From assembly GCF_000003815.2 (NCBI RefSeq), contig NC_049984.1, positions 10,844,601-10,908,600 on the forward strand: a DNA stretch of 64,000 nt, written 5' to 3'. Shown here piece by piece: positions 1 through 64,000 of the stretch. A program made the position numbers and the translations under genes. How positions within the stretch are numbered: the stretch's first letter is position 1; every line of letters begins with the position of its first letter. The stretch comes from Branchiostoma floridae. Lineage: Eukaryota > Chordata > Leptocardii > Amphioxiformes > Branchiostomatidae. Below the pieces are notes generated by a model. That model was not told the DNA's origin and ran no database searches. It saw nothing but the letters and a program-made list of their open reading frames with translations.

Positions 1-155
1 CACCTACCAAAAAATACAGACTCTGAGGTGATGCATTAGACTTTGTAATTATTACCTGTGCCAAACTTCTTCATTCGACAATAAACCATATCCATCCTAG
101 CTGTGTTTGTTGTTTGTACTAATGTCAAATGTTTTTGTCTTCCTTGCTCTTACAG
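1..155 (+). other. SOWAH intron (partial)
   Basis: Noncoding DNA ending in a pyrimidine-rich acceptor (CTTCCTTGCTCTTACAG). Confidence 0.6.
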
Positions 156-1154
156 GGTTACACTCCACTGCACCTAGCGGCGATGTACGGTCATGACCAT
201 ATAGTCAAGCTCCTCATTGATGCATACGGTAAGGGGTTGATTCTGTGACTGACATTGATTTGTGCAGTTGCAAACATGTCAGGATAGAGGTGGCCTAGAG
301 AGGGTCTCTCAGTTCAAGCTTGAACACATTCAGCCTTGCCTTTCTGCCAAATTTCACTCAGTAGAACAAGATCCTGACTTGTTTCACACCCTCCCTGAAG
401 CTATAACAGCCACATGTTTCATGGAGAGGCAAACCTTTCCTTGGAATGTGTCTGGCTTGCAGGGGCATGTACAGAAAAGATGCTGCTGTTAACACATCAT
501 AACCAGGTTTCCGTGTGGAGTGGAGCCAAGTGGAACACACGTTTCAAATGAAGTCCATTTTCCTTCCTTCCAAAAGGGTTTGTCACTTTGTTAGATGGAG
601 ATGTAGTCATGTCTGAAAGGGAACAGTTTCACAGACGTTCGCTCAGTTTTTAACTGGATGAAGTCACGCAATTCTAGAGGACACAGTTGTACAAAATGTA
701 TGAGCGTGTTCCTTAAGAAGTCTTTCTACTGCATATAAGGTCATTTTTGTTTTCAGTTAGGCCAAAACTGTCACAATGGAATGGGTACAGGAAACATTCT
801 CATAAAGGCTCTGATAATCATAAATGCTTCAAAAATGAAGAAAGGCCAGTCCTTTCTTTATGTTCAAAATGTTGTATGCTTTTGTAGTGTTTTCTTCATT
901 ATTGGAATATAGAAATTAACGATACATCTCTTTTAGATGCCGATGTCACAATACGGGACTACAGTGGGCGGAGACCGGGACAGCGCCTGCGGCCGGGGTC
1001 CTCCACAAATGTGGATGAAGTCGTTCAACGTAAGAAGCAGCGCAGCAGCAGCCTCTCTTCTTTCAATCCCCGCCACTCCATGAAAGACTTCAAGGAACTT
1101 GTAACAACCATTGGATCTGCCCTGAAAATGAAGGCACCACCTAAGCACCACTAA
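156..1154 (+). CDS. SOWAH: Sosondowah (SOWAH) ankyrin-repeat protein, C-terminal part, short isoform (5' part lies outside the window)
   Basis: Two coding exons are visible: 156-228 and 937-1154, stop TAA at 1152-1154. The first follows a polypyrimidine tract ending in AG, encodes a classic ankyrin unit (TPLHLAA, then a GHDHIVKLLIDAY helix) and ends in phase 1 before GTAAGG. The second follows TTTTAG and continues DADVTIRDYSGRRPG; the DxxxRDYSG signature just after the last ankyrin repeat is the hallmark I associate with SOWAH family proteins. It then reads through a possible donor at 1030 into a basic, serine-rich tail (QRSSSLSSF) and stops, 97 residues in the window. SOWAH proteins are poorly characterised ankyrin scaffolds; no enzymatic function is implied. 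The gene is best known as the bystander gene of Iroquois regulatory blocks. The family call rests on motif recognition; another ankyrin protein is the alternative. Confidence 0.7.
937..1029 (+). CDS. SOWAH: SOWAH exon, spliced version used by the proposed long isoform
   Basis: Inside the 937-1154 exon the bases after position 1029 read GTAAGA, a strong donor. Cutting there leaves the exon in phase 1 (last base C), which matches the phase needed by the exon at 7418-7441. The encoded part ends ...TNVDEVV and the split codon becomes Q. Seen: donor match and phase agreement. Inferred: that both the spliced and the read-through form are used. Confidence 0.5.
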
Positions 1155-2489
1155 ATTTTCACTCACTGTGTTTGACATTTTTTTGTGCGTATCTGAGATT
1201 CTGACAACTGTTAAGTTGTTGTGAACACCATGGCATGAAGGGAAGGATTAAGTCTGAATGTATCCCACCTCTGAATACTGTTTCACCTTCAAAACCACCC
1301 TTGCACCCTCGTATGAAGAAGCTAGAGCTCTGCTAGACTCTTGTTCTTCAAAGAAGTGGACTTGAAAGCTGTTGTTCATGGGGATTCATCTTCATCAACT
1401 TCTTAAACCTGCCTGTAGATCAGTCTTCTGAGAACTTCCCACCTTCCCCTCATCTATGAGGGTCAACTGTACTTTGTAGAATGTGTTTCTTGTGTTATTC
1501 TTACCAAGGATCCTGAAGATCTTTGAAACTGTGATGGCATTGTGCCGTTAATTCATTGTAACAACAATAGTGAAGGCTGTACGTTTATCCTACCCACCGA
1601 AATTAATCATGACATGCAATTGTGTAATGTAACTTTGGATTGTAAAGTTGTAAGTTGTTGAATGTAAGGTGTGGGGATAAAGAAGTGTAAGTTATTGTAT
1701 CTGGTATTTGTCACAGTATTACTATCTAAAAAGATATTTTGATGCAGGATGTGTTTGTAACTTTCATAAAGCAGTAACAAACTTAAGTAATGAAGACTGC
1801 AATTGGTATAAAAGTTGTCAAAAACGAAACTATAATCTAATCAGAAATTGCAGACAAATGTAAAATTACTGTAACAGTAACAATTTTTTGGAGAGATTTA
1901 CAAAGTTATGTTAAAGAAATCTCTCGTAATACCTTCAATCATGGAAAGGAGAACATGTAAGTGTACAGTTACTCCATTATTTCTGACATTATTAACTCAA
2001 GATGCAATAGTGTATATGGAAATTATTTTGGTGAAGGGTACAATATTAAGCAGGATAAATGAAAAACATCAATATTTTTGACAGAAGTTATGTTGCACTG
2101 TAAAGTAATCATTTTTGGGGAAGGGAAAGTTTGAAGTTTTTTAAGGTAGTTCCAGTTGCCCTGAAACTTGATTTATTGAAGAATTGATGAGTTGTGGCTG
2201 TAGCCTTGGAGGCTGTAACAGGATAAAGCCCCTCCACATTATTACACAGATAAGCATGTTTCTACAGAACTGTGATTACATCTGTTTGGGCCTTTCTGCT
2301 GGGAGATAAGGGCTGCTGGGGGAGAATCAAGAAACAATTAGAAGGAAAACTGTTTTCACAACTTCAATCATTCTTGGTCTGTAGAAGTGAAGTAATGAAA
2401 ATGTATGAGGAGGATGGACGGTCTGGCCAGGAAATCAATGCTCGGCTTCCTGCAAAATCAGCAACGATTTAGACAAACTGAGCTAATTT

Positions 2490-2990
2490 TCCATCAAGTT
2501 TGTGCCGGGGTGATACGTCTTCATAAAGCAGCCGGCGGTTCATAAGTTGGCGGGAGAGATGTGGGTTCGGCGTGCCTCACTATCGATCCTGGTGATGATG
2601 TGCTCTCTGACCAAAGGTGTTGGTGGGCAGATAATGTTGATGTCCTGTCCTGACAGTGAGAAATGGCTGCGATAACTTATCAGTAGTGTTACAATCACAC
2701 CGCTCACCCCCGGCACTGATGGTCTTTAGATTTCAGACTAATGCCAAACGGAATGTGCCGTTACTGGAAATGAGAAAGTCTCCGGCCGCCGCATGCCTGA
2801 ACACCTGCTGATGGCAGAACTTTGGCCGCCTCTCGGCTTGAGCCAGGGAGGAAATTGATTGGTGAAAATTACACAGGGACTGCGAGTCTAGATAGTTGCT
2901 GATTACAAAGGCCGGGTGATATCTACATGCAGCCGTGGTCATACGGACATGGCTGGACAACGGGAGATTATTAACCTTTCACATGTTGGA
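2490..2990. promoter_or_regulatory. Candidate conserved regulatory island
   Basis: A GC-richer, repeat-free block inside AT-rich surroundings. It carries a palindromic GATA pair (GATAACTTATC, 2671-2681) and a SOX/TCF-like ACAAAGG at 2905-2911, plus E-box-like CACCTG within CACCTGCTGATGG. Composition and motif density are all that is seen; conservation is inferred. A long intron of a SOWAH gene is a known location for Iroquois enhancers. Confidence 0.3.
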
Positions 2991-3873
2991 CAAAAAATTG
3001 ATGTGGGCTCCTCCGATCAGGGGAAGCTGGGGACATGGGTTGGAGAGATAAGACATATTTTCTCATTTGCAACCTCATCTTAACATTTTGCAGAGTAATT
3101 AGTTTTCCAAAAGAGAGTGGGATGAGTGAACTGGTTGCATAGTTTAAGAGAACTGACAGAGTGTATTTTTGTATGCTCAGTTTCTTTGCAATATTTAAGG
3201 AAGAAATTGTTGTTACAAGTCAGGCTTGTACTTGTGCAAAATATCCTTACTTCCTTGGAAGTTTGTTCTGTTTCCTGTTTACATGATGGAAACAGACTAA
3301 CCTCCTTGGAGCTGGGGAGCAGTTGTGGAAAGAAATAATGTGTCGTAACAAGACTTTTGATAATAAACTTATTCTGGTAGAAATCTCATAGGTGTGTCTG
3401 TAGTCCATGTACACTGTCCTCTCTCATCAAGCTGTAAAGCTCTGTTCTGCACCAAAGGGTTTTCAATATTGGTGCCCTCTGAGATCCCAGGGATTGTCTG
3501 TTGTCACCTGTATGACCCCATGGGTGTGTCTCTTAATGTGTGTGCCCACCTCCCTATCACTACTGAAACACCTCAGCACATCGCTGTTATTAGTTGTGGC
3601 TGCAATAAAGCGTTCCAGTCCATGTAAGAGCTAATATGTGTGTGTATGTTGGGCCCAGGGCAGGCTGGTCATCACCCTGTCAGACCTGTGACAGTGATGG
3701 AGCAGGCTGCCTTATCTTTACCTGTGGGGCCTTGTGTAGGCATGTTGTTTCCTCTTACTGTGCTAGAATTGGGACATGTGGGGCCTTGTGAAACAATGTT
3801 TTACCTGACACTACAGGTTGGTGTGTGATACCCAACATGGACTGTCCAACATGGTGTCTCACCTTTTCTAAAT

Positions 3874-4196
3874 CAGGCCATCTGTCCACATGTGGTTCAG
3901 GTGATCTGTCCACCTGTGGTATAGGTGATCTGTTCATCTGTGGTTCAGGTGATCTGTTCACCTGTGGTTCAGGCGATCTGTCCACCTGTGGTTCAGGTGA
4001 TCTGTCCACCTGTGGTTCAGGTGATCCGTCCACCTGTGGTTCAGGTGATCTGTCACCTGTGGTTCAGGTGATCTGTCCACCTGTGGTTCAGGTGACCTGT
4101 CCACCTGTGGTTCAGGTGATCTGTCCACCTGTGGTTCAGGTGATCCGTCCACCAATGGTTCAGGTGATCTGTCCACCTGTGGTTCAGGTGATCACC
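3874..4196. repeat. 24-bp minisatellite, 13 copies
   Basis: Thirteen head-to-tail copies of a 24-base unit of the form CAGGTGATCTGTCCACCTGT + GGTT, one of them 23 bases long, followed by a half unit. Variants are single-base changes (CCATCT, GATCCG, TTCATC). Because 24 is divisible by three the array stays open in several frames and yields spurious repeat proteins on both strands; the 23-base unit shifts the frame midway, so no gene is proposed. Confidence 0.95.
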
Positions 4197-6589
4197 CCCT
4201 GACATTGATGGAGTGCTGCACCTTCTCCTAACCTGTGAGTGGATCTCTCCCACCTCCACCCTTCCTCCTCAGGGTCCAGCCTGTTGCTTCCTCCTGCTGA
4301 CCTGCACAATCCCTCTGTGAGCTTTATCTCCTTCCCTCCCAGCGATTCTCACATCACAGGCAATCTTTCACCCATCTTTGTCATCATCTGTTGTGGAGCA
4401 ATTGCTGCCCTTTATCATGACCGCCTGTCACACCTTTCATTGATTCTTTGCGGTTCTGACTGCCCAGGTAACTGGTGGTGTAGCTGTCGCCCTCCCTCCC
4501 ACCAATGCACCCTTCATGCCATACATTATAATTGCATGCCTTGTGTTTGGTGGTCAAAGTTTTAGCCTGATAAACATGCCAGCACACAATGAGACCGCTT
4601 TTGCATGAATTTTGGTGCTTCACATATAACAATCATCTCTCTGTTTGGGCTCCTGTGCTAAGGTTTTGTCTAACATTTTCAGTTGGTGTGGTGGGGATAT
4701 TAATGCTACATCATTGGCAAAAACCCATGACGAACACAACTTTTCCTCTCTACTTCTTCTTGCCGATTCCAAAGTCTTTTTTCAAGAGATTGATTGGACA
4801 GCAAAGCAATCTCATTTATCCACATATATGCCATATATACATTATCCAACTTGCCTTTGCAGTTGTTAAGCCCCTGTCATATGTTCAGAACCACGACTTC
4901 TCCCACTACTTCCCAACTACGGTTGGGTCTGGGTTTGGAGTTAAGGCCAAAATCCTATTATAGCTCCAGTTTGCTCCTCTGATCACATCCAAGCAGAATA
5001 AGACTTAACTAACTTTGATTGAATGTTCAAAATTCATACTCAGTCGGTGCTGACAAGTTTTAAAGATTAGTAGGCAAGCTTGCTGACAAACCTCAAACCA
5101 CACAGACAGAGGACCTTGCTCAGGACTAACTACCTGTGGTGATCTGGAGGAGATTGGTAGACCATGGTTGGCTATGTGTGACAGGAGCTTAACCCAGCTA
5201 ATTTGCATATTAAGAGAACTGCCTCTGACATGACTTTTTTTTATAAAAGAGTGCATAACAGTTTCATTTATGGACAGCTGTGCTGTTTTGAATGTGTTGT
5301 AAAGCACAAATGTGCTTATAATTTTGTACCATATACAATGTACACACCAACACTTACCATACTAAAACCCTTACACATTACAGTAACACAGCAAGCAAGA
5401 CCAAATGGGTAGAGGAATCATATTAATCATTTTGAAGAAGAACAAACATTTTTAACATCTCGATGAATAAGATCCCTTTTTCTCTGACAATGAACACTTA
5501 TAAAGTATCAATACCTTTCAATGACTGAATGAGGGTGAGATTTTATCATATTAAATGATTTTGTAATAAGATTTTGTAACCTACGCTCAGATTTTGATAT
5601 CTGGATGTCAAATTTGATATCAAGGACTCGAACTCCACCAGCACCCATTCCATTCACAGATCAAGTGTGCAGCACCACAATTGCCTCTGTCTATCAAAAA
5701 CACAATAGTGGGTTGCTAAAGTACTTGTAACACTTGGTTTGATCACCAGTGACCTTTGATTTCAGAACAAAAGGCAGTTGGTACAGAGTTGAACTTCAGT
5801 TGAACTTTAGGATCACTAACAGAACCAATATACTCCATGAAGATAATGCACGCTGCCAAATATTGCTGAAATTTTCTGTCAGGATCAGTTGTAGTACGTT
5901 TCAAGTGAATGTTATGACTATATTATTTTAGTTTTTATTAAAGATTTTTTTGGGTAAGACTACAGCTACAGTCCTTGGGTAAGTCGTAAATCTGACCTCA
6001 AATCTGTTTTAACTTCCGAATTTACAATTTGATCAGTTTTACGTCATTAATTTCAGTGTTTTGGATAGACCGGGGTGATATTTTTGTTCTAACAAGCAAT
6101 TCGACCATTGAATTGAATGAAGGTTTAACACAAAGAATATTCGCTGTTAGATTTATCATGTAGCCAAGTGGACTGGCGTAGGGTTAATTAAAGTTGTGGG
6201 TTGATAATACCAGAATGATTGGAATGTTTAGATGCTGAAGTTTTAACTGGTCAAGGAGTTAAAGTTCATATTTGATAATAATTTTGTTGAATATGTAATA
6301 TACTACAGGTAGTTGACATAAGGATTAGGCCCAAAGACTTGACTTGGACTTTGGCTCCCAGGTCATTGAGCATAATTGTCCTTCTTGCAGTTTGACTGTG
6401 ATGGTCCATCCTGTAGCAGTGATATGGGTAAACAGCCTGCTAATCCCACAAACGCCAGCACATCAAGAAATAACAGGACTCAAGACAAATTACCGGCATT
6501 CAAAAAACAAGAACGATCAAACATAAAAACATGGCCTGTTTTTAGTGAAACAAGTTTACAGAGTAGTTTGCAAAACAACTTCAGACAAT

Positions 6590-6900
6590 AGCTTACTGGA
6601 ATGACCTGTGGATTTATTTATGATTTCTGGCGGAATGTCTTAAGGGACGTGTTGTCATAATACATGTACAAGGGAACAGGGTGTAGTAAATAGGCAGCGA
6701 TTTCTTATCGATCAATTTATCTTCATTCTCATAAAAGGGATCTAGCTTGTAGATAAGCAGCATTGTGCCTGTTACCCAGGGACGAGCTGTAGCGTCCGTC
6801 TGTCAGATTACACCCCAGTCTTGCTGTGTCATGCTCAATTATTCATAAGACACTGTTTATGGCCTACTTTTCGATGAAGAGAGGAGGGACCTTCTCACTT
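6590..6900. promoter_or_regulatory. Candidate regulatory island
   Basis: A compact block with closely packed transcription-factor-like words: TGTGGA near 6608, TTATCGATCAAT (Onecut-like ATCGAT/ATCAAT) around 6706-6717, TTATTCATAA and TTTATGGCC near 6840-6865. It contains no repeat and no coding signal. Function is inference only. Confidence 0.25.
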
Positions 6901-7417
6901 TGACAGAACAACCATAGTCATACTAGTATATAAGCTATTGTCCAAAGTTGTTTTGCAAAGTACTCTGTAAACTTGTTTCACTTAGATATGCAGTGTTTAG
7001 GTCATCCTTGTTATGAAAGCCTGGTAATATGTCTGATCTACCTTTTGTACATTTTGTTCCTGCATTTGTCATTAATCAGGACAATGTTTTTTCCTGGTTG
7101 AATTACAGCAAAAGACATAAATACAAAGAATGATGATGTAATAAACTTATGCTTTAATATTCTTTTATTGCATCATTAACATATCTGCCAAGCAAAAGTT
7201 TTATGGTAAGTCACATGTTGCTACTTGCAAGGTGTTTCAGAATTAATTTTCATAATAATTGTGGTGCTGGTAGCATGAATATGGGCAATCCATGTCATGG
7301 CACATACAATGTAAAGGCCTATACTTGACAATGTAGATGTTATATTTGGGCATCTTCCATCTTCCCTTCATGGCCGTACTTTCAAAGTTGTAACCTCTGT
7401 TTGTTTTTCCCCCTCAG

Positions 7418-7441
7418 AAAAACTGCATGTGGCAACAAAAC
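7418..7441 (+). CDS. SOWAH: SOWAH 24-nt mini-exon (long isoform)
   Basis: A 24-base exon between a very strong acceptor (TTTGTTTTTCCCCCTCAG) and a perfect donor (GTAAGT). It begins needing one base and ends phase 1. From the donor at 1030 it reads Q-KLHVATK-Q into the next exon; from the ankyrin exon at 228 it would also be in phase (E-KLHVATK). Such a short exon would be missed by most gene finders. Supported by splice sites and phase, not by a known domain. Confidence 0.5.
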
Positions 7442-7718
7442 GTAAGTAACTTTTTCATATTTCATACTGTTATAGAATGATGGGGAAAGTGTATATAAGA
7501 CTAGTACAGGCAATGGTGGCCGTAGTTGATAATGTACATCGTGGTATTGTCAATTATCTTTTTTATTGAGAATTTTATACAATGTCATGTATTACCTTAA
7601 CCTGTGGAAGTCTTAGGTAAATTGTTTTAAATGAGTGAGAAGAAGCAAATATTCTGTTTGGGATTTTCTGCTGGCTTAGGTAGGGGAGAGGTGTGTGAAA
7701 GTCTCTTAACCAGCTGAT

Positions 7719-7856
7719 CCTATGGTAGCATAACAATTAGTATCATAATCTACATAGGAGTATCCATTGGCTACACTCCTGGCAAAGGAGTGTAACCAGT
7801 GCAGTTACTCCTATGAAGGTGGCTGCACTTTTGATACTATCTTATGCTACCTTAGG
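7719..7856. mobile_element. Foldback (imperfect palindromic) element
   Basis: The ends pair: CCTATGGTAGCATAA at the left and the reverse complement of TTATGCTACCTTAGG at the right. Nested inside are a second pair (ATAGGAGTA / TACTCCTAT) and an inner hairpin (CTACACTCC / GGAGTGTA). The layout is that of a miniature foldback transposon of about 138 bases. No clear target duplication was seen. Confidence 0.6.
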
Positions 7857-10229
7857 TTTTGCTTGGAGATGAAAAGTCTCTAACTTTTGTCAGGTTAGCA
7901 CCATATGGCTGTATGTAACTCAATTACCATGCTGAGGTTGGTGATCAGAGGTTAGATATGATGATAGAGATGTACAGAAGGTATTGTTCACCAAGGATCA
8001 GCCTTTCAGTTTGAAATGGTAGCACCCAAACAGACGTGTCCCTCATCTGTCTTTTGAAGTCTAATATTTTATTGCTTGTCACCTGACCTGGTGTCCCCCA
8101 GGGGTCCCCTCTGGTCCCATCTCTACCAGCAGGTGAGTGCCAAATGGCAGGGGCAGGGTGATGGCTGAGCACATGCTCCATCCCTCAGGGCTAACAATCA
8201 CAACAAAAGTGTGATGCACACGCTGCCAACTTTACCATGTCTCCTTGATGAACTGATAAGAGGTAATGAATAATGTTTACATGCAGATGTGCATGTCACT
8301 GACTCCTGAGAGAAGCTCAACAACCTGTGGGGCAAGTGCATAAACTCTGCAAATTCATATCACTGTCCTATATTTAGTGGTGGCAAACAGCCTCAGTTAA
8401 GGGCACTACTGAACTTCAAAACTCTACTTTTATTGACTCTAAATCGACAAACTAAAACTTGATTACATGATCATGCTGAATCTGTGCAATTAAAAGCTCT
8501 GATGATACGTCTTGGAATTATGATGATATGTAGATTTTAATGTTTAAAACAAGCCAGAATAGGGCTCAGTCCTTAATAATGCAGTTGTATTAAAGTACAT
8601 GTAACATTTTTCCAGACAGATTTAACAATCACTAGTAGTTCCAATTTTTAATTGATGATATTTATTGTGTTGCCACTACTAGTATAACGTATAGTGCTAT
8701 CAGGCATTAACCCCCAAAAAGTATGTCCCTCACATTTTCTTAATCAGCCAGTCAGAAATTCATTCAGCTAAACACAGCATTGGTGAAGGCCTTGGTTTTG
8801 CAAATAGATGAAATGCTAATCCTGACTTTGCCTGGATTGAGATGAACTGATAGGAGAAGGTGAGCTTTATATCCCCAGAGTAGGACCAGTCTTATCATTT
8901 TGTGGATCACAGGGTTTCAGCCCAGCCTTATTATATATAACAAGAAGCACCCAAGGTCTCTGGAACCCCAAGAGATGAGGTATCGGTAATGATGGCATGT
9001 CCTTTTGTGCTGTCCCAGTTGGAGAAGCGACAAAAGGGCAGGAGGAATTAGACTAGAAGATGGTTGTAAAGTGTTTTGAGTGAGGGCAGGTTGGCACCTG
9101 CTGTCAGCTGGAGTCAAAGTCAGACCTGTCTCTATGGAGTTGTGTGACCTTCTCAACCCAGTGCTAAATAGCACCATCTCTACGCCACAGTAAATGCTTA
9201 GTACATGTAATACTTGATTTCTTGGGATTAATGGAAAACTATGTAGTACAGATGCAGACTATGAATGTAACAAGCCAAGCCTAGTTTTTTTTGACGACGC
9301 CTCAGGGGAGTCGTCAAGTGGTATATATTGCATTCAGTCTGCAAAAATTCTAGGAATTGCACAGGCATTTCCACAGGAATGCAGTATGCTGGGTATGCAA
9401 GCCCTCCCCCCAAATCTGTTCCAGATGTATCTCTGGTATGCAATGGTGGATTGTAGGTCACACTTGCTCTTTGGAATTTGTCCTTTGAAACCAGACAGGG
9501 AACTCTGCACAATGGATCACGTTGTCTTGGTTGTTATGTTATGTTATGAAGGATACATTTTCTTTTCTAGAGCTTGTTCAAGCCATACGCCACAGGCAGA
9601 CAGGAAATACTTCTGTAGTGCTCAGCTGTAGGTTTAGGTCACTGGCAGACAATTGTGCTGTACCGGGGATAGTACATTTCTGCTGGCTGTAGTTTTATGT
9701 TACAGGTGGGCTAGTATATTGTGCCAGGGATAGTGCGACAGGGAAGTTCCAGTCTACTTCTGATTTGAGCTGTATTGTTGTACCCTCAATCGTCGTCATG
9801 GCAATAATACATTTTTATTGCCAGTCTTGTTCTGGTTGTGTACAATCATATGGTTTAATGTTTGATACAGTACTCTATCTTACCATAGCAGTGACTGCAA
9901 ACTAACTGTATTTACCTTCGCCAAGAAGCTAAGGTTGTGTACATGTATTGATATTCAGTATGTGGGTAGGTCTTGATGAGACCTGGAACAATTCAATTTT
10001 GGACCCTCTAGTGGCTTGTTACGGTACTGCAGCAAAACTTCCGGGTTCGATATCTCATTAGATATGTTTACAAAAAAAATATTTACAGCTTCAGTCAAAT
10101 TTACGACAAAGTATGCTTCTTTTATAGCCATCTGGAAGACAAATGTCTAACAGTTGTGTGAAATTTATGGCTGTAAAGTTTCCCATTAAAAAAAATTGTT
10201 GGCAAAGTACAGGAGTTGTGGAGATCTTT

Positions 10230-10680
10230 AATAAATAATGTTTACATTAAGCCGGCATGTGTTCGCATTTGAAAAGAGAAATTTACTATCTTCTTCGTTG
10301 TAAATCAGCTATAAATTCCCCTGCTTTGTTTCCAATGGTTGACCTAAGGTGTTTGAGATGATTTCAGATCCTTGCGTGACAACCCGTTCTATTTTTCCCC
10401 AGTTTCTGGAAGACAAATGGCAAGGAAGGGTAGTTTGCAGGTCAGGAGACAGATAGCAATCTAGCCTGCATTAATGAACATATGTCATCAATTTATTCAT
10501 GTCGCCCAAGCAGATTCCATTAACAACGCCATAAAATGGGCCGTTGGCTGCCAGATATTAATATTTCATACAAATGAAACAGGAAAAGAACAAAGTACGA
10601 CCATGTCGAGTGGCTTGTATCACATTATTAATGTAATTATAGTGTGGTCTATAGTCTTCCTCAGGAAGCGAATGTTCTTT
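10230..10680. promoter_or_regulatory. Candidate regulatory island with homeodomain/POU-like sites
   Basis: Dense homeodomain-type words: CCATAAA at 10529-10535, ATTAATATTTCATAC around 10558-10571, an octamer-like ATACAAAT (one mismatch to ATGCAAAT) at 10568-10575, and ATTATTAATGTAATTATAG near 10,624-10,642. Repeat-free and noncoding. The candidate status rests on motif density and location in a SOWAH intron. Confidence 0.3.
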
Positions 10681-12829
10681 ACCCTGACCCCAACACAAAG
10701 TTGGTGAATACATGTTGAATGTTTGAGCTAGCTGCAGACATGTTGGCGTTGTTATTGCTTCGTCTTCCCTTTGTTTCAATTATGAGAGATTTGTTGCACA
10801 GATAAGCATTGTTTTGCCCTCTCCCAGTCTCGGAAGGTTTCATGAAAAATTTACACGTTGAACAAATGAGGTAGGTGTGAGGCAAAGTGTCGCTGTCACG
10901 TCTGGTTTTATCTTTACCATCAGCGGGGACCATACAAAGGCCCACAGGGCAGGCGGGGGAAGCTCCTATTGTCAACTTCCACAGTGATTGTTAGACATAA
11001 CATGTGCAGAGGTGACTGCGATAAACCCACCAACAGAACTAGACATACTATTAATGAAATCACTTTTCGAAGAATCAAAGGGAAAAAATCTCTTACATCT
11101 TTCTTCTGTCTATATGTATATAAGCCTTCCAATATGCTGCATTTGACCAGTTAATGGGGACTCTGCTTGTGTCATGATTAAAGTTTCTAGCTCCCTTAGA
11201 TCAATTTGTGTAAAATTCCAAATTTAAGGGTTTGCATTCTATAGACAGTTTTCAGACTTTGTTATGATTTCACATAATAAATTTGCCTTATAACAGTCTC
11301 TTTATCTATGAATTATTGTACCTTTGTTCCAAATGTTCCAAAATTTCTGTGTGGTATTGAAAACTAGCTTTTCCAAACTTTTGGTGATTTATCGGTGTCC
11401 CACAAGGGCCTTCCTACCTTTTGCCACCAGCACTTGGGAATGCAGCATTCGTGACCAAACACAATTAGTACAGCAGACAACCATAACTTACCTGTGTTCA
11501 GAGATCCTTATCAGGTGGGTTATTGCTAATATATGACCATCTACAGCTCGAACAGGCATATGGGGCTATCTGATTTGGAGATCAATGTTGTATTGAAAAG
11601 TAAAGGCAAGCACATGTGTATGTCCCCTGAAAGTGATGTCATCGTCCTTACTTTTGTTGCCTCATTATTTAATAGCCCAGTATGTATATGGTGTACTCAC
11701 CACAGGTACATATATGATAGTTCTATACATACTGTTCTTCTCTAGTACATCCTTGTTTCGTCCATTGTTATGACTTCAAAGTGCTTTGAAGAAGCTGCAG
11801 ATATACTACAATTGCAGATGACTATTTGTCATTTTTTGTGTGGTATTTTGATAGGAAATGCGGTCCCCCATGATGGTTTGTGGTTGATCGTGGGTTACTG
11901 TACGCCAGAGGCAACGTAGATTGTATCTGGGCGACTATGTAGGAGCACCTGCCCATTCTGGAAATCTCTCTTTGTCTGTTATATTAATTTTTTGCTTTCG
12001 CAGATAAGAAATGACATGATCTTTTAGCCAATCATTGTGTTTGTACCAACTTCCTGAGTCCAGAGCATGTACCATAAAAAAGGGCAAGGTTAGTATGCCT
12101 CCTTGTCATAACCACATGTCAACATTGAATGCTGAGCAAATGAATGTGTTTTGTTCCATAACCCTATGGGGTAACTGTAACCAGGGTGACATCCTCCACA
12201 GTGCTTACAAACAAATATGACCCTCGCTGTAAGCTTGACGTCACATCGCATCGTCAATGGGAACTGCCAACCTCTACGTGGTGCGTCCATGGCGGGTGAG
12301 AGCTTGTCCCAGGAATGTTGATGCTTATCTAGAAACACACCTAGAGTCTAGTTGTAAAGTACATTGCACTTCACTGTGAAGCAGTAAATGGCTGACTCAG
12401 AGTAGGTCCATGCCTCACGGAGAAGCTGCTTTATGCAAGTCATTCCTAAGTAGTTGTTCAAATGTCAAAATCCACAGTTGAAGCAAAGCATGAAGGACTT
12501 TCTGTAATAAGTCCAGGTGGTCTTATCTAATTTTGTGTGCCCTTTGGTGTTTGTCAGAAGAAAGGTAGATTTGTATCTGCCTGTCAGCATATGACAGTAC
12601 GACAATGCCTGACAAAGTTTAACACACTCCAGCCCTCGTCTTGGGGCGAGGATTAGTCTTGTCGGCTTTTTAGATCTGTCTCTCAATTGTCACGCAAATG
12701 AGTTTCCAAGTTCGGCCCTGGTGTCAGTGAATACAACACAACAAGCTTCCGTATCGAGTCCATCTACATTGTAGCAATATGTTGGTCCTGCTTGTCTGAC
12801 AAACTGGCTTGTTTGCTTCATAGCTCTCA

Positions 12830-13050
12830 GGGGCACAGGTTACCAGGGTGGTGTCCTCTCACCTGAGGTCTGAGCAAATATCGCCCTCCGACACCTCGAC
12901 AAGATAGCCATTGGTTGCCAAGGCAACGGGATATCACGGTGTGCTATCTCGCCATCCGTGACACGTCTGAGCGTTGTCGGAGACAACAGGTGTTGGCGGC
13001 GTGTCGGCACTTCATATCTTGTTTGTCCCCCAAACAATGGTGTTCATTAT
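12830..13050. promoter_or_regulatory. Regulatory island with an RFX X-box
   Basis: A GC-rich noncoding patch containing GTTGCCAAGGCAAC at 12914-12927, a full inverted X-box (both half-sites intact, 2-base centre) as bound by RFX factors. RFX sites drive ciliary genes and are also enhancer components. The closest genes are SOWAH (host intron) and RPGRIP1L, a ciliary gene 29 kb downstream. Confidence 0.5.
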
Positions 13051-14406
13051 GTTTTGGCAGTCTATAAACTCCAATTTTTCTGCAATAACAATGTTGACAG
13101 AGGCTGATAAGCCAGCCATATTTTGATTTGTTAAATGTTCTGTATGAGTGTGTTTGCTTTCTTGGGCGTCTGGATGTTTACTCTGGACGACCCGCCACTC
13201 CGAGGTGCGAAAATGGCTCTCAGGAAGTGTTTTTCTGGTGGCGAGATTGTCATGACCAAAGTTCGATTGTAAAGTTCAGTCCGAGTAAATAGTACTCTTT
13301 TGACATATGCTTCCAGACAGATGTTGTCACACATGTATGCTTGTTTAAGGGATGGTGGGAGTGTCATGTATGTACCCAGTGTCTGTCAATGTGTCAGAAA
13401 ATGTTATTCAAAGGAAGTGCACATTAATCAAAAGAGGGTCACTATACTACAAAGAGGAAGTTGATTAGATTACTCACTGTGTGTTATAACTGGACAGCAC
13501 AAAAAAAACCGCCAAGCCACCTTCTTTTTGGAGACACTTTTACCCATGCCTCTGAAAACACAGACTAAAAGCGCCACCTGTTCAAAGACTGGTTTTGCAG
13601 CAAATATTTTCTTGATATTGAAGTTGACAGCAATTTGATAGCATATTCACACTAACTATAATATGATGTTTGAAGTTGTGAGTGATATGAAAAAAATATG
13701 TTGATCTTAGAAATACATTTTACATGACTTTATGACAAAACTTTCCATGCTGTACATGTACATTCAGTCAATGTAGGATGTTGGTTTGGAGCTCCTATCC
13801 TGTTTTGCTTCATTAAGAATCCAGACATGGAGTACCAATGCTAGGCAATGGGAGTCAAGGTGATGTACATGACTGGCCACACTGGCTTACTTTTATGGAT
13901 GACATCCACTGGAGACCCCAAAATTAATGCGAGCGGGCGAAAAAAATTCAGCAAAAATAAAATGTGCTGCTAAACCACAGGACTAAACATCCATACCATT
14001 CTTTCCCAGGCTTGGTTTATCTTATGTTCACCTCCAGTATGACTATAAGAGACAATTGTTGCCATTTCAGTAATGATTTTATTGCCTTCTTGTTTCAAGA
14101 TTGTTTGAAGAAGAAAACATGTGGCCCCATGCCCAGACCATGTGCCCCCCTACTCTGGAGAGCAGGTCCTCCAGTAAGCATGAAATTCTGACTGATATGG
14201 AGTGATATGTGGCCACAGTTTGAAAGGTGAAAATAATTGCATGCACCAATGTCATCCATGAAATTAAGTCATTGTGGCCATAGTAAAAAAACACTTCCCA
14301 ACCTACACACACCCAGGAAATGACGTGATGGTGTTTACCTGTACCAGGCACACCTGTTCTGGTAAAAGTTTCAAGTCATGCTAAGATGTAAACTAGTATG
14401 AGTAAG

Positions 14407-14759
14407 CAGGGTTGGACAAGCTTAAGTCCACTAGCCCTATTGTCCAGAGCATGTGAAAGGCTGATCGGGCAAGTGCATGACCTACCCGACTTGCCCGAAC
14501 GGGCAAGTTAGATTTTTCCATTGTGTGAGTGAGTGAGGTTTCTTATACTTGTCACTTTTTTCAGTCAATGACATCAAGCAATGGTCAACATAGAAAATTA
14601 GAGGCAATAATAAGAATCCCAGTGGTGGAAATGAAAATACATATAAAAGGTACATACAAAATGTAATTTTGGGCAAGTGAAAAGTTGGTTCGGGCAAGTA
14701 AATCTTTTATGTGCTTGCCCGATAGAACAAGTGAATTTTAGAAAACTTGTCCAACCCTG
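14407..14759. mobile_element. Non-autonomous TIR DNA transposon, 353 bp, hAT-like CAGGG ends
   Basis: Perfect 14-bp terminal inverted repeats, CAGGGTTGGACAAG and CTTGTCCAACCCTG. The six bases AGTAAG occur directly before (14401-14406) and directly after (14760-14765), a target-site duplication. The interior is built of further inverted CGGGCAAGT/ACTTGCCCG words. CAGGG ends suggest hAT, though hAT usually makes 8-bp duplications. There is no coding capacity, so it would depend on a transposase elsewhere. Confidence 0.85.
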
Positions 14760-15868
14760 AGTAAGGATGAAGATGATGTTCAATATATCCTCTCTGAATG
14801 TACATGTATGATCTTTCTGAACTGTGTATTTCACCTCTGTATGACCTGCCTGCATGCAGCGCCCATTTTGATGGGAAAGAAGTACAGACACATACAAATT
14901 AATCATGTTCGCCCTTCTGTCATACCCATTTGTTTGCATGGCTCCCCTTTCCTGACACCTTGCATATGCTAACTGGTCCTAGCCCCGCTTCTCTGACAAG
15001 AAGAAGTGCCAGAAAAGTGTGTTTATAGAGGCGATGTGGTCCAAATTTTGAAATGCCAACTGTCACTTTCTTAATAAACCGTTTGTGTAACAGGTGGTTT
15101 TTCGTATAAACAGACATGGATTAGTAAAGTTGGTACAGGAAGTTTTGGTGGGTTTATGAAATGTCCTACAAGGGATGTGATGAAAAGTATATTTGCAGAG
15201 ATTAGAGGTGAAAGCTGACAAGAAGGTTGTATAGCACAGTCCAGGCTGGGGTCTATATATAGCGTTGGAAATGCTTTAAAAACTGTATGTGTAGTTGGAC
15301 TGTTGAGTCTACACAGTTAGAAATAATAAGTCCCCTCAGACTTGGTGTGACCTTATGGAACAATGTATGTGACACAACATTTATACACTGCAGGTTATAC
15401 ATTTGCTGGTCTAATTAACGGTTTCCTTGACCACTTCCAGTCTAGGAAGGGTACTTTGTTTATTATAGCCATTAAAGACAGTGGTTGTTAATGCCATCAA
15501 ACTTTGTTAAACATGCAACATTTTATGTTGAAAAGAAGAAGTCAAATTGCTTGAATTATATCCATGGTGAATACATTTATAGTGAGTAGTAAAATTATGT
15601 TGTTAGGGAGGATCATATACATGTACCTTTGCCAGGTTTTGATATCTTCTGTTCTATACAACCTATGGTCATGATCATTTTTGGATGGTAGACAATTCTT
15701 GTGTCCAGGATGAAGTGACGTAGGTTTAGGCCCTCTAGTCACTTTCTTTGGAACTGCAGAGGGTGTTTTAATCATATACTTTGATCAAGATAATAGTTGA
15801 CGAAATGAAATGTTGTTGTGTTTAAGAAGAGTTTGATATTTTGTTATAAAGGTGTTCTGTACTTCCAG

Positions 15869-16050
15869 AGTTCAAGTGGGCTCGTGGGAAGACACAGCAG
15901 AGGAAGTCGTCTGTACCAGCCATATTCCAGAGAGGCCTGTCCAGGGACACCATCTTCGCTCAGGGTGGGAAGACCCCGCCCTCCACACCAGAGACCACAC
16001 CCCCAGTCCTCAGGAAAGACTCTTCCCCCAGCATGCTTCGTAGGGCATCT
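15869..16050 (+). CDS. SOWAH: SOWAH long-isoform exon, basic Ser/Pro-rich tail
   Basis: Acceptor TGTACTTCCAG and donor GTGAGT bound a fully open frame of 182 bases, entered in phase 1 and left in phase 0. Landmarks are FKWARGKTQQRKSSVPAIFQ early and LRKDSSPSMLRRAS at the end, with PPSTPETTPP between. Two basophilic-kinase-like sites (RKSS, RRAS) are seen. No domain is recognised; it looks like a disordered, phosphorylatable tail. Coding status is strong from splice sites, open frame and codon content; assignment to SOWAH is inferred from strand, phase and lack of another upstream gene. Confidence 0.7.
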
Positions 16051-17318
16051 GTGAGTATATATGTACAGCATTATTCGTGGCACCTCGTAATATATACGGG
16101 AATGAACTGAATTGAACTGAGGCAAAAAATAGTTAGATCTATCCATGTATGTATTTATAAAACAGAAATGATCAGGTGAACTTTTCACCATTTGTTTTGG
16201 ATTCAGAGGACTTCAATATTTTCAATTACTCCATCTCATTTATATTGTGGATGAACACAGATTTTATTTCATTTGCAGTAATGCTCTAGCCTGAGTACCA
16301 TCCTCCCGGGTTTGCCAGCAAAATTGTTGAGCCAGCAGTCAATACAGAGGATGGTACTCAGGCTAGTAATGCTCTATTATAACACTTACTGGAGTCTTCT
16401 GGACTAGCAGGTCAGCAAACTCCTATCAATTATAAGCCACATTATTTTTTTGGGGGGGGAGGGGGGAATCAGCAAAGCTATTCCACAAAAAGGTAATGGT
16501 TTATGGTTTTATGTGCTGACCATGTGGACAGTCCTTCCACCTTGCCACAACACAAATCCTTTATACCTGACATAAAAGGGAATTAATGGCCATTGAAAAG
16601 TACTGCACTTGTGGGAAATTACAACATGGTGCAATGACTTGACCCTTGGGTGGCCTAGGTCAGAAACTTTGGAGTTCCTAATGCTTGTATCCAATATGTG
16701 CTCTAACATGGGCCCTTGCCACTAAAACCTTTAACGTTGATATCAATCACCAGCCACTCCTTAATTAAACCTCAGAATGTACCATCTGGAGTAGATTTGT
16801 TGGACGGCTTGATTAGTTTATGATGGCCCTTACTCTGCGCTGGTAACGGGCAGACATTGTAGCGGTCAGTCGTCAGGTCTCTACAACAAGATGTTTCACT
16901 TTACGAGAGGATGACTGTTATTGGTCCAGAGAGGATACACTTTTCCTATCTCTACAATGTTTTGTGCAATTGGCAAGGCAAGAGAACAGTTACTTGCTGG
17001 TCAGCCACATTGATACCTCAATTCCAGAGAGACGACCAGTAAAATGCTACGACTTAGGAAGCTTTGATACCACTATGGCCAAAAGCAATACACTTACACA
17101 ATAAAAGCACCCTATTAGCTGATTATACTGCAAAGGAAAAGGATATTAGCAAGATTGTGGGTAAGTCTGGCCTTTCAAAGTTTGGACTTCAATCGATGCA
17201 GTCAATTCTCCCCCTGTATCCACTGAATTGGATCAATAGCAACTTAAGGAGATGGATTTTATGGTTGATTTAGCGCTTTTAATGGGGCAAACTTGCCTGT
17301 CTTCTTCCTCCTTTTCAG
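16051..17318 (+). other. SOWAH intron
   Basis: Noncoding. It holds a 79-bp MITE with a 9-bp target duplication (16,287-16,365), a G-rich run near 16,452-16,466, and a GC-mixed, repeat-free block around 16,740-17,060 that could be regulatory. Confidence 0.5.
16287..16365. mobile_element. 79-bp miniature inverted-repeat element with 9-bp target duplication
   Basis: The ends are a perfect 19-bp inverted repeat, TAGCCTGAGTACCATCCTC and its complement, separated by only 41 bases. GTAATGCTC is duplicated exactly on both sides (16278-16286 and 16366-16374). A 9-bp duplication is typical of Mutator-like and some Merlin elements. Intact ends and duplication suggest a young insertion. Confidence 0.9.
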
Positions 17319-17395
17319 GCCTCGAAGGTCATGCCTCCGCCAAAGTTCCCGGCACCCAAGACCAAGAAGAAGGATAAGAAGGACAAGAAATCCAG
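17319..17395 (+). CDS. SOWAH: SOWAH long-isoform exon, lysine-rich
   Basis: Acceptor CTTCCTCCTTTTCAG and donor GTAGAT bound 77 coding bases entered in phase 0 and left in phase 2. It encodes ASKVMPPPKFPAPK followed by a run TKKKDKKDKKS. The lysine cluster could act as a nuclear localisation or membrane-binding stretch; that is inference. Splice phases join both neighbouring exons exactly. Confidence 0.65.
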
Positions 17396-20134
17396 GTAGA
17401 TTTGTAGGGTGGGTTATGGGCAGCGACAGTTAACGGGTGTTTCGGTGACCCCCGGACACTGCGACATGCCAAATTACCATGTCTCTATGTCTCCTTACCT
17501 GTAATGGCATTTGCTTTCGTAATCCGAATAACTGTGCATTACTCCGGCAATATATCTAAGGGAAAGAGCTTTTGATTTGGCTTCTGGACCAGTCGTGGAG
17601 GATCTATCAGAGGGCTTTTTGGCTCAATTGGAAATTGCAGGAGTATTGGTCAATGGACTAATGTTTTCCTCCGGATGATACTGCATTAAAGGTTAATGGC
17701 ACGGAAAATGTGGCCGCATTACCCCGGCCCCGGACGATAATTGGTTGTGTTGGAAATAGCAGAAAGCACTGACCAGGGAAGGTCATCATTCTGGCCTGAT
17801 AACCAGCTCTCCCCCACCCACCTGGTGTCTTCATGTTCTCTCATTAGAGTGCCCAGTCCTCTTCATTAATTGGACTGGCGGACACTCAGCCTGAGACCCC
17901 CTAGGTCCCTCAAGTAGGACCACTTTAGACGTGAAGAGAAAAAATTATTACCAAAGTATCCATGATGAGCGCTGAGGGCTTGTGCCAAACTGACCACATT
18001 GTCTTCCTAGCACTGCAGTAACAGTATGTTTCCCTGACAACACTTCAGACAATTGCTACCAGTTACTTATGATAAATGGAAAAGGTATGACGTTCTAATA
18101 CTTAGATTTACTCAATGCACATGTACACTTAAGCACATTGTATAGACAATGAAAACTCTGGAACTGTGTAGTCCACGCTAAAGCAGCTGTCTGTCTATGC
18201 AGACACCACGTCCAGCTCTTAAGTCTGACAGAAAACCTGAATCCTGAATGCACAATGTTTTTCAGTGTTTTTCGTCAGAAAGCTGACCATGTATTTCAGC
18301 ATCTTTTGATATTTGCATAAACAATGTAAGGTGTTCTCATGTTTTGGGTAGTACACGTAAACTTATACTTTGATCTGTTCTAAACTTAGATCAAGAACAG
18401 CCTTGGTAAAAATATCTTTATTGCAACTATACAGAGAAATTTATGATCTTTGTCAAACAAATGTAGCAGGTGTGGATATTGCAAACAATTACAGCAACCT
18501 ACATTTCTATCACATGCACAGTTTAAAAGTGTCAGGGATCTCATATTGAATGCCAGATTCTTCTTATAGAAGTCCAATTACTCTAGAGCCATGTTTGCAA
18601 TAATATCAAGCTCTTGTCCACTTTATTGGCAAAACTTTGATCCATTAAAAGTTACCGTGGCTTTTCCTTCCCTAAAACAACCTCATGAGACACCAAGCCT
18701 GAGTTGCCCACTGGCTACACTAACAGTTAAAGATTTAGAAGATTTCCAAACACTACGTACATAAAGTACTGGTAAGCCTCACTGTTGCAAGCGCAGCAGA
18801 GATGAAAGAGTTGGACATGAGCATGGCTAAGGCCTGAGCAGCCAAATACCCGTTTTACATGCAAAACAGTGGTTACCGCAGTTTGACACGATCTATATAC
18901 CATGTCATCTGAGAGGCGATCAGATTCATGAAAAACTTACAGTGTCCCCTTGAACAGGGAACCCCAGTCGTAAATCACAGGACGGGGGACTTACGCACCT
19001 GTCCGTACGAGTTGGAAGCCACGTATGTCGTTTTCATGCGGGGCACATCGCAGCCGGGAGATAAGGCGCCGAGGCGGACCTGTCATACTTTGACTTTTAC
19101 CTTGTATTTCGGCAAAGTTTCACACAGTCCTTATCGTGATGGAAGGGGATCATGCCATGTTAGCATGAGCAGTGCTGTAATTACCACAAAAGGTCCAAGT
19201 GTGCAGCCAGATACTGCCTAATGGCAAAAACCAATCTCTCCCCACATCCTAGACATGTGATTCAGCACGCGATCAATACCTTTCATATTTCTAACATCCC
19301 TTCCTGCCAGTCTTATCGTAATGGGAGGGGTAGCCAGCCACTCATGTAATTACGCCACAGAGTCTAAGAGTATTGGGAACTTTCTTCTTGTCTGTCTTAC
19401 ACTGATTGAAAGCCAAGGCCAGACCCAATTTCGGTGTCCATTTGTCGATGCAACCTTTACTTCCCGAATGTACAAAGGTTCCTAGATTAAAGAAGAGGTA
19501 GAGAATGAGTCAAACAACAGTTCTGTCTGCTTGGCTCCTGGAAGATCACAGATGGTTTTGACATTACAGCTATCCTACAACTAAGAACATTTTTCATCAA
19601 AAATGAAAGAATGGCATCATTCTGGCATCCAATAGCAAAAGTCCAGCAAAAATGGAAGAATTTCTGCACCTTAATTCAAAGACCACTGCAGATGGTTCTA
19701 AATCTGAGGTCCATGGACTGCAATGGTCATGACAGTGGTTTATATCCAAAATGTTCCTGAAAGGGAGAACTTTTCCAATCCAATCCAAAATAACTAAGTA
19801 CAGTGCACAGTCATGTATTTGCAGACATCAGCAGTACAGAATCCAATATATTGTTTCCTTTTCCTTCCAACAAGAAGGGATGGGGGTGGCCATGAGGTGT
19901 GATACGGTGACACCTTGTGTGATGAAAAGTTAGCTACTTAGGAAAGTGTCCTACAAGGTCAAGTTGCCACCTCAAGTGGTACTCTTGAAGGTTGCAGGAG
20001 TGATCTCTACACTTATGAAATGAATTGGACGGAGATATATCAGGAGAAGAGGCCGTCAAGGTTAATTTGGACTTGAACTGGTATCAGCTAGTCTCGGACA
20101 CGTTGATGAGCTTTCCTTTTATATCATTTTGCAG
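17396..20134 (+). other. SOWAH last intron with candidate regulatory blocks
   Basis: No exon. Two blocks stand out as GC-mixed and free of repeats: about 17,400-17,900, which includes GGTTAATGG and CGATAATTGG words, and about 18,890-19,230. Both resemble amphioxus noncoding conserved elements in texture, but conservation cannot be tested here. The rest shows nothing recognisable. Confidence 0.35.
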
Positions 20135-20186
20135 GGGTCTGCGGAAGGCTGAATCTGACCCCGACGTGACCGGTGGGTTTGCGTAG
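20135..20186 (+). CDS. SOWAH: SOWAH long-isoform terminal coding exon
   Basis: After CTTTTATATCATTTTGCAG the frame continues as RGLRKAESDPDVTGGFA and ends at TAG (20184-20186). The phase-2 junction with the preceding exon gives an Arg codon. An AT-rich region with ATTAAA at 20568-20573 follows and may be the 3' UTR. Short, but the acceptor is strong and the phase exact. Confidence 0.6.
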
Positions 20187-21915
20187 CAATCACGACAATG
20201 GGCAGTTCTAACCTGCAGTGGTCAACATGCACATTTTACTTCAAGTGAGCTCCATGCATCTCAGTCATATATATTTTAGATAGATAAAAAAATATAAAGC
20301 TATTCAGATGATCTATCTACAATAAGTCTATGTTTCATAAATTTCGTTATTTTTCATTTAGTACTTATTATTGTACATGTATGTTATATATGAAAGTCTG
20401 TTGATCAATAGAGAGTTGTTGCTAATTGTAGAAAAATACTATGTGAAAATGAAAGTGCCAATGGTTGAGATTCGACATTTATGTACACATTGATAGAATG
20501 AAAAAAGTGTTAATACTCTTATCGATATTGATTGCTAGAAAAGGAAAGTGCATACTTTTGTAATAGAATTAAAGTGCCAATGTTTAATATACGTCATTTT
20601 TGTAGATGATTATTAAAAAAAAGCTTGAATATTGTATTGCTAAAAATGTCTTTACCAATGGATAATAGCTATGCAGTTTCACAAGTGTGCAAGTTGAATG
20701 AGTCTGGCATATTTTGCAAACCTAACGTCATAGTTTTGTACCTATTTGATAATAATACATGTTGAAGGCTCAAATTACCAGACCACTTGGTAGTATAGAC
20801 AACGAATTATGTAGAAAAACTAGAATATCAGAATGTGGGCTGAAGAAGTACTAGTACCTAAAAAAAAAACAGAGCCAAAAAAGACATTCTGATGCAGTGT
20901 ATATGTCTGTGACTACATTTTATGATGGTTGAGTTTAGAAATGCAAAGTACATTTTTTTAGATTTGACACCTTACCCTCTACATTATACATTCCATACTG
21001 TTAGTGAAAACAAAAAACTCAGGTGACCTATTTGTTTATACATGTAGTAATGTATACTTGCCAAACATGTGTGTACTTTATGAATAGTGTTTGATGCATT
21101 TTTGCTTGCAAATGCAGCATACATGTCTAAAGGAAGTGGGTACCCTACCTGGCATTTCACTATGCATGAAGTCTTAGAGGAAAGAGAGTGCACTAATACG
21201 CAGTAATTAGTTTAGTAGATGAGGCTGCCATGTCTGACTTGTATACAAGGACAGCCAGCTGAAAATGGCACTTGGGAGACTCAAAACTTATTATCCTCGA
21301 TCCAAGATAGTATTAGGATTTCTCTTCCCGCTCTAATCAAATCAGATGGTATCAAAATGGCGCTGCTGTCTCAACCATTATCAGCGGGCTGTCAGTCTGT
21401 GAAGATGCTTGTTTTTCTTGTCGTTACAACCAGAAAATGAATGTACATGTCTGAATAATTCAAGATATGGAAATGTTGCTGGTTGGTTGTGATGAGGACT
21501 AGATTGAATTACATGGTGAAAGCAGTCGTGCCATATCTTGGGCCATTATTTATCTCAGCAGTAGCTGACATGATTAGTATTGGATAGACTGCTCTTTAGA
21601 AGATGAGCTCGCTGATGTAATCTGTTTAAGGACCCTCTGACTTTTCACATAATGAAAGTGTGAGAATGTCAGAGGCTAACTTGGTTTTGAGATAGCAACA
21701 TGTCATTTCTAGAGCATCTCTGTCTCCAATTTCCCCACTAAAGCTTGTTACACCATGATGAAAAGTGTGACTTGATTCATTTGGGTTCACCCTAACCTAC
21801 TTACAAGTGGCCTTGTATCCTTCTCTGATAGAACATCTTTATTGCACTTGACATGACAGGAGAGTAAGTAGAAAACAATGATGAAACAGTGCTCAACTAC
21901 ACATACATACGTATC
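20187..21915. other. Likely SOWAH long-isoform 3' UTR, then intergenic DNA
   Basis: AT-rich DNA with no coding signal. Several ATTAAA-type signals occur, with no basis for choosing one. Nothing else was recognised. Confidence 0.4.
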
Positions 21916-22261
21916 TAAGAAGCTCCACCTTAAGATTGGAATTCCGTTTTTCCCATTTTGAAATGTGCTAATATTTTCAATATAAAAGCACTTGGTGCAA
22001 AGTCTTTACATATGATTGACAAGTATGATGTACAGTTGTGAAATATGATAATAACTTTCATGAATATTCATTTTGAAAATTTTCTTCCTGCAGGAATTCC
22101 TGCAGGAATTCCTGCAGGAAGCGTTTTTCCTGCAGGAATTCCTGCAGGAAGCGTTTTTCCTGCAGGAATGCTGCAGGCATTCCTGCAGAAATTCCTGCAG
22201 GAGAAAGGTAAATTCCTGCAGGAAGAATGTTTCCTGCAGGAATTTCTGCAGGAATGGCCTT
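21916..22261 (+). mobile_element. PstI-palindrome element, copy 1
   Basis: A 346-base element whose second half is made of 12-bp palindromes TTCCTGCAGGAA, with 12 CTGCAG sites. Its first 170 bases are single-copy in style (TAAGAAGCTCCACC onward). The whole unit recurs inverted at 31,370-31,695 and both copies stop at the same bases, which fixes the ends. The palindromes keep open frames on both strands (PAGIPAG, LQEFLQE); these are not genes. Confidence 0.9.
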
Positions 22262-24296
22262 GACAATGACAGGAAGCATTCTTTATGCATTTAATTTTGT
22301 TTTGAAACTGTTAAACAATGCATTAGATTTCATTAGATGTTTCAGACTTGACTTTAACTATGTATATAAAACAGATATATAATGGAGGCATTTTTTATTG
22401 TTTTGTTTTCCTAGTTTTATTGACTGTTGCTGGAGATGCCTGGCATTAGAAATAACTGACCTATGAATGAACTTCACTTCAAGAAAATGCATTTCCTTCA
22501 GTGGCTACTCATATTTTTCAGAAGTACAGAAGCTTGGGCATGGTTACTTCTTTCATTTTTTTCTTTAATTCTTTAACATCACCACTTAGGGTTTATTAGT
22601 ATCTAAGCCAATTTGATTGTACATGTAGGTGCAAGTCAGGAACATAAACACAAAATTCATAAATTTCATGACAGGCCTAAGCTTCCCTTAAAAGTATAAA
22701 TTCAATTATTGTAAATTGCACATGTACTGTAAGGGTAGGGTGCCCTAATAGGATAATCATTGGAGTCCATAAGAAAAGTACTGTACAATGAAAGTACAGT
22801 ACTTTTAGTTACATGTTGTGTAAAAACCTTTATCCTATTATCAGTGCCAACCTGATGAAATTATTTTCGGAACTTCCAGTAACTATTTACTGAATTCTAA
22901 ACTGTAGTAAATCAAATGATACATTCAGTTGGTGGAAAAGTAGATGACATGAACCGCCTTGTTTGCCATGCTGATAGCTGGTGTTTGGGTTATAGAAACC
23001 AACCACTGGCGGCTTTATCTCATGATGCACCCCTCAGGGTAAAACATTGATCCTTTATTAGCATATAGCCAGGTGGCATTCACCAGTCATATTTTATGTT
23101 AGTTATGACACTGTAACACAATATTAGAAGTGTTCCGAGCCGGGTGCGTGGACACCTAGAAATTCATTAAACACTGGTGCTAAATGAATCTTATTTATTA
23201 GGTTTTTGATACCTACTGGACAGCTGTGTTTAATGAAGTTCTAAGTGCCCAATAGAAAATAATAATCAACCGTCACCAGATCAGATCACAGAACACTGAT
23301 CAATCAGAACAACACCCTGTCCTCATCTGGAACTCTTTACATGCTCTAAAATCCTTGAGATTGGGACAAAGGCCTTTTTATCACAAGAGTGTGATATTAT
23401 CACCTCCCCTCCCCTTTCTCACCTACGTATCTTTAGAGAAGTCATTATATAATCTCCTTTGCACCTACATGAAGGTGTTTAAAGCCAGCAACAACAATGC
23501 GTGTATTGATTTATAATGACAGGTAATTAGAGACTGAAGTGAATGGTAGTTGCCTTATTCAGCGGCTTCACTGGTGTATAGAACAGGTCAGTATTTAACA
23601 CTGCATAGAAGCAAAGAGGTTTAACTACCTTGTAGATCACCAAGGAGTTTAGAATTCTCTGATCTCATTGACCTAACCTAGGTTTTACAGCAACCTTGGA
23701 ATAGATATAATTTTTTACTATTTGCCTTTCAATTGGTAATCTTTTACTCTTGTCTTGGCTACCTTAGGTCTCTTGTTTAAGCAAGGGGCTTTTATCTTGG
23801 TTTCAGACAAAAAGTTCCTGATGATGGGTTTGAAGGCTGATACTGATAACCAGAATAAAGCTACCATTCCAGAATGGCTATCAGTATCACATCAAAATAT
23901 ATACCACAGGCCTTCTACTCTTCAAAATCAACCAGGAAAGTTTGCCAACACGGAGGGTATTGATATGTAAAATTTGGGGTCCTGGAGTATCTTGCAAATA
24001 CAAGCAATTTTTGTACTATAGAGCCAGGCGTTGAAAAGCAGAAAGGCCCACAAAATAACAACAAACTTTTTGATAACCAAACTTATTGATAACCTGGGCT
24101 TTATCTGGTCCAAAGAACCATTATCTTTTTGACTATTAATAAACTTGAAGCCCGCTATGAAGCTGTTTACCAGCATGATTCATTATAAGCCAGAAGGCCG
24201 ACATAACCGCATTCCTCTGTAACAAAGAATTTGCCAATACTGTAACTTGAATAAGATAGAGGATGAGTGTCACTTTATTACCTGCATGTATGCAGG
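22262..24296. other. Intergenic DNA
   Basis: No gene recognised. The only structure seen is a small TIR/hairpin element at 22,744-22,841. Confidence 0.4.
22744..22841. repeat. Small palindromic element with nested perfect hairpin
   Basis: Outer ends TAATAGGATAA and TTATCCTATTA are an 11-bp inverted repeat. Inside is a 13-bp perfect hairpin, AAAAGTACTGTAC (22774-22786) and its complement (22794-22806), around a 7-base loop. It could be a tiny MITE; the hairpin is too short for a typical pre-miRNA. Confidence 0.5.
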
Positions 24297-24920
24297 TATG
24301 GTTTTGATGCTGGTGGGAACTTTTCGGTAGCCGGGGATGTAGGGCGCTGTATCTCGTGAACGGATGGTGCGAGCACAACGATTTTTGGTACGTGGGTTGG
24401 GGATGGTAGCCTGACACTCAGGTGTGATTTTGGGCCTCCTGGCGCTTGACCTTGACATTGAAGGTGGCATTTTTTGTGTTTTTGGGGCACTTTTGGCGCT
24501 GTGTGTCCGGAACGATACGCGCGATTGCGACGATTTTTGGTGCATGGGTGGGGGGTTGTTGCCTGTTGCCTAGGATTGACTTTGGGCCTTGTCGCGTTTG
24601 AACTTGACCCGGCAGGTCGAATTTTGTGTCCGGGAGGGGTGTTTCCGGAGTTATATCTTCTGAACGGCTGGTGCTGGCGCGATGATATTTGGCACATGTG
24701 TCGGCGGTGGCTGAATAATGCTCAATTTTGATTTTGGCGCCCTTGGTGCTTGAACTTGACATTTTAGGTTACCTTTTGTGCGGGCACGGGGCGTGCGCTG
24801 TATCTCCGGAACGCAAGGTGCCATTGTGTTGCCATTTGGTACGTGAGTTGTTTGTGGTGTCCTGGTGGTCAGGTTTGATTTTGGGCCTCCTAGTGCTTGA
24901 ACTTGATACTGTATAGGTTG
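24297..24920. repeat. Tandem array, about 150-bp unit, about four units
   Basis: The words GATTTTGGGCCTCCTGGCGC and variants recur at about 24,425, 24,577, 24,727 and 24,877, so the period is 150-152 bases. Between them TATCTCCGGAACG-like and GATTTTTGGTACGTG-like words recur in the same order. Units differ by many substitutions, so the array is old. Because 150 is a multiple of three, frames on the minus strand stay open for up to 139 codons; I treat these as by-products. Confidence 0.85.
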
Positions 24921-27318
24921 ACCCTGTTTTAGTGTGGTTGGGGCATCCTCCCAATATCTGCTTGGTTTTAAAAACAGATTATGGTTGGGTGTAGAACCAT
25001 CATCTGGCCTGGGCCACCTTCAATGTATCAGGTTACTTAGTGGCACTGACAGTTTGCCAGATGACGGGAGTGTACAAGAATATATATCTGTTGGTCAGGT
25101 ATAATTGAAGTTTGCTTATTACTCTTTGTGGTGTTTCTAGAGCTGTATAGTACTGAGTTTTAAGTCCGGTACAAGTTCCTTTACCCTGTTGGCAATCATG
25201 GTTGAACTTGAACTTAAACAGAAGAAGATGCAATTTTCTAATGTGGAGGAGAACTGTATAGAGTGTGGGCATAAGAGAAAGGTATGTGTATGATTTGTCC
25301 TGTGTTTCTTTTTGTTTCTTTGGTAATGCCATTTCCATACTGTATACATGTAATTTGTTGTTTTGGGCTAGTCATATTCGCTTGGTTTTTGGGCCTGCTT
25401 AATCTATGGTACAGGCAGGGTTAAGTGGTGGAGGCTTAGCTTTGTTCTGTTTTAAATTCAGTATCGTTTGTTGCATTTTGTCGCGGCAAATATATGATGA
25501 AATTCCCCTTCTAAGCAACTGCTCATTGGTTTGCGGGGATGTTTGCTGGGTGTTTGCTTTGACTACAACAGCTTCTGAACTTTTCAAAGCTTCCATTGCC
25601 AGCAGCTTGCCATCTATAAATGGGATTGACAAGGACATTTTTCATAGTAAATTATGCTGTTAAATTTGGCTTAGATACTACAGGAGATTTAGGTTTGGGT
25701 TGGATGGATTGAATGAAAATATCATACCACCCTGGGGACTAACTGTTGCTGCTGCATGGGGGCTACCACTATTCCTGTTGTCTAATGTCTATGGAACTAC
25801 AGATAAAAGTATCATTGGTCAAATTATGCGAGTAACATTCCGATGTCAAGTGAATAACACCCCAGAAATAAATCTTTAATGAATATCATTGGAAGAACAC
25901 AAACCAAGGAGACTGGAATTTCAGAGTCAGACTTTTGCATGGTGCACAACCAACACAGTAAAAAGCTCATTTTTCCAACCACGTACCACAGACAAAAAGG
26001 CAAAAATACACAATAGGTCTACAGAAACCCAATACATTTCATGCAGGCCTGAGGTCTACGAACTCTTGTTGTTTACTGTACTTTATACAACAACAAAAGA
26101 AACGTCCTCTTTGAAAATATACAAGATATGTTCCCTATTTCCAATACTTGAATACCACGGAAAAAAATTCATATTTCTCATGCAATTAGATCAACCATAC
26201 ATTATTGATTCCATCTGTACTTATATTTATAACTGTTTTAAGAGGTGAGAAGAAGTTGAACTTGTAAATACTGGAATGTATTAGTATTTGTAGAGGTGAC
26301 AAGATACCTTTTTTTTAATCAAAATTGTACATTATCACTAGCGCTACAATCTGTACTTAGCTTGTTTGAGCACAAATGTACAATCAAGGTCATTGATTCA
26401 TTATATAGAAACAACAGGCAAAAGTTTGTTCCAGAGATTATTTGTAGTTTCCAAATCCTATTACATGGGCCTGTATATAAGGCACTCACTTTCCTCTTTT
26501 TGGTAATTATGCACATTGTTATGCAGGTTCAAAGGAGGTCAGTCATTGTTAAGGCATGCTTCCCAATTAGCAAGTTGAATTAGCAAGTCCCACAGGGACT
26601 GTCCCAAAGCACTGGATGGAAAGATTCAGAACACCTCCCTGAGATCAAGGAGGTTGCTTCTTGCTGAGATATTTCTATACTGAACTGCTTTTGAGCCAGA
26701 TTAGAACTAGAAGAACTTCAAAATTGCAGAAACCTGAAAATTCACTTCTGGGATAGATTACAGGATTCGAATGGTTAAACCAGATCGGCAAATTAAGGAG
26801 TAATAAAAGCTCCTTGATCTCACCAACTTGATCTGGCCCTCTTTCAACCTCCTTGATCTGGCTCAACACTTTTGTTTTGAACTGCCAACTAATGGAAATC
26901 TTAGAATTCAGAAAAATGGTAAATTAGGTAGTGCTCTGCATTGCACTTTAGCCAACCTCTCACTTTACATAATATAATATAATATTATATACCATTGAAG
27001 CTTGGATCCAGGTTACATCCAGGAATGTGACGTCATACTTTGTGGCGTCACCCAGGAAAATAAAAGTTTTTAGATAATAATCTTATATTTAGGCCATGTT
27101 TCTGAATCAAAAATTTTTTTGAAACAGGATGTGTTTGAAGGCACTTGAAAGGCCATGAAAGAATGTAGCTTCTTACGGTTGCATAAGATAGTATTGTCAG
27201 CCTGCAAGATCCGCTTGGAGATTCTGATCATGATAGACAAAGAAGCACAGTGCAAATGACACAGTAGGGTTCGGAGGACACCAACTGACTAGCCTAATTA
27301 GTCTGTTCTGTCAACTTT
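24921..27318. other. Intergenic DNA with possible relics
   Basis: No gene recognised. A minus-strand open frame at 25,399-25,638 and an exon-like plus-strand stretch at 25,139-25,279 (flanked by TTTCTAG and GTATGT) could be decayed transposon coding DNA. Words such as CTCCTTGATCTC recur in both orientations near 26,630-26,870. A palindromic CRE (TGACGTCA) is at 27,028-27,035. None is strong enough for a functional call. Confidence 0.3.
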
Positions 27319-27460
27319 TAGCTTGAGTGGTAAATGTGTTGGGTTCATGAGCTGGCGGGCCCAGGTTAAAATCCTGGGAGCCATGCACAAATTTTTCTCT
27401 TGTGTTTCAGAAGTGTAAGGTTGTGAAGGACGTTGCACTTCTGTGAGGGCCTGCATGCCT
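27319..27460 (+). mobile_element. Candidate tRNA-derived SINE or tRNA relic
   Basis: TAGCTTGAGTGG at 27319-27330 matches a polymerase III A box and GGTTAAAATCC at 27364-27374 matches a B box with one change from the consensus. The B box sits in a T-arm-like stem (CCAGG / CCTGG). Between them lies TTCATGA, which would be a CAT anticodon loop. Acceptor stems are not convincing, so this is a SINE head or tRNA pseudogene rather than a working tRNA. Confidence 0.4.
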
Positions 27461-27464
27461 TTTT

Positions 27465-29015
27465 CCGTTAAGTGTTACGAGCCATTTTAATTTACCGTTA
27501 ATCGTTACCGACCCACTCTAATTCACCGTTAAGCGTTATCGGTATATTCTTCGTGAAGCGTATTGGTCGTTTTAATTCCACGTTAATCGTTACTTGTTAT
27601 CCCGAATTCACCGTTAAGCATTACCAAGAAATTCTTCGTAACAAGTTATACCCACGAAGTCAAATGCCAGATAGAGCCCCTGAAAATGCAGGAAATGGTG
27701 TTTCAAAGGGTCCAGATTTCAAAATTTCTCCGAGCCTCCCGGCCGCTTCGGGTAAAAATATGTTGCGGAAGCGTCGCCCCTCCCCCTCCCAAAAAACCTT
27801 TTCACTCAAACAGATTTCAGTGTCCAACTTAGCATAGTTTCCGGCAAAATTTTCTCATCGAATGCAGAAAATGAGGTTTCTCCAGACCTCCCTTGCAACG
27901 GCTTGTGGCTTTGGTGCTCACGACGACCTGGCGAAAACATGTTTCAGGGGCGTTGGCCCAAAAAATTTTCTCTTTAATAAAATGTCATTTGATTTACCTT
28001 CGTTGGCCAGCAAAATTTGTCCTTCAAAATGCAGTAAATGGCGTTTCAGACGGTCCAGACTTTTAAATTTCCCTGGACTTGTCTGGCAATTTCTCGTGCC
28101 GTCCGAGCTTGAAATGGTAAAAATATGTCGGCGGCCGGAGGTCAATTGTATCTGTATCTGTATCTGTATCTATATAGCCGGTATAACCGCCATTCGGCGT
28201 AACACACCAGCTTCGCAGGCCACGGCGCGGCAGCAGCTGGTTATATTACACTGAACGATCCGTCACACCTAACTTTTGCACATCTAACTGCAAGCGTTCT
28301 TTAAAACTATCCAGAGAAGATGCCCCTACTGTACTTGGTGATAACAAATTCCAATCTACGATAGTTCTGGGAAAATACGAATTTTTGAACACATCAATCC
28401 TAGCTTGGAAACTCTGGTACTTGAAGTCATGGCTGTTTCTTGTTCTTTTTTGAGCTGGTATTAGATACTTATCAGTCGGTACGTCCACCAGCTTATTGGT
28501 CATTTGCTACAACCATGTGTAATTTTGATGAAAATTTCATTATTCTGTCAGCAAAATTTGCCGGAAAATGCAGGAAATAGCATTTCAGAGGGCCTTGATT
28601 TTAAAAAATTTCCCAGGGAGCATACCCCCTACCCCCATACGATGCGTTGCGCCTTCGGCGCTCCATGTGCTGAAAATTTTGTCAGCAATAGTCCCCCCCA
28701 GCCTACAAGAAACTTGCTGTTGCCGCCTCTGGTGGGAGCACTGACCCAGGGAAGCAAACGTCATAGACACAGCAGACATTGTCCCTGTCATTCCTCCGGG
28801 CTCTGGGCACCTTTTCCTTCTCACAATGCCATTAGTCTGATATTTTCAACCATCGAGGTAACCTAGTTTAGCGCCGTACAAAGAGGAACGAACATCAATG
28901 TTTACTGTCATGCTTTGTAACCCCTCCTGAATTTACCGTTAAGCGTTACCGGACCTTCTGAATTTACCGTTAAGCATTACCGGGCCTCCTGAATTCACCG
29001 TTAAGCGTTACCAAG
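27465..29015. repeat. Composite satellite block: 30-bp repeats flanking a 170-180-bp array
   Basis: Left edge: about six copies of a 30-31-bp unit containing CCGTTAAGCGTTACC (27465, 27495, 27526 and on to 27611). Right edge: three copies of the same unit in the same orientation (28936, 28967, 28998). Between them four diverged units of about 167-181 bp each contain AAAATGCAGGAAATGGCGTT (near 27684, 27860, 28027 and 28566). The third unit is split by a LINE fragment. Confidence 0.8.
28149..28497 (-). mobile_element. 5'-truncated CR1/Rex-like LINE, 3' end only
   Basis: The minus strand encodes the end of a reverse-transcriptase ORF2: FPRTIVDWNLLSPSTVGASS followed by LDSFKERL. This FPRTxxxWNxLP...SxxxFKxxL tail is the usual C-terminus of such LINEs. 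A short 3' UTR and a (CAGATA)n tail follow, reading into 28,149. GGTCAATTG (28140-28148) and GGTCATTTG (28498-28506) flank it as an 8/9 target duplication. It is 349 bases long and cannot move by itself. Confidence 0.85.
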
Positions 29016-29468
29016 AACCCCCCATGCAGACCCTCTTCTGTGTCAGTGGGAAAGGTCACATTACCATGCATCCCTTTTTCTGAACTGAACTGGTTTTAGC
29101 CCTGGTACCAGTTTGCATCATAAGGCAAAATACAAACTGTTTAAAACTGTTTTTTTGCATCACAGGGCTTGAAAGTCATTTTTGCATGCACCTTAGGCTG
29201 AGTAGCCTGTGTTTACACAATCTAGCGCTGGCTGGGGTTAATGACCCCTCCTAGGGCAGCAGCAATACTGTAGGGCCGGCCGCTAGGAGCGCGATTTTAG
29301 TCAGGCTAGTAGCCTCCTTCACCGGCCTCTCTGGGAAGCTTGGCGTTTTTTTTTTTCGGTGGGGGGGGAGGGGGGGGGTCGATTCGCGATTTTTAATCAG
29401 GAATATTGCGGGAAAGGAATATATGCCGGGAAAGGAATATACACCGGAAAGCTTGTACGGGCTAGACG
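29016..29468. other. Intergenic DNA up to the assembly gap
   Basis: Nothing coding. T-rich then G-rich homopolymer runs at about 29,346-29,378 lie just before the gap and may explain the failed assembly. Confidence 0.4.
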
Positions 29469-29819
29469 NNNNNNNNNNNNNNNNNNNNNNNNNNNNNNNN
29501 NNNNNNNNNNNNNNNNNNNNNNNNNNNNNNNNNNNNNNNNNNNNNNNNNNNNNNNNNNNNNNNNNNNNNNNNNNNNNNNNNNNNNNNNNNNNNNNNNNNN
29601 NNNNNNNNNNNNNNNNNNNNNNNNNNNNNNNNNNNNNNNNNNNNNNNNNNNNNNNNNNNNNNNNNNNNNNNNNNNNNNNNNNNNNNNNNNNNNNNNNNNN
29701 NNNNNNNNNNNNNNNNNNNNNNNNNNNNNNNNNNNNNNNNNNNNNNNNNNNNNNNNNNNNNNNNNNNNNNNNNNNNNNNNNNNNNNNNNNNNNNNNNNNN
29801 NNNNNNNNNNNNNNNNNNN
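29469..29819. other. Assembly gap (351 N)
   Basis: 351 unresolved bases. Open frames spanning it are artefacts. Confidence 1.
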
Positions 29820-31369
29820 CCACTGTTACACTAGTTGGGCAAAAGCAAACTTTTTTTGGGTCTTCATCCTGCACCAGGTTTTTTGGGAAGCAGTCATAGT
29901 CACTGTGCAACAGTGGTATCAAACGACCAAATGACCAACTTTGAAAGTAGCCCCCCCAAATAGAAGCAGTCCAGCTTTTATTTTCGAGCGCTCGGGTCTG
30001 ATTTTACCATGGTCATTACTGACAGAAGGGGGTCTGATAGCGAGCAGTTGTTTAATGTAACGCAGCTTGAAGGGCAAATTGAGCAAGGCACAGCTGGATT
30101 GGAAATTAGGCACAGAGGTGCTGACTTCATTCCATGATGCCTATATTAAACCTCCTTGGTTTGAGCAGTCTATTTATTACCTTATTATAAGTGGAGTCCA
30201 CAATTACCATCAAATTTTCACAAAACTTCAAGAAAAATTATTCATAGTTTACCTTTAAATTGACAAAGACAACCTTGATTTACCCTTTAGGTTTAACCAT
30301 TTCATATTTAAATAGATTAGTGTAAAAGTGAACTTAGGTTTCTGAAATTCTGTAATTCTTCAGTCTGTAATTTCTTGTAATAGTGTACCCCCAAGTTCCA
30401 GGATTCTTTCTGAAGGCCTTAGGTCCTCAGCACTACAGGTAGCCAGGATGTTTGGACCTGGGGAATAATTAGTCCTTTGATAATTGATAATTGGACACCA
30501 GCATCCTTTGCATATCTATAGAACAATAGCTGACCTTACTTTGAACCCGCATTACAATAGCGCATACTTACTTGAATTTTCAACAAGAGGAAGCAAGCCC
30601 CTGGCTTTCTTAGGCCCAATTTTAAACTTTATGAAATATTCTCTGGAACAAAAATTCAAGTGTTAATCTTATGATGGTCAAAATATGACCAACCAGATCA
30701 AACAAATCTCAAGTTGCTGACCAAGGAGCTTTCATTCTTTGCCACGTTCAACTTGGTACTGCATTTACAAGATATCATTGCATGCATGGAAGGAGCATTC
30801 GAATAGAGCAGTTTTCATTTGATGAAAACACCCATGTGTGAACAGCCGTAATGGCTCTGTCGGCACAACTGTTGAACATGTCATGGGCAACTTGGACCCC
30901 ATTCAAATGAAAAAATACAAGTGAGTTAAATGAGGAATCCGATTAAAGCTTTCTGTTGGATTAAAAAAATGCGTTCACATTTAATCGGATTAAACTCAAA
31001 CTTGCGACCACGACCACCCCGAGTCGGGCACACGTCGTGCTTCCAAAATGTTGCCAGACTACCTCATAATTTTGAAGGATTTAGTGACATTGATATTATA
31101 TATGATAACTGTTGAGAAATTGGCTGGCTTTTGATGCGTCGACAGTCAACAAGAACATGGCGCTTGTGAGGTCATACAGGTTGAACTGGGGGTAGAAATG
31201 TTGCGCGGGGTGTGATTATACTCTACATTTAACTGTAGTACAAAATGTAAATGTATATGTTGAAAAAGTTGCATGAATAGGAGAAACTACTACTAAAACG
31301 TTTGTTGCATACTTTTTTGCCGGTGTGTAGCACTCCTATCTTAGTGTCATTGATTTAGATATGAATTAT
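29820..31369. other. Intergenic DNA
   Basis: No gene recognised. ATCCGATTAAAGC near 30,940 and TTTAATCGGATTAAA near 30,980 form an inverted pair, perhaps a degraded transposon. AACCTCCTTGG/CCAAGGAG words occur here (30,150; 30,720) as at 26.8 and 63.1 kb. Confidence 0.35.
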
Positions 31370-31695
31370 AAGGCCATTCCTGCAGAAATTCCTGCAGGAA
31401 ACATTCTTCCTGCAGGAATTTACCTTTCTCCTGCAGGAATTTCTGCAGGAATGCCTGCAGCATTCCTGCAGGAAAAACGCTTCCTGCAGGAATTCCTGCA
31501 GATTCCTGCAGGAATTCCTGCAGGAAGAAAATTTTCAAAATGAATATTCATGAAAGTTATTATCATATTTCACAACTGTGCATCATACTTGTCAATCATA
31601 TGTAAAGACTTTGCACCAAGTGCTTTTATATTGAAAATATTAGCACATTTCAAAATGGGAAAAACGGAATTCCAATCTTAAGATGGAGCTTCTTA
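31370..31695 (-). mobile_element. PstI-palindrome element, copy 2 (inverted)
   Basis: Reverse-complement copy of the element at 21,916-22,261, 326 bases with 11 CTGCAG sites. Almost all differences are in the number of TTCCTGCAGGAA palindromes, which accounts for the 20-base length difference; the unique half is nearly identical between copies. Sharp ends and high identity point to recent activity. Confidence 0.9.
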
Positions 31696-34600
31696 TCTGC
31701 ACATTGTACTTCAGCAGAAAATCATATCATATAACTAGTGCTTTGCACAAAATTAAAAAAATCAAAAAGTTTTTAAGTTATCTTATTAAGTGCTATCAGA
31801 CTAGAACTTTACATGTTTGTAACTACATGGATTTGTTAAACAGATGCAGTTGGATAGAGTAGTACATATACCATCCTCATTCTTTGATTAAAGGTGTACA
31901 ATGTTCATATTCTAGTGTTGCAATGTGCTATTTACAGTGTTTTACATAAGTTGCCAAACTAGATTCGTATTTACTCCAGTGTTACTTTGGTAAAATGTAT
32001 GTAGACTATAATTGCAGGTTAGAAATTTTATAAGAGAAATGTTACCTCTTAGTTATACTATTATAGGTATGTTCTTGCCCTGGTGATGCAGTGAATCCTA
32101 TGTGAAATTCTGAGCTTCCTTAATTTGATATCTGACTTGTACATTCAATTGTTTCTATCTGTGCATTTCTTTCAACATGCACTGGGCCTGATTGTCAATG
32201 TCCAAGATTGCAATTAGTCTAACTAAATGGCAGTCACCCGGTGTACATGTACATGTATGTAGCAGTGTACAAATGATATGTTAGTAAGATTGAATTGCAA
32301 TTTGCAAGAAATCTGTGTAGTTCTCTTAGATACATGTAGCACTTTGTGAATATTGCTTTACAAAACAATGTTACAGTGAAAAATGGCAGTTTCTTTGGAT
32401 GGAGCAGTATTATGGAGTCGGTAATATCAAGGAGCTTTTATACAGACCTTGGTAATATCAATCTATTGTTATCAACAGTATTATGTTGTTTGATCAATGC
32501 TTGATTGTTCAGAGTGTTCTACAATGTATGTAGGCAGTTGTATGAGGAAGAATGTTTTACTGCCTGATCTTGATTTACCTTTTCTACACTCTACACTTCT
32601 CTCACAAAGTATATCTCCCAAAAGGATTTGTTATCACCTCTGTAGGAAAAGTACACTCTAGAACTGTGTAGAATGCATATTGAAGACATAATGGATATCC
32701 CTCCTCTGCTTGGAGATAACTACTGAACTTCCAATAAATGTTAGATGTAATTGTTAAGTATTGTCGTACTGTCATATTGGCTTGATGTCTTGTTTAGAAT
32801 GGCATAGATAATGTTGGTGTATGGGGGAAAGTAATCATATACATGTCAGATACATTTATATGGTGTACCAGTATTTGTGCATGACACATTCAACCCATCT
32901 CTGTGCTTGCCATTTAGGCAGGTCACTTTACATTTTATACAATGTATATAGTATTACCTATATATATTATATATAGAGTCTCTTTGTACCTTGAGGTTAT
33001 GTAGAATAGTACTTATTGATGGAACCACATTGTATTAAAGAGGCAGCCATTATTTACAGGTCCTCAAGATCTTTATCACTCTGTTCCTGCCAAATTGACA
33101 TGGTGTAAGAGCCCCCTGTCATGTTGGGTGATACTGCAGTGGTCACTGACCAGGATGTCTGGTGGTCAAATACATCACATTCACATAGACAATTTTGTAC
33201 ATAAAAGCATACATAACATATAGATAGAGGTTTTTCAGCAACAAAATTTTGTCGCTTACACTCCAGCTATCTAATCTTCCAAGACATACAAATGTACATT
33301 CTGTGCTTGGTAGCACTAAAGACCAACCAAATAACATGATTGTAAAAGTTGAAAGAGAAATACAATGGCAACATGAACCAAAAGTCATAATATTACTTGC
33401 AGAAACTAACTTCAAAAGGAGGGCACTTGTATATTTCTGAATACTAAAATTGTTAAGTTGTTTGTTGAGGGATATAATCCACAATACAGCATGACTCTCT
33501 ATCCCCATGTAGAGAAGCTAACATCATTAATGTCTGATCTGTGCATTCTTACAAACGGTGGACTCTCACTTGATTATCAAACCGAGTGATCACCCACATT
33601 CAATACAGTTTAAGCCTTTCCACTGATATACTCTGTGGCAATGGAATTGGCCCCTGAGGTACAGAGTGCAATAGCATCAGGCATAGTGAGTGCCCTGGGA
33701 CGGTTTGATTGGCCATTGTACAAACGGCCAGCGTCTCTCGGGCACCATACCTGGCACACAGGTTGTTTGGCCAATCCAGGTTAGGACTGGTAACAGTTGT
33801 ACCAGTCCTAATGGAAGCAATCTTGTTTGTCAGAGTGGTCTCTAAAAATGTCCAAAATGAAGATCTATTAAGGTTCAGTACACTTTAGAGAGGGACCTTT
33901 GTGAAACAACATGAAGGATGGTACAATTAATCAAAAACTTTAGATGCTAGGATTTAGCCCACCAAAGGACCTACCAGGTCACAATCTTGAAAAGTCTGTG
34001 TACAGATATAAAAGAGGGTGTGCATGCCCTTTTCTGGGCACAAGGCGAAACAAGCTATTTCAATTCAGTCATAGAATATCCGCTCTATCTATACTTCGGG
34101 TTTCGTTGGTAAATTTGTTGCGAAGCATACTTGGTTGTTTTATTTCTACATAGCATAATCCTGAACGGTTCTTATTGACTAATTTATTCCATTTGTGTTG
34201 ATTGCCCAAAAGTCAAAATGGAGTGCATTACTAGTTTTCTAGACACGCTATGAATACAAAGTAATCCTATGAAATCTTGAATGTTCCCCAAACCTTTCAC
34301 AATAATAAGTCAATTTTCTGTTACATGTTGCTGGCCCTCCTGAATCAACTGTTAGTGTTAAGCATTGACAGGATCCCCCTGCAGACCCCTTTGAAAAGTC
34401 TGTTGGCTTCCAAAGTTACATCATATAAAGGAATTGATCAGGTGCCAGTTTTCTTTTTTGGGGCTACCTACATTGTATAATGACTGAAGGATTTTGTTAG
34501 TAACTCAGTAAGGTGTGATTTTTTAGTCTGTCAATATGGGATTTTGTATGTTAGGAAAAGTTTGAAAGAAATGTTGAGACAGTAAAAGCCTTACATCTGA

Positions 34601-35099
34601 ATATTGGCAGAAGCAGTCAAATGCAACAAAATGGTATGCTGAAAAATGTGCCCCATTTCTATACCTACAGTGTATCTGATTCAAAATATTACAAGGTTTC
34701 CTGTTGTGGTGCTGTCAATATGGCGCCTGTGTGATCTTAATCCAGTTCTTGGCCTGGGCCAGCATTCCTGTAGCGCCCCATCCCTGCAGGCATACATGGC
34801 AAATCTCTCAACATTAGCCAGATCAGCAGGGACAAATGGCCAACATAAATCCTCCCAACAAATATAATACTGCCTGCAGAATTGATGACTCTCTCCAGGC
34901 TGTACCCAGCAATTACACTGGATACCTGCTGCCTACTGTGCTTGTTATTGCCAGGGTACAAATTGTCGTCAGTTCACTGCCACAATTGGCCCCAGTGGAT
35001 GTAGTTATAGATTTCATGCTTTATGACATGCTGCATCTAACTACAAGCTGTATTAGGTGGGGAGAGAGGGATTTATATACCCATCCTATGTAGTGGAAG
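31696..35099. other. Intergenic DNA
   Basis: AT-rich, with ACATGTACATGT-like words and a TATATA tract near 32,945-32,977. No gene, RNA or mobile element recognised; open frames here lack domains and splice sites. Confidence 0.4.
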
Positions 35100-35830
35100 A
35101 TGACTGTAGTTGTCATCCCTAGAAAGGTGGCCAAAGTTCCCGTGGAGTTTGGCCTGGGGGAGGGTTATCCATCAACCTTCCTGCGGTGTGTCAGGACCGC
35201 GGGTAACCAGTTCTCCTGATGCTAACCAGGTCGCTGACTTTCATGCCCAATTATTCCGGCCCATCCCCGACTTTACGACGCCATCTTGATTATCCCAGAC
35301 GTACTTGTCAGAAAATATACCGCTTTTGTCAAGTTTGATCTGCTGGAACAAATTCTTGGTGGCAAAGTTGGATCATGATGAAAGGGAGACGACAATTGAG
35401 TTAACGACTCCGTCACTCCGCAGGATTAAGCAGGGCCTGTTTTCAGCAGGGCGTAATTGTGTGCCAGCAAATTATTGTGTTGTACTTACAAGTCTTTAAC
35501 GATCCTAACGATCTTCAGGTGGATGAGGATAAGTGGGCCAACACCCCACTTATAATTGGCCTATACATCACCCAACATTACCCTTCTCCGGACAGCCAGG
35601 CACCTCAGAGACCCTTAGCTGGAATCCAGGAGAGCCACTAACTCCATCCATTTCCTAAGTTGGGTGCTTTTGTCCCACCGTAATGGTGATTTGTTTTGGT
35701 AGGGCGGCCTGAGCCCATCCTACCTGTACCTACTAATTGGGCGGTGTTGGCAGACTTGTTACAGAGATTCTAGACCTCTGCCCAGGTCATTCATCACCGA
35801 GCTCACCTCCTGGCCTCAGGAGCAGATATA
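35100..35830. promoter_or_regulatory. Candidate conserved regulatory block in the SOWAH-RPGRIP1L desert
   Basis: The longest repeat-free, GC-mixed block of the desert, with many CpG-containing words (GGACCGCGGG, TTTACGACGCC, GAGACGACAATTGAG, ACTCCGTCACTCCGC) and homeodomain-like words (CCCAATTATTC, GGATTAAGC). No open frame persists and no splice sites are convincing, so a noncoding role is preferred. Confidence 0.35.
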
Positions 35831-38800
35831 CGACATGAAACCATGGGTGAAACAAGGTCTTCAATTATGGTAAAGTTGATAGTAACAACAGATATGGCTT
35901 TCTGGAGGTCAGACTTAACACAATTGTCAAAGTTTTGATCTCTAGAACTTCAGATCTGATGAAATACCCTTTCCTAAACTGACTAAAACTGTCCAAAAGA
36001 ATGGAAGTGGTTTCATTGGCTTCTTAAAAAGGTGAAATTTTTAGGAATTCAAATTAGGTTTTGGGAATGCAACACAAACCAATTATTTGTGACAGGGTTT
36101 CCTTATGACATTCCTTTGCTCATATGTTCTTTATTTTTCATCACCTTTCCAAGTGGTATTACTAAACTTACAAACCATACCCTGTCTGGGGTATGTAAAG
36201 AATCCATTATACTGGCAGTTACAAATTTAATTGGAAGCTCTTAATTCTTGTCTGAAGAAGAGGTACATTCAACATTCCTTGTTGAATATTAATCTTCAAT
36301 GAAGTCGATGTGAGTCTTTCAATATTCAGCCTCAACGACGTACTTAAAAGTTACATGTAATGTATTTGTTCTAGCGTGTATAAAAGGGATGTAGGGGAGA
36401 CTCTAATTGTTTTCGACACAAATTTTCCATTGCACAAGTCAGCTGGTGCTACAAAAAGAAAGCATGGTGCATAAATGCTTGTTGATATTGCCATCTACCG
36501 AAGCAAGCTTAGGCATATCAAATGTGAGTTCATACTTATATTCATATTACTGAGCAATTAGTCCACTACTAAGGAACAACTTAGGTTGAAATGACAACTG
36601 GCTCCTTTTTAAAAGTTACTATAAATAGTCATTCACCTGCGGCAGTACCAGATTTACAGTGTATGGGGCTATAGGGGGAAATGTGTATTGTGTTTTTGAT
36701 AGTAAGAGTGTGAGTGTTTTGATACATCGTCATCTGTGATACTCTATTAGCAGAACGTTGCCTTGTGAAACACTGGAAGGGCTGACCCTGACATGAGTTT
36801 GACAGAAAGCTAGGACAACTGAATGCCAAGTCCACTTCCAGTCACCTAGCAGCTAATTGGGCTTATCTGTTGGTTGAAATGGCAGGGTGCACTGTGCCAT
36901 CCATCTTACTGTTAGGATAGGCAATCACTGATAATGTCAAACCACCACCACCAACATATTTGAAGGTGTTGGTCTGAAAGTGCTATGGTGAGGTCTTGGA
37001 GATACAGGCAGGACCTAAATGACTGAGAGAGAGATACATGTTTATACGGCCAGGAGAACTCTGCCACTTGAGGGAATTTTGCTGTGTAAGAAAATTTCAA
37101 CAACCTTGACAAAAATTGGAGTATATATACAGATGTCAAAATTCAAAGGAAATTTAAAAAAAAATAATTGTTGGGTATTTCATGTTAGTGGGAATTGGGA
37201 TGTCATGAAAAATTGGCTGAAGCCCTGTGTAGGAACAGTTTATCATCAAAATTTCCAAAATCCACTCTGGTCTCTGATTTCAATCTTTAGTTTCAGATTA
37301 TGGATCAAGAGTTTTCTTTGTTGAAATCAAACTACATTTGTAGTGTCCATATTCTATATTGCCAAAGATGAACTATACAAAAAGTTGATAATGGTTTCTC
37401 AAAAAAACGTACTGGTAGCAGTGGTAGCCAATCAATGACAGATATCGGTGAGCTATTTTACAACCTGATATGACAATAGTGCTACCCAGGTGCATGGAAT
37501 GAAAATGGTTGCTGTAAAAGATGAAGCCAATTAATTGATCATAAATTATAAATGTGACATTTGCCATGCCATGCACACATTGTATCGTCAATGACATCAT
37601 AGAAGTACATGTAGCTAAAAGTTAAATGTGTGGTAAAGTTGTGGCCGCCATATGATCATATGATCAAGAAAGCAAAATAATATATTCATATAACTGTTGA
37701 AAAATGATATTCTGTTTTAACATTTATTATCAAGCACAGACTTATCAATGCCTCAACAGAGGAAAGCAAAGTGTATACAGTATATTCCAAAGAAAACAAA
37801 ATATGGGGGAAAACTTTCTTGCTGCTCGATGTGCAGTACAATGGAAAGCATGATAAGCTTTTAAAAAATGTCCCTTCTACCGTAACCTTCTCAATCCCAT
37901 TTACATGGTCCCATCACGAGATAGACAGGCATGATACCGGTAACATCTTGCAGTACCTGCTCGGATGCAAATTGCCCCATGTCCTTTCTTATCTCTCTCT
38001 AACAAAACCTCTGGTAAACTATGATGGAGAGTAGAAGTTAGAAGAAGCCAGGGAGGCAGAGAAAGGCCAGAAACCATAAAGCCTGGATCACATTGCTGTG
38101 CCGGGTGATGTGTGGAACATGTAACCATGGATGACAACTTCTACATTGCTGACATTTCTGGGAAATTACTGTTTCACAAATTCATGGACAAATTAATTCA
38201 TAAACCTTTTTGGGATGCACAAGTGACCTTTTAGCACAATGGGTGCTACAGGGAGGGTTTTTTGGTGACATAATCTCGTCTCGGCAACACTTGTTGTCAA
38301 TTACCGTCAATGCATTAAGCCGTTGCAAATGTCTGGGGAACGATAAAGCTTGGAGGACGTATGCGGAAGCTATTGCAGCGATCATTAAGCACTTGTGCAC
38401 TCAGCGGGCAATTTCACTTATTTGGATTGTGCTTTTACTGTCTCGTCACTGGGCTATTACATCAACTACCCCGTTTTTACAGCATTCAACATTATAAGTG
38501 AGTTAAATTGGGCATGGGCTGTTGCTTTTTGGATACTTTTGGACAAGTCTAAATTTTCCAGACAGTGGTCTAACTCATGATACCAGTATGCAAGAACATT
38601 TTAATCATAATAAGGAAATTTAGTCATGCAATTTTGCTTTCACAGTTAAATGGCATTCTACTCTGGTATTCTTTGCACAATATGAAACTGTTTTGTAACA
38701 ACAACATGCTTGTAAAATACTACATAGTGAAAACAGTGATTGTACACTAACAATTCTCTTTGATGGCAGAAATGACGTAAATTTCTCCATTCTTCACATG

Positions 38801-41650
38801 TCCATTAGTCGTCGTGAAATTTTAATGACATTTGGTTGTCAGGAAAAATTGGGACAAAGTATGGTAATTTGTACTCTTTCCCTGCTGCGAGGGTTAAAGC
38901 GGCTGCTGACTTCCCATTTTGGTAAAATCTGAATAGCAGAGGAGAACTGTTTGGGGGCAATCTACAGGAGACTCAAAGTCTGTGGTGAATCAGGAACTTA
39001 AACTTTTTGTCTGCCCTTTTCTTGGTGACAGAATGCAAACCGTTGAACATAGTTTTGACAAATGGAACGATGCCTGCCATCAGAATATGCTCTTCAATAG
39101 AAGATGGAGGGCCTACTTAGAGCCAGCTGAATGGGATCTTTTCTTGTAAATTACATGTTTGCAAATTGGATGCAATAGGAAAAGCAAGTCCCATGGATGC
39201 GCCCCTAAGTGATGACACAATTATTTATTGATGATACACCTCTACTATCGTCTCCATCTACAAGTGATGGCATAAATTCTACCGGGATCTTCTCACTTCT
39301 GACATGCAAACCAGGAGTGTTGCCCCCACATTAGCATGTGTACCCACATGCGTACACTTCCGGCCGTAATGTCGAGCAAAGCGATAAGCGAGTGCCAGGA
39401 TCGATACCGGCGTTGAAAGTTTCATGAGACATTTGGAGCTGGGATGAGATGCTCTGCCGTTACCACTCGCCCAGGGATTTGCCATGTCACTGATAATAAA
39501 AAACATAATTGAGTGGAGAGAAAGTCTGGAAATATTTGGGCTTATCAAGGACGACACACTTCCTTTGCCCTCTCCTGTGGCGCAGTGCACAAAAGCCAAC
39601 GACGACCAACAGGGGAGCAGCCAACTCTCTGATGGCCCTTAATGTTATGTTTTATTTAGTCAGCCCCATCAACACAAAGCAGGTACAGATATCTTGAGTG
39701 TGAAAATTGGCTCAAACATCATAACCGTCACTCAGGCTGAAAAGGAGCCTGTCAAATACATTATCTAAAGTCACGCAATCATTGATCTACTTCCCAGTTT
39801 AGTGTATTGTCCCATTTTTGTACCCATTACCACCCTAATGCACTTGCATGTTCCATACAATTTGGCCCTTTTAGGCCATTAGCCATGTGTACTCCTGTCG
39901 TGAGAGGGACATGATTGGAAAATTGCTTGCAACAAGTATAATCTGTGTTTTATTGGCTCTCATGACAGTGGCAAAACAGGCAGCTAACAATCATGAGAAG
40001 CCTGTGATGGGAATGTAGATATCCAAACTGCATGTTGAAAACAACATACAGCTTTCTGTAATGGCTTTGAACCAAGAAAACTTTCAAAATATGGCTGTCC
40101 ATAGTGACAGACATGTGCAGTGGATAGAATTGTTATTTGATAGCTTTGTTTGATCCTTTTCATTGAAAGTTCAAGTTACACTAAGAAGTAAACTGTGACG
40201 TTTGATGATCAGAAATCATCAAATTACTGCTTACAACAAAATACAAAAATGTACATCAGTTCCAAACCTTAGAACTACATGTATGGATTGGGGCCATTGC
40301 TTTGGGTCCATCAAGCATGCAAATATGTGGTCCATGTGTTGGTAGTGAGACTTAGAGGATCAAGTATTAATTGTTTGATGTTTCCACAGATAGGCAATTG
40401 GATGATGATGTCTTTAGAGGTGGTGAAGTCATTTCACATAGAAGCTGGTACTACATGAATGCACTACATGAAACATATTGCGAATTTGAATTTTTCATGC
40501 GATTATTCCCATGGGCCATAGAACTTATCATAACCAGTGTACCAACAGTGGATATTTATGATCACCTGAAATTATGCACATAACAGATGCAGCCAGCTGA
40601 GTGGGTTTACATTCATATTGATGTGAAGCAACTTTTTAAAAAAATCTATGATTTAATGAACAGTTCACCCTTTGTGAAATGTTCAGAGTTATTGCAAATT
40701 TCTTACTTTATTCATTTATTGTTAAGCTTGTCGAAGTCTGTCCATACATTATCCTGTCAGCCTTTGGGACCAACTTTGGACCCAGGCAAAGCCTATCCTG
40801 CCAGACTCCAGTTCTTCTGCCTCACTATCTTCCATATCACATCCTGTCACTCTACAATATTCTAATAACTATGGACACAAACCAAGGCAAATAACAACAG
40901 ACCAAAATACCTCCATTTTCACTCGTGTAAAAAGCAGCAAGTCTTTTTTGTGACCACATACAACTACATAACATACATATCCTGTCAGTCAGTCAGCCAC
41001 TGTACAGTATGTCATCAGCAAATTTTTAACCATGTCACTACATTCAGCCTATACTGTCGTGTAGAAGCCAATAAACTGGATATGTGCAGTTTGATATCCT
41101 GGGTCGATATTGTTTCGTAAAGCACGGTGTCCTTGGTTAATCATGAACTTTATGGCCAAAAGAGTGGTTGCCTAACTAGTAGCCTCAATATCATGGATTT
41201 CCATGCTTGTGTGGATACTTTGCCTAACTAAATGATCACCAGTGCAGACTGTGCTATTGTGCCAGTCTGCCTAACACACCCATTGTAGCATATGCCATGT
41301 ACTGATGCATGACCCGTATTTTGGACAGCTATTGCCCAATACAAATAAGTTGTAGCATGAAATTAAATAACTTAAATGGGAGAATAACTACTTGTTGATA
41401 CCACGGAGAGTAAACTAATGATACCAAGGAGAGTCGGTATACGCGGTACAAGTTGTTATCATCATCCAGTCATGCTGGTTGCCTCAACGAATTTCTGGCA
41501 AAAAAATGTTCCAGCAAAGTAGATATACATGCACAATCGCTAACAGTCACAGTTCATCTATTTGTTAAGTTTATGAATACTTCATATCTGGATTTCTGGG
41601 GGAAAACGGTGAGAAAAACGCATTTCTAATACCAACAGGCCCTCCAACAT
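35831..41650. other. Intergenic DNA upstream of RPGRIP1L with two candidate islands
   Basis: No gene recognised. Two repeat-free, CpG-retaining islands stand out: about 38,200-38,430 (GTCAATTACCGTCAATGC, ATTAAGC words) and about 39,240-39,560 (CACTTCCGGCCGTAATG, GGATCGATACCGG). No exon of FTO or of any minus-strand gene was found next to the RPGRIP1L promoter. Confidence 0.35.
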
Positions 41651-41654
41651 CCAA

Positions 41655-41760
41655 ACTTACCGCCATTTTGGATTTTCCCATAATGCAGCAGTACGCATGC
41701 GCACACGGTTTAAAATTCAAAATTCCACAATTGTTTTGATGCCGACTTCCGCGTTGAAAG
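41655..41760 (+). promoter_or_regulatory. RPGRIP1L promoter, TATA-less, with YY1, ZNF143, NRF1 and ETS sites
   Basis: Within 95 bases lie CCGCCATTTTGG (41660-41671, YY1-like), TTCCCATAATGC (41675-41686, ZNF143/Staf-like core), TACGCATGCGCA (41692-41703, NRF1-like) and ACTTCCGC (41745-41752, ETS-like). This set is typical of broadly active TATA-less promoters. It lies directly upstream of the first donor site (41855), so transcription probably starts between about 41,700 and 41,800. Confidence 0.65.
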
Positions 41761-41854
41761 GTTCTCGTGTATTTGTACAATTAAGAAGAAAATCAATGGA
41801 TATACCACAGCAACTTGAATGAAACGTATATAATCGTGTAAAAGAGTTCGACTG
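41760..41854 (+). other. RPGRIP1L: RPGRIP1L 5' UTR exon (start approximate)
   Basis: GTAAGT follows position 41854 and stop codons occur in the frame that would join exon 2, so this exon is untranslated. Its 5' end is a guess from the promoter motifs. The join to exon 2 is most likely at 42,544 (TTACAG) or three bases later (CAGTAG). Confidence 0.5.
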
Positions 41855-42608
41855 GTAAGTCTGATATAGTCTTATTATGTGTCTAAATGAGAATATTTGT
41901 TGTTTGAGTAGTAGAAAGTTTTGCCCCCCTCCCCATAAGACACCGCTTGTTAGGGACGCGATGAGCAGGTGTTAGCGATGATAGTCAACAATGGGGCCTT
42001 TTGTGTAATTTCTAATGAGATTTCCAACGTTTATGTGACCGGCAGTATATATTGTCGCTTTACGCGTATGCGATGGGAGTCTTTTGCTTGTCAATACGCA
42101 AGAGAAAACCTATATGATTTATAAACTACACAACAGGTTGTTGTTTATGGAAAGTAGTTCAGTAGACACATAATCGACACTGGTATAGGCTAGGTAGGAA
42201 GCATGTCTTGGGCAACACAACAGCACCAGAATTGGATGAGCCAGATCCCAAAGTCTGTTTTCTTTATTGGCACAGGCTATCGACAGGATGTTCCTGTCAA
42301 TAACTTAATAATTTTTTTCACCATCAACTGGACGTCCTGTCAGTAAGAATTTTTGAGACAGAATGTTTCTTTGATAATTTTGTGAGTAACAGTGTGATCC
42401 TGGTATTGTTTAATGAATGCGAATTAAAAAAAAATATTTATTGAACATATTTGTGTGTCTTCACTGTGGCAAGTACCTAAAAAAACATTTCAATTATAGT
42501 ACCTGTTTCTCAATTACCGGTATTTTTGTTGTTACACTTACAGTAGCATCTGAACTACCAGAACTTCACAAAGAGGGAGAGAAACACAATGTCCGGACAA
42601 GTGTGATC

Positions 42609-45600
42609 ATGACTGATGACGGGTTTGACCACATCCCAGTGAGGGATGGACCACAGTTCCAGAGGGCAGGGGGCATGGAAAATGGTAAGTCTCGGATAGA
42701 AATACTGAGGACCCGAGCTCAGTCCCAGGGTCAGCTCAGCTTGGATATGTTGTAAGGGAGTGCATTCGTCTTGCAAGGGACGTAAAATGGGGGTCCTGCA
42801 GAAGACAGAACAAGAATTTTTCCAGAAGTTTTCAGTTTGTGGTGAAAATGTTTCCAAGATCATTAACCCCCCCTCCCAAAAAAATGTCAACATTTACAGT
42901 ATTCCTCTCTTCCATTTGCAGAGCCCCCTGGCCAGATCCAGGTGAAGCAGCGCCAGATAGTTGCCCAGTTGAACCGGGATGAGTTGGAAGATCGGTACCT
43001 GCGGCTGTACGAAGAGAACATCATCCTAAAGAGACATGGGCGCAAGCAGGAAGATAAGATTAAGCGGTATGTTCTGTAGCTACGCATGTTGTTAAAACAT
43101 TACATGATATATAATCTTTGTTGAATAGAATTGTTCCAGAAGAATAGCTTCTGTTGGTCATCTAGGATGATTGGTAAAGATATTAAATGTTTCATTTTGT
43201 GTCTCCTTCTTACTAACTACAGGATGGCAACTAAGCTTCTTCGACTTGTCAATGACAAGAAGAAAGCTGACCAGCAAGGAGCTGCTCGTGGTGCTGCTAG
43301 GCCAGGTTTGTGCATCTAGAACTGGCACTTAATTATTTTTGCTACTGTATCTAGATTGAAGTAGTTCACAAAGAATCTAAATTTTGGATCGCTAGTTTTG
43401 ACTTTTTGGGTACTTGGATACTTGGACACATAATTTAGCCCATTAGTTATCATAATCTTCCTGAACTTCAAGACCTAAAAAACACCCTGCTTCTTTTTGT
43501 CATTACGTTTGCCATTGCTACATTTTGCATTCGTTGAATTTCTCACACGTCTTTCCAATATAGGTGGCCCTGCAAAGCGTGGAGGCAGAGACATTGAAAC
43601 AGAAGAAATGCTTGAGGAGCTGCATGGAAAAATAAGGGACCTGGAAAAAGAGAATAGATTGCTTAAGGAAAAGGTGAGCAAATAGAAACACTTTAAGGTT
43701 TTATTTTAAGAGCATAAAACAGTTGCAATAAAATGGTTTGTATAGAATTTCAGCAGGACTGTTGTACTTATGTTATTGGAGAGTTTGACAAAGATGTATT
43801 TGTGCTTTTCAGGTGATGGTAGCTAAACAGCAGTTGTCTTCCCAAGGCAAAAGGCATACACCTTATACAGGTGTACAGTCAAGAATCAATACTGTAAGTA
43901 TGAATGTCAACTATTCAGAGTCTATTCCACACTATTGTAACTTACTGTCAAGGTGTTGAATGGGAAATATTTGCAGATCCATTGCCTCCTATGTAATCTC
44001 TAATTGCCTGTGTCTACTGTATATGTAGGGCATCAAGAAAGTAGGCCAGATGGTTGCTGTACAACAGAGACTGAAGCCAGGAATGAGGGTACAGGGACCA
44101 GAGGATGTCAGGTCAGTCATCTGTGGTTACGCTATGTGTACTCCAAACCTAGTGTCATTCACTGTTTTCAAGCTTATAAGGTATCTGTATGTTAAGGGAA
44201 AAGGTTCCATAGCCTTATGAGACTGTACAGGCAGTGGGTCTTAGGCATGGTATTGGAAGGATCAAACTCTTCCTTCTTCTTTCACCATATTTTTACCTCC
44301 CCAACCAAAGTCAGGTACCTACCTTTATACCTTGGTGGAGTGAGGAAAGTTGTGTAGAGCCTACTAGAGGATGTCAAGCCAGTAATGCCAGGAATCAAAC
44401 CTCTGACCTGTCTATCTCTCATCTGCTAGCCTAGCCATAGGCCATTCAATGTCATGCACGTAATGGAGGGATTTGTATTTTGCTCACTGCAAACACATGC
44501 ATCTGAGCCATAGAAATCATGTTCTTTCAATATTGCATGTTGCACCATTCTTTCATTTTCTTGTATAACTGTACAGAAGACTATAGAGTAATTTTTTAGC
44601 TGAGGGAATATATACTGAATTTTCTTTACATTTTGTTTTTGCTCTCGCCAAGTCTGGCAATGCTAATGGTGTTTATGAATCCTTGAAAAATTTTGGTGGT
44701 AGCGTCAGAAATGAGATTGATCCTGGTACCCTCCTGCTTTCAGGGCAACCTCCCGGTCCACCCAGCCGAGCGTCCTGCCGCGGTACGGCCACAGCCTGCT
44801 GGAGGAGGCGCGGGAGGAGATCCGCAGCCTGGAGGACCTGGTGTCCAACCTGCAGGACCAGATCAGGGACCTGGAGGGGGAGACAGACATGCTGAGGGAG
44901 CAGATGAGACTGAAGGATGCTGAACATGAGGAGGAGCTGCTGAGGATGAGGGAACAGATGGCAGCTGGACAGAGGTGAGGGTTTATAGTCAAAACTGCCC
45001 CCCTCCCCAAAAAACAGTCAGATGGACCAATAAAATCTGGTCTATGTGGACAGGTGGTCAATGTAGATTTTTAATGTTTGTATCAATGGCAAAAATGTGG
45101 TCACATTTGCCATATAGAGTTGATCATATGTACAGAATTGACTTTAACATACAAGATGGAATACAGGTGTAAAAAAACCTCTGCTAGTAGCCATCCCAGA
45201 CAACAGAACGTGGGGAGGGAATATATATACATATCATGTAAAATCCAACGCGAAAGGTGAAGGAAGTATGGTCCTTGATTTTATAGTACCAGTAGTTATA
45301 ATGTGCACTATGGTTTTCATCTCCAGGGGGAGCATTCAGGAGAATGTGGACATGATCAGGTTACAACGAGAGCTGAAAGAAAAGGCCACAAAGCTCACAG
45401 CCATGCAGGCCAAGTACACCAACTTGGAGGAGGTCAGTTCTGTACCGTATCTTTGAACCATCTATTGTTAAAAGGACTCAGTGTTTCATTGTTTGGAACT
45501 GAAGCAGAAGAGAAAGAAACTTACCTAAAACAAAATGTTTGCTTCTATGAAGATACATACATACACATACATTAAGGTAAACATGAAATATTTGCTTGAA

Positions 45601-48600
45601 TCCTCCAGAATTTGAGAACAGTGAAGGGAAGCCATGACCAGGTGCTGCGTGAGATGGACGGGTTACGGGAACACCTGAAGGCTGAGCAGAACCGTGTCCT
45701 CAGGCTACAGAACGACCTGAAGCAGGGAGCTACAGCACACAGGACAATCATAGAGGTCAGGAGATATCAGTTCAGTTCAGTTCATCCTCATATGAGGTGC
45801 CAGGATATATAGTCTGTTCTAATGTGTGATGATACTGGTTTTCAAAGCTGTTGGCTGTTGCACATTGAAAAGGCTTTGATAAAATAGTACCCTCCAATTG
45901 AAGTTTGCAATTAAAATTTTCAACTTTGACATCAATTAATATTACTAATGAAACAGCCTGTAGAAGTATTCTTCATATAAAATGTATATAATACGCAATG
46001 TATTACGGGGGTACGAGGAACTCCTCACATCCTTGGTTGGAAGTCCTCCTAGGAGACGGATACTCCAAATAACAAAGCTGCATCTGCTGAAGCCGTCTCA
46101 CACCTGTCATACAGTTCTGTCCCTGTGAGACTTAGTGCTCCAGTAGACGAGAGGGTGGAGAAGGAATTGCACACCCCTCCTTCACCATAAAAAGTCATGT
46201 GCAGGTCAGGCAAAACAGGTAAATGCCTGTCTGCCTGCTCATCTGTCGAATCGACAGGAGAACCATATTTACACACTGTTCTTGTATTTTCAGCTCCAAG
46301 AGAGAGTAGCAGACTTAGAAAAGGAGAATGATATCATTAAGGAGGCCAATACACAGCTCCAGATGAGGTATGATGTTGTTTATTTTAGTCAGCTTTACAT
46401 TTCTAAAAGTTGTTGTACAAGAAGTCCTTATACGCAATAAGTTGTTTTATGTAGATAATATTTATTTCCTTATCAGAAGAAATACAAGTGCTCCAAAGGT
46501 GTCTCATTGATTCTAAATGGAGACTTTTTATCAACTATTTTCCTTGCTAGTGCTTTTGATGCTGAGAGGGAGAGGCAACACAGAGCTACAGAGACCAAAC
46601 TGAGGGTGCAGATAGCTCAGCTGGAGGCCACCCTCAAGTCTGACCTGCATGAAAAGAATGATGTACTGGACAGGGTCACCTTAGAACGAAGTAAGCCAGT
46701 ACAAGTCTGATTATAGAGCTATGGTGATCGTGATAGGAAGTATACAAGTAGTGAAATGCAGGTGATGGAACAAAATATCACCCAAAAATTACTGCTTACA
46801 AACAGACTGTGACAGATGTATTGTTTAAGTTGCTCATAGTATTTACTGACTTCTTGCAGTTACATGATTGTGTATCATAACTTCCTCTCATATTCATGTC
46901 AGCAAACCTGCATCTACTAAATCCCCTGCATGCTGAAGCTTTGTAATCAGCCGTTTCACAGTTCCAGCTGTGCATGTGCAGTTGCGATGGATTGTTGTCT
47001 ATGGCCAGAGTTTAAGGGCTGTATTTTGTACACAAAGGATAACTTGCAAATAGCCAGGGGCACAGATTTTGACTTTGCACCACAATGCATCATGACTGCA
47101 CATGCACAATAAAAACTGTTGAACAACTTATTGCTGTGCATTTCTACAAAGGTGGTGACTTCCATAAGTGCTTATCCTTCACAGATGCTTCCTCACATAA
47201 CCTGCTCTTCTCCTCCACTGTTGTTTCTTCCCTCCACACCTCAGGTGCTAGCTCCTCTCTCTTTGATAGCTTCTCACCTGCTGGCTTTGAAAATCTGCCG
47301 GAGATACCGGCACAATCAGGTGCTGAAGGTATTCTGCCCGTGTCTTGGAAATCTTGGATGGCTTTCTTTCATTTCTGTCTCTTAGGTCTTGTTGTTGTGG
47401 TGATTTGTGAAAGTAGCATATACTTTGTTTTTTTGTGACCAAAGCATGTACCAGGCTTAATTTTCTGTGTGCATATGCACCCTTGTGTACTCAAAATTGA
47501 AACTGTGCATCTGTTTGTTTTTTCAATTTGGGTTTTTCTGTAGGGCTAGGTATGTAAATTAAATTGTACATTGGTAAGTGACTGAAAAAATATTAATGCC
47601 TTTATTTTGTTGTATTTCTTGTGTAGAAATTGGGTTCATTGTTCCTTTCTATATTTTCTTGGCATCTGCATTTTCAGGTTAGGTGTACCAGTGCACCTAT
47701 TCCCATGAGAGGATTTTGAGCTCTGATGTATTACAATATAGTTTTGGGTTCATTTATTTACTAAGCTATTGCATGGCAAGATTTCTAGACAACCACACCT
47801 TCTGTATACATTACCATTTATTAATTGGTAGATAGTGCATGCAGATACAAATCTACATCTTTAGGTAAGAAATGGCATTCTGCACTTATTGATAGCTAAG
47901 GATGTGTTAGAATCATACATTGAGCATCAATTATTGAAAACATGTGGACAGAATTCTTCTTGACTAAGGATACACATAAGTGTCCTACATTTTGTATTCT
48001 TACTTTTGACATCTGGTTTCTACTGGTAAGATCTTTCATACAAGGTGTTCCATAAGGATAAATGACTATCAAGGCCAGGCTGTTGTCAAAAGTCAAGAAA
48101 ATATATCACTTTGCTTAATCCACTATCGTTAGTATTGCCATAGCTGTGTCAGGCTTATAGCTTGATATTTCCTTCTAATGGGACAGCCATATTTAATAAC
48201 TGTAAAATATAAGTACTGGTCTTGTAGAAGTACTGGTATGCATGCTTGTACTGGTATGCATGTACATGCAAGATGATATGTCTTATTCCAGTTTCCAATT
48301 AAGTGGGATATTGGAAGTACTGCAGATAATGGGTAGACTTGGAATATGTCATATGACTGTGTCCCCTCATTTTCTGTTATAACCAGGTCAGAATGATAAG
48401 ATGCGAGAAGAGCAGAAGAACCTGCAGATCCAGTACTACAGCACCAAACAGGAGCTGGATGAACTCAAACAGAAGATGCAGTTTTTCACAAAGGTAAACA
48501 TACTGTTAGGATTTTTATTCTTGAACATCAAATGTTTCCTTTGCTAGCTCTTGCGTGAAAATGCTTGGCTTGGACAGTTATATAAAAAAAGAGATCATCA

Positions 48601-49719
48601 ACGAATGTAAAAAACAATGGAAGGCATACTAATCTTTTCAAAGAGCCATTGTGGAAAGTCTTCACAAACACAGTGAACTTATATGTTATATGGTGTGATC
48701 TTTTTTTCTTCAGGAAAGTGCTGTTGACTTTCAGGAGCTGGAAGAGGCATTAGTTTTGATTAAGGTTGGTATGGCTGTGACAGTTTTGTTGTCTATCTTG
48801 GAAAATACAGTAGGTCATAATTATTATGGAAGTATATGTACAATTAAGTTGACATTTATCTTACCAAGCCTTGATGTGTTAACATGAAGGCCCATCTCAC
48901 ATGATTTTGTATATTCTATGTACCTTCATAGACAAGAAAAGAGAGAGGAAGTCAGAACCTGGACTTTTTGGAGAAGGTGGAAGAGGAGAAAAGCAGAGGT
49001 AAGCTTACAAATTGTTTGTACAGTCAGTCATACTTTAGCAGATTGTGTACTTGATGTCTATCTATGAGGTGGCACATGTCACAAATTGTATTTTTGGATT
49101 CTTCCTGTTACAGAGTCTTATATATTAATATGGTGTTACACAATCTAGATTGTAGAACAGATATTTGTAGCAGTTCCACAATGCCAACTTTGCAAGCAAT
49201 GTGAATCAGCCAATGAAGTGTTTTAACAAGAAAGTAAAAGCTCTTTATTCTTGATGCTTACACATTCTTTGAATATTGCAGACCTGCAACAGAGAATGGT
49301 GCGGTTACAGGCTGAGCATGCAGACACGGTTAATGAGCTGGAGAAAACACGCAACATGCTCATCATACAGCACAGGATCAACAAGGACTACCAGACTGAG
49401 GTACATATACAAACACTTACCACTGTTCTTAAAGATAAATTTAACTTCTCAAAGATAAATGATGGGAACTTTATAATTTTGTCATAAATGTTAGTTGAAG
49501 TGGAACATTTTCATGCATAAATCATGCAAATAAGCAAGTAATTTGCATAAAATCTACTAGTATTTCTTGGAGGTATGAGATTGCTGAACTCTAGTTTCTG
49601 CTGTTTCTTGTGTTCAGGTGGAGAGTGTGTCCAAGAGGATGGAAGACCTGAGGAGGGAGTATGAGACCAAACTAGAGGAGTATGCCAAGCTGCTGGACAT
49701 CAGGGCTGCAAGGATAAAG
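42609..49719 (+). CDS. RPGRIP1L: RPGRIP1L N-terminal coiled-coil exons (2-17)
   Basis: Exons: 42609-42684, 42922-43066, 43223-43305, 43564-43673, 43813-43893, 44029-44111, 44744-44974, 45327-45432, 45609-45755, 46294-46367, 46551-46690, 48387-48493, 48714-48764, 48932-48998, 49282-49400, 49618-49719 (574 residues). The protein begins [17 protein letters not shown]; heptad-rich, Glu/Leu/Gln-rich sequence dominates from residue 40 on, as expected for the oligomerising coiled coils of the family. The exon at 44744 is markedly GC-rich compared with its neighbours. Many of these exons are below 110 bases, so gene finders may skip some. Confidence 0.93.
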
Positions 49720-52700
49720 GTATGCATGCATTAATGTCAGTCTGGTACAAGACAACAGTGTGGTATCTAACAGTTTTCCATTGTAGTTTTCATGCATCTC
49801 AAAAATCCCACATGGTCTATATAGATTTCTAACCTTGTAACTGTGTTAGTTTTAATGAAGGGCTGTATACTAGTATCTGTTTTATTCTCATGATTGAAGA
49901 AACAAAAGGAACCTTTGAGATGTGTAAGAATGGTACTGTGTTGTAGAAGCTTAAAGTTGTGCCAAGGAACAAAATGTAGTCTTGTCAATGCTCACCTTAA
50001 GTGCACAGTACTGGAAAAGGTCGCTGTGTTCCACTGTTCATGCATGCAATACTTGTCAAAAATATCTAGGGGAATTTCCCTGGTACATCTATGTACATTA
50101 ATTATTTTGTAAATAGTAAAAATTGCCTTTGTCTTCTTTGTCACAATCAGTGGAGCGATATCCTTTCAATGAGCTGAACTGGTTTGATATCAACTTTCTT
50201 AACGCCCGTCCTACTTGTTTTGACAGAAACTAGAGAGACAACTGAGGGATGTTGCGTATGGGACCAAGCAGTACAAGCTGAAGCCTACTGAAGAGGAGGA
50301 GGAGGAGGAAGTAGAGGAGATAGATGAGACAGTACATCTGGAGAGGGGAGAGAACCTCTTCGAGATCCATATTATCAAAGTGAGAGCAATGTTATAACCT
50401 GTTCTTATCCCAAAATGATTGATGTTAAGACAGTGTGATAGATTTAGCAAAATATAGGCATAGCAAGAATTACAGAATAGCTACAGTAACTGCAATACAA
50501 TCTTCAAATCAGCAAAGATTAAGTCCAGTAATTTTACATAAAGAATTGGAACTATCGTTATTAGGGATTCAATCACAATACACATGCATTGTATAATTAT
50601 GTATACTGTACCTTTCCTTTTGCCCTTGTTAGGTGGTGCTATCACAGGAGGCCTTACACCACCTGGCAGATGTTGAGCCATCCCTGTTCTGTACATACGA
50701 GTTTTATGACTTTGAGCTGCAGACAACCCCTGTTGTCAGAGGTGCCAAGTAAGTACAATGTCAAGAACTGGTAGTTAGTACTGCCATAAAAATGGAGGTA
50801 TTGTAATATATAATAAGTGTGTGAGTTTGTTTGTCTTGGTGTGTGTCCACAGTTACCTGAATATTGTAGAGTGGCAGCCTGCCAGGATGTAAGATGCAAA
50901 TGGTGAAATAGGATACTTGAAGAGTTAAAAGTCCGGTTTGGCGCTGGTCCAGTGTTGTAGACAGGCAGGAAGTGATGATGGAGCAAGTGGAGCATGAATT
51001 GATAACTCATGGCTACACGTACACCCACACAGTTACATTGTGCATGACTGTCAGGTCATTGGGGGTACCTATTTAGAGCAAGTCACAATGATGTCAATTG
51101 TACCAGGTTCTTGTTACACAATATTAAACATCTATGTTTATCCTATAGTCTTTTTGCTACCTGAAGAAATTTTTATCTCAGGTATCGATCATCTCAAGGT
51201 CTGAAAATGAACTGTTCAAATGCAGATGTTCTGTTGTTTTCAGACCAGAATTCAAGTTTACTTCGAAGTATATCGTCAAAGTGGATGACTTCTTCTTACA
51301 CTATCTGCAAAAGGTGAGCAAACTTTGTGGGATACTATGAGTACAGATTCTTCACCAGTTTTCTTTATCAGTATAAAGAAAACTAACTAACTGCACCTTG
51401 TCTTTGTTACACTTCATGTCTATAAGGCCTAGTCATTTGCTACAATCACCAAATAAAACCAATGAGTGAGTGAAGCGAATGAGGTGGTTATATGAGTTAG
51501 TTATAGCAAATGATCAGATCTTATGAGACCATGCATACTGAGGAACAGTTGAAATGGAAGATATCAAGCAGTTACAATGTATAACCACTAAGCATCTAGA
51601 ATCAAAGTATGATAAATGTATATCAACAGTGATCACTGTCAAAACTGTACTTGTATGACACTTGTGAATACTGTGCTTGAATCAGACATCCACTCTAATA
51701 TCCTCCTTGATCTGTAGGAGTCTACGACTCTTGAGGTACACCAAGCTATGGGTCTGGACTACACGACATTAGCAGTCTGCCAACTCAAGTTTAGGGACTT
51801 GCTGGACAAGCCACAGGGGAGAATATTCAACACAACATACCTGACTAGTAAGAAAGAGAAGAATTATCACACTGCTATACAGTCTAGTAGTTTATCTGTA
51901 GAAGTGACATATATGCAGCAGTCTAGAAATAGGTACAGAGAAAATGTGTGAAAATGTCAACTTGAATGCTGTTTCATGTTTTTGTTGCTTCATTAAAACT
52001 GGTATAGATCAATTGGGAAAATGTAGTAACCGGCAAGTCGTTGGAATGCTTACTAAATGTTCTGTTTGTGTTAGGTCCTGAGGGGGTTAACTTTGGAACA
52101 GTGGAATACTGGATCCGACTGAGGGTACCTATGGACCAGGCACTCAGACTATTCAAGGTTAGGGTTCAAGGTTATTACCTTCCCTGCCATGGTGGCAAGG
52201 ATAGTTTTTTTCAAGAATAACACTGTCAGCTTGTAATATTCTAGTGTAGTGTAAAGTAAGTCTTTTCCAAATTGTTGCGCAAATGACAGGCCAAGTGATT
52301 GTGAATTAATTAGTCTCTGTTTCCAAAAAGACTGATCTATTTTACACGAAGGTCTTTTTTTCTTCTGGATTTTGATAATATACAGTATTCTTCTCTTTTT
52401 GTGGCCAATTTTCCCTTAAACTATTGCAGGAACGGACCAAGGCTCTTGGGTACATAGCAGCCAATGAGAGAGCTACCCAGCAGGCCTTGCAGGTTCTGGA
52501 TGAGTCCACTGCGCCTCGTGCCAAGGACAATGTCAATGACCTTCACATCAGGGTGGTCAGATGTTCTGACCTAACTGCAAGAAGAGATGGTATGTTATAT
52601 CAAATTGCTTCCAGTTCCTCTTTCTGTACGAATCATTACCCCCACCATGAAGGTTATTTTTAGATGCCGGTTGTTTGTCTGTGTTTGTTTCAGTTCTGTG

Positions 52701-55700
52701 CGCATGTGTGTTTCTATGTTTGTAGACATCATAACTTGAAAAGCTGAGGAGCTGTGAAGAATGGATCAAGTTTGATAAAGGGCCTCCTAGTGGCTTTATA
52801 CAACACTGCAGCAGATCCTGTTTCAATAGTGTCCTGGACATGCTATGGACTTTAATATTTTTAGTGGTAGATAAATCTTGGGACAGGGAGTAAGTGATTT
52901 AGGTTTGGACTCCTAGTGTTTGTTTTTTAAGGCAGGGGCCAATTGCTTTGCAAACCTAATGGTGGAAAGATTTGTGTGCTTTTCTCAGTTCGACAAAACA
53001 AACATATGTCTCTCTTATTTTCACAGGAGTTCAGCCCAGCCCCTATGTGGTGTACAAGTTCTTTGACTTCCCTGACCACGACACAGACATCATCATGTCC
53101 AGTAGTTCACCACAGTTCAACGACCACAAGACGTACCCTGTACCCATGGACATGCAGCTGGACACTTACCTCAAGTCTGCTGTAAGCTCTCAACTTTTAC
53201 TGTGCACATGTAGTTTTTGTATACATCTGTAGATTTTTTGTTCGTTTTTATGGGGGACTGAACAAATGTATGTGCTATGTAGATATAGGATATCAATCCT
53301 GAGACAAACAACGATAAACTTGAAGAATCCTGTCCTTAGGGACAGGTTGACTTCAACTTTTTATATTGTGATACACATTGACATCCAACATGCCTGCATA
53401 CATGTTCCTAGACCCTCCTACTTACCTTAAAGGGAGCTTTGGAGATAATCTTATAATCACAATACATGTACCTTCCAATCTTAAAACTTTCTTTATCTTT
53501 TCATTTCTTTTCTGTATTGTCTGATTAGTATTTACAACATTCCCACAAGTTGTTCATTGCTGTATTTTGTGTGTTTTTCCCCAGCATCTGGAGCTGTATG
53601 TATTTGATGACACAGACCCTGAGGAGACAGCCTACCTGGGCAGGGCCAACGTTCCTCTCATCTCACTAGCACACGACAAGGCCATCAAGGGGGTCTTTGA
53701 ACTCAAAAGGGTGAGGTCCTTGAGAAGTTCTTTCTGCTGTAACTCTTTTGTTTGTTTGTTTGTTTGTTTGTTTTTTGCCAAATGGGGTAGGGAATTTCCT
53801 GAGCAGCCTCGTAATCCCTGCTTCGCCTATTGGATCAGTTAGTTGAGCTTGCAGAAGTCCTATGTTTCTGACTTATGGAGAAGAGATGCTGCCACAAGGC
53901 CACTGTAGAATCTTTATACATTTTTACCTTTGTTATTTCTTATTTTGACTTTTGGTCTATTAAACAATATGCATAATCTATCAAACAGTCTGACATATCT
54001 TATCTAATACTTTGTACCCAACTGATGTGTGTTGTCCCCATAGACTGACAACAGTGTGAATGGTACAGTGGAAGTCCACCTGAGATGGCAGTATGCCTAC
54101 CTGCCACCACCCATGGCCAGTATGACACCTGAGCAGGTCAGTACATACATTTTTAGTCTTTATTGCATTATCACCATGGCCTTTGCCAAGATAAAAGGCA
54201 AATGGGAAGGCATGGTAGAACAGGAATAATTTCTTCTTTTCTTTAGCTTTATCAACTATAGAATGATTGCTAAGAATGATGAATTGCATCAGATGAAGTA
54301 GATGTGATGATAACAAAGCTAAGTAGTAGGTTACGCGCCAAATAGCAATTACTCAAGCAACTGTATGTGTACAATTTTGGAAATGGTCAGACGTTTCAGA
54401 TAACATCAGTCATCTTTCATGAATGTTATCTGAAATGTCTGACTGTTTCCAAAATCATATCCAGTTGCTTGAGTAATTGCTATTTGGCATGTCTTATTAA
54501 CTGGATGTCTAACCTTCAACAACATACATTGTAGTGTGTTGTTTCATTCGATGTTTAAGCAGAACATGTCTGCCCCCCTTCCCCAGGCTGCCGCTGCCCC
54601 TGGCATGGTCCCTGAGAAACCCCTGTTACTGCCAGGAGAGGAAGAGAAGCTGGCTGCTGCTGTGCCCCCTGCAGCCCTGCGCCCCATCCCTCCCTCTGTC
54701 ACACCTGCATCCACACCTGGGCACATCACCCCACCCACTGTACCTACCCCCAAGGTATGTCACAACAGTTTTTTTCAAAAGTTTCTGTATGATCCCTTTG
54801 TAAAGATGTAGTAAGGTATACTTGGTATTCTTATTTCTGAGTAATTCTGAGCCATGTCTGTGATCTATGCACATAAGGAATGCAACACAGTGTATTCTAT
54901 ATATGTCACCCAAGGTACCAGCCCGACCACAAGAAGGCTGGGACCAATACTAGTGATGAAGAATACACTGTGCTGTTTTTTGTATCATGCTCACCCAAGA
55001 AACACATATTTTTATGCAAAATGTGGCAGAAAATGAAAAAAAATTGGTGTCCTCCAGAAAATTTGTAAACTAAGAACAGCAAGTCCATTGTATGAATCTG
55101 GTATTCACATTTTTGACAGCTGTCCATGTGAAGTGCGTTTGAATCATTCTATGAAAGCCTGTGGGGTACACTCATTTAAATTCCAGTGAGATATGGAATG
55201 GTCTATAACACCCGCAGACCAGGTATATGACATAAATGTACTTGTATTTCAGGTTCCATCAGCAGCTTCTACCCCTCGTACAATATCACCAGAGCACCCT
55301 CCATCTGTGGTTGTCTCACCTCCGGGCTCCAAACCCCCCTCCCGACCAACCAGTGCCAAAACTCCATCACGTCCGTCCAGCGCTAAGACGGTGTCCAGAC
55401 CGTCTAGTGCAAAAGTATGGCATGATTTCTTTTGCAGCTCGTATCAAATGTTCAATAGTTTGTTACTCATATTGAAGGAAATAGATATAAACCTCCTTTC
55501 ACTGAAGTGTATACTGTGAACACTCTTGGTCATCAGGATTAGGGGTTTTACCCAGGTTTGAATCCAAGCTGCTGTTGATTCATTTGTAACAATGTTTTTC
55601 CCAATAGGGGAAACATGCTGTGTATGTTATTTGTCTACTTCTTCTGCCATGAACCAGTCAGAGATTAGAACTGCCAGTAACAACAGCATTACATCTGCAT

Positions 55701-58700
55701 TATATTAGCTGTACAGTAATTGTATTGTAGGCCAGTAGCTTGATGAAATGCTACAGGGAAAACATTCTGCATTTTTGCAAAAATGTTACTTTTCTACTTG
55801 AAATGTTTTTTTGCATGTTTTTGCATCGTAGAAACTTGTGATATGCTTGGCAGTAGCCATTTCAAATGGAAATGACTCTTTACAAGAGATAAGTCTGTGG
55901 TGCCTACAGCCAGTGTAAAGGTAAGAAGTATGTTTCATATCTGGGCTGTTGCTGTTGTTCATCTCCAGTCTATCCCGGAGGCCAAACCTCCACCATCCCC
56001 GAGAACAGAGGCTCCCAAACCTGTGCCAAGAGCAAGACAACCAGTGGTCCCTGAACCTAAACCTGAACCTGAACCTGAACCTGAGCCTGAACCTGAGCCT
56101 GTTGTTGATGATGCAGAGGAGAGCAGCTCTACTGTGTCTGTTACTCCTGATTCAGCCCAGGGAGAAGAGGAGGAGGTATGTATATGTTAACTGTTGTTTG
56201 TCACTCCCCATTTGTTTGCAGTAACACCCAACATAGTGTAATAGCTAAATGTGTGTCTCCATAGTAATATGATTTTCCATGTTCAGAGCAATGCAGATGC
56301 GTACCCTTCTTTTACTTTGCCTTGCTTTGTCATTTACATGTCTCTTTTCATCAATAGTGGCAGACAACTTTTGTGGAAATCATTTTGTTGTCTTCCTATT
56401 GTTGCCATGCACTAGGACATTTTCATTTCTAGGTTGTACATACAACTGCGCTAGACAGTTCTTTGTTTGCATCATGTTAGCTAAATATCAAACGTTCACA
56501 GTCTCTCTCTGAGGAAATGAAACGAGAAGAACTTGACGAGACCACTAAACCAGAGTCAGAGAAAGAGGAACAGGTACACATGTGTACACTTGTCTGTGTG
56601 TCTTCTTTCTACAGGTCTTCATGTGTGCTCTCAATAGGATAAACTGTTTTGCTCTCTAAATTAGAGGGAAAACCAATTTATTACATTTGAATTGTTGATT
56701 CTGCTCAATAGGCCTTGTTCTATTTGCCTGCTCGGTAGTGTAGTCTCCCTCTGGTTTGACTTCACTTCTATTATAACTACAATGAGTTTTGATATGATCT
56801 CTCCAGATACTAAACTTAGCATTAAGCTTGTCATTATCATTTTACATGCTTGTCATTTGTCTGCTATTGGGATGCATTAGTGATTGCTGCCTGTGCTCTA
56901 CTTAGGTACAGTAGTAGTACCAGTATTGTGGTAATTCAAATCAATCAAATCAGTATAATGCTCCACAGTGGAACCTTGTTGTTGATCTGTCTTATGTGCT
57001 ACATGTATATGTTTGTGTGCTGCAGCTTGGGAAGACAGAGCCGATTGAGGACACAATGTTTGAGGAGAAGCCAAGTAGTGACATAGAGGAGGACATTGGT
57101 GGGTACAGAATAAAACCTTCACAAGTTACCACTAACTGTAAATGCGTGTTTCAATTTTGTGACAAGGAGAAAATGGAGAAAAAGTTTCCGATATTGTTGT
57201 AGTGTACTGTACAGTTACTGTAGTGGAAACATTGGTGGTTTCACAAGTTCACAGTGAACACGTCACCAGAAAAACTGCAAACATAAAACCACCCAAAAAT
57301 TTCAATAATTGCAGTAGAATGTTCATTTGTATGTAGATAATTGTTGTGTACCAAAGATTTCTGTCAGTGTAACTGCTACTGAACTATTCGTACACACTCA
57401 CAGATGAGCCCAGCTCTGAGGAAGACGATGTGGTCATGCCTGCAGCTCCTAAGAAGAAGGAAGAAGAAGAGAAGGTGGACACAGATGTCAGTGAGAGTCT
57501 AGAGTCAGACTCTGATGTGGTGATGTCCAGACCAGCTGCCACCAGACAGACTAGTGCTTTAGCAGATGTAAGTACATGTACTTATTATATATTAAATGGT
57601 GTCTACCTTTATTACGATAAGGGGACATGTATTTTTCTGTGACAGTACTACAGTACTGTAATTCTTAATTTTTTGAGTTGGTTTTATGTTTGTGTTTTTT
57701 GCAATGACTGCTAACCACAAGCTTACATGATGTAGAAGTACTAGAACTGGTGTTTCCATTACTATGTAGTATGTGGCTATCGCAAACTTATAACCACCAT
57801 GAACACTACTAAGTTTTCTCTCCAAGATAAAATCACTGCAGACTGAGTTGGCCTTTACAGTACCTGCTTGGAATAAGAATGTTGTACAATTCTTCCAATG
57901 TATAAAACATTTTAGTATTATCTCTCTCAATGGCTAATGGGGACTTAACATTGCGACTGATAATCATAAGATGTAAAGATGACTCCAATACAGCCTAGCG
58001 CAGAATTGTCAAGGTGGCAAAACCTCCAGAATATAAGATGAACTTGTGTGATAGTGCATGCTATTCTAACTTTTAGGAAACAGATCCAGATGACGATGTG
58101 ATCTTTGGTGCATCTTCAAGTTGGTCTACAGATAAACAAGTCTGTTTTGTAGTATTCCGATTTTCCCTTTGTTTGTGTTTGTTGGTGGGAATTGGTGTTG
58201 ATAGTGACATCCGTGTTCACAAATGTTTTTGGTGGGTGCCATGGGCTTACAGGTGTGTGTGTGTTGGGGGAGGAAGGGATTTGAGTTGCCCCATTTTAAC
58301 ATGAAATACTTGTTGGTTGTGTCATCCTTACATTGTTATCTTAAGGTTCTATCATGGCCGTCACCAGCACCCATTCCTTTCCCAAATAATCCATAGTCAA
58401 ACTTCAAAGACTGCCCAAAGTTGTTAGATTAAGTTTGCACTTTGTTTATTCCATGGTGATTGTTTGGTGAGGTTTGACATTTTGGGGTAAGGACATGCCT
58501 TAGTCTTCAAAATCAGAGTTGCAGCTTTTTCTCACAGAATGACATTTTGAATCAGGGCCTTACACAGAAGGATGGAGATGACACTGATGAGATGGAATCT
58601 GACAGTGATGTTGTCATGTCTATGACACAATCACTTGGACAAAGCCTGGGGGTTTGTGTGTTTATGTAGTCATCCTATATCTCAGGGTAAAGGTTTATGG

Positions 58701-61022
58701 TGTATCTACCGGTTATGTGTACAGAAATCATGGATGCCTAACATTTCACATTCTGATTTTTGCATTTTTCATAAGTTTTGTACATTTTCACATAGTTCTT
58801 TTTTTTACTAAAATTTGAACAAATTTCATCAAATTTGTGTGAATAGACTGGTACAAATCTATTTCAGTAGGATACTCTTTTAGTACTACAGGTTAACCAT
58901 AGGAACAACAGTGGTGAGAGGGTGCATGCTTGGTATGTACCATGTAGCACTGTACTGACATGCCCTGTAGAAGGGTGCCTTTTTTCACAGAAAGTTTTGC
59001 TGACTATTCTAGATTGATACTATTAAGAAAACAATATAGAGATTAATATATGTTTCTGCAGCATCAACATACTGACAGGACACAGTGTGCATGTACAATG
59101 TAGTGTGTTTCTAACCTGATTTGCATGGTACTGACATGTAAGAATTATTGGTAAATGTTATCCCTCACAGGCTAACAACATGGTGACAGTCACCATATTT
59201 GAGTTCCAACTGAATGGTGGTGCAGCAGTGTTGGATGATGGGAATGTGCGCATGCTGTTTGTGGAGTATCGGTTCCTGGGTCGGCCGCCAGAGGAGACGG
59301 AGACGCCGTTCTCCCTGCCCAAACCCTCGCGGCCTAACCAACCCATCAAGTACAACTTCAGGAGAGGTATGTGGGGAAATGTCACGAGGAAATTCTATGT
59401 TTTTTTGCCTAGGATCAGTACTATTCTGCCCTTTATCAACTTGGCCATGTCAAATCAGCCCAATAACGTTGCTACCTCGGCCCAGCACCCTGGTCAACTA
59501 AATTAAATCAGTATAATTAGGGCACATCAAAAACCAATTGCTGCTGTATAAAGCAACCCAACCTTATTGCCCATTTTAATTTGATTGCTGCAAGCCTCTA
59601 ATTTCCCCACCCGGTCCAGCTGTTTGTGGAGATGCAAAAATAAAAGTACAATGCAAAGATAAATACACAATGCACAATAGATAATGCATATGACACTTTG
59701 TGTGATTTGTTGTCTTTTATAGCATAGTTTTCGTTCCTGCAAAATGCCTGGCCAGGTGTCGGTTTGGAAATGTGGAAATGTATGTGACCTTAGAATAACT
59801 CTGTTCTGTGTCCTGTGTGTTGCAGTGTTCCATGTAGACGCTGAGAACAATGAATTGACCAGAGACTATCTCATCAGCATGCTGCTACCTGGGGACCCCT
59901 CTCAGGGAAGGTGGGTACTGCAGAATTACAGTTTCATAAATAAGAACATTGTAGCCTCATCCTTTAAGGATAAAAAGATCAGTCCATTTCTTACAGGCAC
60001 GATATACTTGACGGTTAGGTTTTTGGAGCCTAGATATACTGAAAATGTTATACATGTGTTGAAAACACAGCAGTGGACTTGAAAAGGACTCTGAGGATTA
60101 TTCATAAAATGTTAGTATTCTCCATCATTGGCATTTGCATATGCTGTACATGTATTTGTGTGTGTTTGCAGGATCAAGTTCACAGTAGTGAATGAACCTG
60201 AGGATGAGGAGGGGGAGTGTGCTGACATCGGACATGCCTATGTGGACCTCAAACAGGTGGGTTTATTTTCCAGGTTTTCACAGTGATCTCATACATTGAA
60301 ATCACGACATTGCAGGTATGCATGTGTTTTTTTACACTACAAATCTAATATACTGAGAAAATATCTTTATCCTTCTGCTGCAAAATAAAGCAACAGCAAA
60401 TTTAAAGTAAATGCACTTACAGTTATATTGTGTAATGATGAGATAAGGAGCCATCTGATAATAAGGATAACATATATTTTTTTCAGACATTCTTGAGTAT
60501 TTTAAGTTTGTCCTTCATATTCTGCAATATTATTAATACCTCACCACATGAGTTGTGAACCCAAGTGTAAATGTTGAATGATATATAGAAGATTATACAA
60601 CATGCATTTGTAGCCAAAATTTTGTGAGTATGCAACCCAGTTCAAAACTGTAGTTTTGTATTGTTGATGAGGAAAATGTGCATAATCTGTTTGTGCCTTT
60701 CCAGATCCTGGAGAAGGGAGCAGATGTGGTGGAACAGGACATAGATGGTAGGTTAGGATTCCATAGTCGCTCAGTGGATCAGAAATTTAGCAAGATGTGG
60801 ACTGTGATTCGGTCACATAACAAACAAAGTATGTGTGCCAAAAAGTTCAGCTGTCTGAATTGCACATGCTCTACTTTGGTCAAAACATATTGCCTTTCTT
60901 TTATTCCAGTTGTTGATGTTAATGATGAGAAAGAGGTGATCGGTGCCCTGAACATAAGTGTGGAGGCACTGGCAGCTCTGAGGGCAGTACAGAGGGAACT
61001 ACCAGCTCTGGAGGAGTCCTGA
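42609..61022 (+). CDS. RPGRIP1L: RPGRIP1L / fantom (nephrocystin-8), complete, 38 coding exons
   Basis: RPGRIP1L is a scaffold of the ciliary transition zone (NPHP1-4-8 module), gating cilium content and supporting Hedgehog signalling. Joined exons give 1,450 residues against about 1,315 in human; the excess lies in the linker. Order: coiled coils (about 25-600), C2 (about 606-745), C2 (about 793-925), acidic/proline-rich linker (937-1277), RPGR-interacting domain (1278-1450). All junctions keep phase and have GT/AG borders. The start is the first in-frame ATG (42609-42611) in exon 2; stop TGA at 61020-61022. Stretches such as [30 protein letters not shown] and LLDIRAARI match the vertebrate protein. 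It is probably the pre-duplication ortholog of vertebrate RPGRIP1 and RPGRIP1L. Introns not listed separately show nothing recognisable. Confidence 0.95.
45756..46293 (+). other. RPGRIP1L intron with unidentified repeat-like segment
   Basis: The middle (about 46,010-46,250) is GC-richer, with short inverted words (GGTTGGAAGTCCTCCTAGGA), and open on the minus strand for 75 codons. It looks like a transposon fragment but I cannot name a family. Confidence 0.3.
46691..48386 (+). other. Longest RPGRIP1L intron (1.7 kb)
   Basis: AT-rich, with no exon recognised. A near-palindromic pair, CCAGCTGTGCATGTGCAGTTGCGATG at about 46,964-46,990 and TGACTGCACATGCACAA at about 47,093-47,109, suggests a degraded foldback element. 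Confidence 0.35.
50227..52157 (+). CDS. RPGRIP1L: RPGRIP1L first C2 domain exons (18-22)
   Basis: Exons: 50227-50379, 50633-50748, 51244-51313, 51718-51847, 52075-52157 (residues 575-758). The first still carries coiled coil ([19 protein letters not shown]), then an acidic run of seven Glu, and then the C2 start [13 protein letters not shown]. Further C2 landmarks are [34 protein letters not shown] and [17 protein letters not shown]. The Asp cluster needed for calcium in classic C2 domains is not evident, in line with the calcium-independent C2 domains of this family. Confidence 0.94.
52430..54136 (+). CDS. RPGRIP1L: RPGRIP1L second C2 domain exons (23-26)
   Basis: Exons: 52430-52589, 53027-53181, 53585-53710, 54044-54136 (residues 759-936). 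The first opens with [20 protein letters not shown], a linker helix, then [11 protein letters not shown] starts the domain. Landmarks are [72 protein letters not shown] and [15 protein letters not shown]. This is the best conserved segment and the domain through which vertebrate RPGRIP1L contacts nephrocystin-4. Confidence 0.95.
54137..54586 (+). other. RPGRIP1L intron carrying a foldback element
   Basis: Apart from splice sites this intron is mainly the palindromic element at about 54,335-54,520, described separately. Confidence 0.6.
54335..54520. mobile_element. Foldback transposon, copy in RPGRIP1L intron
   Basis: Arms run from CCAAATAGCAATTACTCAAG at the left to CTTGAGTAATTGCTATTTGG at the right, with a second paired segment TTTTGGAAATGGTCAGACG / TGTCTGACTGTTTCCAAAA and a central GATAACAT / ATGTTATC. 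An unpaired 3' tail (CTTATTAACTGGATGTCT) follows. The same tail and arm design occur at 63,538-63,715. Confidence 0.75.
54587..58651 (+). CDS. RPGRIP1L: RPGRIP1L proline-rich and acidic linker exons (27-34)
   Basis: Exons: 54587-54754, 55253-55414, 55969-56175, 56502-56573, 57026-57098, 57404-57567, 58077-58139, 58538-58651 (residues 937-1277). Exon 27 is Ala/Pro-rich; exon 28 ends in three RP(S/T)SAK repeats; exon 29 holds a long PE dipeptide run; exons 30-34 are strongly acidic and contain four copies of an acidic-hydrophobic motif (EDDVVMP, DSDVVMS, DDDVIFG, DSDVVMS). Nearly all junctions are phase 0, so exons can be skipped without frameshift. The human linker is shorter. Exact exon membership is less certain here than elsewhere because there is little conservation to guide it. 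Confidence 0.85.
55415..55968 (+). other. RPGRIP1L intron with a possible 27-nt micro-exon
   Basis: Positions 55894-55920 read SVVPTASVK in phase 0 between AAG and a perfect donor GTAAGA. The acceptor side lacks a pyrimidine tract, so inclusion is doubtful. The rest of the intron shows nothing. Confidence 0.3.
59171..61022 (+). CDS. RPGRIP1L: RPGRIP1L C-terminal RPGR-interacting domain exons (35-39)
   Basis: Exons: 59171-59366, 59826-59910, 60172-60256, 60705-60747, 60910-61022 (residues 1278-1450). The domain starts [20 protein letters not shown], then [32 protein letters not shown], and [16 protein letters not shown]. It continues [40 protein letters not shown] and ends in [20 protein letters not shown]. 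The layout matches the C2-like RPGR-interacting domain of RPGRIP1/RPGRIP1L. The 43-base exon at 60705 is small but fits phase on both sides. Confidence 0.94.
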
Positions 61023-62118
61023 TCACAGTAACCCTGTACAACTGCAACATTCCTCATGTCTGTCTGCATTGAAAAGGGATCATTCATACATTTCCATCAC
61101 ACTTGTAGACAAGTAATGTAAAAGCTGAAAATATGCTTATAATTGTCATCCTATTGTCATACATGCATGTACTAGTATGTATGCATGTCATCCTTTGTTA
61201 ATTGAAAATCTTGACTTGATTAGATGGCAGAATCTGTAGAAGGAAGGCAGAGATAAAATCTGTTAACCTTCAGACTTTAGTCTAGACTTCTCTCCATATA
61301 GTTTTTTCATGCACGCGTCTTAACTATTTTTTAAATGTATGTGATATACAGCATTTTAAATTGTTAATAATTTTCTGAGGTATATCGTACAGTATAAAAG
61401 AGTAATACAGTGCTAATCTGATCCTCGATCAGTCACAATTGTCTTTGCATGGAAAATACATTGCCCTGTGGTTTCTTGGCTATGGGGGGATATACTTCTG
61501 AACATATATCCGTACCACTAAAGTTCCTAAGAATGAGTTTAGGATCTCCAGCAAATGTATCTCTAAGTTGAAAAGTGTGAAGCTTTGATTTTGTCATCAA
61601 CAATATTTCATGCATTTGTCTTTCTTGTACTTAATAAGATATGAAGAAGGTGTAAGAAAGTTACAGTAAATTATACTTCTATGTAGTCCTTGTCTATTTG
61701 TACTTACTACACAGTTGACATTTTAGATCATATTAATCACAGAACATAAAATAGATATGAATCTAGTTAAGTTTTAGACTGTTTGTTGCATTTTAGCTCT
61801 TAAAAGAAAGATAGTGAAAGTTTTAGACTAAGTGTAGCCATGCTTAATGAAACGTAGGTTGCATGGAGTAAAGGAATGGTTGCAGTACAAATGTCATGAT
61901 TGTACTCAGCATTCTAATATCGAAATAGTCTTTAGATCTGTTGTACAAGAAGTTTAAAGTTTTCCCCACAATAGTTTTAGTAGACAAAGACTGCATATGT
62001 TGCTTCATATAGATTGTACATAAGATTAATGCTGCCAGTGTATTGGCAATGCCAGCGTGAATACAACAATATAGTCATGTAAGCTATATTCTTGATTAAA
62101 GAGTTGTTACAAAAAGTG
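61023..62118 (+). other. RPGRIP1L: RPGRIP1L 3' UTR
   Basis: AT-rich sequence without coding signal runs from the stop codon to ATTAAA at 62095-62100. A GT-rich element (GTGTGTGTT) follows at about 62,117, so cleavage is expected near 62,110-62,118. Confidence 0.6.
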
Positions 62119-62160
62119 TGTGTTAATTTGTCTACCTCTCAATCTACCTGTGTGTGTGCT
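62095..62160 (+). terminator. RPGRIP1L poly(A) signal region
   Basis: ATTAAA at 62095-62100, with GT-rich downstream elements at about 62,117-62,125 and 62,149-62,159. It is the most complete signal after the stop codon. Confidence 0.55.
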
Positions 62161-62164
62161 ACAG

Positions 62165-62240
62165 AACTAGCTATCATGTTCACACACACACTCATGAGCA
62201 CTCCTGCTGAGCACATAACCTCCATTTTAACTCATTTAAT
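62165..62240 (-). terminator. Poly(A) signal region of the minus-strand oxygenase gene
   Basis: On the minus strand ATTAAA occupies 62240-62235 and a GTGTGTGTG element follows at about 62,189-62,180. This places the oxygenase 3' end only about 100 bases from that of RPGRIP1L. Confidence 0.4.
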
Positions 62241-62886
62241 TGAGTTGCGATACAAATAACACAAGAATCACTTGCCTAGTCGTACATGTGTAAACAATGG
62301 AAAACTCGAAATTAATCATAACAGACAGTCTCACAATGCCACCTATCAATACTTGTTAATAGTGGAATGTGTCCTTTCGTACACACGGTGCTGAAAAACT
62401 CTTTTCTGCAAAGACTGATGTTCTCCAAAACAAATTTTATGTATACCCCCAAAATTCGGGCAAATGCAAAAGTATGAATATAATGGGTTTATAAAGAGGA
62501 CGCAGAAAAGGGTAAGAAATGTCTTTTCTCTAAAATTGAAAAGGCGGAAATTAATACCCTATCACACTCCAGTACTACTTTCCAGTTTTTCCAGTACTAC
62601 TGTAACAAATATAACAATGAAGACAAATAGAACAAGGTGACCAGACAATCACACTTGAAACTTTTATAACCTTACTCCATACTAATCGTGAGACATCCAC
62701 TGTATATGTATGCATAAGTCATATATATGTAAACGTATATGTAGCGAGATTACATGGCCTATCTGATTAACTGTTTGAAGTGGCATCTTCAATAGCCTGT
62801 TTGATGTGGGATCTCGATTTTACCTTTCCCTCTTTATGAAAAACTGTGTAATCGTGCTGTGTACAGCCTTCACTACGCTCACAGCT
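62241..62886 (-). other. Probable 3' UTR of the oxygenase gene
   Basis: No coding signal on either strand between the oxygenase stop codon and the candidate poly(A) signal. AT-rich, nothing else seen. Confidence 0.35.
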
Positions 62887-63967
62887 TCACAGGTACATCT
62901 TGCGCAGCCTGGAGGCGACGTAATCCTCGGCCCGGACAGGCGGGTACTTGTCGGAGCCGTCCAGACACTTCATCACGGCGTCGAAGTCAGGGTGGGTGAA
63001 GAACGTCACACAGCGGCGGGTGGTTCCCCGGGTCTCGGGCGTGTATGGCAGCATCACTCGGTGCTTCTGTATAGCAAAGGAAAAGATGAGACGTAAATTA
63101 GAAAGTTAACATTTCCCTGCAGATACATAAATGTCTACCATGATCTAACCAAGGAGGTTAAAGAAATAATTAGCTTCCTTGATCTAGCTTAACCAAGGAG
63201 CTTTTGCTTAACAAACTGTTGTAGATATTAGTAACGTATTCCAACACATCCATGTGTATGGTGACCAGCCCCTCCAGCTTTGTCCTGCCACTTGCTACAT
63301 AATATAATCGACCACGACAGAGTGTCTTTTGCTTTACCAGTAACCATGGTGACAGCTATTTGGCAATTGACCGTATTTATTTGGAACGGAAGAAGAGGAA
63401 TAAACGGAGTAAAAGCCTTTTCGTGAACATGACAACACTCTGCAACTGTGTATACACGTATATGTATTTGATGTGAAAGTTGGCTGTTGCGACGGAGAAA
63501 GTAAAACAACCACAGAACATCGTTGCCTCACAAGGAAAGTTACTCACAAACTACTGGATAGATTCTGGAAACGGTCAAACGTTTCAGGTAGCATACACCA
63601 CCTTTCGTCAGTGACAGAACAGGATTTCTGACCGTTTCCAGAGTCTATCCAGTTTGTTGAGTAACTGTCATCTGACGTATCTTATTACCTGGATGTCTGA
63701 TCTTCATCGACATACAGTCTTAGACTATCAAAAACTTTTCGTTAACAGTAATATACACATGATGTTACACAGTATCCTTCATAATCTTATCTGTTCTTAT
63801 CTTTTAAAACACCTGGTTTAATCATCATCAATGGTTGTTTAATTAAGCCGACTGACCGTAGACACCAACTTGTCAGCTGACCACCTCTGCAAGGTGTCTG
63901 CGATGTTGATGACAACAGTATCGGTGATAGGTGGCGCTGCGACAAACTCACCGTCACCCTTGGCAAC
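62887..63967 (-). CDS. Isopenicillin-N-synthase-like 2-oxoglutarate/Fe(II) oxygenase, last two exons (gene continues past the right edge)
   Basis: Minus-strand exons 63967-63857 (111 nt) and 63066-62887 (180 nt with TGA stop at 62889-62887), joined in phase 0, give 96 residues. The first reads VAKGDGEFVAAPPITDTVVI, then NIADTLQRWSADKLVST; the second continues KHRVMLPYTPETRG, CVTFFTHPDFD and YPPVRAEDYVASRL. LQRWSxDxLxSTxHRV is the signature of the IPNS-like/ACC-oxidase superfamily: the His of HRV is the third iron ligand. The 2-oxoglutarate-binding RxS motif reads R-R-C here, with Ser replaced by Cys. Substrate in animals is unknown. It is not FTO, which lacks these motifs. Upstream iron ligands (HxD) lie outside the window. 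Confidence 0.88.
63067..63856 (-). other. Oxygenase intron with foldback element
   Basis: Contains the palindromic element at 63,538-63,715 and a short inverted pair ACCAAGGAGG / CTCCTTGGTT-like near 63,150-63,200. No exon recognised. Confidence 0.5.
63538..63715. mobile_element. Foldback transposon, second copy
   Basis: Arms AGTTACTCACAAACT and AGTTTGTTGAGTAACT, then TCTGGAAACGGTCA / TGACCGTTTCCAGA, form an imperfect palindrome. The unpaired tail CTTATTACCTGGATGTCT matches that of the copy in the RPGRIP1L intron with one mismatch. The two copies have diverged, so they are separate insertions of one family. Confidence 0.75.
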
Positions 63968-64000
63968 CTGGACAGGAAGCAAAGGCAAAGCAGGGGTTTT

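Follow-up and report, generated by a model that had tools for sequence, protein, structure and literature searches.

Introduction

The Iroquois (Irx) genes and CG10632 (sowah) reportedly make up a genomic regulatory block (Maeso 2012; Irimia 2012 is a further key paper on Irx and Sowah). In vertebrates, the FTO-IRX3 region is a much-studied example of an enhancer that sits in an intron and acts on a gene far away. In published reports, Irx and CG10632 are linked in most bilaterians, a linkage for which shared regulatory regions have been put forward as the cause (Kerner 2009, PMC2674049), Iroquois elements lie within tetrapod Sowah remnants (PMC5803294), and one human TAD contains IRXB, FTO and RPGRIP1L, the last being divergent from FTO (PMC4671217). 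The Irx-Sowah linkage is already published; what is added here is its extension beyond SOWAH to RPGRIP1L, for whose part in this linkage no paper was found in the literature searched. The searchable text of PMC2674049 contains none of the names RPGRIP1, Ftm, fantom and FTO, the flanking-gene names of its Figure 6 lying outside that text.

We discuss below a window of 64,000 nucleotides from the lancelet Branchiostoma floridae (contig NC_049984.1, here C6, positions 10,844,601 to 10,908,600) together with its surroundings. As in the Iroquois-Sowah block (PMC2674049), an Irx cluster is linked to a multi-exon ankyrin gene, but the lancelet block is extended by RPGRIP1L on the far side of SOWAH. 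As at human 16q12.2 (PMC4671217), RPGRIP1L borders on the territory of Irx, and it is the 5' end of the gene that faces this territory. Ancestral gene content is likewise kept in the 17 chordate linkage groups of amphioxus, there at chromosome scale, whereas Irx-SOWAH-RPGRIP1L is a finer case at the level of gene order (PMC7269912, in whose available text the words "irx" and "iroquois" are absent).

SOWAH and RPGRIP1L in the window

The window opens with the 3' end of a SOWAH-like gene on the forward strand, as the preliminary description had it. An ankyrin-repeat exon at 156..228 (GYTPLHLAAMYGHDHIVKLLIDAY), recognised by its AG/GT ends, its phase and a Pfam Ank match of 36.6 bits (cut-off 21.1), is joined in phase to a terminal coding exon at 937..1154 (DADVTIRDYSGRRPGQRLRPG...MKAPPKHH*) with its stop at 1154; the latter, placed by its reading and its phase fit with exon 156-228, has no Pfam match on its own, and is itself the top match of a genome search with the joined SOWAH query. 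Further SOWAH-like exons lie upstream of the window at C6:10806610, 10810063, 10813261, 10818081 and 10839020, the gene extending over C6:10806610-10845754, with its start about 15 kb from the closest Irx, and its joined exons matching Pfam Ank at 61.4 bits. It is multi-exon, Irx-linked and confined to a single locus among the best 150 of 267 genome candidates scored. A candidate exon for the SOWAH N-terminal winged helix, MADYEFSFDGVKQFIADRGGRVRNVELVTHFRQHL, was located through a motif (best PDB match E=0.017), and the N-terminal part has no Pfam match above cut-off, the best being DUF4351 at 13.4 bits (cut-off 25). The build of the gene and its Irx-adjacent position, read with the literature, are those expected of SOWAH, and it is on these, rather than on a SOWAH family model, that the name rests. 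Neither of the findings that were to overturn the preliminary description, an ankyrin gene other than SOWAH or a chromosome region lacking Irx, was made.

Further along the same strand lies an RPGRIP1/RPGRIP1L gene whose coding part would start with an ATG at 42609 and finishes with a stop at 61022. Its exons at 50227..52157 (+) carry the first C2 domain (PF11618 on the exon at 51718, 34.7 bits, cut-off 29.2; PDB 2yrb, Protein fantom) and those at 59171..61022 (+) the C-terminal RPGR-interacting domain (PF18111, 43.9 and 27.2 bits, cut-off 22.9; PDB 4qam_B). Three of eight fragments reached the Pfam cut-off for C2-C2_1 or RPGR1_C, two gave C2-C2_1 matches below it and three were unmatched, and the joined exons matched 2yrb "Protein fantom" at E=2.6e-53 and 4qam_B, RPGRIP1, at E=1.2e-24, which together bear out the earlier naming of RPGRIP1L here. 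Since RPGR1_C was found at one locus in the genome search, that of this gene, its sequence is most likely that of the unduplicated counterpart of both RPGRIP1 and RPGRIP1L.

Tail-to-tail with RPGRIP1L, the last exon of an oxygenase gene occupies 62890..63069 on the reverse strand. It is tempting to read this neighbour as FTO, because FTO is likewise an Fe/2OG oxygenase, but the gene matches Pfam DIOX_N and 2OG-FeII_Oxy, no FTO domain was found in the genome, and the candidate was rejected.

The Irx cluster and further neighbours on the contig

Three Irx genes, sought on the flanking scaffold at the suggestion of the preliminary description, lie 54-173 kb upstream of the window on the same contig. 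They are the top three of 20 Homeobox_KN matches in the genome (67.5-70.2 bits, 40/40 positions) and have, in agreement with Pfam, an identical 40-residue homeodomain stretch of Irx-typical sequence. Along the contig the genes run Irx(+), Irx(-), Irx(-), SOWAH(+), RPGRIP1L(+). SOWAH and the closest Irx are transcribed away from each other, and the 5' end of RPGRIP1L faces Irx; the deep layout visible in the lancelet is Irx-SOWAH-RPGRIP1L. SOWAH and then RPGRIP1L are the next identified genes after the cluster, and RPGRIP1L is 96 kb from Irx, a proximity for which simple placement arithmetic gives a chance of 0.0006 genome-wide and 0.011 within the same contig.

Fto, sought together with Irx, was not found: over the whole genome, of the two domains FTO_NTD and FTO_CTD, PF12933 gave no match (no candidates) and PF12934 none (one candidate, which failed), a null result that is no proof of absence. 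Because neither FTO Pfam domain matches in the genome, the deep roots earlier ascribed to an FTO-RPGRIP1L-IRX layout are unsupported; SOWAH stands in the lancelet where FTO sits in human 16q12.2.

Past RPGRIP1L, within 1.2 Mb of Irx, are four families with human members at 16q12.2 (SLC6A2/3-type, LPCAT-like, CHD6-9 and RBL), where the human relatives neighbour IRX3/5/6. The SLC6 gene on C6, the only copy compared with PDB, matched the dopamine transporter at 609 bits, SERT at 543 and GlyT2 at 474 (the genome search for SLC6 scored the best 82 of 320 candidates), and an LPCAT-like acyltransferase gene lies 33 kb from it. The CHD6-9 gene (PF23078, 120 bits; BRK exon against CHD7 in PDB, E=1.7e-8; one further exon unmatched in PDB, though PF23078-positive in Pfam) lies 24 kb before an RBL gene that matches RBL1 at 253 bits against 123 for RB1, the pair being 1.0 Mb from RPGRIP1L and 1.1 Mb from Irx. 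The lancelet region resembles human 16q12.2 in its RBL, CHD, SLC6A2-type and LPCAT-like relatives, and differs in having the SLC6 and LPCAT relatives on the RPGRIP1L side and CHD-RBL 1 Mb away. Since human SLC6A2 and LPCAT2 lie across the IRX genes from RPGRIP1L, and all these lancelet relatives are on one side, the segment has been rearranged. TERT, which lies near IRXA in human, failed as a further marker of the Irx block, its matches being on C15, another contig than that of Irx.

Probable antiquity of the linkage and its possible causes

With three Irx genes upstream, RPGRIP1L two genes off and four 16q12.2 families nearby, RPGRIP1L very probably belonged to the Irx block already when the vertebrate genomes came to be duplicated, in line with what the preliminary description had proposed. 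An ancient linkage of RPGRIP1L to Irx in chordates is well supported, and the human IRX-RPGRIP1L neighbourhood looks older than vertebrates, on a comparison of one lancelet genome with the human layout. Our reading of the whole, to which we give a probability of roughly 0.62, is that the window forms the outer end of an Iroquois genomic regulatory block in which SOWAH and RPGRIP1L are bystanders of Irx enhancers. Irx-SOWAH-RPGRIP1L would have been present in the last ancestor that lancelets share with vertebrates; Irx enhancers would sit inside SOWAH introns and perhaps also in the 41-kb gap that follows SOWAH, so that breaks between Irx and RPGRIP1L would be selected against, with bystander status the most likely mechanism for both genes. 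In the vertebrate IRX3/5/6 copy, the SOWAH exons would have been lost, with FTO now between IRX3 and RPGRIP1L.

RPGRIP1L could instead have stayed near Irx through plain conserved synteny, outside the Irx domain, because lancelet chromosomes rearrange slowly, with enhancers holding Irx and SOWAH alone, an alternative we regard as possible but distinctly the less probable. The unrelated pairs SLC6-LPCAT-like and CHD-RBL have likewise been kept together in the segment, and amphioxus chromosomes retain 17 ancestral chordate groups (PMC7269912); yet RPGRIP1L is 96 kb from Irx against 1.1 Mb for CHD-RBL, no other identified gene separates it from SOWAH, and human RPGRIP1L shares a TAD with IRXB (PMC4671217). 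Separate arrivals of RPGRIP1L near Irx in lancelets and in vertebrates seem very unlikely. Only two lineages are compared, the gene order of the 1.3-Mb segment is unlike the human one, and TERT, near IRXA in human, is on another contig; against such a coincidence, of the five 16q12.2 neighbour families for which the search gave an answer, the four other than FTO, which had no match at all, lie no more than 1.2 Mb from Irx, and the orientation of RPGRIP1L relative to Irx is the same as in human (PMC4671217 for part of the human layout). Less credible still is a misnaming, whereby the ankyrin gene would be other than SOWAH or the second gene merely a C2-domain protein: the sub-threshold DUF4351 score and the weak PDB match (E=0.017) of the ankyrin gene's N-terminal part leave room for it, but the second gene is matched best in PDB by Protein fantom (RPGRIP1L), and the ankyrin gene is multi-exon, at one locus and divergent beside Irx; PMC2674049 has an ankyrin gene, CG10632, Irx-linked in most bilaterians, with Branchiostoma named in context.

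Under the preferred reading of an Irx regulatory block with two bystanders, Irx contacts in the lancelet are predicted within the SOWAH introns and the 41-kb gap. If RPGRIP1L already stood two genes away from Irx when the duplications happened, the territory may have had its outer limit before FTO was there, and FTO would then be a later tenant of a pre-existing regulatory landscape. A bolder version, offered tentatively and with the odds against it, is that Irx and RPGRIP1L enclose a regulatory slot of great age whose tenants have changed: SOWAH, with Irx enhancers in its introns, would have filled it in the chordate ancestor, the vertebrate IRX3/5/6 copy would have lost the SOWAH exons, and FTO, unmatched in the lancelet genome and proposed to be horizontally acquired, would have taken the slot together with the enhancer territory that now holds obesity variants.

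The gap between SOWAH and RPGRIP1L

The stretch from the SOWAH stop at 1154 to the proposed RPGRIP1L ATG at 42609 (1155..42608), a candidate regulatory territory, measures 41.5 kb rather than the 21 kb or so of the desert first described. None of 20 ORFs given to Pfam, out of 41 of at least 90 aa listed wholly inside it, matched a family at E 0.01. The regulatory-looking islands noted earlier find a weak echo in seven GC-rich patches (500-bp windows at GC of at least 0.48), six of which have peak CpG o/e of 0.63-1.04 against 0.38 gap-wide, the comparison being with the whole-gap value; the seventh, at 3455-4654, has a CpG o/e of 0.17 and holds a 24-bp minisatellite. Inside the gap are also two candidate exons on the forward strand, one at 15869..16050, unique in the genome and picked out by codon score and splice context, and the other at 17319..17395 (...KKKDKKDKKSR*), picked out by codon score, phase-compatible with the first and with an in-frame stop just downstream. 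The two may, on their sequence, form one short uncharacterised gene at 15.9-17.4 kb, for which Pfam gave nothing and PDB at best a match of E=1.9.

The SOWAH-like gene and the Irx cluster

The ankyrin gene whose 3′ end opens the window contributes to it, on the plus strand, an ankyrin repeat exon at 156-228 (Pfam Ank, 36.6 bits) and a last exon at 937-1154 that joins the former in phase. Its start exon, carrying MADYEFSFDGVKQFIADRGGRVRNVELVTHFRQHL, lies upstream of the window at C6:10806610 (C6 being the contig that carries the window, at 10844601-10908600 on its plus strand), followed by more SOWAH-like exons at C6:10810063, 10813261, 10818081 and 10839020. With exons joined, the ankyrin part reaches 61.4 bits against Ank, and the N-terminal part has DUF4351 as its sole Pfam match, below cut-off (13.4 bits vs 25). 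When this gene was the query against the genome (513,431,437 bases, 431 contigs; 150 of 267 candidates scored), the four best of 27 matches were its own exons, the remaining 23 scoring 35.2 bits or less. We name it SOWAH-like from its domain build, its divergent site beside Irx and the published Irx-ankyrin gene linkage, taking CG10632 to be sowah.

The top three of 20 Homeobox_KN matches genome-wide (67.5-70.2 bits) mark Irx genes, identical across the homeodomain stretch, at C6:10790277 (-), 10714460 (-) and 10671205 (+). The SOWAH-like gene starts about 15 kb from the closest of them, in divergent orientation, and RPGRIP1L about 96 kb from the cluster. The preliminary description proposed an Irx-Sowah-Rpgrip1l neighbourhood, to be abandoned if the region held no Irx gene; since three lie 54-173 kb upstream of the window, that objection falls away. 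Another lancelet, B. lanceolatum, is described as having a three-gene Irx cluster, IrxA-C, on a single chromosome (PMC9673378). An identical reading, VRLEAGHSPGEGSLLIAGHYEQQEKGEFTRL, occurs at C6:10655073-10655165 (-), before the Irx cluster, and at 10811756-10811848 (+), inside the SOWAH locus, and is probably a dispersed repeat.

RPGRIP1L and the adjoining oxygenase

RPGRIP1L, on the plus strand, has its proposed ATG at 42609 and its stop at 61022. When eight of its fragments were compared with Pfam, three matched C2-C2_1 or RPGR1_C at the cut-off or better, two more matched C2-C2_1 with scores under the cut-off, and the other three matched nothing; in the PDB the joined exons match 'Protein fantom' (RPGRIP1L; E=2.6e-53) and RPGRIP1 (E=1.2e-24). 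Because RPGR1_C matches the genome only once in a profile search, this gene most likely corresponds, in unduplicated form, to both RPGRIP1 and RPGRIP1L of vertebrates.

Tail-to-tail with it lies a minus-strand gene whose last exon occupies 62890-63069 and which continues to C6:10912510. The possibility that this neighbour is FTO was rejected, the gene being a DIOX_N / 2OG-Fe(II) oxygenase; an Fe/2OG oxygenase stands beside RPGRIP1L in human (FTO) and lancelet alike, but in the latter it differs in family and orientation. Profile searches with FTO_NTD and FTO_CTD gave no genome match, a result that, lacking a control-genome match, is not read as absence; a search of the same kind does recover the RPGR1_C exon. 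What appears to be ancient is the order Irx-SOWAH-RPGRIP1L, with no FTO in it, so the FTO-RPGRIP1L-IRX layout once proposed as ancient is left unsupported.

Other 16q12.2 families on the same contig

AKTIP, CHD9, FTO, IRX3, IRX5, IRX6, MMP2, RBL2, RPGRIP1L and others are grouped in a table with a single conserved-element cluster (PMC3436827). Four of the five 16q12.2 families with a search result (RBL, SLC6, CHD and LPCAT) have a member within 1.2 Mb of lancelet Irx; the fifth, FTO, was not found. RB_A gave six genome matches at two loci, one of them, at C6:11960331-11963508, of RBL type (RBL1 253 bits vs RB1 123 bits). BRK gave four matches at three loci; that at C6:11934592, with two BRK domains, belongs to a CHD6-9 gene (C6:11928397-11936627; PF23078, 120 bits, and a CHD7 BRK match in the PDB), which precedes RBL by 24 kb on the same strand, like human CHD9-RBL2 in order and strand.

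SNF has at least 103 genome matches (82 of 320 candidates scored), those on C6 forming one locus, 11118876-11125532 (-), an SLC6 gene of dopamine/noradrenaline-transporter type, which in the PDB matches the dopamine transporter best, at 609 bits, then SLC6A2 at 597, SERT at 543 and GlyT2 at 474. One of eight Acyltransferase matches lies on C6, at 11158363 (+); Pfam assigns it to Acyltransferase only, and we take its IFPEGTCTNRSCLI as LPCAT1/2 character. These two genes, 33 kb apart, resemble the human pairs SLC6A2-LPCAT2, which neighbours IRX3/5/6, and SLC6A3-LPCAT1. TERT, a marker found close to IRXA in human, is on another contig, C15.

The chance of such proximity under random placement genome-wide is 0.0006 for RPGRIP1L, 0.014 for CHD, 0.0096 for RBL and, assuming the C6 gene to be the sole member of its type, 0.0015 for SLC6 and 0.0017 for LPCAT; with the same contig granted, the five range from 0.011 to 0.088. 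As the families were picked because their human members adjoin IRX clusters, and are not independent, these values are guides and not a joint test. The upstream Irx cluster and the four families give good support to the proposal of a pre-vertebrate Irx block that already included RPGRIP1L. The RPGRIP1L 5′ end faces Irx in human and lancelet alike. Downstream, a carboxylesterase-family exon occurs at C6:10928151 (+) (PF00135, 83.4 bits); human 16q12.2 has CES genes nearby as well, but this is a large family.

Published work and the intergenic gap

Irx-CG10632 linkage in most bilaterians, with Branchiostoma named in that context, is described in PMC2674049, whose text does not mention RPGRIP1, fantom, Ftm or FTO and whose Figure 6 names flanking genes; PMC5803294 and PMC5585340 give an overview of the Iroquois-Sowah block and of how it broke up in tetrapods. 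The main text of an amphioxus functional-genomics paper (PMC6292497) mentions none of irx, sowah and rpgrip1l. Among the papers listed, none joined sowah, irx and rpgrip1l, though a figure in the Genome Research papers on the Irx-Sowah block may already place RPGRIP1L there before vertebrates; those for amphioxus and rpgrip1l were, by title, cilia reviews, and a search joining FTO, amphioxus and IRX3 found none. Regulatory constraint would most likely be the cause of the Irx-SOWAH-RPGRIP1L linkage, as a candidate step.

The juxtaposition of a SOWAH-like gene end and RPGRIP1L was soundly observed at the outset, with a gap put at about 21 kb; from SOWAH stop to proposed RPGRIP1L ATG (1155-42608) it measures 41.5 kb, about double. 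No Pfam family was found in 20 tested of the 41 listed ORFs of at least 90 aa lying wholly within it. A codon and splice-site scan yielded one candidate gene end on the plus strand, two phase-compatible exons (15869-16050 and 17319-17395) whose codon usage is good and which encode a C-terminus rich in lysine before the stop; unique in the genome, without a Pfam match and with a best PDB E of 1.9, it is possibly a short unknown gene. Seven GC-richer patches, chosen by GC without a control and hence descriptive only, include six with a raised peak CpG ratio. Minisatellites lie at 3873-4193, 22085-22202 and 31379-31526, one of 24 bp in 13.4 copies and two being related TTCCTGCAGGAA arrays.
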